From Owenia fusiformis (taxonomy: Eukaryota; Annelida; Polychaeta; Sabellida; Oweniidae), in the NCBI GenBank assembly GCA_903813345.2, contig CAIIXF020000008.1:24040822-24104821 (forward strand): a stretch of DNA of 64,000 nucleotides, written 5' to 3'. The notes beneath the pieces are model-generated. The model was not told where the DNA came from. It saw nothing but the letters and a program-made list of their open reading frames with translations, and did not search any database. Shown in pieces: positions 1 to 64,000 of the stretch; position 1 is the first letter of the stretch; each line of letters opens with the position of its first letter. The position numbers were made by a program, and so were the translations under genes.

Positions 1-720
1 GTAAAACATGCAATGAAATATGTGATATATACTAAGGACGCTTTCATGATTTTAAATAGCTACACCTTCAGCAAGCATTTTGTTTATTACAAAAAGTGAC
101 ATTAAATAATAACCTGCCAATATTTATTAAAAGTTCCCCCAATACAAATGAATATACTTATCTGAGTAACCTGGTAATAACCGCGATAGTTAAAACGCCT
201 CCGAATCCGAACGAATCCACTAACACAGCCTAGGGGTTAGAGGAGTTTCTAAATAGCTTTGAAATCTATGTCATTTCATTCAAAACCAATAAATGTTAAA
301 AATGGGTATATTTCATGTAATTGAAAATAGCTAAAACGAAAATGATTTTTTCTCATTGTTATATGTATTTTAAAATAAAATGCCTTTATCTAAATTCGGT
401 CAGCATACTTATTGATCATTCCGGTTGTAAATAGCTTTGATAACTCGCGAATAAGGCTATAAGAAGTAGATTCTTTGTTTTGTGTCCCCTTGCATGCACG
501 ATTTTGAGTAAATCAGAAAAAACAAACACATCCAAATAGCAATCACAAGGGTCTTAAAGTACCATCGCATTTCGTTCAATCAGAATCAGATGAAATGGTG
601 GATAATTTGATGTGCGTCAAACTTGACAGTGTTATAATTACTTTGGCATACATTGTGTATTTTCTTATTTTTTACCCTTGAATAATAGCTATGTTTATTT
701 ATTGTACAAACAAGGCCGTA
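1..720. other. No gene seen
   Basis: AT-rich unique-looking DNA. I see no reading frame with protein character, no splice-flanked exon and no terminal inverted repeat. Confidence 0.5.
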
Positions 721-729
721 GGGAGAGGG

Positions 730-830
730 GGTTCGGAGGGTTCGTGCGAACCCCCCCCCCCCTAATCCAGCCCAAAAAATCGAACCCACCTTTTCAGCAT
801 TATGCGAGCAAGACGAACCCCCCCCCCAAA
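730..830. repeat. C-tract pair with small palindrome
   Basis: Two C runs (about 751-762 and 818-827) each follow a CGAACC motif. The first is preceded by its complement (GGGTTCG), so that GGTTCGTGCGAACC forms a short hairpin. This is probably the edge of an old repeat rather than a regulatory site. Confidence 0.4.
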
Positions 831-887
831 TCCAGATTTCAACGTCGGGAGTAGAATTTGTTTTCTCCGTCTGTTATCAGATTTTTA

Positions 888-1030
888 CACAGCCTCGTTC
901 ATTTCTGTAAATGTCCGGAAAAAAGTTGGGGAAAATTTACACAATTTTGATTGGCCTATTTAAGTTCGTTAATTTCCGTGTCTCTATGTAAATGTCCGAA
1001 ATAATTCTAAGCAATTTGATTGGTTGAAGG
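888..1030. repeat. Imperfect direct repeat pair, ~70 bp
   Basis: Two degenerate copies of a block containing TGTAAATGTCCG and ending in TTTGATTGG lie next to each other. Each carries an inverted CCAAT (ATTGG). No transcript evidence is visible, and 1040-1700 holds nothing I can name. Confidence 0.4.
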
Positions 1031-1705
1031 CATAATAGAGGCCATACTGCTTTTTGAAAAACATTTTATAGAATCTCCACAAAATTTAGTGATTTAATAG
1101 TGATTTAGAGTTTATTTTAGCACAAGAAATAGACAACATTATCTATAAATCAACAGCGCATACGTCGAAGAACAAGGAATAGGAATGAGCAGAAGATATT
1201 TGTTAAAATCAACTAGATATACACGAACAATTTAAAAAAAAATTGGAATCCCGGGCCGATTCTGGGGGTGATGACTTAGAAAATGTCTTGAGACATCACC
1301 AGTTATGTACACGCATTGTTCATGCAGTCTGTGAACAAGTGGTGAGAGGTCTCTGTGTGGGGACCTGGGAGACATAATCTAGTCGCCTAAGTTTCCCTAA
1401 ACTATCGCATGTCTAATATGTGACAAGAATAGTGTATGTCAGTAAATATGGCGTGAGATATTGTTCGTATCTTACCCTAGAAAATATATTGTTTTGTTTT
1501 TTGTTATTTTTGTGAGGGCGGCCGAAAGAAATATATAAAATTTAGTCTGTAACAACATGGTATTTTTATGTGATTCATAATGCTCAGATTATTTAGATCC
1601 ATATTTGTCTATATATGGCATGTGTTTCATGAATTTTAGTCATTTTTGAAATATAAAACAGTTCTACCTTAACATTTAGTTTGTTCCACTTACCTAGTCT
1701 TTATT

Positions 1706-2015
1706 AGGAGGCCCCCCGACAGGGGGCCTCCTATAGATTTTATAGATATTATTTATTAGACTCCAGATTGAAAATCTGGAGTCTATTGCTTTTGCCAGTT
1801 TTCTTCTTATTATTAGAATGCCGGTTTCGAAGAAACGGCATTCTATAGTTTTCGCCTTTTTCTTATTTTTATTATTAGACTCCAGATGAAATCTGGAGTC
1901 TATTGTTTTCGTCAGTTTTCTTATTATTAGACTCCAGATGAAATCTGGAGTCTATTGTTTTCGTCAGTTTTCTTATTCTTATTCTTATTAGACTCCAGAT
2001 GTCAATCTGGAGTCT
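1706..2015 (+). repeat. Six serial hairpins (h0-h5) heading the tandem Helitron-like array
   Basis: Six near-perfect palindromes stand in a row at 1706-1732, 1758-1784, 1815-1844, 1877-1901, 1929-1953 and 1990-2015. Their stems are GGAGGCCCCC, GACTCCAGATT, GAATGCCG..TTTC, then three GACTCCAGAT variants. Each is followed by TATAG or TATTG and an AT-rich spacer ending in ATTAG. The same series in the same order, with fewer copies, appears reverse-complemented at 28659-28795. They look like stacked 3'-terminal hairpins of Helitron-type elements, but that role is inferred. Confidence 0.7.
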
Positions 2016-2030
2016 ATTGTTTTTGCCAGT

Positions 2031-3712
2031 ATTCTTCTTATTTTTCTTTTTGAGTTTTTTCAATAACTATAGGGTATCCAGTAAAGACCATTATACAGTT
2101 TATTTAGGTTCAGTATCTAGTTGGTGGGAAATTGGGTCAAATTTTTATCTAGGTCAGAGGTCAAGAACTAGGTCAAATTTTGCATTTTCAACATTCTATC
2201 AATTATCTTCGTTGTTATTTATCGAAACAACTTTGTCTTTTTTTCATCATGTAGCTTAGAAACAGCCCTTTCATAAGTGTGCCATCAGATTTTTGATTAC
2301 TGTTACCGATTTTGAGATATGGCGTCCGGAAAGTAGGTCAAAACAAAAAATTCTTCAAATTCAACATGTGAGTTATGAAATAAGTGTAGGATGATCTCAG
2401 GAATCCGAAACTGCAAACCAAATTTCGATCCGACTTCTGGTTCGGAAGTTATGGCGTTTTGAAAACTCAAAAATCGCTAAATTTTGTGCCCATGTTAATT
2501 CAATGGGAAAAAATATTTTTTTGAAGTGAAAAAAACGAAATATAGACTGAGTTCAGCTTAATTTAATGAAAGCTTTCAAAAGAAGGGGACCTCAAAAGCC
2601 ATCTAGCTTCAGAATTTGGACACAAAAATTCCTAGGTCAAAATCTAGGTCAAATTCAAAGGTTTTCCTTATTTTTGCGATTCTGACACTACACTTCAATT
2701 ATATTCTTCCAAATTGTGTATACATGTAGCCAAGAGTGTGCTAATAGTGTTAGCCTTTTGCCGTCAGAAAGTATTTTGACCCACTTTTGAGATATGGTGT
2801 CCGAAATGTAGGTCAAAATAAAAAGTTCTCCAAATTTAACGTATGAGTTATGAATTAGGGGTAGAATTTTGTCAGGAATCCGAATCTGCAAACCAAATTT
2901 CGATCCGACTTCCGGTTCGGAAGTTATGGCGTTTTGAAAACTCAAAAATCGCTAAATTTTGTGCCCATGTTAATTCAATGGGAAAAAATATTTTTTTGAA
3001 GTGAAAAATACGAAATATAGACTGAGTTCAGCTTAATTTAATGAAAGCTTTCAAAAGAAGGGGACCTCAAAAGCTATCTAGCTTCAGAATTTGGACACAA
3101 AAATTCCTAGGTCAAAATCTAGGTCAAATTCAAAGGTTTTCCTTATTTTTGCGATTCTGACACTACACTTCAATTATATTCTTCCAAATTGTGTATACAT
3201 GTAGCCAAGAGTGTGCTAATAGTGTTAGCCTTTTGCCGTCAGAAAGTATTTTGACCCACTTTTGAGATATGGTGTCCGAAATGTAGGTCAAAATAAAAAG
3301 TTCTCCAAATTTAACGTATGAGTTATGAATTAGGGGTAGAATTTTGTCAGGAATCCGAATCTGCAAACCAAATTTCGATCCGACTTCCGGTTCGGAAGTT
3401 ATGGCGTGTCCGAAAAGTAGGTCAAAATAAAAATTTGCCAAATTTAACGTATGAGTATCCTTTCCTTCCTATCCTTCCTATCCTCTCCTATCATATCCTT
3501 TCTTCCTATTCTGTTCTATCCTATCCTTTTTTCTTATTCTATCCTATCGTTCCTTCCCATTCTATCCTATCCTACCTTCCTGTTTTATCCATCCATCTTA
3601 TTCTGGATGACTCAGCTTATTCTGGATGACTCGGCTTATTTTAGATGACTGGGCTTAAAAAAGTCTGGATCTGGAGTCTGAAATTGAACTTCGTTCAATT
3701 TCCCAAGTCTAG
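2031..3712 (+). mobile_element. Helitron-like non-autonomous unit L1
   Basis: First of four head-to-tail units. Its body holds two tandem copies of a ~475-bp module (starting near 2461 and 2936) around the palindrome CTTCCGGTTCGGAAG. It continues with a (CCTATCCTT)n tract at 3450-3590, copies of CTGGATGACTCRGCTTATT, and a terminal hairpin with stem GAAATTGAAC, then CTAG at 3709-3712 and a T. A hairpin a few bases before CTRR, inserted next to T, is the Helitron 3' signature. No Rep/helicase frame is present, so it would depend on another element. The many 60-130 aa frames here are the repeat read in chance frames. Confidence 0.6.
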
Positions 3713-5266
3713 TTATTCTTCTTATTCTTATTATTCTTTGGGAGTTTTTTCAATAACTATGAGGTATCCAGTAAGTACCATAATACAGTTCATTTAGGTT
3801 CAGTATCTAGTTGGTGGGAAATTGGGTCAAATTTTTATCTAGGTCAAAGGTCAAGAACTAGGTCAAATCCAGTACTTTGTCACTTTTTTCGATTTTCTCA
3901 GTCGTCCTTCAATATTTTTGATCCAGGTTTTTTTCATTGTGTTCCTCATAAAAAAGTAGAAAATCTAGGGTCGATTTAGTTTTTTGGTATCTCAAACCGA
4001 TTTCGAGATATTAGTGTCCGAAAACGAGTTCCAAAAAATAATTCTCCGAATCCAATGTCCAGGATATCAGTCTTATAGGAAATTTTCTCAGGATTCCGAA
4101 TCTGAAAACCAAATTTCGATCCGACTTCCAGTTCAGATGTTATGGCGTTTTGAAAATTCAAAAATCAATAAATTTGGTGCCCCATGTTAATTCAATGGGA
4201 AAAAATATTTTTTTGAAGTGTAAAATACGAGATATAGACTAAGCACAGCTAAACATAATGGAAGCCCATAAAAGAAAGGGACCTCAAAACCTTTTTTTTA
4301 TAAAAATTTGGACACCAAAATGCCTAGGTCAAAATCTAGGTCAAATTAAAAGGTTTTCCTTATTTTTGCGATTCTGACACTACACTTCAATTATATTCTT
4401 CGAAATTGTGTATACATGTAGCCAAGAGTGTGCTAATAGTGTTAACCTTTTGCCGTCAGAAAGTATTTTGACCCACTTTTGAGATATGGTGTCCGAAAAG
4501 TAGGTCAAAATAAAAAGTTCTCCAAATTTAGCGTATGAGTTATGAATTAGGGGGAGAAATTTGGCAGGAATCCGATTCTGCAAACCAAATTTCGATCCGA
4601 CTTCCGGTTCGGAAGTTATGGCGTGTCCGAAAAGTAGGTCAAAATAAAAAGTTTCCAAATTTAATGTATGAGTTATGAATTAGTGGTAGAATTTTGTCAG
4701 GAATCCGAATCTGCAAACCAAATTTTGATCTGACTTCCGGTTCCGAAGTAATGGCGTGTCCAAAAAGTAGGTCGAAATAAAAATTCGCCAAATTTAACGT
4801 ATGAGTTATGAATTAGGGGTAGAATTTTGTCAGGAATTCGAATCTTTAAATCAAATTTCGATCCGGCTTCCGGTTTGGAAGTTATGGCATTTTGAAATTT
4901 CGGAAAATCAATCTGATGGTATCCTGATAGGAAGTCAAGAGTAGAGAAGAAAATATTGAAAAATTCATCCATCCTTCCTATCTGATCCTATCCTTCCTTC
5001 CTATTTATCCTTCCTTCGTATCCTTTCCTTCCTATCCTCTCCTATCATATTCTTTCTTCCTATTCTGTTCTATCCTATCCTTCTTTCTTATTCTATCCTA
5101 TCGTTCCTTCCCATTCTATCCTATCCTACCTTCCTATTTTATCTATCCATCTTATTCTGGATGACCCAGCTTATTCTGGATGACTCGGCTTATTTTAGAT
5201 GACTGGGCTTAAAAAAGTCTAGATCTGGAGTCTGAAATTGAACTTCGTTCAATTTCCAAAGTCTAG
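3713..5266 (+). mobile_element. Helitron-like non-autonomous unit L2
   Basis: Begins directly after the CTAG of L1 with a (TTATTCTTC)-type tract and ends at its own hairpin plus CTAG (5263-5266). Same order of parts as L1: leader, AGGTCA-rich segment near 3838-3866, CTTCCGGTTCGGAAG modules, CCTATCCTT microsatellite (about 4965-5145), GATGACTCRGC repeats, terminal hairpin. There is no gap or target duplication between units, as expected for repeated insertion at, or read-through from, the same terminus. Confidence 0.6.
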
Positions 5267-6709
5267 TTATTCTTATTATTATTATTCTAAACCAGTTTTC
5301 TCAATAACCATAATTTTTTTTAGTAAAGTCAGTCATTTGGTCAATTTAGGTCCAGAATCTAGTTCCTCGGAAATTGGGTCAAATTTTTATCTAGGTCAAA
5401 GGTCAAGAACTAGGTCAAATCCAGTACTTTGTCACTTTTTTCGATTTTCTCGGTCGTCCTTTAATATTTTTGATCCGGGTTTTTTTCATTGTGTTCCTTA
5501 TAAAAAAGTAGAAATCCTAGGGTCGATTTATTTTTTTGATATCTCAAACCGATTTCGAGATATCAGTGTCCGAAAACGAGGTCCAAAAAAAGTTCTCCGA
5601 ATCAAATGTCCAGGATATTAGTCTTATAGGAAATTTTCTCAGGATTCCGAATCTGAAAACGAAATTTCGATCCGACTTCCGATTCGGAAGTTATGGCGTT
5701 TTGAAAACTCAAAAATCGCTAAATTTGGTGCCCATGTTAAGTCAATGGGAAAAAATATTTTTTTGAAGTGAAAAATACGGAATATAGACTGAGTTCAGCT
5801 TCATATAATCAAAGCCTTGAAAAGAAGGGGACCTCAAAAGCCATCTAGCTTCAAAATTTGAACACCGAAATGCCTAGGTCAAAATCTAGGTCAAATTCAT
5901 AGGTTTTCCTTATTTTTTCGATTCTGACACTACACTTTAATTATATTCTTCGAAATTGTGTATACATGTAGCCAAGAATATGCTAATAGTGTTAGCCTTT
6001 TGCCGTCAGAAAGTATTTTGACCCACTTTTGAGATATGGTGTCCGAAAAGTAGGTCAAAATAAAAAGTTCACCAAATTTAATATCTGAGTTATGAATTAA
6101 GAGTAGAATTCTGTCAGGAATCCGAATCTGCAAACTAAATTTCGATCCGACTTCCGGTTTGGAAGTTATGGCGTGTCCAAAAAGTAGGTCAAAATAAAAA
6201 ATCTCCAAATTTAACGTATGAGTTATGAATTGGGGGGTGGAATTTTGTCAGGAATCCGAATCTGCAAACCAAATTTAGATCCGACTACCGGTTCGGAAGT
6301 TATGGCGTTTTGAAATTTCGAGAAAAATCAATCTGATGGTATCCTGATAGAAAGTCAAGAGTAGAGAAGAAAATATTGAAAAATTCATCCATCCTTCCTA
6401 TCTCATCCTATCCTATCCTTCCTATCTATCCTTCCTTCATATCTTTTCCTTCCTTCATATCTTTTCCTTCCTATCCTTCCTATCCTATCCTATCCTTTCT
6501 TCCTATTCTATTCTATCCTATCCTTCTTTCTTATTCTATCCTATCGTTCTTTCCTATTCTATCCTATCCTACCTTCCTATTTTATTTATCCATCTCTTTC
6601 TAGATGACTCAGCTTATTCTGGATGACTCGGCTTATTCTGGATGACTCGGCTAAAAAAAGTCTAGATCTGGAGTCTGAAATTGAACTTTGTTCAATTTCC
6701 AAAATCTAG
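5267..6709 (+). mobile_element. Helitron-like non-autonomous unit L3
   Basis: A 1443-bp unit with the same order of parts and terminal CTAG at 6706-6709. It carries a perfect AGGTCA direct repeat with one-base spacing near 5393-5405. It lies head-to-tail with its neighbours and has no coding capacity of its own. Confidence 0.6.
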
Positions 6710-8152
6710 TTCTTTTTCTTCTTCTTCTTCTTCTTCTTCTTATTATTCTAACCCAGTTTTCTCAATAACCATAAGGTTTTCAGTAAAGTCAGTCATTTGG
6801 TCAATTGAGGTCCAGAATCTAGTTCCTCGGAAATTGGGTCAAATTTTTATCTAGGTCAAAGGTCAAGAACTAGGTCAAATCCAGTACTTTGCCACTTTTT
6901 TCGATTTTCTCGGTCGTCCTTCAATATTTTCGATCCGGGTTTTTTTCATTGTGTTCCTTATAAAAAAGTAGGAAACCTAGGGTCGATTTAGTTTTTTGAT
7001 ATCTCAAACCGATTTCGAGATATCAGTGTCCGAAAACGAGGTCCAAAAAAAAGTTCTCCGAATCAAATGTCCAGGATATTAGTCTTATAGGAAATTTTCT
7101 CAGGATTCCGAATCTGAAAACCAAATTCAAATCAGACTTCCGGTTCGGAAGTTATGGCGTTTTGAAAGCTCAAAAATCGCTAAATTTGGTGCCCATGTTA
7201 AGTCAATGGGAAAAAAGATTTTTTTGAAGTGAAAAATACGAAATATAGACTGAGTTCAGCTAAATATAATGAAAGCTTTTAAAAGAATGGGACCTCAAAA
7301 GTCATCTAGCTTCAAAATTTGGACAGCAAAATGCCTAGGTCAAAATCTAGGTCAAATTCAAAGTTTTTCCTTATTTTTGCTATTCTGACACTACAGATTA
7401 ATTATATTCTTCGAAATTTTGTATGCATGTAGCCAAGAGTGTGCTAATAGTGTTAGCCTTTTGATGTCAGCAAGTATTTTGCCCCACTTTTGAGATATGG
7501 TGTCCGAAAAGTAGGTCAAAATAATTTTTTTTCCAAATTTAACATTTGAGTTATGAATTAAGTAAAGAATTTTCTCAGGAATCCGAATCTGCAAACCAAA
7601 TTTCGATCCGACTTCCGGTTTGGAAGTTATGGCGTGTCCGAAAAGTAGGTCAAAATAAAAAGTTTCCAAATTTAACGTATGAGCTATGAATTAAGGAAAG
7701 AATTGTCTCTGGAATCCAAATCTGCAAACCAAATTTCGATCCGACTTCCGGTTCGGAAGTTATGGCGTTTTGAAATTTCAAGAAAAAATCGATCTGATGG
7801 TATCCTGATAGAAAGTCAAGAGTAAAGAAGAAAATATTGAAAAATCCCTCCATCCTTCTTTTCTGATCCTATCCTATCCTTCCTATCTACCATTGCTTCG
7901 CATCCTCTCCTTCCTGTCCTTCCTTTTCTATCCCTTCTTCCTATTCTATTCTATCCTTCTTTCCTATTCTATCCTATCGTTCCTTCCTATTCTCTCCTAT
8001 CCTTCCTTACTTTTTCATCCATCCATCCATCCATCCATCTTTTTCTGGATGACTTAGCTTATTTTGGATGACTTGGCTTATTCTGGATGACTCAGCTAAA
8101 AAAGTCTAGATCTGGAGTCTGAAATTGAACTCGTTCAATTTCCAAAATCTAG
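6710..8152 (+). mobile_element. Helitron-like non-autonomous unit L4
   Basis: Exactly 1443 bp, like L3. It opens with a (TTC)n tract and closes with the hairpin GAAATTGAAC..GTTCAATTTC and CTAG at 8149-8152. Family X follows immediately, as it does in the mirror-image copy at 25790-26869. Confidence 0.6.
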
Positions 8153-9062
8153 TTATTATTATTCCACGCAAGATTTCTCCGCACACACCGACATGTCAGC
8201 TAATTAGCATATACCATCAACCTTGACATGTTCCTGGGCTACAGGGAAATGCCTTCATTTTTTTAATTAGCCCCTCCCTAATTAGCCAAGGTCAAATCGC
8301 AAATTTTTACATTTTTGCACGTACAAGGAGTAACCATTTTTATTGTTTACCCAAAATTTGCATATGCCATCCCTCACAATTGCCATTTCACATATATTCC
8401 GGGTTTTAAAATTGGGTGCCCCAAATTTGAAAAATGGGGCACCCCAGTGGGGCAAAATTTGAAAACTGTGTATCCGATCCCAATTCTGATCAGATATAAA
8501 GAATAGAAGCCCCTGATTCCAAATATGCTTTCGGTTTTGGAATCCGACCTCTGAGTGACCTTGAAAAGGTCAACAAGTTCAAAAATCAAAATCGCTCAAA
8601 TTGATTCCAAATTGGTACCATTGTATTACACTGTACTCGGATAGAGTAAATTAGGTCACCATTTTGACCTTGACCTTTGACATTGACCTTCAAATGACCT
8701 CAAAGTTGAAAACTAGGATTTTCATTCCAATTCTTTGCAAGTATGAAGTATGGATGTCCCTGATTCTAAATATGCTTGTGGTTTTGGAATTTGACCTCCG
8801 GGTGACCTTGAAAAGGTCAAAAAGGTTAAATTGCTAAAATTGATTCGAAATTGGTACCATTGTATTACACTGTACTAAACTAGAGTAAATTAGGTCAACA
8901 TTTTGACCTTGACCTTTGACCTTCACCGTAAAATGACGTAAAACTTATTTCTTGTTTTACCTGTTCAAGGAGCCACTGTAGTTATTTTTTGCATGCCTTA
9001 CTCTTCCCATTTAACATATCTCTAGGGTTTATAATTTGAGTGATTTTCATTCCAATTCTTTA
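8153..9062 (+). mobile_element. Family X element, left copy, 3'-truncated
   Basis: Starts TTATTATTATTCCACGCAAG and matches the reverse complement of about 25960-26868. It contains two ~238-bp tandem modules (near 8598 and 8836) rich in TGACCTTGACCTTTGACC. The 3' hairpin with CTAG seen in the right copy at 25790 is missing, because the element breaks off near 9062 where repeat R begins. Confidence 0.6.
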
Positions 9063-9492
9063 GAAATATTTTATATTACTGTTTTTGTTAACATTTTTTG
9101 TTTTTTAAGTGCAATTGTTTTTGCTCCTTTCTACCAATTCTTGAGAATGAAATAAAATGTCTTTCCGAACCTTGTTGGAACAAAATAGCATACACAACAT
9201 GTTTTTACACCTCTCAATATCATAGAATTTTCAAGAAATTAAAACAAGATCCCCCAAAATAGATAAAAATCAAGATAAACCTTTAATTTCATTAACAAGA
9301 TACTTTTTTAAAAATCAACCAAAATTTCCTTTGTACAATTACAATATTGAGAGACCTAAACATGTTGTGTTTATGTCGTTTTGTTCCAATCAGGTTTGGA
9401 AAGATGTTTCATTTCATTCTGGAAACATGATACCAAGAACAAAACAAGTGTTTGATGTGTTCTAAAACAATATAGATGAAAGTATATATATA

Positions 9493-10794
9493 TCAGGTGT
9501 CCCAAAAAAAACGTCCTGCTTTTTGAGCTCTTATAACTCTGTAAGATATTAACCAATTCATTTGAAATTTATCAGGGAGTAAGAGAACGATATTATCTAT
9601 AAGCTATAAAAATATTAAATTAATCGGATGTACATTATGTGAGTATCCCCAAATACAAGATAGCATAGCAAGAAATGTAATATCAGAGGATAACTCAATT
9701 ATTTCACCTTATAATGTAGATTGATGAGCATCGCCAAATACAAAAGTTAAACAGCATAAGATAAAAAGTTGGTACAGCAAAAGATTGACAACCCACTTAT
9801 CTAATAACTTGTGCTCAATGTGGCCTCCATCTTCCTTCACAACTAAACGAAGTCGTTTCTTCCATACATAGATACTGCTCTTGATTTCATTCTGTGATAT
9901 CTCCTGCCATGACACACTTATTATCTCTTTTAATGTTTGTTCTGTAAAATTATCCCTCATACCACTGTTAACTTTTTGATTTAGAGGATCCCAAACAGAG
10001 TAATCCATTGGATTACAGTCTGGACTTTGTGGAGGCCATTCAACCTTTTTGATAAATGCTGTGGTGGATATCTCCAGATACGCATGAGTTACCCCACTTG
10101 TGTGGGAAGGGGCCCCATCTTGAAACACATAGTCATTTCTAGGGTAAATCCTCCTACAATCAGGTAGCAGATTTTCATCTAATAACTTAATATAGCTTTC
10201 GCTGTTGACTTTGGCTTTGTCAGTATTAATGAAATAAATGTCCGTCTTCCCCTTCCAGGATACTCCTGCAGAAACCATTATCTTTTTGGATAACGTGAAG
10301 TTTCATGGTAAAGACGTGATGGTTGAATTTGACGTTTACGCTTTCCATACACCCGATCATTTTGACGATTTTTGGGCACTTCAAGAGAAAAGTCCTTCTC
10401 ATCAGTGAAAATGATCTTCTTGACATCTGCGGATGAATAACGATCATATAAATTGCGACATCTTGTTTTTCTTTTTCCTTTAACATATAAGTGAGTTGTC
10501 CATCTTTTGCTGTACCAACTTTTTATCTTATGCTGTTAAACTTATGTATTTGGCGATGCTCATCAATCTACATTATAAGGTGAATTAAGTGAGTTGTCCT
10601 CCGATATTACATTTCTTGCTATGCTATCTTGTATTTGGTAATACTCACATAATGTACATCCGATTAATTTAGTATTTTGATAACTTATAGATAATATCCT
10701 TATCTTACTCCCTGATAAATTTCAAATGAATTGGTTAATATCTTGCAGAGTTATAAGAGCTCAAAAAGCGGGACGTTTTTTTTGGGACACCCAA
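9493..10794 (-). mobile_element. Mariner-type (IS630/Tc1/mariner) transposon with ~290-bp terminal inverted repeats
   Basis: Termini TCAGGTGTCCC and TTGGGTGTCCC are both flanked by TA, the target of this superfamily. Inverted homology runs about 290 bp inward at each end (9493-9787 and 10498-10794), far longer than the ~30 bp usual for mariners. The centre encodes part of a transposase on the minus strand. Its N-terminal coding part is missing, so this is an internally rearranged copy: the right repeat seems to have replaced the 5' third of the gene. Confidence 0.85.
9709..10490 (-). pseudogene. DD37D-type mariner transposase, N-terminally truncated
   Basis: Cut-and-paste DDE transposase remnant that would act on its own element's ends in the nucleus. 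Reading leftward from 10490, the catalytic core shows the first aspartate in IFTDEKDF (codon near 10401), the second in FQDGAPSHTS and the third in PDCNPMDYSVWD. There are 37 residues between the second and third, giving DD37D as in maT-like mariners. WPPQSPDCNP is a family hallmark. The helix-turn-helix DNA-binding part expected upstream is absent. One stop or frameshift separates the DEKDF part (10226-10486 frame) from the main frame (9709-10278), and the C-terminus runs into the inverted repeat. Not functional as it stands. Confidence 0.85.
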
Positions 10795-10935
10795 TATATA
10801 TTTTTCAAATTATATTTATATATTTTATATGACCATTAAATTGACGATGTGTTAAATTTTTAGATTTTTTGATGACTGGTTTAAGAGAAACCTGTGTTCA
10901 AAAGGTTCTCCATATCGATACCACTCCTTTATCAT

Positions 10936-11435
10936 CAATTTTCGACTTATTGTAATTGAGGAAAAAAATGAGAAAATTTGGAGGTATTGGAAATAAAGTC
11001 AAATTATGTTTCCATCAATAGTATACATATTTTTATCGCAGGTTAAGTAAATAAAAATTCAAACATGTAGTTCAATGGGGAGCTAGGTTACCAAACTTAT
11101 GGAGGGGAGTGTAAAATATAAATTGCAATTATGCACTCTATCTAATACATCATTCTTGTATATTTCAACAATATCTTATTCATTAACCCTGAAAACACGA
11201 GTTTAGATAAACTAATTATGCTGCTATCATTTTTACATTTCAAGATACAGAAAACAATCAATATTTCAATAATGGCCTCGCTAATTAGCCTATATTATTT
11301 TTTCCCCATACTAACTTTTTGTCCAACCCAGCTAAATCTCTTCAGGAAACCTTTATCGTCATGAATTAACCCAAAATATCCTGTTTTTAACAATTCATAG
11401 GTTCACTATAGGATGCATAGGAGTGACAAATGGAC
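10936..11435. other. No gene seen
   Basis: AT-rich, no coding signal and no clear repeat boundaries. Confidence 0.4.
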
Positions 11436-11440
11436 TAATA

Positions 11441-12265
11441 CACAGGCTGGTATCGAAAGATTTGTCCGCTGTGACGGAGCATGCTATTTTTCATAAAAAC
11501 ACTAAGAATGCTTCACAATTTATATTTTAACTTATATGTTTCGTTATATCAAAGATAATTACTTACTCCATGCAATATCATTTGCATGTAACCTTCACTT
11601 CTGTTTGAAGTCCAATAACGCTAGGAGTAAAATCTATTGAAAACGGCGCCAGAGTATCAAACTCTAAAATGTACCATTTCTTTTTTAACTTTTTAATGGC
11701 ATGATATAGTGACACGATAATATTAACATATGTTTTCAGCATAACTCTGAATGTTTTAATGAGATATTAATGTATTGGGTCTTTTTAATTCTTTTATAAA
11801 AAATAATATAAATATTTTTTGTTCGCTGTGACGGAGCATTTTCACAGTTCACATATGCAACTGCTCCATCACAGCGGACAAAAAAATTAAACATTATTTT
11901 TCATAAAAGAATTAAAAAGACCAAATACATCAACATCTCATTTGTACCTTCATAGTTATGCGGAAACCATGTGTAAATATTATCGTGTCACTATATCGTG
12001 CCATTAGAAAGTTAAACAAGAAATGGTACATTTTGAAGTATGATACTCCGGCGCCATTTTCAATAGCTTTTCTTCCCAGCGTAATTGGACTTCAAACAGA
12101 AGTGAAAGTTACCCGCAAATGATATATCCATTGCATGGAGTAAGTAATTTTTTATGGTATAATGAAACATATGAGTTAAAAAATAAATCGTGAAGTATTC
12201 TTAGTATTTTTATGAAAAATAGCATGCTCCGTCACAGCGGACAAATATTTCGATACCAGCCTGTG
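11441..12265. mobile_element. Foldback element, 825 bp
   Basis: Two ~400-bp arms form one long palindrome centred near 11850. Ends are CACAGGCTGGTATCGAAA and its complement, flanked by TAATA on both sides (11436-11440, 12266-12270), a probable 5-bp target duplication. The motif GTCCGCTGTGACGGAGCA occurs just inside both ends and again, slightly altered, on both sides of the centre. The structure thus resembles two copies of a shorter terminal-repeat element joined head to head. No coding frame. Confidence 0.75.
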
Positions 12266-12670
12266 TAATAGTAGCATTTGTATTTGGGAGATCCATGACT
12301 CTCTGAAATAGTTTAACCATACATACGAAATTGTTACCTAGTATACACAAATGTTAAAATGGTTTGTCAGTGTTGCAACAGCTCCAAATCAAAGATTCGT
12401 CAGTGTGATATTGGTCGTTCGTCAGTGTAACAAAAGCGAGGGACTAAATACGTGAATTGTGTCTTCATTAACATATAAAAACCTAAAACCATCGACACAT
12501 TCTCAAACTAGACTATCTTCCTTAACTTCGAGTCAAATTATTATCCACAACGTGACTTATAAGTAGGTGTAAATCGGGAAATAAAAAAATCTTACCGAAA
12601 CCTAGTCCCGGAAGTAGTTCCGCCATGATACACTGACGATACGTCTGTGTAACTAGGTGGGTACCAGTGA

Positions 12671-13075
12671 ATATGTAAACATTGTAACAAATTAGGTGAT
12701 GAATATCATTTTATACTAGAATGTTTATTATTTAAAGATCAAAGGGAGAAATATTTAAAACCATACTTCCAAAACAGGCCAAATATGTATAAATTAACTG
12801 AACTATTTACAAACAAAAGGTATACAATTCAACTAAGTAAATTTTTACAAAGTATTTTGAAAGGATTAAACTAAATAACTGTCATTAGATATTGTATCAA
12901 TTTTGTATTACATGTATATTGTATACTGTATAACATGTATTAAATCCGGATGCTTTATTTTCTGAATTTGATAAAATTGTTATTGCCGAATAAAAGTTTG
13001 TCCACCTGACACCCCTAAATGTAAAGCCAAATAAAATATTGCTACGCTGACACCCCTAATATAATTTTGATTTAC
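12671..13075 (+). mobile_element. LINE 3' end (ORF2 C-terminus plus 3' UTR)
   Basis: An open frame at 12671-12874 reads CKHCN, GDEYHFILEC, LLFKDQREKYL and ends at TAA. The C-x2-C..H..C pattern is the zinc-knuckle tail after the reverse transcriptase in many non-LTR retrotransposons. The catalytic part is absent, consistent with 5' truncation on insertion. The downstream AT-rich segment includes AATAAA-like words and is probably its 3' UTR. Clade not assigned. Confidence 0.65.
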
Positions 13076-13195
13076 AATTGAATTTCAATCACCTTCATAT
13101 GACTGACTCAGAAAACCTGACATCCTGACATTATGAGTGACAATTCGAGTGATTCATTCACATAATACCTGCATTCGATAGACTCAGGAAAATTA

Positions 13196-13340
13196 ATACC
13201 AGGATTAAAAACGTTTAATATTGGGATTAAAAACTTTTAATATCGGGATTAAAAACTTTTAATATCGGGATTAAAAACTTTTAATATCGGGATTAAAAAC
13301 TTTTAATATCGGGATTAAAAACTTTTGATACTGGGATTTC
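13196..13340. repeat. 22-bp minisatellite
   Basis: About six copies of GGGATTAAAAACTTTTAATA plus TC in direct tandem with almost no spacer. Each unit contains the inverted core AAAA..TTTT. Tandem repeat, not CRISPR: no unique spacers and a eukaryotic context. Confidence 0.85.
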
Positions 13341-13744
13341 CAAAGCACTTGGATACAATTAGATCTTCTGACATTTTAACTCTTTAACATGACAATCCTT
13401 TTAATATTTTATAGATTTTACTGCATGCATTTTAACTGCAACATTTTTATTATTAACTTTTTATTGTTATTGTAATTTTATGCTGGGGAATAAAGCTTCG
13501 ATTTTATCGTTGATACTCGTTCGAAAATTACCCTATTACAGTAGGTTGACGCACGTTAGACAACTACCATATTATCGCCCATTAAGATCGATCTTCAATT
13601 ACTTAATTATATTTCCGAATTTTATGTTGCCGTTTCTGTTTTACATTCGGCAATCAGCAACTTTATATCCACGGCAATATTTCATGTTATACAGTATGTA
13701 TTTATACTCACAGGTGTGGGTAGAAATAAAATCTAAACTGAAAC

Positions 13745-14050
13745 TATAATATTGAGAGGTCTAAAAACATGTTGTATATGCTATTTTGTTCCAACAAGAT
13801 TTGGAAAGACATTTTATTTCATTCTCAATAATTGGTAAAAAGTAGCAAAAACAATTGCACTAGAAAAACAAAAAATGTTAACAAAAACAGTTATATAAAA
13901 TATTTCTAAATAATTTTCGCATTAAATTGTTGCCAATCAGTCAACATCACATAAAATACCATGTTTTTTACAGAATGTTTTCAATGATTGGTTTAAGAGA
14001 AAAACATTGTTCAATTCAGTTCTCCATATCGATACCACTCCTTTGCACAC
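13745..14050 (+). repeat. Repeat R, second copy
   Basis: Near-complete copy of R, inverted relative to 9062-9225, starting ATATTGAGAGG and running to the ATATCGATACCACTCCTTT block. The ~520 bp between 13230 and 13745 holds the minisatellite and nothing else I can name. Confidence 0.6.
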
Positions 14051-15790
14051 ATGATAGAGAATATCAAGTTCTAGAACTGATGAACTTTTGGGTGGCCATG
14101 TTGTTTTCTGGTGGTCATCTTGAAAATTTTTCTATGGTGTGACCTATTTACTTTTTATACTGGGCTTAATATGGTTAAATGTTAATGTGATGTGTTCGAT
14201 CTGAGTATTCCCCAGATAAAATATCAAAGATGTGTAATTTAAAGAAATTTCCAAATTGATATTATCTGATGTGATAAGTGTGAGAGTTGTATAGTTCTGG
14301 GTAAATCTCTGAACAAATACTGAACACCTACATTAGGTAAATGATTTGCTGATAATAGACATATAAAGCATTTGGAAGGTGTATGAGTACAATCACAAGA
14401 TCTATCTCACACCAGAATAGCCTGACAACAGTAAAGTCAGATACCGTTGTCACAAATGCAGACATAGCCATCGCTTCAGTTGTTTAATCACCTGGTTCTC
14501 ATTAGCCTTGCCCAAGTCAGTCTCTTTTACTTATCTTGATTTCTATTATGACCGCCTTGTACCGAAGAGAAAGCCAAGTGCTTTTCCGACAGTTTGTTGA
14601 TGTCGGTAAAATTTGACAAATCAACGACGGCCCTGTAGCGTTAGCTCATTATTATGCAAGGTCAAAAACAAGTACACTTTTCACCTGGACTTTTCACGAA
14701 CAAATCTTGTACGAATCTGAGCACGAATTCATCATGAAAATACAAATATTTTATCAGATAAATATCAATGAGAGATTAGTGGATGCCGGGGCATCGATTG
14801 GATAACCAAAGGTGAGAAGATTTCAACAATAAACGTTGAAACGATCGCTGAACATGTACGCTGAAATTCAATCACCAATCGATGACAACATGACCCGCTA
14901 CATTGGACTAGGTCTTCGTGCATTTTCATCGCGAAATCAGTTTTAAATCAACATTGAATCGCATGACTAAGTTATATTAATGACTCTTACCTTCCAATGT
15001 ACATTTAATTACATAATATATTGTAACTCTAAAGAAACACTCGATCAGATCATTGAATTTCAAGCCCGGGATTTCAAGTCTTAGATGGGAAGTTTGTTTT
15101 GTTTACGCAGCTCAACCTAATAACGTTTTGATTGGTCATCCAGCCTGAAGTCACACGTCGTGTCCACGCGATATCTGTCAATCAATAAGGTTTCGCGATA
15201 TCCCTGATGGCGTAGGTATTATGGAAATCTCGAAACCGTTTAATATTTCAGCATAATAACAGCGGAGATGTATCGGATTGTACAAGGCTGTAATAATTCA
15301 AGATCAGATAAGTAAAAAAATACCGACTTGGGCAAGGCTAGGTTCTCATTTCATGGGATTTATCATCGCTAATTCTGTGTATGTATTAAGCTCTTGTGAT
15401 GATGTTTTATATGAAATCCTAATTTCGATCAAATTGGGTCGTGAATTGCAACAATATGGTGTCTCCCATATCGTCAATGACAACGGAATCTGAATTTGAG
15501 TAATTTAGAAAGACAATGGCATATGGTTATTACAGTGTCCGTTGTCCAGTATCTCATTTTGATCGGTTAAATGAAAGACTTTATTTTCATGGTAGAACAT
15601 TATTAAGTGTACAATGAGTATTAAGACACTTTGATTGATTGTTGTTCCAAAGGAATTTAGTCTAGGTGCTCTATTAAACATGCAATTCATGAAAATCTAA
15701 TTGAAGCGACCGTTATGTCTGCCATTTGTGACAACGGTATCTGACATTACCGTTGTCAGGCTCTTCCGGTATGTATCTGGTAAAAACATA
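14051..15790. other. Unassigned; CpG-containing region near 14.55-15.27 kb
   Basis: No repeat signature recognised. The part at about 14550-15270 has more CG dinucleotides (GACGACGG-, TCGCGATATC-like words) than its surroundings, which would suit a promoter or first-exon region, but no core promoter element stands out. Long frames such as 15278-15493 have no recognisable protein features. Confidence 0.3.
15268..15311 (+). CDS. Possible first coding exon of the host gene
   Basis: ATG at 15268 opens a short frame (MYRIVQGCNNSRSD) that meets a candidate donor AA|GTAAAA at 15312, leaving phase 2. The block at 18397-18532 needs exactly phase 2 at its weak acceptor, so the two could be joined across the 15795-18294 insertion. 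The support is phase agreement plus the CpG-containing upstream sequence only, and chance is quite possible. Confidence 0.2.
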
Positions 15791-15944
15791 TTATCCCACC
15801 AAACAAAGTTCGTTCGAGTGGAATATAGGAAAGCTGTCTGTCCGTCTGTCCCTCTGTTTGTCCGGGCGATAACTCAAATACCGGTTGAAGGATTTGATAT
15901 ATATATGATATATAATCTTTGATAACTAATAATATTAGTTGACG

Positions 15945-16412
15945 GATTTGGTTTTTTCTTTTTTATTATTTATTTATTAATCAATTATCCTTATGCATGC
16001 ATGGCATTATAGAAGACATTGATGTGGTTTTGAATACAATATAAGGAGCAGTGTTAACAGTAGTTTAGGGGTTTTGGTAAGGGTGGGGGGTGCTTGGCGT
16101 GGGTAACAGTTTATAGAAATAAAAAATGTTTCAGGAGGGAAAATTATGAATTGGCTTATATAAAGGAAGCTAGTCTGGTCATCATTTTTGATTTAAATTT
16201 GATTTGAGATATCTATTGAGCCATATTTCAGAGCTGAAAGATATTTATGCTGTGAGATTTGCCTGTCAAATACTTCAGCCATCAGGTTTTTCAGGTATTG
16301 ATTGAATTCATCCCTAGCATGTGTCAAAAGGGTGCAATGAAAAAAGAAGTGTTGCCCTGTTTGTGGATGACCACAAACACAAATTATGAGCGTATAGTTT
16401 GGACTTAAATAA
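15945..16412 (-). mobile_element. LINE 3' end inserted in the Helitron-like element
   Basis: The minus-strand frame from about 16410 to 16193 reads LSPNY, IICVCGHPQTGQHFFFHC, TLLTHARDEFNQYL and ends in TAA. The C-x-C..H..C pattern and QHFFFHC match the tail of a LINE ORF2, like CTCGKPQ..FLFQC in the copy near 59.35 kb, so probably the same broad clade. The 3' tail of (TAAT/TTTATT)n lies at 15945-15985. Upstream it stops abruptly against Helitron-like sequence (GATTGGTTCAG), as expected for a 5'-truncated insertion. Confidence 0.75.
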
Positions 16413-17356
16413 AAAGTCAGATTGGTTCAGATTTTATATGATGATGCCTAGGGACAAAGTAGATTTGTTCAAGAAAGAATTTCCAAGATGGCGGCTGAAT
16501 TTTAAAATGGCCGCTATATTTCGTAAAAAAATCTTTGATAACTCTAATACTTATTTACGGATTTGGTTCAAATTTTATATGCTGATGCCTAAAGACAAAA
16601 GAGCTATGACGAAGAAGAGAATTTCAAAATGGCTGCAAAATATCAAAATGGCAGCCATTTCTCGTAAAAAAAATGTAATCTTTGAAAGCTAAAATACCAG
16701 TGAATGGATTTGGTTCAAATTTTATATAATGATGCCCAGAGAAAAAGAAGATTTGTTCAAGAAAGAATTTTCAAGATAGCGGCTGGATATAAAAATGGCC
16801 ATCATTTTTCATGAAAAAAAAACGTAATATTTGATGACTCAAATACCAGTGAACAGATTTGATTCAAATTTTATGCTGTTGCCTAGGAACAAAGGTCAGC
16901 TACACTGAAGAAGAGATTTTTAGAATGGCTGCTAAATATCAAAATGGTGGTAATTTTTCGTAAAAAACTTAAACTTTGATAACTCAAATACCAGTGAACG
17001 GATTCAGTTCAAATTTTATATGATGATGCCTAGAGACACAGTACCTCTGTTTGACAAAGAGTTTTTAAGATGGTAGCTGAATTTTAGAATGGCTACCATT
17101 TTTCATAAAAAATGTAATCTTTGATAACTCAAATAGCATGGATTTTGTTCAAATTTTATATGCTGATGCCTGGAGACATAGTAGCTCTGTTCGATAAAGA
17201 TTTTTAAAATAGTGGCTGAATTTCAAAATGGCTGCCATTTTTCATAAAAAGGGAATGTAATCTTTGATAAGTCAAATGCTAATTTATTGATATGGTTTAC
17301 ATTTTATATTTTGATACCTAGGGACAAACAAGCTCTGCTCAAGAAGGAATTTTCAA

Positions 17357-18214
17357 GGGTTTACGAAAAACACCGACCGCCGACTACCGACCACCGACCA
17401 GTCACTCTCCACAGTTGGGTACACGTGGTCGGTCGACTGTCGGTCTTTTACATGAAGATAAAAGATGCAAAATTAGAAGAAAAACTAAAACTGGGAATCC
17501 AATGACTATAGTACCTAATAACTACCTTTACAAGGTCGTGATTTAAAAATGTATTTAATCATTTCAAATTTACGATGAAAAACGTAACATCATCGTGGTG
17601 TGTAATGTCTTATTTTTAAGTGATGTCTCAGTTGTTAGAAGACCAATTTTATTCTGGTTAGTAACTTTGGATTATGATGAGAAAACGCACGTATATGTAC
17701 GTAACATTGCATTAAGTTCATTAATATGAAACGCACTTAACAAAAACACACCATGGACCTATATATATAGGATATAGGTCCATGAACACACGTAACATTG
17801 TCGGTATTCACGTCGTAACGTAATGTTTGATTTCTCAGTTGTTCAACCTCAACTGGTAAAAACTACATTCAATATGACAAAAAAACTTTCTAATCATGGT
17901 GTACTGAAATGGTTAGTTACTTTTAATCCCGATAAGAGAACGCACGTAACATTACATCGTGTTCAGAATTCAGTAGGCTATGACAATAAATCATTTTTAT
18001 TTCGAAATTGTACGTTAGATTTCATTAAAAAATTAGGATTCGTTGAAAGGAACAAAATCGATAAAAAACGTTGCCTACGATTGACATTCAAAATCGTATT
18101 ATTCTACAAATATGGTCGGTCTTTTACACATTTTCTTCAAACCCTGTTTTGAGGCTACCAGTGGAAAACACCGACCGGTCGGTGGTCGGTGGGGTCGGTC
18201 TTTTTCGTAAACCC
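17357..18214. mobile_element. Mutator-type (MULE-like) non-autonomous element with 9-bp TSD
   Basis: Termini GGGTTTACGAAAAA and complement TTTTTCGTAAACCC, followed inward by ACCGACC-rich repeats on both sides. It is flanked by a perfect 9-bp duplication AATTTTCAA (17348-17356 and 18215-18223), the duplication length typical of Mutator-like elements. The interior has two related ~150-bp blocks with ACGCACGTAACATT and a 29-bp palindrome around 17756 (GGACCTATATATATAGG). An internal 109-codon frame (17823-18152) has no recognisable domain. Confidence 0.75.
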
Positions 18215-18396
18215 AATTTTCAAGATGGCCACTTATAATCAAAATGTGTTTTGTTCGTGGGATTTTCTACTTCGTGGAGTTGCTGTTTTTCTATTTTTGT
18301 ATTATGACCCCTAGAGAGATGAACCCCAAGAAGTTACAATAACAGTATTCCTCTAGGTTAAATAAAATGATTTACAAGTATAAAAAAAGAAATTAG

Positions 18397-18532
18397 ATGT
18401 AAAAGTAAGATAACAACTGATACTGTAAACATTGTAGATGAACTGCTAAATCATAATGCCTTTGATGATGAAGGTGACACACTTGGCCTGGCAGGATCCT
18501 ATACTTTTGGACAGGGATTTGATGTTTCCCAG
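18397..18532 (+). CDS. Candidate internal exon of the host gene
   Basis: Open frame of 45 codons (CKSKITTDTVNIVDEL, LNHNAFDDEGDTLGLAG, SYTFGQGFDVSQ) ending at a good donor CAG|GTATGA. The acidic, non-repetitive composition looks like real protein, unlike the surrounding DNA. The acceptor is poor (AAATTAG without a pyrimidine tract), so the 5' edge is uncertain between a stop ending near 18371 and 18417. It exits in phase 0 whereas the next solid exon (48707) enters in phase 1, so at least one exon in between is unseen, or this block belongs to another gene. Its 3' end has been copied three times into the satellite that follows. I do not recognise the protein. Confidence 0.5.
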
Positions 18533-19870
18533 GTATGATATATTACACATCTGATCATATTATTTCTGTGTTATAACACATATGTATCTCCCATGATATG
18601 GTACAACATGTGACACTCATGATATGAAACAACATGTATCTCATATGATATAACTCAACATTGATCTCAGTGATAGGACACAACTCGTGTCACTCATGAT
18701 ATGACACAAAATGGCCTGGCAGGATTCTATACCTTTGGGCAGGAATTTAGTATGATATAGTACAACATCTAATCAATATATTATTTCTGTGATATAACAC
18801 ATATGTATCTCCTATGATATGGTACAACATGTGACACTCATGATATGAAACAACATGTATCTCCCATGATATAACATAACATTGATCTCAGTGATAGGAC
18901 ACAACTCGTGTCACTCATGATATAACACAAAATGGCCTGGCAGGATCCTATACTTTTGGGCAGGAATTTAGTATGATATAGTACAACATCTAATCAATAT
19001 ATTATTTCTGTGATATAACACATATGTATCTCCTATGATATGGTACAACATGTGTCACTCATGATATAACACAACATGTATCTCATATGATATAACTCAA
19101 CTATAATAATAATATAATAATATGGTACAACTTGTGTCAATCATGATATAACACAACATGTATCTCCCATGATATAAATCAACATTGATCTCGATCTCCG
19201 TGATAGGACACAACTTGTGTCACTCATGATATGACACAAAATGGCCTGGCAGGATCCTATACTTTTGGGCAGGGATTTGATGTTTCCCAGGTATGATATA
19301 TTACATATCTGATTATATTATTTCTGTGATATAACAAATATGTATCTCCCATGATCTCCCATGGTATGGCACAACTTGTGTCACTCATGATATAACACAA
19401 CATGCATCTCCCATGATATAACTAACTCATCATTGATCTCCCATGGTATGGCACAACTTGTGTCACTCATGATATAACACAACATGTATCTCCCATGATA
19501 TAACTCATCATTGATCTCCCATAGTATGGCACAACTTGTGTCACTCATGATATAACATAACATGTATCTCCCATGATATAACTCATCATTGATCTCCCAT
19601 GATATGGTACAACTTGTGTCACTCATGATATAACACAACATGTTTCTCATATGATATAACACAACATGCATCTCCCATGATATAACTCAACATTGATCTC
19701 CCATGATATGGCACAACTTTTGTAACTCATGATATAATACAACATATATCTCCCATGATATAACTCATCATTGATCTCCCATGATATGGCACAACTTGTG
19801 TCACTCATGATATAACATAACATGTATCTCATATGATATAACACAACATGTATCTCCCATGATATAGCTC
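18533..19870. repeat. Satellite with amplified exon fragments
   Basis: Tandem, interleaved repeats of ATGATATAACACAACATGTA, CTCCCATGATATAACTCA and CACAACTTGTGTCACTCATG. Three copies of the exon end (TGGCCTGGCAGGATCCTATA) sit inside at 18712-18749, 18933-18970 and 19252-19290; the last keeps the intact donor CAG|GTATGATATATTACA. The duplication unit thus started within the exon and spread through the start of the intron. The minus-strand frames here (19381-19844) are low-complexity readings of the repeat. Confidence 0.8.
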
Positions 19871-21030
19871 ATTGACTATGTATTTTAACAAGGTTAATAG
19901 GGGTCTTGAGTCTAACCGTCTTGAGAGACAGGTAAACATATGGATCATTATTGTAGAAATTGTGCTTTGTTCAATGTGGTTTGACATAGATAGCTTTTGT
20001 GTTCTCTCACTTATCCATCTGTCTGTCAGTCTGTCTGTCTAAATAGTAAATAGTAGTTTTATGAAATAATTTTGTAAAAAATGAGCAAAAATATATAGTA
20101 TCATACCCACTTTTTTATTGTCTGCTGTTTTTGAGTTTTCTGACCCTTAAGCTTTAGCTATAAAGTCTTGTCTACAGGTTTCAAGCCAAATCTCTTTCAA
20201 TATGATGACAACTGATCACACCCAATTATCCTCTGTAACTGTAGGAGTCATCTGCAATGACTATCTATCACCATCTGTCTTAAAGGTCTTTTTCTGGGGT
20301 TTTTAGAGATCTTTCACAGCCCATAGTGGAAAAGTTTTCCCATTCTTGTTGAAAATACCACATATGATTAAATTCCAATAACCATTCTGTTAGCCACTTA
20401 TAATGCCTATACGATACCTGCCAGTAATTTACCAATAAATCAACAAACTTCTTGCAAATCTAGTCATTAAATTAGACTCATGAAAAAAGTCATCCTTCCA
20501 GCATCAGATCAGACGAGTACTAAACAACAGCACCCCCCCCCCCTCCCCTACACCAAAAGCTCCTTAAATCAATGTTACACGTTGTGTCATATCTCATTTG
20601 AAAGATAATTTAATTCTTGAGTAATACTCATCAAATTTTATTTAATCAAATTTTATATTAAAAGCTGCCTTTTTTCAAAGTTTGCTACTTCAGTACATTG
20701 TTTGCTATTTTGTTACGGGTTAAATGTCAAATCTCTCAAAACGGCTAGGAGTATTGAGCAATTCTACATCTTTATTGAAATCATATCCATCCAGATTAGC
20801 TGCTACTTTGAGCAGCAAGTGGTGGCCATACCAACTACTAATAAACGGGTGTTAATCTGTTGAATAAGGTCTTACAAAGCTGAATTGTCTTTAAACTAAG
20901 ATATGACACACCATATAACATGAAGTAAGATTTGCTATAGAGGGGGTGCCATTGTTTTTCTTCAGCATTACATGTACTTTCAATGAATCAGAACCATAAC
21001 ACAAAAGGGGACGATGTACTCCATTTGAAG
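19871..21030. other. No gene seen
   Basis: Unique-looking AT-rich sequence with one C tract (about 20531-20545) and (GTCTGTCT)n near 20020. Possibly intron. Confidence 0.35.
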
Positions 21031-21032
21031 AT

Positions 21033-22434
21033 ATGCATGTACTGTCTGTTACACTGCTTCAAAGGCAAGCAGTTGAAACTGAAAAATAAGAAATCTATAG
21101 ACCATTGTTCCATAATATATAGACAGATATATTCATATTGCACTCGAATGACATTTGTATAAATCAGATTATTTAGTGTTTCCCAATAAGCCTGTGCCCT
21201 CTTGTAATTTGAGGTCTGTCCGCCATGTAATTTTTTTTGAGAATTAACATGGTAGAGAAGCATCAAAATATAAGAGGTTACAGTCTTTATGAGCCAATTT
21301 ACAAGCTATCCAACATATACAAATGTCATTCGTGTGCAACATGAATATATTTTTTTATTGTACCTAATAAAGGTACGATATTGTCGTCAGCTTGACGGGC
21401 GGCGGGCGGGCGGCAAGCGGGCGGGTGGGCGGGCGGCAAGCGGGCGGGTGGGCGGGCGGCGGGCGGCGGGCGGGCGGCGTCTCACTTTTCAGCTTGTCTA
21501 CAGGTTTCCAGCCAAACCATTTGACAGATTCATCTGAAATTTTCAGGAATGTTTCTACGTATCAAAGTTAAGAACTGATTAGTTTTTGGGCATTCTGGGT
21601 AAATTTTAAGGTGGCCATTTTGGATTTTCCGTCCTAAAATCTTCACTTTCAAGACTTGTCTACAGGTTTCCAGCCAAACCATTTGACGGATTCATCTGAA
21701 ATTTTCAGGAATGTTTCTACGTATCAAAGTTAAGAACTGATTAGTTTTTGGGCATTCTGGGTAAATTTTAAGGTGGCCATTTTGGATTTTCCGTCCTAAA
21801 ATCTTCACTTTCAAGATTTGTCTACAGGTTTCCAGCCAAACCATTTGACGGATTCATCTGAAATTTTCAGGGATGTTTCTACGTATCAAAGTTAAGAACT
21901 GATTAGTTTTTTGGCATTCTGGGTAAAATTTAAGGTGGCCATTTTGGATTTTCCGTCCTAAAATCTTCACTTTCAAGACTTGTCTACAGGTTTCCAGCCA
22001 AACCATTTGACGGATTCATTTGAAATTTACAGGGATGTTTCTACATATCAATTTTGTTAACAACTGATTAGTTTTTGGGCATTCTGGGTTAATTTTAAGG
22101 TGGCCATTTTGGATTTTCTGTCCTAAAATCTTCACTTTCAAGACTTGTCTACAGGTTTCCAGCCAAACCATTTGATGGATTCATCTGAAATTTTCAGGGA
22201 TGTTTCTACGTATCAAAGTTAAGAACTGATTAGTTTTTGGGCATTCTGGGTAAATTTTAAGGTGGCCATTTTGGATTTTCTGTCCTAAATTCTTCACTGT
22301 CACACTGCTGTGTTTTAGGTACGATATTGTTCACATCTGTGCCTTGTTCTATATATTATTGCACAATATTATTTAGATTTCTTATATTTCAGGTTTAACT
22401 GCTTGCCTTTGAAGCAGTTTAACAGACTTTAAAT
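21033..22434. mobile_element. Foldback element split by a 162-bp-repeat element
   Basis: 21033-21165 pairs with 21310-21352 and, beyond the insertion, with 22335-22434. Shared words include CTGCTTCAAAGGCAAGCAGT near 21050 and its complement near 22400, and GAATGACATTTGTATA near 21150 and its complement near 21320. Without the inserted 21360-22320 segment this would be a simple ~430-bp palindrome. No coding content. Confidence 0.6.
21360..22320 (+). mobile_element. Element with 162-bp tandem core (P162), plus orientation
   Basis: Starts with hairpin GTACCT..AGGTAC followed by GATATTGTCG, then a GC-rich minisatellite (GGGCGGC, 21390-21480) and five ~162-bp tandem copies (starts about 21488, 21651, 21813, 21976, 22140). 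These contain CAGCCAAACCATTTGACGGA and AAGGTGGCCATTTTGGATTT. GGTACGATATTGTTCAC recurs at the far end (22317). The same repeat occurs in opposite orientation at 59800-60410. A hairpin end, a microsatellite and a ~160-bp tandem core match the pearl-like / Helitron-like layout. Confidence 0.6.
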
Positions 22435-23460
22435 TCAGATTTTCCCCAAATCACAATAGGTAATTTGATTTAGGTTGGATATAGTATGTACATGTATATG
22501 ATTCACATAAAAAAACAAAAGTAAGGGTTGATGGTCGTGTTTGAGATCGTTTGTGTGAACCATTGTTTGAATATCGAGAAGAAGTTTGCAAATCTTTACA
22601 TGAAAATGCAAATTCATATAATTTTTGAATATGAATCAAAATAGGGAATTGTCATTTGAATTTGATAACATTAGCAGACAAATGGAAAATATTATTTCAA
22701 TTGAAATCAGATTTATTTTGGGTCCTTTACAACATTAAACCTAACAATTAGGAAAGATATTTAATTACCCCACATATCAGTATTTTTGAATGGTATGTTG
22801 TAAGTTATTTACAATAACACATCCTTCTTCAACACGCCCGGTGATCGTACAAAAATGATGGAGGGGGGATTAGGCGATTTCTGCAAGAAAACTCAACAAA
22901 GGACCGGTGTCATTAAGGGCCCTTTTTAGCCCCCAAAGATATCTGATAATAATGCATATCATATTGAAGAAAAATCACTTGTGCTTTATGAAAATACAAT
23001 TTCAGCGAATTTTGACCTTTGATGTTCACACAACAGTCATTTAAAGATCATATACCATTTTTGGTGTCTTTATAAAAATTTCTTTATTTATTGTTTTCTA
23101 AGTAAATAATATATATATATAAACCAATTTAAATATATTAAAATGTAATGTATGAAATACTGAAGAAAAGATACGATTAAAACTATTTTCATGAAAAAGC
23201 ACATAGGGCAATATTGGCAAAATGCAAATACTATTTTGGTAGGTTCTGGGCTAGCAATGGGTACATTTCAACTGTGAATGTAATGGATAACTATTGACTT
23301 TTATCAACATCACAAGGAAAATCAAAGATTTCCACTCATTTCTAAAACGAGGAACAAAAGCATGAATTCAAGGAAAAGAAATGATGGCCTGTGCCAAAAT
23401 ATAACATATGAGAAAGTTGTGGCACAGTAAAGGATATGTTTAGGATACCATATGATTTTA
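22435..23460. other. No gene seen
   Basis: AT-rich. A short segment near 22830-22865 (ACGCCCGGTGATCGTAC) is repeated in inverted orientation near 40935, so it is part of a dispersed repeat. No exon signal. Confidence 0.35.
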
Positions 23461-23464
23461 AATG

Positions 23465-23570
23465 ATTTCATCTCCGAGTTGATATCAATATCTTGCCAAG
23501 TTAGCATAGCGAATGAGCGCAGATATTGATATCAATGAGTGGTTTAACACGATATTACGAAAAGTCATAG
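23465..23570. repeat. Palindromic GATATCAA repeat, copy 1
   Basis: CGAGTTGATATCAATATC is followed ~25 bp later by GCGCAGATATTGATATCA, forming a hairpin around TAGCGAATGAGCG. A closely related hairpin lies at 28930-29015. Confidence 0.6.
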
Positions 23571-23695
23571 GATGTTCCATTTATACCATAGTTCACCTAT
23601 AAAACTAAACAAAGCATATCCAAACAACATCCATTCATTCATTCATTCATCCCCCTGATGTCATGAAATCATTATGTAACAAAACACATCATATT

Positions 23696-24500
23696 GGTGG
23701 TAGTTATCCCATCCCGTCCGTCCCTCCATCCGTCCGTCCGTCCGTCCGTCCGTCTGTCAGTCTGTCAGTCAGTCCGTCAGTCCATCCGTCTGTCTGGAAG
23801 ATAACACGAATATTAGTCAACAGATTTTCTTCATATTTAATGGAAAGATGTATATTGGTGAACAGTTTTACTCAAACAATTTTTTTTCAAAATGGCCACC
23901 AGTTTAAAAATGGCGGGAATTTTTCGCAAAAATCTTATGTTTTTCATTTTAAACCAAAATAATAAATATTATTATTTGAAATTTTGGTAGTATATTAACA
24001 TCTATCTATTTCACATATATCTCGGGTTTTTCACCCTGATCGCCAGGGGCCGTAAATGGGGGATCGGGAAAACAGGAATTTGCGTTAATTTTGAGATGTT
24101 TTTGAAGTATAGCTTTATTATACTCAAATGAAAGGCAATTTAGAGTAGATTGCAAATATTGTAAAATTTTTCTGATTTGGGCCTAAAAAAATTCAAAATG
24201 GCCACCTAATGCGGGATTTCGCTATTGTTTTCTGATCTCTTTAAAGTATGGCTATATTAAACTCAAATTGAAGGAATTTCAGAGTAGATCACAATTATGG
24301 CATTGTTTTTCTGATTTGCGCCTCTGAAAATTCAAAATGCCATTTTCTAGTTTTCAAATCCCTGGCAAAAGGTGATATCTGTGAAATATTTTCCGTATTC
24401 CACAGATTTTTCCACGCATTTACAAAAAAATATCATAAATATGGGATAAAGAATAACAAATATGTAAAGAATTGAATTACCACTCCAAAAATATTAATAA
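23696..24500 (+). mobile_element. Helitron-like element, 3'-truncated
   Basis: Begins around TTATCCCATCCCGTCCGTCC with a (CCGT)n and (CAGT)-type microsatellite. It continues with GGAAGATAACACGAATATTAG and ~200-bp repeats with TATACTCAAATGAAAGGCAA, matching 49659-50245 and 52500-52980. It stops where unit R0 begins at 24501, so R0 interrupted or replaced its 3' end. Confidence 0.6.
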
Positions 24501-25789
24501 CTAGACATGTAAATTGAACAAGTTCAATTTAAGACTCCAGATTTCAGACTTTTTTTCAGCTGAGTCATCCAAATACTTCTAAGCTGAGTCATTCAGAATA
24601 AGCTGAGTCAGCTAGAATATAGACATTTAGACAACTCTTAACTCATTCAATACGAATATAAGGAAAAACTATGAATTTGACCTAGATTTTGACCTAGGCA
24701 TTTTGGTGTCCAAATTTTAAAGCTAGATAGCATTCGAGGTCCCCTTCTTTTATAGGCTTTCAGAATGTTAAGCTGTACTCAGTTTATATCTGGTATTTTA
24801 CACTTCAAAAAAATCTTTTTTCTCATTGACATAACATGGGGCACCAAATTTAGCGATTTTTGAGCTTTCAAAACGCCATAACTTCCGAACTGAAAGTCCG
24901 ATTGAAATTTGATTTGCAGATTCAGATTCCTGGGAAAATTTTACCCTTAATTCATAGCTCATATGTTAAATTTGGAGAGTTTTTATTTTGACCTACTTTT
25001 CGGACACCATATCTCAAAAGTTGGTCAAAATACTTTCTGACGGCAAAAGGCTAACACTATTAGCACACTCTTTGCTACCTGTATACAAAATTTTGAAGTA
25101 AATTATTTAAGTGTAGTGTCAGAATCGTAAAAATAAGGGAAAACAATGAATTTGACCTAGATTTTGACCTAGGCATTTTGGTGTCCAAATTTTGAAGCTA
25201 TGGAGCTTTTGAGGTCCCCTTCTTTTATAAGCATTCATTATGTTAAGCTGTACTCAGTCTATATCTTGTATTTTACACTTCGAAAAAGTCTTTTTTCCCA
25301 TTGACTTAACATAGGCACCAAATTTAGCGATTTTTGAGCTTTCAAAACGCCATAACTTCCGAACCGGAAGTCTGATCCAAATTTGGTTTGCAGATTCGTA
25401 TTCCTGAGATCATTCTACACTTATTTCATAACTCACATGTTGAATTTGGAGAACTTTTGTTCTGACCTACTTTTCGGACGCCATATCTCAAAATCGGTAA
25501 GAGTAATCAAAATTCTGATGTCATATCTTTGATTCGCCTTTTTCTAAGCTACACGATGAAAAAAAGATGAAGGAGTTACGAAGAATATTGACGAAGATAT
25601 GATGAAGAATGTTGAAAATGTAAGATTTGACCTAGTTCTTGACCTTTGACCTAGATAAAAATTTGACCTAATTTCCCAGAAAGCCAGATACATTCCCTAG
25701 TCAACCATGTAGGTTGGATTAAGTAAGATGTTATAGTTGGAGAGAAAATCTGTTAGGAGGAAGAAGAAAGAAAGAAAAAAGAAGAATAA
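24501..25789 (-). mobile_element. Helitron-like unit R0, inverted
   Basis: Reading on the minus strand, this is the same family as L1-L4, ending in hairpin AAATTGAAC..GTTCAATTT and CTAG at 24501-24504. It contains two CTTCCGGTTCGGAAG-type modules and the AGGTCA-rich leader (25625-25670). It lacks the long CCTATCCTT tract. Confidence 0.6.
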
Positions 25790-26868
25790 CTAGACATTTA
25801 AAATCGCCACGGGGGCGATTTCGTAGAATGCCGTTCCTCGCCGCAGCAGCAAATTCGGTGCACAATTGACCTTTTTCAAGGTCACGCAGAGGTCGAATTC
25901 CAAAACCGAAAGCATATTTAGAATCAGGGACATCCATACTTCATACTTGCAAAGAATTGGAATGAAAATCACCCAAATTATAAACCCTAGAGATATGTTA
26001 AATGGGAAGAGTAAGGCATGCAAAAAATAACTACAGTGGCTCCTTGAACAGGTAAAACAAGAAATAAGTTTTACGTCATTTTACAGTGAAGGTCAAAGGT
26101 CAAGGTCCAAATGTAGACCTAATTTACTCTAGTTTAGTACAGTGTAATACAATGGTACCAATTTCGAATCAATTTGAGCAATTTTAGCAATTTAACCTTT
26201 TTGACCTTTTCAAGGTCACCCGGAGGTCAAATTCCAAAACCACAAGCATATTTAGAATCAGGGACATCCATACTTCATACTTGCAAAGAATTGGAATGAA
26301 AATCCTAGTTTTCAACTTTGAGGTCATTTGAAGGTCAATGTCAAAGGTCAAGGTCAAAATGGTGACCTAATTTACTCTATCCAAGTACAGTGTAATACAA
26401 TGGTACCAATTTGGAATCAATTTGAGCGATTTTGATTTTTGAACTTGTTGACCTTTTCAAGGTCACTCAGAGGTCGGATTCCAAAACCGAAAGCATATTT
26501 GGAATCAGGGGCTTCTATTCTTTATATCTGCTCAGAATTGGGATCGGATACACAGTTTTCAAATTTTGCCCCACTGGGGTGCCCCATTTTTCAAATTTGG
26601 GGCACCCAATTTTAAAACCCGGAATATATGTGAAATGGCAAATGTGAGGGATGGCATATGCAAATTTTGGGTAAAAAATAAAAATGGTTACTCCTTGTAC
26701 GTGCAAAAATGTAAAAATTTGCAATTTGACCTTGGCTAATTAGGGAGGGGCTAATTAAAAAAATGAAGGCATTTCCCTGTAGCCCAGGAACATGTCAAGG
26801 TTGATGGTATATGCTAATTAGCTGACATGTCGGTGTGTGCGGAGAAATCTTGCGTGGAATAATAATAA
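25790..26868 (-). mobile_element. Family X element, right copy, 3' end intact
   Basis: Minus-strand copy of the element at 8153-9062, here with its terminus: hairpin AAATCGCC..GGCGATTT (25800-25821) next to CTAG at 25790-25793. The body contains two ~238-bp modules rich in AGGTCA. It joins R1 directly at 26869, in the same order as L4 to X in the left composite. Confidence 0.65.
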
Positions 26869-28640
26869 CTAGACTTTGGAAATTGAACGAAGTTCAATTT
26901 CAGACTCCAGATTTAGACCATTTTTAGCTGAGTCATCCAGAATAAGCTGAGTCATCCAGAAAAAGATGGATGAATAAAATAGGAAGGTAGGATAGGATAG
27001 AATAGGAAGGAACGATAGGATAGAATAAGAAAGAAGGATAGGATAGAACAGAATAAGAAGAAAGGATATGATAGGAGAGGATAGGAAGGAAAAGATACGA
27101 AGGAAGGATAGATAGGAAGGATAGGATAGGATAAGATCAGATAGGAAGGATGGATAAATTTTTCAATGTTTTCGACTTATCTACTCTTGACTTTCTATCA
27201 GGATACCATCAGATCGATTTTCCGAAATTGAGCTTTCAAAATGCCATAACTTTCGAACCGGAAGTCGGATCGAAATTTGGTTTGCAGACTCGGATTCCTG
27301 AGAAAATTCTACTCTTAATTCATAACTCATATGTTAAATTTGGAAATTTTTTTATTTTGACCTACTTTTCGGACACCATATCTCAAAAGTGGGTCGAAAT
27401 ACTTTCTGACTGCAAAGGTTCACACTATTAGCACACTCTTTCCTACCTGTATACAAAATTTTGAAGCAAATCATTTAAACATAGTGTCAGAATCGCAAAA
27501 ATAAGGACAAACTATGAATTTGATCTAGATTTTGACCTAGGGATTTTGGTGTCCAAATTTTGAAGTTAGGTAGCCTTCGAGGTCCCCTTCTTTCATAGGC
27601 TTTCATTATTTTAAGCTTTACTTAGTCTATATCTCATATTTGACACTTAAAACAAATCTTTTTTCCCATAAACATAACATGGGGCACCAAATTTAGCGAT
27701 TTTTGAGCTTTCAAAATGTCATAACTTCTGAACCGGAAGTCGGATCGAAATTTGATTTGCAGATTCGGATTCCTGAGAAAATTCTATGCTTAATTCATAA
27801 CTCAAAAGTTAAATTTGGAGAATTTTTTATTTTGACCTACTTTTCGGACACCATATCTCAAAAGTGGGTCAAAATACTTTCTGACGGCAAAAGGCTAACA
27901 CTATTAGCACACTCTTGGCTACATGTATACAAAATTTCAAAGAATATAATTAATCTGTAGTGTCAGAATCGCAAAAATAAGGAAAAACTTTGAATTTGAC
28001 CTAGATTTTGACCTAGGCATTTTGGTGTCCAAATTTTTATGAAAAGAAGGTTTTGAGGTCCCTTTCTTTTATGGACTTCCATTATGTTTAGCTGTGCTTA
28101 GTCTATATCTCGTATTTTACACTTCAAAAAAATATTTTTTCCCATTGAATTAACATGGGGCACCAAATTTAGCGATTTTTGAATTTTCAAAACGCCATAA
28201 CTTCTGAACCGGAAGTCAGATCGAAATTTGGTTTTCAGATTCGGAATCCTGAAAAAATTTCCTATAAGACTGATATCCTGGACATTGGATTCGGAGAATT
28301 TTTTTTTGGACCTTGTTTTCGGACACTGATATCTCGAAATCGGTTTGAGATACCAAAAAACTAAATCGACCCTAGATTTTCTACTTTTTTATAAGGAACA
28401 CAATGAAAAAAAGCCGGATCCAAAATATTGAAGGATGACGGAGAAAATCGAAAAAAGTGACAAAGTACTGGATTTGACCTAGTTCTTGACCTTTGACCTA
28501 GATAAAAATTTGACCCAATTTCCAAGAAACTAGATCTAGGACCTAAATGGACCATATATAAGACTTGACTCAATATCTTCTAGTAAACGAGAAAACTGGG
28601 AAAGAATAATAAAGAATAATAATAATAAAGAATAATAAAG
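26869..28640 (-). mobile_element. Helitron-like unit R1, inverted
   Basis: Terminal CTAG at 26869-26872 plus hairpin GAAATTGAAC/GTTCAATTTC, then GATGACTCRGC repeats, an AGGATAGGA microsatellite (26970-27150), three body modules and the AGGTCA-rich leader near 28470-28520. Mirror image of L1-L4, but a single unit instead of four. Confidence 0.6.
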
Positions 28641-28658
28641 AATACTGACGAAAACAAT

Positions 28659-28795
28659 AGACTCCAGATTTACATCTGGAGTCTAATAAGAAGAAAAAGG
28701 CGAAAACTATAGAATGCCGTTTCTTCGAAACACGGCATTCTAATAATAAGAAAACAGGCAAAAACAATAGACTCCAGATTTTCAATCTGGAGTCT
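28659..28795 (-). repeat. Serial hairpins, mirror copy
   Basis: Three palindromes at 28659-28684, 28711-28741 and 28769-28795 (stems GACTCCAGAT, AGAATGCCG, GACTCCAGATT). They correspond in reverse order to h3-h5, h2 and h1 of the left series. The GGAGGCCCCC hairpin is not present here. Confidence 0.7.
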
Positions 28796-28914
28796 AATTA
28801 TGAGGGTTTAAAGAAAGAATATTGAATATGAGATTCAAAAGTAGCAACTCATGTCTCACATTACTTAAACCCCAGATCCTCGATGCCATATATATACAGA
28901 ATATCACATCATTT

Positions 28915-29880
28915 TGAGTGATATTATTTTTATCGCCGAGTTGATATCAAATATCAACACGAGTGAGCGAAGCGAATGAGTGTTGATATTTGATATCTAC
29001 GAGGCGATAAAATGATATCACGAGAAATTATGTGATATTGGGTATATCCCATGATTACGATCACCTTGTGATATAGTTCGTCATAAATACAATTTTTTAA
29101 TCGTTATTTAGCAGCCTTCTAATTAAATTATATACCAGTTGTAATTTAATACACCAATGAAACTTAAAGAAAATAAATAAACGGACCTATTTTCTTTAAA
29201 AGAGAATAAATTTTCTCATATGACTAACAAAGATACAGCCATCTTTTCCCCATGCAAGATATTGCCATCTTTCATCCTAAAGAGTCAAACGTGCAAGATG
29301 AGATTTACTTGTGACATCACTGGTCTATAAACATCAACGACATGGCAACGGACACACCGTTGCTATGCGTATCCATGCTAATTCTACAAAACGAAGTTGT
29401 GACGTCATAACAATGGAGCTTTGTTGCCACGTGTATCTATGTATTTTCTTCAATATTGTTATGACGTCATAACAATTGAAAGATGAAGTTCAATTAATTT
29501 GAAGCTATTTTTCACTCCGTTTTATGATAAAATGGTGAAAATATGGCATAATACAGAGTCATTTGAGAAAAACTTTCTTGTACTCGTACCTGTGCAATAT
29601 CGTCCATTCTTGACTCGCTTTGATAATGTTTCTTTATCTCGTTTTCGACTCGATAAAGAAGAATTATCAAAGCTCATCAAGAATGGACAATCTTGCACAG
29701 GTACTCATATAAGAACCTCTATATCTGACCTAATTTCCAACAATATTGTGGCGCGAAATGCAAATGTGATATCACACGGATATGCGTGAGATAAACGATA
29801 TCACATGCATATGAGTTTGATAAACGATTTTCTGGAAAATATCACACGGATTTTAATGATATCAGAAATATCAATAGCTG
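28915..29880. repeat. Cluster of palindromes (GATATCA family, copy 2)
   Basis: 28930-29015 forms a hairpin (GATATCAAATATCAACACGA and complement) around GAGCGAAGCGAATGAG. 29584-29708 forms a second ~55-bp-arm hairpin (GTACCTGTGCAATATCGTCC and partner). 29740-29870 repeats ATATCACACGGATATGCGTG-like words. Together they look like a large, partly decayed foldback element. The 96-codon frame at 29499-29789 is mostly this hairpin and is not a gene. Confidence 0.5.
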
Positions 29881-29889
29881 TTATTGTAC

Positions 29890-30655
29890 ACATAACACAT
29901 TAATCGTGGGATAAATACTGTATATCAATGTTATTTACAGGGAGGATTAAATATGGAGTGTATAGCAAGGGTCAATACGATATTTCCAGAGGGAATATAT
30001 TTTTTCTCTAGAAGCTAACTTTTGCGATAAATAGAAATTTGTTTTTTATTATACTTTTGTGTTCAAAATTTGAGATGAAATAATATGAGATTCATTTCTA
30101 CAAGAGGATGGAATGAATGTGAACTTGTATATTGAACTATACTCCTTTTCTGAATAAATAGAACAACATTTTATCCAAGCCAATTAAGAAAACCAAGGCC
30201 AATGAGTGTAATTTATGCCCAACTAAACTAACACAATAACAACTTTTTGTCTGGACTCACTTATCATGTAAGAATGAACTGTATTACTGTTTACTGCATT
30301 AAATGTCAAGTATACTATCTGTATTTAATTTCAAATGCCTATCTCACTTAGCAAAGGTATACAAGAAATGTTATTTTGTAACAAATTCAGCACAACCAAA
30401 ACCATGATGGCTGCCACAATTTTAGATCCATGCACATGTGAAGAAGTTAGAAATACACATGGATCACAAGTTCCATCCCCAATAAAATTGGAAGTTTAAG
30501 GTTCTCACACACATCAACTCTATTCCTATATACTTTATACTTGTGGTAAGGCTTGTGATCTAGGTAAACTTAACATGTTCATGTACCTCCTATCCTCTGA
30601 AGCTAAAAACAGAAATAGTGACTTCAATTGAGGAAAATGCTCCATAAACATTTTG
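29890..30655. other. No gene seen
   Basis: AT-rich. The short frame from the ATG at 30402 (MMAATILDPCTCEEV) has an acceptor-like CAG upstream but no usable donor, so I do not call an exon. Confidence 0.3.
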
Positions 30656-30664
30656 AGTGGCTGC

Positions 30665-30848
30665 AGGCATGTCAACTGTCCCGCAATTTGCGTATTTGTC
30701 ACGCATTTGCTGAAGAAATTGAAGTCACGCCAGTTATTTTTGCGTGACAGAAAATGTCACGCAAATACGCATTTTACCTGGTAATTGTCACGCATTCCAT
30801 TCGAAATTTTTCGAACCTAATGTTAGGTGTTCCCAAGTTGACAGGCCT
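30665..30848. mobile_element. hAT-like MITE, 184 bp
   Basis: Ends AGGCATGTCAACT and AGTTGACAGGCCT (inverted), flanked by GTGGCTGC (30657-30664) and GTGGCTGT (30849-30856), an 8-bp duplication with one mismatch as expected for hAT. The interior repeats GTCACGCA in both orientations. Non-coding. Confidence 0.7.
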
Positions 30849-30856
30849 GTGGCTGT

Positions 30857-31350
30857 CGGGCTTAAGTTAGATACTTCTGTTAATCTGAGATTGAAAATGA
30901 TGTCAAGTCTAGTCCTCAGCCATAACCGATTACTTTGAGGTAATTGTGTTGTTACTGCAAAAACCTCTATTTCTTCATCACAAATTTACCATCTTTTGCA
31001 TCTGTCAAAACCCCTCATTTCATGTTAATTTTCAGACTTTTGCTTGTGCCATCATTAAATATATATATTCAACTTGTTATTCAGAATATTTTAAGAACTT
31101 TTCATGAGGTTTTTTATTTATTTTCACACTTTTGAAAAAATGAGTAAGTCAGAGAATGGCCTCTTAATGGCATGTCCCCTTTGGAAGATTTATTTTTTCA
31201 AGAGAAAATTTACAACTGAATTGCCAAATGAATAGGCGCAGTGCATGGCAAAATATGTTAGGTCATCTAGTATTTTTTTTGAACTGATACCCTTCTAAGA
31301 TATGAGATCTATTAAAAAAGGTGCATCATCACCAACGTGCAAAAGTCAAT
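30857..31350. other. No gene seen; carries an inverted dispersed word
   Basis: 31205-31260 (CTGAATTGCCAAATGAATAG) is the complement of 40893-40945, so the two places share a repeat. Nothing else is recognised. Confidence 0.35.
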
Positions 31351-31356
31351 GTTTTT

Positions 31357-31580
31357 GCTTTACAGTACAGGTCACGCCGAGGATCTCACCTCGGTGCATC
31401 GAAAGGTGCATCGAATGATGCATCGATGGGTGCAACGATCGGTACGACATCGGCGCACCGAGCTGCATCGCGGCGCATTTAATCGATGCATCGATCGGCA
31501 AGCTTAACGCGCCGACCGATGCATTCCTCGGTGCATTGTGCAACGTGCATCGGTGGATCGAGTAATGCATCAATAGAGAC
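31357..31580 (+). repeat. GATGCATCGATCGGTGC-rich repeat, copy 1
   Basis: Begins TTTACAGTACAGGTCACGCC, then ~200 bp made of variants of GGTGCATCGATCG. It is much richer in CG than the flanks and full of ClaI-like ATCGAT palindromes. An inverted copy with the same edge lies at 37640-37840. Confidence 0.65.
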
Positions 31581-33284
31581 AGAATATTAAGACAATTTAA
31601 TTATGCAGAAGGCCCACGCCAATAAATGGATTTTAATATTAATAGTTCTTGAAACCAAACTTCAAAAACGTGCCGCAGGAAAGAACGGGGGTCAAGACGC
31701 GTTCACAGATTTCAGTTAACTGTCAGACTGTCAGTAGAATGTAAAGGTTCACTTATGTTTGCAAGCAACGCATTTGTGTAATGCAATGATACATTTCGAT
31801 ATTCTTTTCAGATAAACAGAAATATACGAAAATATGAATTATTTTACTTCAAACATTATGTTTAAGTCGACATAATAATGAAATAGCCTAATCCCTTCTT
31901 GTTCAATGGGACTTTGATTTCAGCCCTGAATATACCAAAGTACCTGTGTCATACTGCAAATAGCATTAGACGTTAATACAATGTTCAGTATTTAAAACAA
32001 GGCCTCTGGTTTTCATGATATTTTCATTTTAGACATGTTTGAGTATTTTGAACATTTAAAAGCAAACCATTATTATTATGGAGCTATCACACTTATAACA
32101 TATGGGCTCATCGTTCGACAACGTGTCAATACAGCGGGACACGGCATGTATACACGGTGGGCAAAACAAATATCTAGATATATCCAGTAACACCAAATTA
32201 AAAAAAAAATTAAAAAATGTATGCCCCAAATAACCACTCAGTGGCAAACGGTGAGCCCATATAGCGAATGTGACACTGTGACAGCTACTTTTTGTTATTG
32301 ATTTTAAAATGCCCGTCCCACATTAATTGAGCCTGCATGCCCCATCTTATATAATTTAAGCAAGTACAATATTTAACCCAGGCCCGTGGTTAAAACATTT
32401 GATGTCTCAGTCACCATTTGATATCTCATCTGCTAAATATTATATTCTTTTTTTACAGGTTCTTTCAATGAATGGAATGCTGCAAACATGACGGACATGT
32501 GAATTTTGGGGTTATGCATGGACACATGCGAGGAGGACACAACGTAGAGAAAAGCGGGGGTCTTCACTCGGGAAAGGTGTAAAACGCATCCTGGGATTCA
32601 GCAGAAACAGTTCCGAAATAATTCAGAACTAAGGTTGCATTCATGAATTCAGCTGCCGGCTGGTGGTTTAACCTACTTTTTATCAGTGGCAAACTCAATT
32701 ACTTATAGTGGCATTTACTGAGTTGAATTCACCTGCCAGATGACGGCTGGTGGATTAACCTAGTTTTTAAGCCATCTTAAACATAAATGAAGGAATCTCC
32801 AGTCACTATTCATAATTAAATGAGTTTGACATTAATTAACCTAGTTGGTGAATCTGTCAGCCGTCAGTTGAATTGGCGAATGCTTCCTCGGCGCCCAACA
32901 ATGCGTTTATACCCGGGTGTTTATACTTCATGTTATGCATGCAGTTTCTTGTTCTATTGTTAACACTTAAAAGTTAATAATTAAGGGTTTAATTTATCTT
33001 CCAGGTATTCATAAATAGTTGGTGTAGGTCTGTTGACGGTGATGATGACAATTTTGATGACGAGGTCTACATTCATTTCGAATAATTAATCTTTAGGCAT
33101 TTTGCGTACTGTATTTAAGTTTATACATTTTTAATTTATTAGAGCTAGCATTATGATTGATCAGAGCCATGCACTAGAATGCTTGAAAGAGAGTCTTAAT
33201 ATTCAAAAAATAGTAAAGGCTGTTAATTCCACGATTTAACGCTAGCTTTACATTTCCTTTGCTTTGTTTTATAAGAAGGTTGAG
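31581..33284. other. No gene seen; one orphan strong acceptor
   Basis: A strong 3' splice-site-like sequence (TATTCTTTTTTTACAG) ends at 32458, but the ~170 bp after it has stops in all frames. It could be a non-coding exon or chance. Confidence 0.3.
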
Positions 33285-33482
33285 TTACACGTTTTTAAAA
33301 GAACTTGTACCCGAACGTGTACTATTTCGTTCCCGGCCGGGGAATACTGTTCCACTCTCATATTCACTTGGGACTGTTTTCCGTATGCCTTTATACTCAA
33401 TCGGCCAGGTAAACAGTACACATGGGAGAAATAATTATCTTAAGAACCACGTTCACGTACAAGTTTTTTAAGAAACGTGTGT
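33285..33482. mobile_element. Small inverted-repeat element, ~200 bp
   Basis: TACACGTTTTTAAAAGAACT at the left pairs with AAGTTTTTTAAGAAACGTGT at the right (arms ~40 bp). No clear target duplication. Non-coding MITE-like. Confidence 0.5.
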
Positions 33483-33963
33483 TTTAACCCTATTATCACC
33501 TTAGCAGACGGGGACAAACTCTTGCAAAAATACATGCAGATTATTACAGCACGATTATAGATAAAACAGATTATTTTAATTAAGCTAATTGCTTTTGTGC
33601 TTCTTTAATCAATGACGTTTTCAACGGTTAATTGTGTTGCTTTGTTGTGAATTGTTTTTTTTTAATTTTGACTTATAGTTGCTTTCCAAAATTCTTGTTT
33701 TCATTTCTTGTGTCAGTTATTTTTTCATATCTTTGTGCATGGCTACCTGCGTGTAGCATGGTGATTGACCGGGAATAATCTGACGGGGATAGACGTCCAT
33801 GATTATAACAGAGGCATATAAAGTCAAATGAAATATTATTAATATGCCTCTGATTATTATGAGACTGGACAGTGGATATAAGACTGCTCGTATATCCATG
33901 GGGAATGTAAGGGTTATTATTGTGTCACCATCAGAATCGGTGAGACAGATGACATATTGGTAT

Positions 33964-35385
33964 AGTCTCCAACTTTTTGTGGACGGTGTTCGATGGTTTG
34001 TGTTCGGAGTTCGGCGGTTGGTATTTTAAAAACTGGTCTGAACGGTCATTATTCACGATTCCAACAATTTGACATCTTTGATCAGTAACTTTACAAAACA
34101 AATAGTACTAATTAACTGTCTGGAGCACGGCGATCTCTTTCCGGCACAAACAGGATATTTTGATTTCTTAAAATTGTTTTATAAACAAGTATAATCTTTT
34201 TTCTTCATCGTCTGCAAATACATGAAATATTGCCAAGGAGAGTAACTTTTGACAGTTTTGGCCAAAAAATCATGCGAAAAGTGATCAGCATGGTGAAAAT
34301 TGCATGGTTTGAAAGGTTTTTAGGCGGGGGGGGGGGGGGGGGGGGGGGGCAACCGCTTCCAAAGTTTTTGCAAGTCGCTTCAAATTGACCATAAAATCTA
34401 CAAGTTCTCAGGATTAGATCAAACTTTTTTAACTTGCTTCAAATTGATTCTAAGGGGAAATTTAAAATTATCAGTTCCAACTGGACATTGTGCATGTACG
34501 ATACATAACACTCTCTGACCAGATAATGATTCAATTTCTCAATTTTCAAATTAAAAGTAGGAAAAGCTAGCGTCATATTGGTCCTCAGACGCTCTTCCCA
34601 GCAAAAAGTCGTGAGTTATTTTAATACACAGCGGGGGCGTAGCCAGCTTTCAGTCAGATTGCCCGGGGGGGGGGGGGGGCGATCGTGGCATGAGCAAGGC
34701 AAAAACAATTTGTTTTGAATTTTACAAAAATTGATGCAACTGCCTTCAAAAGTGAGCTGGACGCTTTCAATATATAGCATTTTAAAGCTCTTTTCTTCTA
34801 TCCAATGGTTCTATTTTTATTGGTTATCGGGGTCGCACCCATCTCCCCTGACTACGCCTATATGCATAGTACTGAACACAATAAAGTGCAGGCCGGGATC
34901 TTAGAATACATTTTAATTACGCCCCGTAGCCTACATTAAAGGCGTAATATGATATCAATTTGAAATTAAAAAACAGTATAATGCCTCCAATTAGTTTAAT
35001 TTTCTGAGGATACAATGGGGAAATGAAGTTAATTTCGTCAAAGCTTGATTGAACTTTATCAGAAATCCCGAAACTTGATTACATTTGCTTTCAAAATGTT
35101 TGCTCTTTCCAAATATCATGGAAGTTGATTGCAATTATGTTCGATGAAAAATCAAACTGCTATCAAATGTAGGCTTATTATGGGTTAAAAGTTTGCAATG
35201 CCATGCAAGTTTCCTTGATTCCCATGATGACATTACATGTATAACCTAGAATCATCCTAGGTATAACTTATAATAATCGTTACTCAAAGTACTATTAATC
35301 TGCCCGTGTGATTACATTTTGTTACAGAACGTCGAACACCGACCGCCAAACATCAATCGTTCACAAAAAAAGTTGGAGACAAAAT
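33964..35385. mobile_element. Terminal-inverted-repeat element, ~1.4 kb
   Basis: Left end GTCTCCAACTTTTTGTGGAC pairs with right end GAACAA-rich complement TTTTTTTGTGAACG..GTCTCC (35325-35385). Both ends carry GGCGGTYGGT near the TIR, resembling the ACCGACC subterminal repeats of the 17357-18214 element. It contains a ~25-base G run (34326-34350) and a shorter one at 34666. No transposase and no convincing target duplication. Confidence 0.45.
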
Positions 35386-37635
35386 GTGTCTACTTGTGGT
35401 GGAGTGACATAGAAATAAGACCCCCCCCCCCTTCCAAACAGTTCCTAGATTATTAAGGTTTAATATACTTGAAGGTTCTTGCATTTGTTTATAATGAGGA
35501 TAAAACCTTCGTTCCCTTATTGAAGTTTCACGAGATCATGAAGCCTGAATAGTTGATTTCACTTTGTCAAAAGTCACGGATGATTGCTGTTGGATAGGAA
35601 TGAAATAAATAAAAAAAACTAGCCTATTGAATGTCTGTGCGCATGGTATCAAATAATTTCGATTTCTCAAAAGTTGCTTTTCCTCTCACTTCCTTTAATC
35701 TATAATCACATATTAATTGGATCAATGCAGACTCGATTTCCTCTGCCCACAATACCATTGCAATGTAATGACGGGAAACGGTCGCTGGAATAAGCAATCA
35801 GACGTCTCAATTTGTTGAACGTTTGTTTTTGTTGAATGTTACTAGAAAACAAGGCGTAATTCTGATTTTGATATTGTTGCAATGCACATAAAGCATAGTT
35901 CAGCATTTCAAGTCATGAGGAATCTACATGCATAGTTCATATGATAAAGGGGAAGGGGTGGAGTAGATAATTTCTGATTGCCAAAGTGGGTAGGGAAATA
36001 CAAACGGATCAGGCCCCCGGAGGGGGGGGGGTAAATCCCGGGTAAATCGCACCCCTTGAAGACAGGTTTCTGACGGGCCTGACCCCTGACCCCCCGGCAA
36101 AAGCAGGTTATGAATAATGTAGCCAGTCCATGTTAGTTTCTCGGAGATATCTTTGAAGAATTCTCAACTTATCAAGACAGATAACAATATAAAATGTAGA
36201 TGGCAAAATAATCCGATCTGATTTTGCTTGCAATTTGTCACCCATATGAAAAGATGCCTTTAACAGTTTAATTTCATAGTTATCCAATAAAAATCCCCTT
36301 GGCAAAAGCAGGCCGCTGCTTATTCTTTAAAGTGTGTAGTCGGTCCCTGATAGTGTCTGGGAGTTGTCTCTGAAGAATTCTCAACATATCAAGAGAGATG
36401 CACATCTACCTTCGGTCCCTACGGTCCCTCAGGTAGATATGCATATCTCCCTCTGGATAAACCCCATATCCAAATCCTCCCAGTACATAACCCTTATATA
36501 CTTTCAACTAATTTAACAATGAAACGGAAACACAATACATGCCAAACATTATCTATTGTTATATTATTGTTATTTCATAGTTAGCACTTGTATTCAGCAA
36601 CTGTGTTTCTCAAACCCAATATAGGATAAACCTTGTTAGGGTTAACACGTCAGAATTAAAACGTCGCTTGAGGCAAGATGCATAAACTATATAATTCCAC
36701 GGCTATAACTTGAAGAACGGCACTGTTGTGTCTGTGCCCCTTTAGGATGGGCCGTAAACTATATTGTTCTTGTGTGTATTGTTCTTGTGTGTACCTTACC
36801 CACGAGAACCTACAAAATAGAATAATACATGTATATAATTACATTATGAAAAGGGGAGGTCCCAACACATCAACCCAAACATCCCCATATTTGCAACAAA
36901 ACAATGATAAACCAAAGTCAGTAAGTAGTAGTTGTACCATATGCATGAATTTTAGCTTTTGAGAAAGATGATAAAACGCAAAATATTATTTAAATACGTG
37001 GTGAAGTCTGGCATTCATGATCTGACAGGAAATTTAGGGAAGGCGTTGATTATAATTAAACGTAAAAGCAAAAGTTGTCCATTGCATCTCGGTGGTTATC
37101 ATGACAAATGAATGTTCATTCGAAGACGACCACTGAATCAAAATCCAGTTCACTAAAACAACGTAATAAACAAATAAACTAAATCACTATAACTATAATA
37201 AATTAATAACGCCAATTAATAAATAGATAACGTGTTTTATATTCGTTCATTGACATTAACTACCGCGTTCGAACACAATACTCCTGATTTCAATATGATC
37301 ATAAACATGTCCCACTCGTATAATAAATATATATATCTGTCTCAATCGTGATTTTCCCCCGTTGTCAGAAATTATATTTTATAAAGACGTTATTTATTAA
37401 TGATCAGTGAAAATATGTGCCGATCGACGCAATGTCGGGTTATATATTACAAACGAAAATTGTACGAAACATTTCAAATATACAGTATTTTGAGCTGGCT
37501 TATATTTGTTAAAAGTCAATGTCTAATTAAAATACTGTGTTCGAAGAGTAGGATTATAAAGTATTTATACGTTTGACGTACAATCTAAATGTACAGATAT
37601 CAGACTAAAAAATAATCTGTCCCCATTGTTATTTA
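35386..37635. other. No gene seen; contains a ~205-bp duplication
   Basis: 36098-36200 and 36301-36405 are diverged direct copies (GGCAAAAGCAGG, GAAGAATTCTCAAC, TATCAAGA). Two C/G tracts lie near 35418 and 36018. No coding exon recognised. Confidence 0.4.
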
Positions 37636-37639
37636 CCCT

Positions 37640-37840
37640 GTCCCAAGTTATTGTGCCGATCGGCGCAACATTCGATGCACCGACAGAATTACCCGTTGCA
37701 ACGATCGGTGCATCAATCGGTGCATCGAACGCGCCGATCGATGCACCGAAATGGGTGCATCGATGCACCGATGGATGCACCGAAGTTCTGCGCCGCGATG
37801 CATAATTATAAGATCTTCGGCAAGACCTGTACTGTAAATC
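37640..37840 (-). repeat. GATGCATCGATCGGTGC-rich repeat, copy 2 (inverted)
   Basis: Reverse complement begins TTTACAGTACAGGTCTTGCC, matching the edge of 31357-31580, and continues with the same CGATGCATCG variants. It abuts the terminal inverted repeat at 37850. Confidence 0.65.
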
Positions 37841-39186
37841 GGGCAACAACCCTTATAAAAAATTCAACCTTGAAAGTCCGAATTTAAACCGTTGCACAAT
37901 CATTGTACAATCATTGATCCGATCATTTATGCAACCATGCCAACCGTTACGATGCAACCATTACAATTTTGGTTGTAAACTCATTGAAAATGTTTCAATC
38001 ATATGTAACCATTGTAAACGCTTGACAATTTTGGTTGCATTTCTTGCAACCATTTCAATCGAATGCAACCCTTTAAAACTATGGCAATATTATCTCAATA
38101 CAACATAGAATAATTATCTTGCTCTTTAAAAAATATATTTCAAATGTATGTATTTCATGCATACATGTCAGAATTAAAATGGTTTGATTAAAGTACTGAA
38201 ATAGTTTAGTAAACTTGTCTTGTGAATGAAAATATATTGTACCTAACTTAAATTCCCTCACTGTCATGACTATCATTTTTACAAAATCCCTTCAAAACTT
38301 TATAAGTTATTGCAAAAACATTTGACATTTTTTTGCTTGGGTCAAGTCTTGGAATTTACACTTCACCTTGTAATCATCACAATTATAAAGGAAGGAAGAT
38401 GTGTCTGGAAGTAAGAAATCCTTCAATCGGAAAATAATCTGTTTATTGATTTGATATTTTAGATTTGATAGAGAAAATGCAATCAGACATTACAGGATGT
38501 GTTTTAGATAATTAAGTCGATAAACATAACTTAAAAAACTCTGATTACAGTTAGACTCAGTCTCAGGATGTGTCTAAAGAAACTTTATTAATCCATAAAC
38601 AAAACAAAAATAATTTGGCAAAGCAAAACAAACCTTATTACAGAGAGACTCTCAGTTTGATTAGAGTCTGCTATAAAGGAAGCATCCTATGTAATTTAAT
38701 TATTTCATACACAGAACTTGATAAATAATTTGCCAAAGAAAATCTCCCAGATTTTTCAAAGTTTAGAGTTTTGAAAAATAAGCCCTGTTTTTGGTTTTTA
38801 TTTTTTAATCATTAACACTTTTTATTTAAACTGAAAACACTTTCAGTACAAATGCTCTGCCCTAGTGAATACAGTAAAACCATGGACTTTCAATCTATTC
38901 AATGCCCATGGTAAAACAAACTAAATAAAAATGAAATAAAAAAAATCTGAAAATATTATTTGCAGTTTCATATACTTGCTATTTGAGATTTCTCAGCACT
39001 TATTGAAGTAATTGAATAAAGAAATAAACCCTCAAAAATCTAAAAACACGTTTTATTTAAATTTTTACTACCCCCCCCCTCTGCATGAAATAGAGAATAA
39101 AAATAAGTATATAGTAATATAGTATAACACAAGATGAAAATAGATATAACAGAAACTAGTACTATGAACCCTTTTTCTGGTCAAGC

Positions 39187-39285
39187 ATTTTAATTAGCCA
39201 TTCAACCGTTTTAATTAGCTGTTCAACCGTTTTAATTAGCTGTTCAACCGTTTTAATTGGCTGTTCAAGCATTTTGATTTGCCTA
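39187..39285. repeat. 25-bp minisatellite
   Basis: Four tandem copies of CCGTTTTAATTAGCTGTTCAA with small changes. Confidence 0.8.
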
Positions 39286-39831
39286 AACCCATGAGAATAT
39301 CAATATGTAGTAGGTATTGTTGTGTTGAGCATTGCTATAAAAAATATTTGCCAAGAAAGAACATGGTAATTAAATCTGTTGTGAATAATGTGTTTCACAC
39401 ATAATATACAGTCAATATCAAAATAGATCTCTTTTTTGTATTTTTCAAATTTTAGTGAGTCATACTCTTGATATTAGGTGTTAACTACACATGGAAACAT
39501 TTGAAGACCCATTTTGCTGAGGGGGGCTGGCTACTGGCATGTTCATTGTATATAAACTTTTGTGGGGGTCCTAAGCTAAACCCTCCGATATCTATTTATA
39601 TATCATGGGTGTAGCAATAATTCATCTACCTCGACAAAATTTTACTGAAATTATTAATTCAGATGTTTTCCAATTGAAACTGTAAACATTAAGTCTTTGC
39701 TGCCTGAATGCATTATTACTTGTGATTACATATGTTTGCATTATTTTGTACATCATATCCTGCTTCTTTTGATCATATATCAGTCTGATCATGAACAAAA
39801 ACCATTGTGTCTCATCTTGTGATTTTGTTAA

Positions 39832-40434
39832 AGGAATATTCCTTGCCAAACCATCTCTCTCCTCCTATGGTTGCTATAACCATATATGTGCTTGCCATGT
39901 TTAGCAAAACACGCAAAAATGTTTTGATATGGTCAAATTTGATCACTTAGAAATGTGATGCTCAATTCCAGTAAGCTGCCATCTTTTAAAATTTCACACA
40001 GGAAGTGATGTCATCGACTCTCAACTTTGCATATAGCATTAGGTGAGGAGCTATTAAGAATTACAAAACCAGCTAAATATTCTTTTTCAACTTTGTATCT
40101 TATTTAATCCTTCTGAAAATCTCTTCTTTTATTCTAAGTTGACAAGCCCTGAAAATATTTTTGCACAGAAAGAAATGATCACTTGTCTAGAAGTGATTTT
40201 TGTGCTACTTTCCTATACTGTTATGGGCAAGGTTATAGAAGTTGAGAGTTGATGACATCACTTCCTGCAAGAAATCTTAAAAGATGGCAGCTCACTGGAA
40301 ATAAGCACTAGATTTTTAAATGATCAATATTGACCATATTAAAACATTTTCCCATGTTTTGCTAAATATGGAAACTATATATATGATTATAGCTACCATA
40401 TCAAGAGAGAAAGGGTCTGGCAAGGAATATTCCT
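39832..40434. mobile_element. Foldback MITE in a TTAA target
   Basis: Arms of ~250 bp (39832-40090 and 40180-40434) with ends AGGAATATTCCTTGCCA, flanked on both sides by TTAA (39828-39831, 40435-40438). A TTAA duplication is typical of piggyBac-type elements, but the terminal CCC expected of piggyBac is absent, so the assignment is tentative. Non-coding. Confidence 0.6.
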
Positions 40435-40639
40435 TTAAGTTTAAAGGAAATCTTAAGATTTTCCTTGGTCAATTTCTTAACAAAATTGGAATTTTCTAAA
40501 TTCAATGATTGCTTATCATTGTACAATGGTTTTTCCTTTGATCTTAGTAGTTGAAACAATCAGTATTCAATGATTGATGGAAACGGTTTAAATTCGGACT
40601 TTCAAGGTTGAATTTTTTATAAGGGAATGGTCTACACGA

Positions 40640-42035
40640 CCTGTAAAAATAGGTATAAGGGATGTTATTATCACAATACTTATGACATTGCTCACTTTTT
40701 AAAGTTAGTTTTCATGCGTTATACAAAAAATAATCGAAATAAATTAATTTGGGATGGAGGGGGGGATCAGATGGAGGGGGGGATTTATATATCTTCTCGA
40801 TGGAACAAATTCACAAGAACTCGTATTTGAAAAAACTAAACTCAGTACCCCAGTAAGAAACTGGATATTATATCTCTGGAGAATGAAAACATATTTTGCC
40901 ATGCACTGTGCCTATTCATTTGGCAATTCAGTTGTACGATCACCGGGCGTGTTCAAAGGACTTCATTTATGCTTCAATTCAGCCCTACACTCAAGCTCAG
41001 TAAGTATCATTTTAGGGCTCATAAATAAACTGAGTTTCCTAGTGGTCAACGCAGAAAATGCGTTTTTAATGAAACAAAGCATACCAGCTTGGTTTACCAG
41101 TACTAAATAGAAACTATTTATGTTCTAATTTGTTCCTCTCAACAAGCATGAATGATAAATAGATAGATTTTACAATTTTCAGTGACATCTAAACTGTTGT
41201 TGATGAGTGATTTCTTTAAATTCAAAATTGTTCGGTCAAAAAGAAACACCACGCATTTAAGTAGCCCTCTATACACAAAAGTGTAAAATAATTCAACACA
41301 ACTGCTGAATAATTTCATTAATTCCAACTTTTTCGATACTTATCTTAAATCAACCTAACTGTCCTTAATTAACTAGGATATTGAGATGATTACAAAGCAT
41401 ATTTGTATCTCAGTTTGTTCGAATCAGCTTCAGAAAATTGTTTAAAAAAATCCCAAAGAATTGGTAGCAAAAAGGAAATACTGTGTTGGATGGGTCTACT
41501 AAAAAAATTATATAAAAAATTGGTAAACAATAATCAAATAAAATTGGTACAATTGAAAAGATGACTATTGCATTGTTGCTGTCTAATAATTTCATATTTT
41601 TTGGATTACTGGTTTCAGAGAAAAAAATGTTGAATTAAGTTCTCCATATCAATACCTATCCTTGAACTCAGATAAAGCTGATTCAAAGTTTTACAGTTTA
41701 TACAGAGATACAGTTAACACTACATGATGAGTCTCTCCAGAGGTTTTTTAGAATGAGTAGATCTTCTTAGAGTCACTTTACTTGGAGAATCTTTGCTGGG
41801 AGTAGGATTGTTTGCACTTGCACTGGTGTATGTACGTTTTAAGCACAACGTTAGATTTCCTCAAGGACGGTGGATTATTAGTCCATGTTTGTTTGAAAGT
41901 CCATGGTTTTGTGCAAATCACCACATCGAGTACATTTCTGCTTAATAGTTGCTTATTCAGCATGCGTATGTTGGATTGTGATTTCATTTTAGGCTGACGA
42001 GAATTATTGAACTGTAGTTCACTAGATCGGCAGCT
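40640..42035. other. No gene seen; diverged repeat R copy at 41405-41690
   Basis: 41595-41670 shares GGTTTCAGAGAAAAAAATGT and TTCTCCATATCAATACC with repeat R. A consensus donor CTCA|GTAAGT at about 41001 follows a 118-codon frame (40754-41110), but part of that frame is the dispersed repeat shared with 31205-31260 and 22830-22865, so I do not call an exon. Confidence 0.35.
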
Positions 42036-42391
42036 CCCTTACTCATATATCCTTCACTTGAGCACAGGACATTTCAATTGCAGTCACCATATCAATAGCT
42101 CTGGCCAATGGAAGACTGTTTTTCTCTTGTGCCTCAGTTAGAAGATCATTTAGCATTTTCTCATCGTTTATTCCAAATACAAATGCATCTCTGAGACTAT
42201 CATCTATCACCAGAAATTCACAATGCTCGGCCAATTTACGAAGTTCAGCCACATACTCATATACCTTTTCAGTCTCTTTACAACTCCTGGAGTGAAACTT
42301 CCAACGCAAAACAACTAAACAGGGTCTTGGGTCTTTATATTGACTCACCAGATCTTTTATTTGGGCAAATGTCTTTTCTGTTGGTTTGGCA

Positions 42392-43453
42392 TAGAGGCTG
42401 ACGGTAATTCCGGTTATACCGTTTCGGTACGGAATTGAGCATTTACCGGTATTAAAATTATTAACCGGTTAACCGACGATAATCCCCGGGGAAATAAAAG
42501 ACGTCGTTTTTTAATTATTTCGTTTAATTTCCACTTTCACGATGCGTACATTTACATAGAGATTTAGATGTCCATGTTTGGCAGTTCAGGTGTGATGTAC
42601 ATCTTGGCAGTTCAGGTATGATGTACATGTTTGGCAGTTCAGGTGTGATGTTCATGTTTGGCAGTTCAGGTGTGATGTACATGTTTGGCAGTCCAGGTGT
42701 GATGTACATGTTTGGCAGTTCGGGTGTAGTAGCTTCATGCTCAGATTTGGTTGTAGTTATGTTTGGCAGTTCCGGTGTAGTTGAGTGTCAACGTCAGATC
42801 CAGAAACTGAATTATGTTTGTAATAGTCATTTACGAACAACAAGGCATTGACAATAAGTTGAATTGATATAACCTACATTTCGTATTATATTAATTTGTA
42901 ACTTTAATATTTTGTGATAGTATCTGAGCTTTTAATTGTGAACAAATTAAGTACAAGCTCTCTGCTAAAGTGTTTTAGCAAACAGATAGATAAAAGAATC
43001 TGAACCCCCGTGCCTTTCGTAAGTTTCAATTTTTAAAAAATATAAACGAAATATATATCAACATACGTTGGCCATTAGAGCCCTTATCATCTTTTTGTAA
43101 GTCGGATGTAGGAGGGTTGCTATAACGTGGGGACGGAATAACTCATTATTGATACAGTTGAGAAATGGTTTGAAATATGTAATACATTTAATTAAACTAA
43201 AATTTAACTAAAAATACATCTTGATTCGTAAGATAGTTACATACTATTTCCTGAAGCTCATCAGTATGGGTTCAAATCGGTCTTGCACCATGATGCATAT
43301 AGACTTGAGAAGCTATGGAGAGAGTTAGGAACAAAGTGGGGGTGGCAGCGCATTGGCATTTTATCTTACATATTTTTACCGGTATTTCGGTAACGGTACG
43401 GTTATTAGCGTGACGGTTACCGGTACTGGTTTTCAGTACCGTTGCGACCTCTA
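42392..43453. mobile_element. hAT-type non-autonomous element inside the gag fossil
   Basis: Flanked by a perfect 8-bp duplication GTTTGGCA (42384-42391 and 43454-43461). Short terminal repeats TAGAGG; subterminal regions at both ends are packed with ACCGGTA / TACCGGT motifs. No transposase. Contains a 27-bp minisatellite. Confidence 0.85.
42570..42790. repeat. 27-bp minisatellite
   Basis: About seven copies of GGCAGTTCAGGTGTGATGTA plus CATGTTT. Short frames on both strands here (42524-42851) are this repeat. Confidence 0.85.
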
Positions 43454-43654
43454 GTTTGGCAGGCTGAACCAAAGAGCCAATAAGGGTATACGTCTCGGCC
43501 CCTACGCATGACAGTAATATCGCCCGTCTGAGATCTTCATCCTCTCCCCAAACTTTGGTGACAACAAAATGTTGCTTGAGTCTTTATTTTATATGCAGAA
43601 AAATCACCTGGTTTCATGATTGTGTCATTGGAGAGGTTAAGCTAACGATGTTTT

Positions 43655-44110
43655 TCACAACGTAACCGTGAACGCAAAGTACAAAAATTAACAAAGGAAT
43701 GTATCGAGCGCTCATAGTTTTATGCGCGCTTAGTCTACTTCAGATACTCTTTCAGCTTCAGAGTTTCGGGTTTAGAACGGGAGATTTGAAATTTGACGTT
43801 GGGTCAACGGGAACCATTTTACTCGTGTCTATTGAACACTATGCTGTCAATTTTGATTTCGATGCACAGTTGAATTCTTGCTGAACAAGATGATGTATGT
43901 CATGCATGATTTAGCGCCAAAAATCTTACGAAACGAGCTCGTTTAAAATATGTATTAGAAAACCAACTATAAAACCGCATCAATGACATACTATAGAATC
44001 ATTACACGCTATGGTGTAGTCTAAACAAACACTGGATTTGAATGGCTATTTATATGAGAAGGCTACATGAATTTGTATATGGTCGAGTGATACGTACAGG
44101 TTCAGTTTCG
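43655..44110. other. No gene seen
   Basis: Possibly the outer part of the retroelement relic. The 61-codon frame starting at 43699 has a hydrophobic N-terminus but no recognisable family. Confidence 0.3.
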
Positions 44111-44116
44111 ATTATA

Positions 44117-45186
44117 CAGGGTGTCCGGAAAGTAAAGATACAAATGCTCTCATTTTAAGAGATTTACATGTTATGAGATGAAATTGCTCCAGAATGTAGA
44201 ATGACATTATAGCAATATATCCTGCTACGGTCATGGCTTTTAGTGTTAATATGAAAAAGTTATGGTCGTTATGGTAATGGGAGTCAAGGGTATGTGGAGC
44301 AACGTCACAAATGTGTTTTACAAATCTCTTTCCTGCTCATAGCATCTTGGCATTCTTCCATTTATTCCTACATCAAATTATCTACTACAACAGCATAAGG
44401 ATTAGTACCGTAACATTATTTGATCTCTTAATATAACTACTATCATTGAATATTCAATATTTTCCCCATTATCTAAATATTTTTGGTGCATCTTGACCGC
44501 AGATTCAAAGACTTGACAAAATCATTGCTGTCCGTCTCTCAAATTGCTTATAGCATTGACTTCTAGCTGAGACTCATTTTGTATGTTGTACTTCTTACAA
44601 ATATTGCTTTCAGATGGTCATAAGGTAAAAGTCAAAAAGGCTCTATCAGGTGAATATGGGGCATTGTATAGAAAGGTTTAATGTCAAGACAATCCATTGT
44701 AAGAATTGTTTTCTTTGCTTTGAGAATGTGTGTATTATGGAGATGCAATATTGACTTTCCAACTAAATCCAGAGGCTGTACTTTCTAAACGCTTGTATGA
44801 TATTTCTTTGATTATACTGGTTAGTGAAATAAAATAGTTCTGATTAACAATGACATCATTATATAAAAGAAAAAACTATGGCAGTAATAATACAAACAAC
44901 AAACAAAAATTAGCAAAACATTGATAGAAAATACGACAAAAAACGCTGTTTCAGATTATTGTATTTTACCAATTTTTCACATTTTAGCTATGTTCTGGAA
45001 CTGCTCCACATACCCCTCACAGCCGTAACCATAACAACCATAACTTGAACACGTTAAGACTATATGTGATGAAAGTTGGTTGATATATTGTAATAATCTT
45101 GCTCTACAAACTGTAGCAGTTTCATTTCAAAAGACCCAAATCTCTTAAAACAAGAGCATTTGTATCTTTACTTTCCGGACACCCTG
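44117..45186. mobile_element. Mariner-type non-autonomous element with ~190-bp inverted repeats
   Basis: Ends CAGGGTGTCCGGAAAGTAAA and complement, flanked by TA. Inverted homology extends to about 44310 and from about 44995 (shared GGAGCA, TATGGTCGTTATGG words). The ~680-bp centre has only diffuse, stop-ridden similarity to transposase-like codons on the minus strand, too weak to align by eye. Confidence 0.8.
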
Positions 45187-45419
45187 TATATGCAAAGCTT
45201 AACCTCTCCAGTTATTATCCTTGTCGCCAAAATGTTCTGTATTAAACATAAACTGATGTTTTAATCAGAGCACTAAACATTTTATTTCATTTTACTTTGG
45301 GCAGAAGTACAGACTGTTGCATGATGGGAAGTGTGCAAGCAATGATTACACTGAAGGAACCTATAAATGAATTGTTAAATTATTGGGAAACAATTCCAAT
45401 AATTGTATCACTTCCCAAA

Positions 45420-46557
45420 ATCTCAGTTCATGAGAACCCAGGGCAATCTATAGATTTGTCTTTCCTCCGAGACGAGTATACAAGCATAGTTACCAGACAC
45501 TCCAAGTGCCACGTTTTCACGTTTTTATCAATTTTTTCTGTCAATTTATAGCTTATCACTATTCACGTTTTGGTAGTCGAGAATCATGGTATATAGGCAC
45601 AGTACAACTTCTGCTTCTGCTTTTCACTATCATTGCTGTGGCTATCTCAGTTCATGAGAACCCAGGGCAATCTATAGATTTGTCTTTCCTCCGAGATGAA
45701 TTTACAAGCATAGTTACCAGACACTCCACGTGCCACGTGTTCACGTTTTTTATCATTTTTTCTGTCAATTTATAGCTTATCACTATTCACGTTTTGGTAG
45801 TCGAGAATCATGGTATATAGGCACAGTACAACTTCTGCTTCTGCTTTTCACTATCATTGCTGTGGCTATCTCAGTTCATGAGAACCCAGGGCAATCTATA
45901 GATTTGTCTTTCCTCCGAGATGAATTTACAAGCATAGTTACCAGACACTCCACGTGCCACGTTTTCACGTTTTTATCAATTTTTTCTGTCAATTTATAGC
46001 TTATCACTATTCACGTTTTGGTAGTCGAGAATCATGGTATATAGGCACAGTACAACTTCTGCTTCTGCTTTTCACTATCATTGCTGTGGCTATCTCAGTT
46101 CATGAGAACCCAGGGCAATCTATAGATTTGTCTTTCCTCCGAGATGAATTTACAAGCATAGTTACCAGACACTCCAAGTGCCACGTGTTCACGTTTTTTA
46201 TCATTTTTTCTGTCAATTTATAGCTTATCACTATTCACGTTTTGGTAGTCGAGAATCATGGTATATAGGCACAGTACAACTTCTGCTTCTGCTTTTCACT
46301 ATCATTGCTGTGGCTACATGTATCTCAGTTCATGAGAACCCAGGGCAATCTATAGATTTGTCTTTCCTCCGAGATGAGTTTACAAGCATAGTTACCAGAC
46401 ACTCCAAGTGCCAAGTTTTCACGTTTTTTATCACGTTTTATCTGTCAATTTTTAGCTTATCATGATTCACGTTTTGGTAGTCGAGAATCACGGTAAATAG
46501 GCACAGTACAACTTCTGCTTCTGCTTTTTACTATCATTGCTATGTGGCTGTGGTTTT
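45420..46557 (+). repeat. 224-bp tandem array, five copies
   Basis: Units start at ATCTCAG (45420, 45644, 45868, 46092, and about 46322 after a 6-bp insertion) and are nearly identical. Each has a pyrimidine-rich run CTTCTGCTTCTGCTTTTCAC, then CTATCTCAG, then a segment readable as HENPGQSIDLSFLRDE. This gives the look of acceptor plus exon. Only weak donors follow (CCAA|GTGCCA), and 224 is not a multiple of three, so copies cannot be fused in frame. The sequence before copy 1 has a strong acceptor (TTTTACTTTGGGCAG, ending 45304). Either a recently expanded satellite or a tandemly duplicated exon; I favour satellite. Confidence 0.75.
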
Positions 46558-46790
46558 AAGGTTATTCTATATATATATATATATAAAGAAGATGTATACT
46601 TACCCATGTAGCTTGTTTTAAAATGGAAAGTTATCATTTAGTACTTCAGTTTTGACAATAAACTCACGCGGTCCTAACTTCGACCGTTAATTTGAATTTT
46701 TGACCTACCGGATGTTTTTCTTCAAACTTGTTCCATTCAAAGCAAAACAAAATTGCCTTTCTGCCGTTGCATTACTTTATTGTAAAGAGT
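46558..46790. other. TA microsatellite and unassigned DNA
   Basis: (TA)n at about 46568-46586, otherwise unremarkable. Confidence 0.4.
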
Positions 46791-46794
46791 AATA

Positions 46795-47973
46795 AGTAAT
46801 TTAGGTTCTGTCTATAAAACTGCAATAGCAATATGTTTTAAATGTAAAAAAATTATATAGGACATTGATTAAGCTACAAATGTAAATATAGAAGAAATAC
46901 ATGGCAGCCATCTTGAAAAATAGCTGTTTTTGCACGTCATTTTACGATTTTTCCTGTCACTTGAAAAGTACATGTAGTGGAGCGATTTTGTTCATATTTG
47001 GTATGTGAATACTTTAAGCATGGCACAATGTCTAATAACATTTTGGGTAGTATGCGGCCATTTTTCAAAATGGCCGCCATTTTTACGTGTGTTGTTTAAC
47101 ATTCTTACTGGAACTCAAAAAGTAGTGGAGCGATTTTGTTCATATTTGGTATGTGAATACTTTAATGTCTAATGACACATTGGGTATTAGGCGGCCATTT
47201 TGAAAAATGGCCACCATTTTTATGTGTGTTATTTAACATTTTTTACTGTAACTCAAAAAGTAGTGGACCGATTTTGTTCATATTTGGTATGTGGATAATT
47301 TAAGCATGGCACAATGTCTAATGACAATAACTTCAAAATGGCCACCATTTTTACATTTTTTACTATAACTTGAAAAGTAGTGGAGCAATTTTGTTTATAT
47401 TTGATACTCATGAGCCTTCGCGTAGTAGGCGGCCATTTTAAAAAATGGCTGTCATTTTTACATTTATTACTATAACTAATGAAAAGTATTGGAGCGATTT
47501 TGTTCATATTATTTGATATGTGAATACTTTAAGCATGGCACATTGTCTAATAAAACTTTGGGGAGTAGTCGGCCATTTTGAAAAATGGCCATCATTTTTA
47601 TGTGTGTTATTTTACATTTTTTATTATAACTCAAAAAGTAATAGACCGATTTTGTTCATATTTGATATGTGAATACTCGTAAGGATTGCAAACTGTCTTT
47701 TGACATTTTGGGTAGTAGGTGGCCATTTTAAAAAATGGCCACCATTTACATGTACATTGTACGTGTGTGCCATTTTTTTTAATTTTATATGCGGCTACTT
47801 AAAAGCATATTACTTCTTCTGATGACAACTTGGCGAGTGAGCAACTACTTTGAAAATGGTGGCCTTTCTTATGTGTGTCATTTTATGATATTTGCTTTAT
47901 ATTTCGTTTGTAAAAATGCCTGCCATTTCTGTTCGATGGGATTTGCTACGCTTTGGCGTTGCCGTTGTTCTGG
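46795..47973 (+). mobile_element. Helitron-like element with ~125-bp repeats, copy 1
   Basis: About seven diverged tandem repeats of AGTAGTGGAGCGATTTTGTT and CATATTTGGTATGTGAATAC, each with an AAAATGGCCGCCATTTT palindrome. 3' end GGGATTTGCTACGCTTTGGC, short hairpin ACGC..GCGT, then CTGG at 47970-47973 followed by T. Same family and end as 54629-55849. The 5' microsatellite is missing here. Confidence 0.6.
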
Positions 47974-48194
47974 TTTTGAATGTTTAAATATGATTCTTTG
48001 GTGAAAGTATTTTTGAATTTTATACTGGTCCTACAGTAAGTACAGGAAAAGTAAGAATATCCTGTTTCCATTGAAGTGCACAATTACTTCTTAATTTGTG
48101 ATCATTTGAATTAATGTATAATCTTCTTCAACATTTTGAGTTAACCAATGAGAAAATAAATCACATTGTTTTAATATATCATTTAAATATAATA

Positions 48195-48659
48195 GGCTTT
48201 GTATAAAAAAAAATCCTACCTCATACCCACCTGTGGGACATGATACAGTCATTGAAGGGTTTAATTTTAAAGATTTTTAAATCTCAAAATAGCTCTAATT
48301 ATTAACATTTCTACAATTCCGGCTTTATTTTATGACTAGACGGATGACAGATCCATGAATAAAGGCATATGGGTGCATTGTAATGTGTAATGACCCGAGG
48401 GCGCCCCAGGGGAATAACTAACGTACAACCGCGAGCATAGGTCCAACAAGCCAGATAAAGAAATTGAAATAGAGTGTGCTAAATTCGATGCCCTGAGTGG
48501 GAATCAAACCCAGCTGGGCGTAGTAGCAACTTGCTATCAAGGGTCGTTACAAATGCATCTATAATTCATCATAAACTAAGATTTAATAAACTAAGATCTT
48601 TAGAATTGACGTATGTGGGTAGGTGGGTATGAGGTAGGAGTTTTTTTTTATACAAAGCC
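48195..48659. mobile_element. Mutator-type MITE with 9-bp TSD, carrying a tRNA-like segment
   Basis: Terminal inverted repeats GGCTTTGTATAAAAAAAAAT and partner, extending through CCTACCTCATACCCACC on both sides, flanked by perfect 9-bp AATATAATA (48186-48194, 48660-48668). The middle holds a tRNA-like minus-strand block. It ends only 47 bp before the acceptor of the next exon, so the insertion lies in or near the branch-point region. Confidence 0.75.
48375..48545 (-). repeat. tRNA-derived SINE-like segment
   Basis: Minus strand shows TGATAGCAAGTTGCT (box-A-like) followed about 40 bases later by GGTTTGATTCCCAC (close to the pol III box B GGTTCGATTCC). No full cloverleaf can be drawn, so it is more likely a SINE head or tRNA relic than a functional tRNA. 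Confidence 0.4.
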
Positions 48660-48706
48660 AATATAATATTAGGTACAATATTGTTCAATTCAGACATTTT
48701 GTGCAG

Positions 48707-48911
48707 TTGGCAACCTATTTGCTAATGGCTTCAACATACTCCGTCTACCTCATTCTTATAATGCTGGAGGGAAAATAAGCAGCAGCGGTGTTACGGATGA
48801 ACACCAATTGGACAACAGTGATATTCTAGATATGGGAAGGGTTGCTGATGGTCTTGACTGCTTTACCTTGGAGACGAGAAGTGAGAATCAAGAAATCACA
48901 GTACTCTCTAG
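48707..48911 (+). CDS. Host gene, exon A (function unknown)
   Basis: 205-bp exon with acceptor TTTTGTGCAG| and donor TCTAG|GTTTGT. Frame enters in phase 1 and leaves in phase 2. It encodes GNLFANGFNILRLPHSYN, AGGKISSSGVTDEHQLDN, SDILDMGRVADGLDCF, TLETRSENQEITVLS: 67 full codons, polar, with no repeats. It joins exon B with matching phase. No domain recognised; one isolated Cys and no transmembrane stretch. The donor is not ideal (GTTTGT), but it is the only one in the reading frame that meets the phase of exon B. Confidence 0.7.
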
Positions 48912-49658
48912 GTTTGTACAGTACAAATACACCAGATATACCATTGGTCATATAGTATCTTAAATATTGAGCACTTCACAAATATCAGTATATTGCATGA
49001 TAGTATGCAAGAATGATTGTTCTAAAATGTCCAGTTAAAATAGAATTCTAGGAAACCTTTACATGTATACCAGGTTGTTCAATAATTTCATGGAAAATGC
49101 TCTCATTTCAAAGATATTTTGATATTTTCTCATGAAATTTTCACACATTTATAATGTATAAAAAATAATTTGTGATTGATTCTTAAAATATCAGGATATC
49201 TTATTCGATTGGTCAAAAATAAGGGTTACTATGGTAACTTGACTTTTGAGTAGGTGGGGCACTTTTTACATCACATTATTCATTAGATAAACAACAGGAT
49301 AGTAGGCAATTTATGAGTATATCACATGAGTTTCTTCTCCGCTTTCTACTTGTACATGATATTGCTTAATGTAATAGTTACAACTATTGTCCCATAAGAT
49401 TTCAGAAATATTCTCACTCATGTTTAATGCACAGTTGCTTCAATTCAACCAATTGACGATACAGTGCATGCTCCGAAGCCATCTGGAAAACTTGTTTGAA
49501 TGGCAATCTTGACTGCAGTCGAAAGTAGTTTCATTGTTCCATAAAGTGCACTTCTTAGCTGATCCTTCATCCTTTTGAAAACAGCAAAATCAAGGATTGT
49601 CTCATCTGGAGAGTATGTAACTTGGAGCAGCTTTGCCACCTATCTTGCCAGTTATTAT

Positions 49659-52600
49659 CCCAACGAACAAAGTTCGGTAGGGATATAGTGAAGCCCTCCG
49701 TCCGTCAGTCCGTCAGTCCGTCAGTCCGTCCGTCCGTCCGTCCGTCCGTCTGTACGTCCGGAAGATAACTCAAATACTAGTAGACGGATTTTCTTCATAT
49801 TTAGCGGAAAGATGTGTATTAGTGAATTGTTTTATGCAAAAAAAAAAATTTCAAGATGGCCGCTGCTTTAAAAATGACGGGATCATTAATTTTTCATTCT
49901 AAACCAAAGTAATTAATATTATTGTTTAAAATTTTGGCAGTATATTCGCAACATCTATCTATTTCACATACATTCCGTGTTTTTCATCCTGACCCCCAGG
50001 GGCCGTGTATGGGGGGTCAGGAAAACAGAAATTTTCGCTAATTTTTAGATCTTTCTGAAGTATAGCTTTATTATACTCAAATGAAAGGCAATTAAGAGTA
50101 GATTGCAAATATTGTATCTTTTTTCTGATTCGAGCCTCGTAAAATTCAAAATGGCCGTCTAATGTATGATTTCGCAATAATTTTTCGATCCCTTCAAAGT
50201 ATGGCTATATAATACTCAAATTGAAGGAATTTTGGAGTAGATAACAATTCGTCGCGTGAGAATAACTTTGTACTAACTGCCATTTTCAAAAAAATTGAGA
50301 TAGACATGGAATTTTACTATTTGAAACACAGGCTTTCATCTCAGATACATGCCCCATCTCAATTCCCTCTCATTAAGCTAGAATTCAGTGTGAAATTGTA
50401 CCATCTCCAGACAAACAGCTTATTTCTAATTTCAAATTGTCATATCTGATATCAACTGTTTCAACCAATCAACTCTCTAAGAATTGGTCATGTGACTTGC
50501 AAAACTTGGAGTTATAACAATCTTATATTAAAACGAAGTATGCCAATATGCATGTTATTGTATCTAGAATGAAATAATGTTTTGTAACACAATACCATGC
50601 CAGTTTGCATGCCTGGCCTTTCATGTTTTAGTTTTAGAACTATTACAAGTAGATCAAAAAATAATACTGATACAGTATGTGTAATCCCATGCATATTCAA
50701 ATTATATGCCCTCAATTACTCTTTGTATTATGGATGCTCATTGGATTATTCATGGCCACATGATATGAAATAGAATTACTAATTTCCTCGAAAACCTAAA
50801 TCCTTGCTACCAGGGAAGATGAAAAGTACAAATGACCAGTTAATTAGATCATGTGAGCAGTCAAAAGAACCTTTTATCTTCCCTGCTACCAGGTCTTATA
50901 GGGGTTTGAATGGCCAAATGCAATAGAAATGCATATACGAAGCTGTCATCATTAAATGTTGAAAATGAAAGACTACTTATATGTTTCTTCAAATAGAGTA
51001 CATAATAATAGGTTATATACTAGATATAGTAATCAAAACAAATAGTAACTGTCATATTTTGCACTACATTGCTCAAAGGCAATCACTGTCTGTATACTAT
51101 TGATATTTCTTTCAAAATGATGTTTTATAGTTTGTGGAAAAAAGCTAAATCTATTTAAACTAGCTTTAACTTTTACTGACCATACACTATATCAATAAGG
51201 AGTTATCTTTATGTTAGTATAGTCCCTTAAAACACTTATTTTATTATCTCTTCATCTATGATTTACTTTGCGCTTTTCACTGAACATCTGGGATCTTTTT
51301 AGTCATTTTATTACTAGTATGTTTTTCAGATTTGTCCTTTCTTTTGCATTTTTGGGATCATTGTTTTTAGATCATCTACATTTTATTTTGGAAAAGTAAC
51401 AAATTGGTTCAATTTCTTTACAAAGAGCCACTCTTAGTCTCCACTTCTACAATTGCTTCAATTCCCAATTGTACTCCACAGAGTAGCAAACAACAGAAAA
51501 TGAATGGATAATGATAGCTGCATCCCAATGAACAAAATGTGATTACCTAAATCGAGGTTTCATCACTTTCATTAATCTTAAATGAATTAGAAATTATTTT
51601 TCTATTTTCAAATTTCTTCCATGTGCATGTAATAAAAATTGGTTGTCTTAGGCCCTAAGGATCTGAAACCTGCTGGTCAAAATGGAATTACGGACCAGTT
51701 GCAATGTTATTCTCCTATACCCAATGAAAAAAGCAACTGGTCTGTATCAAAAATAACCTGATAATGACCAGCGGACCAGCCCTTAGGGGCTACATTGTAA
51801 TGTGCTGGGAGGTTTAGGCTACAGGGTTTATACCGAGGGAAATATGTGGGGGACCGTATTGGCATCATTGGTTTCAATGCATTGTACTTCTGCCTTAGTT
51901 TCAAAGGCAATAAATTCTTTTTGAAGGGTGTCCTGAGATTCCAAAATTAAGAAATAATTGTACTTATTTGAGAAATTGATTTTAAAGTTTTATAAATTGA
52001 ATTTTCTTTATTTTATTAAATAATATTCTTTGGTTTTTGAAGATTTTTTTACAAAGCAAAACATTATTTTTCATTCTAGATACAATAACATGCATATTGG
52101 CATACCTTGTTTTAAAATAAGATTGTTATAACTCCAAGTTTTGCAAGTCACATGACCAATTCTTAGAGAGTTGATTGGTTGAAACAGTTGATATCAGATA
52201 TGACAATTTGAAATTAGAAATAAGCTGTTATTCCGGTGGGAAATTGTATCAACTCCATTTCCATAGTTTTAAAAAAGGATCTTGTAAATTGTTTCAAGGT
52301 ATGATATTTCATATAAGATATCTCTAGGGTGAGACCAGGTGACATACAAAAAATCAAGTTTCATATAGCAATACTAAGTAAGATACAGACCTCTAAACTT
52401 TCAAACCTTGATTTCTCAGTTCCGTAAAAATGTGAGATAGTACAAAGTTATTCTCATGCGACGAATTATAGTATTATTTTTCAGATTTGTACCTCAGAAA
52501 ATTCAAAATGGATTTTTTCAAGATGGCCACCACTTTAAAAATGACGGGACTTTTTCGCAAAAATCATAAATCTTTCATTCTAAACCAAAGTACGGTAATT

Positions 52601-53109
52601 AATATTATTGTTTGAAATTTTGGTAGTATATTCGCAACATCTATCCATTTCACATATATTCCGTGTTTTTTATCCTGACCCCCAGGGGCCATGTATGGGG
52701 GGTCAGGAAAACAGAAAAAAAATATAATTTTTAGATCTTTCTGAAGTATAGCTTTATCATACTCAAATGAAAGGCAATTGAGAGTAGATTCCAAATATTG
52801 TATCTTTTTTCTGATTCGAGCCTCGTAAAATTCAAAATGGCCGTCTAATGTATGATTTCGCAATAATTTTTTCGATCCCTTCAGCGTATGGCTATATAAT
52901 ACTCAAATTGAAGGAATTTTGAAGTAGATCACAATTATGGTATTATTTTTCAGATTTGTACCTCAGAAAATTCAAAATGGCTGCTTTGCAGGAATTCGCA
53001 ATTCTAAAATCTAAATTTTAACCAAAGTAATGAGTATAATTCATTGGAATTCGGTAATTGATATTTTGTTCGTTGGGATTTGCTTCTCCGCGGAGTTGCC
53101 ATTATCTAG
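49659..53109 (+). mobile_element. Helitron-like element with both terminal hairpins
   Basis: 5' end CCCAACGAACAAAGTTCGG (hairpin with AAA loop), GGATATAG, then (CCGT)n at 49697-49750. ~270-bp repeats with CTGACCCCCAGGGGCC and CAAAATGGCCGTCTAATGTA follow. The 3' end is CGTTGGGATTTGCTTCTCCG with the perfect CTCCGCGGAG stem and CTAG at 53106-53109 followed by T. This is the best-preserved member of the family in the window. It is interrupted by a 2.2-kb element (50250-52463) and itself interrupts a mariner relic. Confidence 0.65.
50250..52463. mobile_element. 2.2-kb element with ~350-bp inverted repeats
   Basis: Ends CGTCGCGTGAGAATAACTTT and its complement with one change, flanked by AATT (50246-50249, 52464-52467). 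Inverted homology reaches about 50595 and starts again near 52070 (GATTGGTTGAAACAGTTGAT side). The interior contains two nested hairpins (near 50805/50880 and 51655/51785) and no recognisable transposase. Superfamily unknown. Confidence 0.7.
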
Positions 53110-53614
53110 TTTGTGATGGTTTCCTGCACAATATTAGCAGTGTGATCGGCTGCATTAATCATCCTGATGGAAGAATTTAGAGTTTGGCTGAATGGTTAAG
53201 TTTTAGTCAACTTACCAGAGCATTACTCTTTGTTGATTTTCTGGCCCACTGGTACAGCATTGACTAGCATGATTTCAGAAATGTTTGTGATAACAATGAA
53301 CATCAATGTTCCCTCAGAACATTTGTTATTTAAATAAGAACAAATAGAAAATAGGGATCCTTCATTTGCACATATTGATAGATATCTGAAAATCCTTAGG
53401 ATCGCTATTTGGATGTGTTTGGATGTGATTAGCTCAAAATCTTGCGAGACAGGAATTAAAATCAGACCCTGCATGGTGGGTGGGTAGGTGGAAATTCACC
53501 TTGGTAGGGATGGCAAATTAAACCAATCATTCAGGAAACTCAAGTTGGAACTATACCAATCATGTATAAACTAGAAAAAATGGGACTGGACTGAGAAATC
53601 GAAGGTCAAAGGGT

Positions 53615-53960
53615 TTTTATGTCACCACCAAAAAGTGGTGACATATTGTTATGGTCTCTGGGTTTTTTTGACGGGGTTGGTTGGTAGTGGTTGGCAATCG
53701 GTGGTTAGCGAACTTAACAAACACTGTTTAGACTGACTTCAATTTTTCTCAAAGTCATCTACATGTTTTCAGAAGTTCAAATCTGACTTTATATTAAGAT
53801 TTGACCTTCAATGACCTTTTCAAGGTCAAAAAGGTTAAAAAGGTCAAAAAGGTCTTTTTTCAACTTGCCTCAAATTGTCCAAATTTCTTTTTCAAAATCA
53901 TCTTCAAGTTATAAGAAGTTGTATATTCCAAAAATATCTTGACACCCAGTTAGTCGGAGG
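53615..53960 (+). mobile_element. Hairpin-headed repeat fragment
   Basis: Starts with ATGTCACCACCAAAAAGTGG completing to a perfect hairpin, followed by TATTGTTATGG. Then come ~65-bp diverged repeats and an AGGTCAAAAAGG array (53820-53850). Only the 5' part is present. The structure matches the 5' ends of P162 and the 60410 element. Confidence 0.5.
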
Positions 53961-54229
53961 GTCAAAGGGTTTTGGGTACATTTTGGAAATCAATGCATAC
54001 TGTATATGAGCAATGCTGTATATGGATTGGCAAATTGTCTTTATCTTTGCATATTTTGCAGCATATTGAAAATACAATTGTAAAAGACGATGGGTGATTG
54101 ACATACATTTTCAGAAACTTTATTTTGCAATAATTACAAAAAAATATTTTCAGTGTTTCAACCTTTAATTTGTAAATGATCCATATCAACAGTTTTCCCT
54201 GTGCTTTATTCAAACAATTTCTTTTCCAG

Positions 54230-54318
54230 TGTTCCAATCTGTGCTAACTCCCCTCTCAAAGCTGAGTTGGTTCCAAAAACCAAACATGCACCAACCAGTG
54301 CTAAGAAATCCCAGAAAG
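54230..54318 (+). CDS. Host gene, exon B
   Basis: 89-bp exon between an excellent acceptor (TTTCTTTTCCAG|) and a consensus donor (AAAG|GTAAGG). Enters in phase 2, leaves in phase 1. Encodes VPICANSPLKAELVPKT, KHAPTSAKKSQK: 29 codons, lysine- and proline-rich, probably a disordered linker. The two other frames contain stops near the start. Strong splice signals make this one of the most secure exons here. Confidence 0.75.
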
Positions 54319-54628
54319 GTAAGGTAAAAGGTTGGGTTTACAAAAAAGACCGAATACATATGTAGGCCAACTGGGTGTTTATTTTGCACAATAAAAATGA
54401 ATTGGTATTGTCATACTGATTACTGAACACAATGTAAGCACACCATTGGAAAGCTATTTTTGTCATATTGAATCAAATGTAGTTTCTACCAGAATTACAT
54501 TTAACAACTGAGAAATTACGGATTACATTACGTATTATTCTTTAAAATGAAGACATGATTTAAATCTGACTGACAATGGGTTAAGTGTGTTTTTTGTTAG
54601 TTTCATACTGAACATTATTATTGGATTC

Positions 54629-55849
54629 CTAGTTTCTGTCCGTCCGTCCGGGCAATAACTCAAATACCGTTGGCCCAATTTTGTTCATATTTTGTACACA
54701 TATACCCTATGGGGGTAGAAGTTCTGCTTAAAAGCCGATTTTCAAAATGGCCGCTCATTTCAAAATGGCGGCCATTTTAGTGCCGATTTTACAGTAATTT
54801 AGGTGCAATATGTAAAACTGTAATAGCAGTATGTTTTAAATTATAAAGGACATTAATAAAGCTACAAATGTAGATATTAAAAAAGCACATGGCAGCCATC
54901 TTGAAAAATGGCGGCCTTTACTCGTTATTTTACGATTTTTGCTGTAACTCGAAAAGTAGTGGAGCGATTTTGTTCATATTTGGTATGTGAATACTATAAA
55001 CATTGCACACTGTCTAAAGACACTTTTGGTGGAAGGCGGGCATTTTTCAAAATGGCCGCCATTTTAAAGTTTTTTTACTATAACTCGAAAAGTAGTTGAG
55101 CGATTTTGTTCATATTTGGTATGTGAATACTATAAGCATGGCACACTGTCCTATGACACTTTTGGTAGAAGGTGGCCATTTTGAAAAAAAATTTGAAAAA
55201 TGGCCGCCATTTTAACATATTTTACTATAACTCGAAAAGTAGTGACGCGATTTTGTTCATATTTGGTATGTGAATACTATAAGCATGGCACACTGTCTAA
55301 TGACACTTTTGGTAGAAGGTGGCCATTTTTATAAATGGCCCCATTTTAACGTAATTTACTATAACTTGAAAAGTAGCGAACTTGTTCATATTTGATTTGT
55401 GAATACTCATGAGCCTTGCCCACTGTCTCATGACACTTTGGATAGTAGGCGGCCATTTTAAAAAATGGCTGTCATTTTACATTTTTTACTACTGTATAAC
55501 TCGAAAAGTAGTGGAGCGATTTTGTTCATATTTGATATGTGAATACTCTAAGCATGGCACATTGTCTAATAAAACTTTGGGGAGATGCGGCCATTTTGAA
55601 AAATGGCCACCATTTTTATGTGTGTTATTTTACAAGTACATGTGTGCGATTTTTCAAAAATTTTATTGGTGGCTACTTAAAAGCATATTATTTCTTCTGA
55701 TGACAACTTGGCTAGTGAGCAACCATTTTGAAAATGGTGGCCTTTCTGGTGTGTTGTTTTATAATATTTGCTATATATTTCGTTTGTAAAAATGCCAGCC
55801 ATTTCTGTTCGATGGGATTCGCTACGCTTTGGCGTTGCCGTTGTTCTGG
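54629..55849 (+). mobile_element. Helitron-like element with ~125-bp repeats, copy 2
   Basis: Begins TTTCTGTCCGTCCGTCCGGG, CAATAACTCAAATACCG. Then about seven tandem repeats of AGTAGTGGAGCGATTTTGTT, each with an AAAATGGCCGCCATTTT-type palindrome, and end GGGATTCGCTACGCTTTGGC, CTGG at 55846-55849, T. Lies in the intron between exons B and C. The frames at 54908-55099 and 55409-55789 are readings of the repeat. Confidence 0.6.
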
Positions 55850-56256
55850 TTTTGCATTTATTCATCTTTTTATTATATAAAAGACTGACATCCGCCCACT
55901 GACCATGTGTACCCAAATCTTTTTCGTATACCTGTAAAAGGTGTACATATATGGAGCCTTGAAGCTCTGAAAATGAAATGTTACCTTACTTCATCAACAA
56001 GCTAAACCTTACAGGGCAGTGTATGCAGAGTAATTATTTTGAATAATTTCAAGAACTTCATCAAATTTAAAGCACCTTCAATATTTTCAAAAAACAAAAT
56101 GGACATTTTTAAAATTTCTGAAGATTTTGTTGGTCATGGGTGTTAGGTTGGCTATTTTCACCTGGTGTTAGTATCCTTTTGTCTGGAGAGTATTATATGT
56201 AATGGATTGTATGTAATATATTGTGCTACATTTGTGTACATATTATTGTATTGAAG

Positions 56257-56366
56257 GATTCCTCAAAAAAAGCACAATAGGAGGTGACCAGGCACTGACC
56301 TTTAAGTCAAGCATCAAGTCATCTGGATACACAGAGAAACCAAGGTACATGCCATATCATAAGAAA
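56257..56366 (+). CDS. Host gene, exon C
   Basis: 110-bp exon, acceptor GTATTGAAG|, donor AAGAAA|GTGAGA. Enters in phase 1, leaves in phase 0. Encodes GFLKKSTIGGDQALTFKS, SIKSSGYTEKPRYMPYHKK (37 codons with the carried base). An alternative donor 22 bases upstream (CCAAG|GTACAT) would leave phase 2 and change the C-terminus to a short basic tail ending KPDLGKISK. I prefer the downstream donor because it is the better site and keeps exon D open to its end. Confidence 0.7.
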
Positions 56367-57404
56367 GTGAGAGGGGCAATATTTGAGGAATGAAACACAC
56401 AAAAGCATATGAACCGATGAAACCAATATTCCAGATCTACAGGGTGTCCCAAAAGTATTGGAACCCCCCCCCCTCCTAGGTAGACATATATCAATGTCTC
56501 AATGGGATGGTTCATATACCATTTTAAATCTTATCCAAAGTTACATTGATTTGATTATCATGGCAACTCACAATTAATGGGACAAAGTTACAGGCGTTTC
56601 AAAATATCAGACTTGCCAACCTCCCATTTTTTTACAGGAATCTCCCGAAAATATTTGTTTTTCCTTTAAAAAATATCAAACTCCCGTACCGTTTTCTCCT
56701 GTAAAAACCCCCGTAAACTCCCGTTCCGTATTTCTACTTGAATCTACCGTTATATAATTGTTTTAAACTCGTTTTTTCCTGAGAAAATGGCCAAAAACCT
56801 CCCGTATTTTTGTTGAAATCTCCCATATTTTTGTTAAAACTCCTATAGACATAGACAATGATTAGAACTACTTTTTATAGCGTATATAGTTTCCGTGATT
56901 TGGTTTGTTATGATCAGTATATGACGTTCAGCCTTATACAACAAATCACTAAAACACAAATTCAGTTTTTTTTATTTTATTTCTTATTTTTATTTTAATC
57001 CTTTTGGAACCACTTTGAATTTTCTTGATACTTTTTACATGATACATAATATAATTATGTTTATATGGCAATTTTAGTCATTATATACCACAAACTACAG
57101 TTTTTCAAAAAATCTACTGGAAATACTACCATTTTTCAAAGATCTATCATAAAAACTCCTGTTTTTCAAATCTACCGTTAAACCCCCCTTTTTTAGAACA
57201 TAACGACAGTTTTTTCAAAAATCTACAGTAAAAACAACCATTTTTTCAAAAATCTAATGTAAAAACTCCAGTTTTCAGGAATCTACCATAAAAACTCCCA
57301 TTTTTGACATCTACAGTATAATCTCCCATTTTTTCAGTACCTACCTCAAAAACTCCCATTTTTCAAAGATTTACTGTAAAAACTACCAATTTTTCAAAAA
57401 TCTA

Positions 57405-58202
57405 CAGTGTGTCCCAAAAATGCAACAAACAGAGACATTGTAAGATCACAAAACCAGTGATGATTACATCAATTTGATTTAGTTTACCAGGAAGCCACAT
57501 GTCTCCTATTTCCAATGGGATGTCAATTATTCATACACTACCACAAACCACTGAATAATCATTCCTTTTGCACAATGGGCTAAAATCTGCTCTTGACCAA
57601 ATTTTAGACATTGCAACAGTTAACAAAGAGTCACCAATGAGGTTGCTGCTCTCCGCCAGAACCCCAGATGATTCATAAGAGGTGTGCAAAGTGGAGACAC
57701 AAGCCAGTCTCTGTGTGTAGAGAAATAGTGGTCATGTGAAAGGGCATGGAATGTAATCTTTCATGAGTAATCTTTCATAAGATGACAGACAACGACTGTT
57801 TATGCTACTTCTTTTTCCATATGTTTCGTTAACTTAACCAACAAAGATACTGATGAACACTTAAAGTAAAATTTTCTTTTCCTTTTTTCTTAGTAAAACT
57901 AAATCAGAAACTTGTGTTATGTAAATCTTGTGAAAAGAATTTAATTCCAAGTACCAATAACATAATGATTGCACAGTAAGGATCAGTTGATTGGTATTTC
58001 ATAACTTGGCACAAAGGCCTTTTCACCCATGTATGAAAAAACAATGACTTTTCAGTGGTCCATGATCAGAGATGAACAAATGGCATATCATTGGAAAGGG
58101 GAGACACGTGGCTTCATGGTAAACTAAATGAAATTGATGTTATCATCACTTGTGTTCTGATTTTACAATGTTTTTATTGTTGCGTCTTTTTGGGATGCAC
58201 TG
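57405..58202. mobile_element. Mariner-type MITE with ~200-bp inverted repeats, inner shell
   Basis: Ends CAGTGTGTCCCAAAAATGCA and inverted CAGTGCATCCCAAAAAGACG, flanked by TA. Arms pair over about 57405-57600 and 58010-58202 (shared GTTTACCAGGAAGCCAC, ATCAATTTGATTTAG words). The ~400-bp unpaired centre does not look like transposase and contains an exon-like block. Confidence 0.8.
57894..57975 (+). other. Exon-like block inside the mariner-type MITE
   Basis: Acceptor TTCCTTTTTTCTTAG| and donor CACA|GTAAGG are both near-consensus. The 82 bp between is open in one frame only (phase 1 in, 2 out): KLNQKLVLCKSCEKNLIPST, NNIMIA, including C-x2-C. It does not fit the phase between exons C (0 out) and D (0 in), so it is not an ordinary exon of that transcript. 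It could be a host exon captured by the transposon, part of a transposon gene, or chance. Confidence 0.35.
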
Positions 58203-58439
58203 TACAAAAAAAAACTCGCGTTTTTACAGTCTATCGCGAAAAGTACCTTTTTTAAAAGATCTACTGTAAAAACTTCTGTTACTTCAAAATTTCCCATAAA
58301 AACTCAAATTTTTTCAAAATCTACCGCAAAAACTCCCTTTTTTCAAAATATACCATAACAAGAACACAAATGTGTACAAAATGTCCCCACCAATGGGTGA
58401 TCCCATCAAATGGTTATCCCGAAAATGAGTAGACCAGAC

Positions 58440-59790
58440 TTACATTAATGACCTTCCAGACAATCTGGAGGGGCATTGCTATATTTATGCGGATGACACT
58501 TCTCTCTACATCATCCTTTTGACCCTAAGCATCCACAAGAAGTAGATGCAATAGTCAGATCTAACCTAATTAAAATTGAAAAAATGGTCTGACACCTGGA
58601 AATTAGAGTTTAAACCTGAAAAGAGTTCTGAAATGATATTCCACTCATCCAGATCTAAAGTCGATAATGTTTCTGTCTCAAAGTTAAACAATGTTGAAAT
58701 TACCAGAGTTCACGAGCACAAACATCTGGGATTTACTTTTGACCCAAGCCTATCATATGACAAGCATATTGGAGAAATTATATCAAAAATACGAAAATGT
58801 TGAACCCTTTAAAGAAACTTAAATATAAGTTAGCTATTACAACGACTCGACAGTCTTTATTACAAAGCTGCACTTTATTGTTCTGGGTGTATCCAAGGGA
58901 GCAGTTCAAAAAAGGTTTTAAACCCACTCAATTGGCTAACTCTTGAATCAAGACGCAGTATCCAGATTAACAACTTTATGTTCAAAATTGTAAATGGTAC
59001 AAGTCCTCCCTATGTAACTGATATTTTTGACAAATTTAGAAACCATGCAAACAGAGTATTGAGATATAATGAAGCATTTAAAATGCCCATTAGATGTTCA
59101 AATAGATTCTCCACCTCAGCAATACCAGCTGCAATTTCAAATTGGATCAATCTTCCACCTGCTATATAAATCTAAGAATACTCTTTCGGATTTTAAAAAA
59201 CACCAAAGAGTACATTTCCATAAAACGCCCTCGATTTTGTCAACAAGCCAGCTTATCTAACAAGGGATCAAGAAATAGTTCTCAATAAAGTGAGAGCCGA
59301 CCTATACTTTAAAGCCCAGTTCTACGCTCACAACTTTCAGTCTATTGACAGCCCTAATTGCACTTGTGGAAAACCACAAACTCTGAAACATTTTCTCTTT
59401 CAATGTGACTTACTTACTTTACAAAGACAGCTATTCAAGGACAAACTCATTGATCTCGTACCAAACATCTTCAGTCATAATCTCTCTCAAACTGATTTCA
59501 TACATGTAGCTATTTTGAAAACAGGAATTCCCAAATTAAACATAGATGCAAATTCCAAAATACTACTTCTCATTGTTAATTTTATCAAAGACAATAGATA
59601 ATTCCCTCCTTCTCATCTCTAGTATCCTATAGTCCCGTCACACTTGCCCTAGTCCAAGACCCTGCCTGCTCTGCCACTTCTACTTCCACCTGCCCCCTAT
59701 TCTTGTATAATGCCATTGTGGCGATTTAAGAATTTACATGTCTGTGTATTTACATTTTTTTGTATTCTATTGAAATAAATTTAACAATTA
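58440..59790 (+). mobile_element. LINE (non-LTR) fragment: RT motif to 3' end
   Basis: Starts in the reverse-transcriptase core: TYINDLPDNLEGHCY, IYADDTSLYI with the catalytic YADD at 58486-58497. It continues through EKWSDTWKLEFKPEKSSEM, HEHKHLGFTFDPSLSYDKHI, the F-KIVNGTSPPYV region (58978-59169), and the C-terminal CTCGKPQTLKHFLFQC (59365-59412), with a stop at about 59599. Several frame changes separate these pieces, so it is a 5'-truncated pseudogene. The 3' UTR reaches an AATAAATTT tail near 59785. Related to the tail at 16193-16410 by its C-x-C..H..C motif. Clade (Jockey/CR1-like) is uncertain. Confidence 0.85.
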
Positions 59791-59799
59791 CCGACACAA

Positions 59800-60410
59800 T
59801 TTGAGGACGGGAAATCCAAAATGGGCACCAAGAAACGCTTCACCTTGAAATGCATACATGTAGACAAGACTTTACAGACAAGATTTTAAGACAGAAAATC
59901 CAAATGGCTGCCTTGACATTTATCCAGAATGCCTAAAAACTAATCAGATCTAGATTTTCATACTAAGGATCATCCCTGAAAATTTGAAATTGATCTACCA
60001 AACGTTTCACCTGGAAATGCATAGACAAGGCTTTACCGACAAGATTTTAGGACGGAAAATCCAAAATGGCCGCCTTGACATTTACCTGACTGAGCCATGC
60101 CATGACTGAGCTAACAGATCCAAAACCTAATCAGATCTAGAATGAAGTGAGCTTAAAGCAACTGTGAAGCCTTTTTTCTTAAATTTTGCAGACAAGGATT
60201 ATAGCATTTGACTTCAAAATGGCCGACAGGAAGTAGGTATCATCCACATCTGTATGCACTCATAAGTTATCCCTGAAAATTTGAAGGTGATATCTGTAGC
60301 AGTTTTGGAGAAAACTGCCGGACGTACAACGGACAGACAGACGGACAGACAGACAGACGGACGCGCCTAGGCCGACAATATGGCCCCACACTATGTGGTG
60401 GGGACATAAA
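59800..60410 (-). mobile_element. P162 element, minus orientation
   Basis: Reading on the minus strand from 60410: TTATGTCCCCACCACATAG, hairpin GTGGGG, CCATATTGTCGG, a (GTCTGTCC)n microsatellite (60325-60362). Then ~200-bp repeats with AAAATGGCCGCC, CGTCCTAAAATCTTG and CTGATTAGTTTTTAGGCATT, which match the 162-bp core at 21488-22300. ATGTCCCCACC at 58380 may be its other terminus, with the LINE inserted in between. Confidence 0.6.
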
Positions 60411-61100
60411 AACTACAGTTCTTTTCCAAAATCTCCCGTTAAAACTCCTGCCTTTTTAAAAAACTACAGTTCTTTTCCAAAATCTCCCGTTAAAACTCCC
60501 GCTTTTTAAAAAAAAACTTCCGCAAAAACTACCTGATTTTGAAAAAACCTCCAGTTAAAGTACCGCAATTTTCAAAAAATCTCCCGCAAATTTTTCATTT
60601 TAGGTTGGCAAGTCTGAAATATAGTGTTAGACCAAAATTAAAGTTCAGTTCAGTAATCCTCAAAACAGCCCTGACCTGAATGTGACAGAAAATATGGGTG
60701 CTATCGTTAAGGATAGGATGAATATCAATTGTTGGCGAATCATTGTAACTTGCATAAGCTTTAGAATGATATATGACATACATTTACACTCTGGCGACAT
60801 TGGTATATGTCTTCCCAGGATGGGGGGGGGGGGCTCCCATACTTTCATGATACCCTGTATGTACCAGAAAACAAAACAATTATCAAAATATGGTAGCTCA
60901 ATATCTTCAACTATGAATATTGTATTTATTTTCAAGATTTATTTTCTGGAATGGAGATTGAAAATAAGAAAGTCAGTTCGAAATATCAATGAAAAAAAAA
61001 TGTACAAAGAATTACATCGCCTCTCTCCCTATTATCTATCATCCCCTTCATTTCAAGCTTTAACATGAAATGTGTATGCCATGTAGCCTTATATTTTCAG

Positions 61101-61223
61101 ATCAAGTATGTTTTCCCCTCAGACCAGAACAAAGCCGCAAAAGAAACCAGATTTAGGGAAGATATCAAAGTAAATAGGCCAGTCTACAGCAAGCATTTTG
61201 GGAAGTCAGAGGGCCACTCGTAA
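61101..61223 (+). CDS. Host gene, exon D (last coding exon)
   Basis: Acceptor TATATTTTCAG|. Phase 0 frame of 40 codons plus TAA: IKYVFPSDQNKAAKETRF, REDIKVNRPVYSKHFG, KSEGHS. Joined to exon C it gives a basic, aromatic-containing C-terminus (EKPRYMPYHKK then IKYVFPSDQNK). No retention, prenylation or membrane signal is visible. With the alternative exon C donor the same exon would be read in another frame and stop after 23 codons, so the terminus is not certain. The four exons total 174 codons across 12.5 kb. Confidence 0.65.
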   Translation: MKYVFPSDQNKAAKETRFREDIKVNRPVYSKHFGKSEGHS

Positions 61224-61510
61224 GACATAATTTTTCTGAAAGATTACTTTATGTAGCATCAATTCACATACTTCTGGGTCCTATTAGTTTGTGGACCAAG
61301 GATTCTGAGCCTTTTTACCCCCTAGAATAATATTTGAGGGGGTATTACATTATCGTTCTATAACATCAACTTAATATTTGGTATAGTACTGATACCTACA
61401 TAATATGTCACTAGTACAATGGTCAAGTGTATCCTAAAATTATAGAGAGATATGTTGATTGGTTTAGGAAAAAACATAATTTATAGAAATAAAAAGGCAT
61501 ATTTTCGTTC
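61224..61510 (+). terminator. Probable 3' UTR with poly(A) signal
   Basis: AATAAA at 61488-61493, about 265 bp after the stop codon, is the first canonical signal downstream of exon D and is followed by T-rich sequence (TTCGTTCATTTTTTAC). It is a plausible cleavage region. Confidence 0.4.
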
Positions 61511-62680
61511 ATTTTTTACTTTCACCAATCTTATTTTTGCAGCTTCAGAGAAATAATAGGCAGTAAAAGTGCTCCAAATAGTATTCATAAATCATTTCCA
61601 AGTTATGTGTGGCATTGTAATATAAGTAATGTAATGATTAAGTACTATTTTGTATTTTTAATAGGGCTTTGTTGACCCCTACCCCTTAGAAATATGAGAA
61701 AGTGAAGGTGGCACAATTAGATCAGAAATTCTATAATGAGTACTAATACTTCTCCAAGTAGCATTTAAAAATGTATTTGTGTGATATATAGGTAATTTAA
61801 TGGGAGGGATGCAATCTGAATTTTATTTTGAGGGAAAATATGATATTGGCCAAGGAAAATATCATATTGAATGAGGGCAATAGCCCAAGTGTTAATATGA
61901 TAGTTCTCAAGGCGATAAAATAAATAAAATTCATATTCCACCAAGATCATCAATAACCTATTTATTCCATAATTTTTTTCTGAAACATAAAAATCAAGAG
62001 AAATCCCCAGGAATGGATCGAGACAGGATCTGATATGTGATTTAGGCTGATACAGGATCCAATACGGGATCTGATATAGGAATCTAGCTAATATGGGATC
62101 TTTTGAATATCAATTCTATTCCCTGTTTATTTCCCAGGGAAAACATGCTATCGGGAATAATGTTATAATTTTGTAATGATCAACTGTTTTTTTAATTTTT
62201 CTGTATGCCTTTGTTAGTCTAAAGGGTCATTTCTTCATGTTAAATTCTTGTTTTTATATTTTTCTTTTTCTAAAATTTATCAAGAATTTCTCTTTATAAG
62301 TCAATGTCTTATGATTCTTATTCAGATGCATCAGTCTACATTTGTATGCTCATTATTTCATTTAATATATCCTTTAAAAGTACAATAATTTACTTCCCAA
62401 TGATGCCTTGAAGCATGCGCTCTGTCTAGTCCAGCATAGCTTACCCAGGCAGGTACATGTGCATTTTATCAGCTAAGGGATTCCTTTGAGGGGGAACAGG
62501 TAATTGCTATTGAGTCTATGCTGTCAATCTTAAAACTAAATATAGTTTGTTAGGGAGGAGCCATATCAGCATCTTCTATACCCCCCCCCCCCCCCTATAA
62601 TCATTCAATAGGGACAATTGATGTAACATACTTATTCGCATAGCACTCCTAAATGCACTGTTTACCACTGAATACACCTT
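61511..62680. other. No gene seen
   Basis: AT-rich. 61840-61930 resembles the GATATCA palindromic family (ATATGATATTGG..AATATCATATTG, GCGATAAAA). 62040-62100 has four loose copies of GGATCTGATAT. C tract at 62581-62595. Confidence 0.4.
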
Positions 62681-62684
62681 TCAC

Positions 62685-63930
62685 GATGCCTATGTCAAGC
62701 AGCGTGCCTACTAGGCACGCAGTTTGAAACTCTGACAAACTGCGCGCATATTTCAAAATGGAAGACGGGGAGGACACGACTCCCAAAAAGAGCCAAAATA
62801 CGAAAAATACAAGGTTAGACTCGTTCTAAAGATAGTACCATTCTGTGAAGATGAACTTAATTTACTCATAGCACTCGATGTTGTTCCCGATGTAAACCTA
62901 GTTATCTCAATATAAGGGTCTTAAGTAACTTCTGTGTTCAAAATGTACAGTGTAAAGTTATATCTATGTCTTTTTATCGTCATTTGCCGTTTATTCAGCC
63001 ATTGTGTCTGTGTATGCTAGAATATATAGGATCACTCCATCTGATTAAAGCAGCATAGTTTGTGTTCAAAACGATAGTACGCCATAAACGTGATTTAAAC
63101 ATTTTTCTTGTCAAACTGCGCGCCTATATTCACATGTATTTCCCAAACTGCGTGCCTAATATTTCCAAACTGCTTACCTATCCAAGCTTGTTTTGTATAA
63201 TTAGAAAACGTAAGCGCCATATGTAAGGCACATATGGGTCTAATAGTAGAACCCCATAATTGAAACACTACGAGAGTCCATCAACCAAGATGGTGATCTG
63301 AAAATAAAAGTTTTTTCGTTCCCAACTTAATTGTCACACTATTATACATTTTGACTTTCAATATGAAAATCTCATAAAATCTGACGATAAAGCAAAATTT
63401 CCAAAGCTATATGAAAAACACCTACATGTGCCTCTGTAGAAATTCCAATGATAATATGTAGTTTTAATAGTGTATGGGCACAATTTGTAATTTCTGGCTA
63501 AAATAGGCGTGCAGTTTGTGCTTTATTTCTTTTTAATCTCCTGATTATCTGTTTTTTCTCGAAATATTTGAATTATACATGATAAATACTTAAGGAATTA
63601 AATATAAAACGAGTCTAAAGTATTTGTCATTTATGTTTAAAGTGCTAGATCGATTTACGTATAAATTCCCGTTAAATCAGTGACGAAAATTAATCTGCTT
63701 ATGTTTTAAAACTTAGATTCATTTGCACATAGTTTTTGCTAGTATTTGCAAGATTCGTATATTCGCCACAGAATGAACACATTGAACAAGAAAACAATGC
63801 AGGATAAATGTCTTTAAATTATGTTTCAAAATACAGACTCCAACTTAAATGATGCAATGTTGTTAGGCACGCAGTTTGTGATCGAAACAAACTGCGCGCC
63901 TAAGTAGGCTCGCAGCTTGACATGGGCACC
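62685..63930. mobile_element. Element with ~65-bp terminal inverted repeats and internal end-motif copies
   Basis: Left end GATGCCTATGTCAAGCAGCG and right end, inverted, GGTGCCCATGTCAAGCTGCG. The repeats continue through GCCTACTTAGGCRCGCAGTTTG. The motif CAAACTGCGYGCCTA recurs in both orientations near 62745, 63113, 63145, 63165 and 63508, like transposase-binding subrepeats. Near the left end a short frame from 62758 (MEDGEDTTPKKSQNTKNT) reaches a weak donor AAG|GTTAGA and could be the first exon of a transposon gene, but no catalytic motif is seen. Confidence 0.6.
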
Positions 63931-64000
63931 GTGCCTTTACCCATGAAAGAATGCTCACTCGTAAAGTTTAGCTGCATCTTTGAGAATGCGGTGTAGAGCT

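Follow-up and report, generated by a model that had tools for sequence, protein, structure and literature searches.

Nested insertion into their own leaders as the probable origin of arrays of short HINE-like elements in the annelid Owenia fusiformis

Tandem Helitrons have previously been ascribed to bypassed termination or to rolling-circle products, and it is bypassed termination that is given as the cause of the head-to-tail neighbours of bat and silkworm where PMC4067079 cites them. The oyster element Cg_HINE, a non-autonomous Helentron described in PMC7492417, combines a 5' subterminal repeat and a complementary repeat with a microsatellite in its left module, tandem repeats in its centre, a 3' subterminal repeat with a palindrome, and a preference for TT in T-rich DNA; neither 'nested' nor 'insert into' is used in that article (0 occurrences). 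The Helitron2 elements of Fusarium (FoHeli), according to PMC3627910 and PMC5148889, carry a 5' hairpin that contains an asymmetric inverted repeat and a further copy of this repeat before the 3' hairpin. PMC5148889 reports self-insertion and several 5' termini for the Fusarium elements and, for a Metarhizium trio, offers repeated insertion into the 5' end as one of two explanations. Finally, proto-Helentron-Pi of Phytophthora, as reported in PMC4067079, is a coding element of about 14 kb with TT at its 5' end and CTAG at its 3' end, and it inserts between A and T.

Elements with closely comparable anatomy occupy two composites in a 64,000-nucleotide stretch of Owenia fusiformis DNA, the whole of which is referred to here as the window; pattern searches extended over the genome, 498 Mb in 525 contigs. 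Three families, U, X, and T, were distinguished by their terminal hairpins. The stem of the U hairpin, AGACTCCAGAT, returns in the window in reverse-complement form, as ATCTGGAGTCT, just 5' of the U 3' hairpin and its CTAG, and the stem of the X hairpin, AGAATGCCG, is likewise the reverse complement of CGGCATTCT, located 5' of the X 3' hairpin. A genome-wide search for the 3' end belonging to the T stem gave 34 matches, 33 of which have one hairpin type ending in TCTAG, against 1 and 1 for the reversed control. Because in U, X, and T alike the stem recurs inverted just before the family's own 3' hairpin and CTAG, the hairpins are read as 5' ends; they belong, as 5' termini, to the units and to X, whose bodies lie further on, and are not separate elements. 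These termini, which are directly observed, are numerous. The exact pattern of the U 5' hairpin has 2553 matches in the genome (0 for the reversed pattern) and that of the U 3' end 2803 (control, 0), and exact copies of X comprise 59 hairpins, 69 3' ends, and 59 body starts, so that the totals for the two ends are similar in both families, the patterns being unequally strict. The T ends are unequal (250 hairpins vs 34 3' ends), in part because the T 3' pattern is narrower and demands CTAGTTATT.

As single strands, the 5' ends of U, X, and T each fold better than 200 of 200 shuffles, and for the U and X 3' ends one shuffle in 200 folds as well in each case. All three families thus have a 5' terminal hairpin holding an asymmetric inverted repeat, and between hairpin and body lies a leader, a short microsatellite rich in TTATT and TTC. 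Internal repeats of about 475 and about 133 bp are present in the bodies of U, the family in which they were assessed, and coding capacity is absent from the arrays of the window, the longest open reading frame being 127 amino acids on the left and 93 on the right. The 3' CTAG fits the CTRR of canonical Helitron1; the canonical 5' TC without a 5' hairpin is not found, as the hairpin here starts with AG and is preceded by TT. Judged by their sequence, these are putatively non-autonomous elements of HINE/Helitron2 anatomy. They differ from Cg_HINE, whose shared microsatellites are described in PMC7492417 as GTCY-type, in having T-rich ones; from FoHeli1/2, which end in ATTTT according to PMC3627910 and PMC5148889, in ending on CTAG; and from proto-Helentron-Pi, with which they have the CTAG in common, in being short and non-coding.

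The left composite spans positions 1706-9061 on the forward strand and consists of six hairpins, four unit ends, and a truncated X. Its hairpins follow one another in the order T (h0, 1706-1732), U subtype B (h1, 1758-1784), X (h2, 1815-1844), U subtype A twice (h3, 1877-1901; h4, 1929-1953), and U subtype C (h5, 1990-2015), the last of which runs straight into its own leader and body. The leaders and bodies that follow are those of L1 and L2 of subtype C (2016-3712 and 3713-5266), L3 and L4 of subtype A (5267-6709 and 6710-8152), and X (8153-9061), for which h2 is read as the 5' end and whose 3' part is absent, the copy being cut at 9061. The four units end on CTAG at 3712, 5266, 6709, and 8152, with TT next after each. 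This is the layout that had been originally predicted, down to the equal length of L3 and L4 (both 1443 bp) and the position of the unit junctions at a hairpin plus CTAG, which holds in both composites. The 5' ends therefore read T B X A A C and the bodies C C A A X, and the bodies mirror the hairpins once one C body is set aside, there being two C bodies for one C hairpin, with L2 as the extra one. The bodies of B and T, which would come after 9061, are missing, as is the 3' end of T on the left.

The mirror is exact in the right composite, which runs on the reverse strand from 28795 to 24501 with three hairpins and three CTAG ends. The outermost element opens with a hairpin of U subtype B (28769-28795, starting at 28795); within its leader lies the X hairpin (28711-28741, starting at 28741), and within the X leader that of U subtype D (28659-28684, starting at 28684). 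The leader and body of D, the innermost element, follow (26869-28658, with a U-type 3' end on the CTAG at 26869), then those of X (25790-26868, X 3' end and CTAG at 25790), and then those of B (24501-25789, U-type 3' end and CTAG at 24501). The 5' ends thus read B X D and the bodies D X B, or, in brackets, [B [X [D D X B. The predicted succession of hairpins, a unit, and X was recovered here too, while the 'one more unit outside' it is the body of the outermost element. The right composite accordingly extends past 25790, down to 24501.

The mirrored order of 5' ends and bodies implies that one element inserted into another, at the TTATT-rich leader that separates a hairpin from its body, and such nested self-insertion very probably explains the arrays. 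At the sequenced loci, hairpin and body agree in subtype in 24 of 25 contiguous hairpin-leader-body pairs, an agreement that is partly by construction, since some of the loci counted also supplied the subtype key (A, B, C, D, X). For bodies lying away from their own hairpin, the nested prediction fits, under strict scoring, in 9 of 12 cases (permutation 0.0007). All three misfits fall in the left composite, where they make up three of its four scored pairs, and with this composite left out the prediction fits 8 of 8 distant bodies (permutation 0.003). The counts of contiguous pairs (24 of 25) and of distant bodies (9 of 12) omit pairs with an unclassified hairpin subtype, such as that at L048, and bodies without an open hairpin (L003, L050, C28) went unscored. 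L058 together with L073, flanked by host DNA at either end, gives [B [D followed by a D/A-like body and a B body, and the order in L076 is [D [B [B B B D; the loci L069, L070, and L075 are consistent with nesting over the stretches read, and L072 did not yield to classification. For L068 with L074 a second body was sought in about 6 kb behind the first and was not found.

A broader test was made on the first 25.6 Mb of contig C1, from the first 100 U 3' ends listed, the 94 U hairpins of the same stretch, and one X pair. Chaining with gaps of up to 10 kb gave 48 arrays: 33 contain hairpins as well as 3' ends, 11 contain 3' ends without hairpins, and four contain hairpins without 3' ends. Within the 33, the count of 5' ends correlates with that of 3' ends at 0.88. 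Scoring compared the loop type of the hairpin with the type of the 3' end and disregarded two kinds of loop and one kind of 3' end. Single pairs agree in 15 of 15 cases, the keys being partly taken from these same loci. Under nested pairing 69 of 77 pairs agree, against a mean of 36.7 and a maximum of 51 in 2000 shuffles. Arrays of one type fit equally under either pairing (21/23) and therefore cannot discriminate between nested and first-in-first-out order, but in the mixed-type arrays nesting accounts for 33 of 39 pairs and first-in-first-out for 18 of 39. In one array (C1:3414-3431 kb) nine openings are matched by nine closings; three arrays fit poorly (10/14, 2/4, and 2/4). Nested order is thus directly observed in most of the arrays tested, as is the pairing of hairpin and body types.

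Where the elements are split can be seen in the X family, for which all exact copies were considered. An X body adjoins its own hairpin, that is, lies within 120 bp of it, in 22 of 59 cases, with a spacing of 23-50 bp as obtained by subtracting listed positions, and none of these 22 stands behind CTAG. Of the remaining 37 bodies, 31 lie directly behind TCTAG and a T-rich leader, and six have neither their own hairpin nor CTAG before them. An X hairpin lies 1.1-24.3 kb upstream of 26 of the 31 CTAG-preceded bodies, with none within 40 kb for the other five. Seen from the 59 hairpins, the next feature within the limits used is a U hairpin in 17 cases, another X hairpin in 10, a body in 22, and neither in 10, and in 15 of the 17 that precede a U hairpin a junction of CTAG and X body follows within 30 kb downstream. 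The split at the leader is a direct observation, and the hairpin and body counts imply that the leader, a few tens of bases, has been hit in about half of the copies. The distance from the body start to the 3' end, measured in 19 directly adjoining bodies and 31 others, is 1022-1167 bp in 15 and 18 of them, respectively. Elsewhere it is shorter or longer, in part because the X 3' end listed next may be that of a different copy; this variability argues that the leader is not the sole place of change. By eye, 10 of 32 junctions of CTAG and X body come after a listed X 3' end.

Flanks were compared in the loci read and in the window. TT stands directly before the hairpin in 61 of 61 distinct 5' flanks, mostly as TTATT, and directly after CTAG in 33 of 33 3' flanks, as expected for insertion at TT in T-rich DNA; nothing longer is constant, and the TT may belong either to the target or to the element. 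A reading as insertion between A and T fits nearly as well, as A precedes the TT in 56 of 61 5' flanks. If the TT is counted as the element's own, the termini resemble those of proto-Helentron-Pi as given in PMC4067079, with A before the 5' end in 56 of 61 flanks and T after the 3' end in 33 of 33, and depart from them in the T or G found instead of A in 5 of 61. The claim that target duplications are lacking holds insofar as no long one was seen; a two-base duplication of TT is still compatible with the flanks. Because the leaders are rich in TTATT and TTC, each element carries its own target. One might go further and regard the T-rich leader as an evolved landing pad, by which families aim at their own kind, spare host genes, and renew their target for limitless growth from inside, a speculation that we consider rather improbable.

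The arrays would then have formed as follows. Elements would insert in T-rich DNA, at a site readable as TT or as A|T, and as their own leader is such a site, new copies would land between the hairpin and the body of an older one. Each insertion would displace the body of the host element downstream and leave its hairpin upstream, resulting in 5' ends stacked outermost-first and followed by bodies innermost-first, and the newcomer would supply a new leader, so that the array could grow from inside. The chemistry would presumably be that of rolling-circle transposition, with the protein supplied by a Rep-bearing element of the genome. Candidates for such a source exist: the genome has 58 matches to PF14214 (RepHel), Rep-domain genes with open frames of more than 3000 amino acids are present, Helitron_like_N occurs in both pieces scanned, and OTU domains lie upstream of a third copy. 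A U hairpin was not found around 30 RepHel loci within a reach of 1.5 kb beyond the domain, nor were matching termini in the two flank pieces read for the RepHel copy at C1:21115714, and the RepHel loci and flanks examined yielded no autonomous element carrying these termini.

According to the original prediction, the two composites were built from the same ordered series of Helitron-like elements, and the composite had been mobilised or duplicated as a whole. The elements are indeed Helitron-like, but what they form is a set of nested pairs and not the same series, and neither composite is a copy of the other. They differ in content, the closest common part being X (98.0% over 918 bp), while left-right unit pairs do not exceed 92.2% identity among alignments longer than 600 bp. 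The run A A A X on contig C28 shares A A X with the left composite, yet C28_A3 is 97.6% like L3 and C28_A1 94.4% like L4, so that the order of the A subtypes differs, and X-type hairpin arms stand in the leaders of several U subtypes (29 junctions). Mobilisation of the whole composite is not supported by these data, and as the unit-by-unit comparison of left, right, and C28 shows the subtypes to be permuted, block transfer was discarded as the principal explanation; independent nesting that drew on a single pool is the better fit to both the comparison of C28 with the left and the X hairpins in U leaders. The composite, or a portion within it such as B containing X, is very unlikely to be a single mobile unit copied whole to several loci. 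The 5' order B then X does recur (left, right, and L069), and a B-X junction of identical sequence is present at four loci, including the right composite, as such copying would have it; the leaders, however, resemble one another so closely that the same junction can form independently more than once. Misassembly is unlikely, because arrays recur at many loci with different contents. The DNA is highly repetitive and many related copies lie on small contigs, but the same rule is followed on large contigs too, and the chance that collapsed or duplicated repeats made the arrays is minute.

Changes in unit number had been put down to read-through or to repeated insertion at the same terminus, and of these it is repeated insertion near a terminus that agrees with the data. 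Tandem insertion by a rolling circle, with head-to-tail copies arising in one event and terminator skipping altering their number, is how tandem Helitrons are explained in PMC4067079, and it would accommodate surplus bodies such as the C C of the left composite and the four loci where, by eye, a single X hairpin appears to go with two X bodies in tandem (C3:5780534, C10:17628062, C10:24452151, and probably C11:14797743). It predicts hairpin-body-hairpin-body, however, and what is seen is hairpins stacked first and bodies in reverse type order; the part of the genome tested for nesting strongly opposes read-through as the main process, and we regard it as exceedingly unlikely. The surplus bodies, together with surplus hairpins as at C1:944024, nonetheless point to a second process beside nesting that gains or loses single hairpins or bodies, which might be the re-mobilisation of stacks of 5' ends, or else slippage or unequal exchange among hairpins or leaders of almost the same sequence. 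Mobilisation of several 5' ends together with one 3' end has been proposed for Fusarium Helitron2 (PMC5148889), and as a side path beside nesting it deserves a place here, although we lean against it. Hairpins exceed 3' ends, two to one, at C1:944024 and C1:16248891, identical doubled hairpins occur at L043, and five loci have in common, letter for letter, a junction between a C-type hairpin and an X arm. None of the five is among the exact X hairpins; L072, the one of these that was read, has a broken X hairpin. Hairpin-hairpin junctions of identical sequence, shared by four or by five loci, would be compatible with copying of stacked 5' ends. Against this, the totals of 5' and 3' ends are similar in size in U and X, and missing 3' ends may simply have diverged, because exact patterns were listed.

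The proposed nested self-insertion in the leader builds on features already known, namely the HINE/Helitron2 anatomy, self-insertion in Fusarium, and multiple 5' ends; the scale and the order of the arrays are unreported in the literature searched. No report of nested-order arrays at this scale, or of the leader as a landing site, was found in that literature, in which subscription papers are thinly covered. The reported cases of Fusarium Helitron2 are isolated, as opposed to the thousands of ends in bracket order found here, and the head-to-tail neighbours of bat and silkworm, as cited in PMC4067079, are attributed to bypassed termination where the present arrays have nested order. The order of types separates nested insertion from read-through at single loci, and nesting yields the relative timing of insertions. 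Arrays of this kind risk being miscalled as tandem duplications accompanied by orphan hairpins, and they show how its own copies can serve a family as targets.

Beside the left array of nested Helitron-like elements, whose last body, of the X family, is cut at 9061, self-comparison of the window revealed an inverted pair of 172-bp copies at 9054-9225 and 13744-13915 (93% identity), the first of which starts where X is cut; the rest of the array may therefore have been removed, either by an element bounded by long inverted termini or by a deletion next to such an element. Between the two copies lies an element of about 1.3 kb with inverted 315-bp arms (9486-9800 and 10487-10801, 94% identity). 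Tandem repeats occupy 16422-17356 (unit of about 147 bp), 18475-19871 (units of about 26-326 bp) and 21482-22302 (unit of about 162 bp).

Elsewhere in the assembly, 27.5 kb separate an X hairpin from the next X 3' end among the matches listed on contig C12 (C12:19506442-19534005), and a RepHel domain lies between them in opposite orientation. At a locus on contig C1 (C1:21111500-21114300), a long open frame is found upstream of a RepHel domain, and in domain scans this frame matches both OTU proteases and a herpesvirus tegument N-terminal family.

The longest run of the U family on C1 among the matches listed (C1:22590006-22643116, about 53 kb) holds 23 hairpins and 24 3' ends of that family, all of them exact matches, and the pairing of hairpin and 3'-end types along it fits the bracket-like nested order only partially. 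The junction between a U hairpin of the C-type and an X arm recurs with the same letters at five loci (C1:657449, C4:20613081, C9:26295000, C10:19207157 and C10:21755742), and it could represent a stack of 5' ends that was mobilised again.
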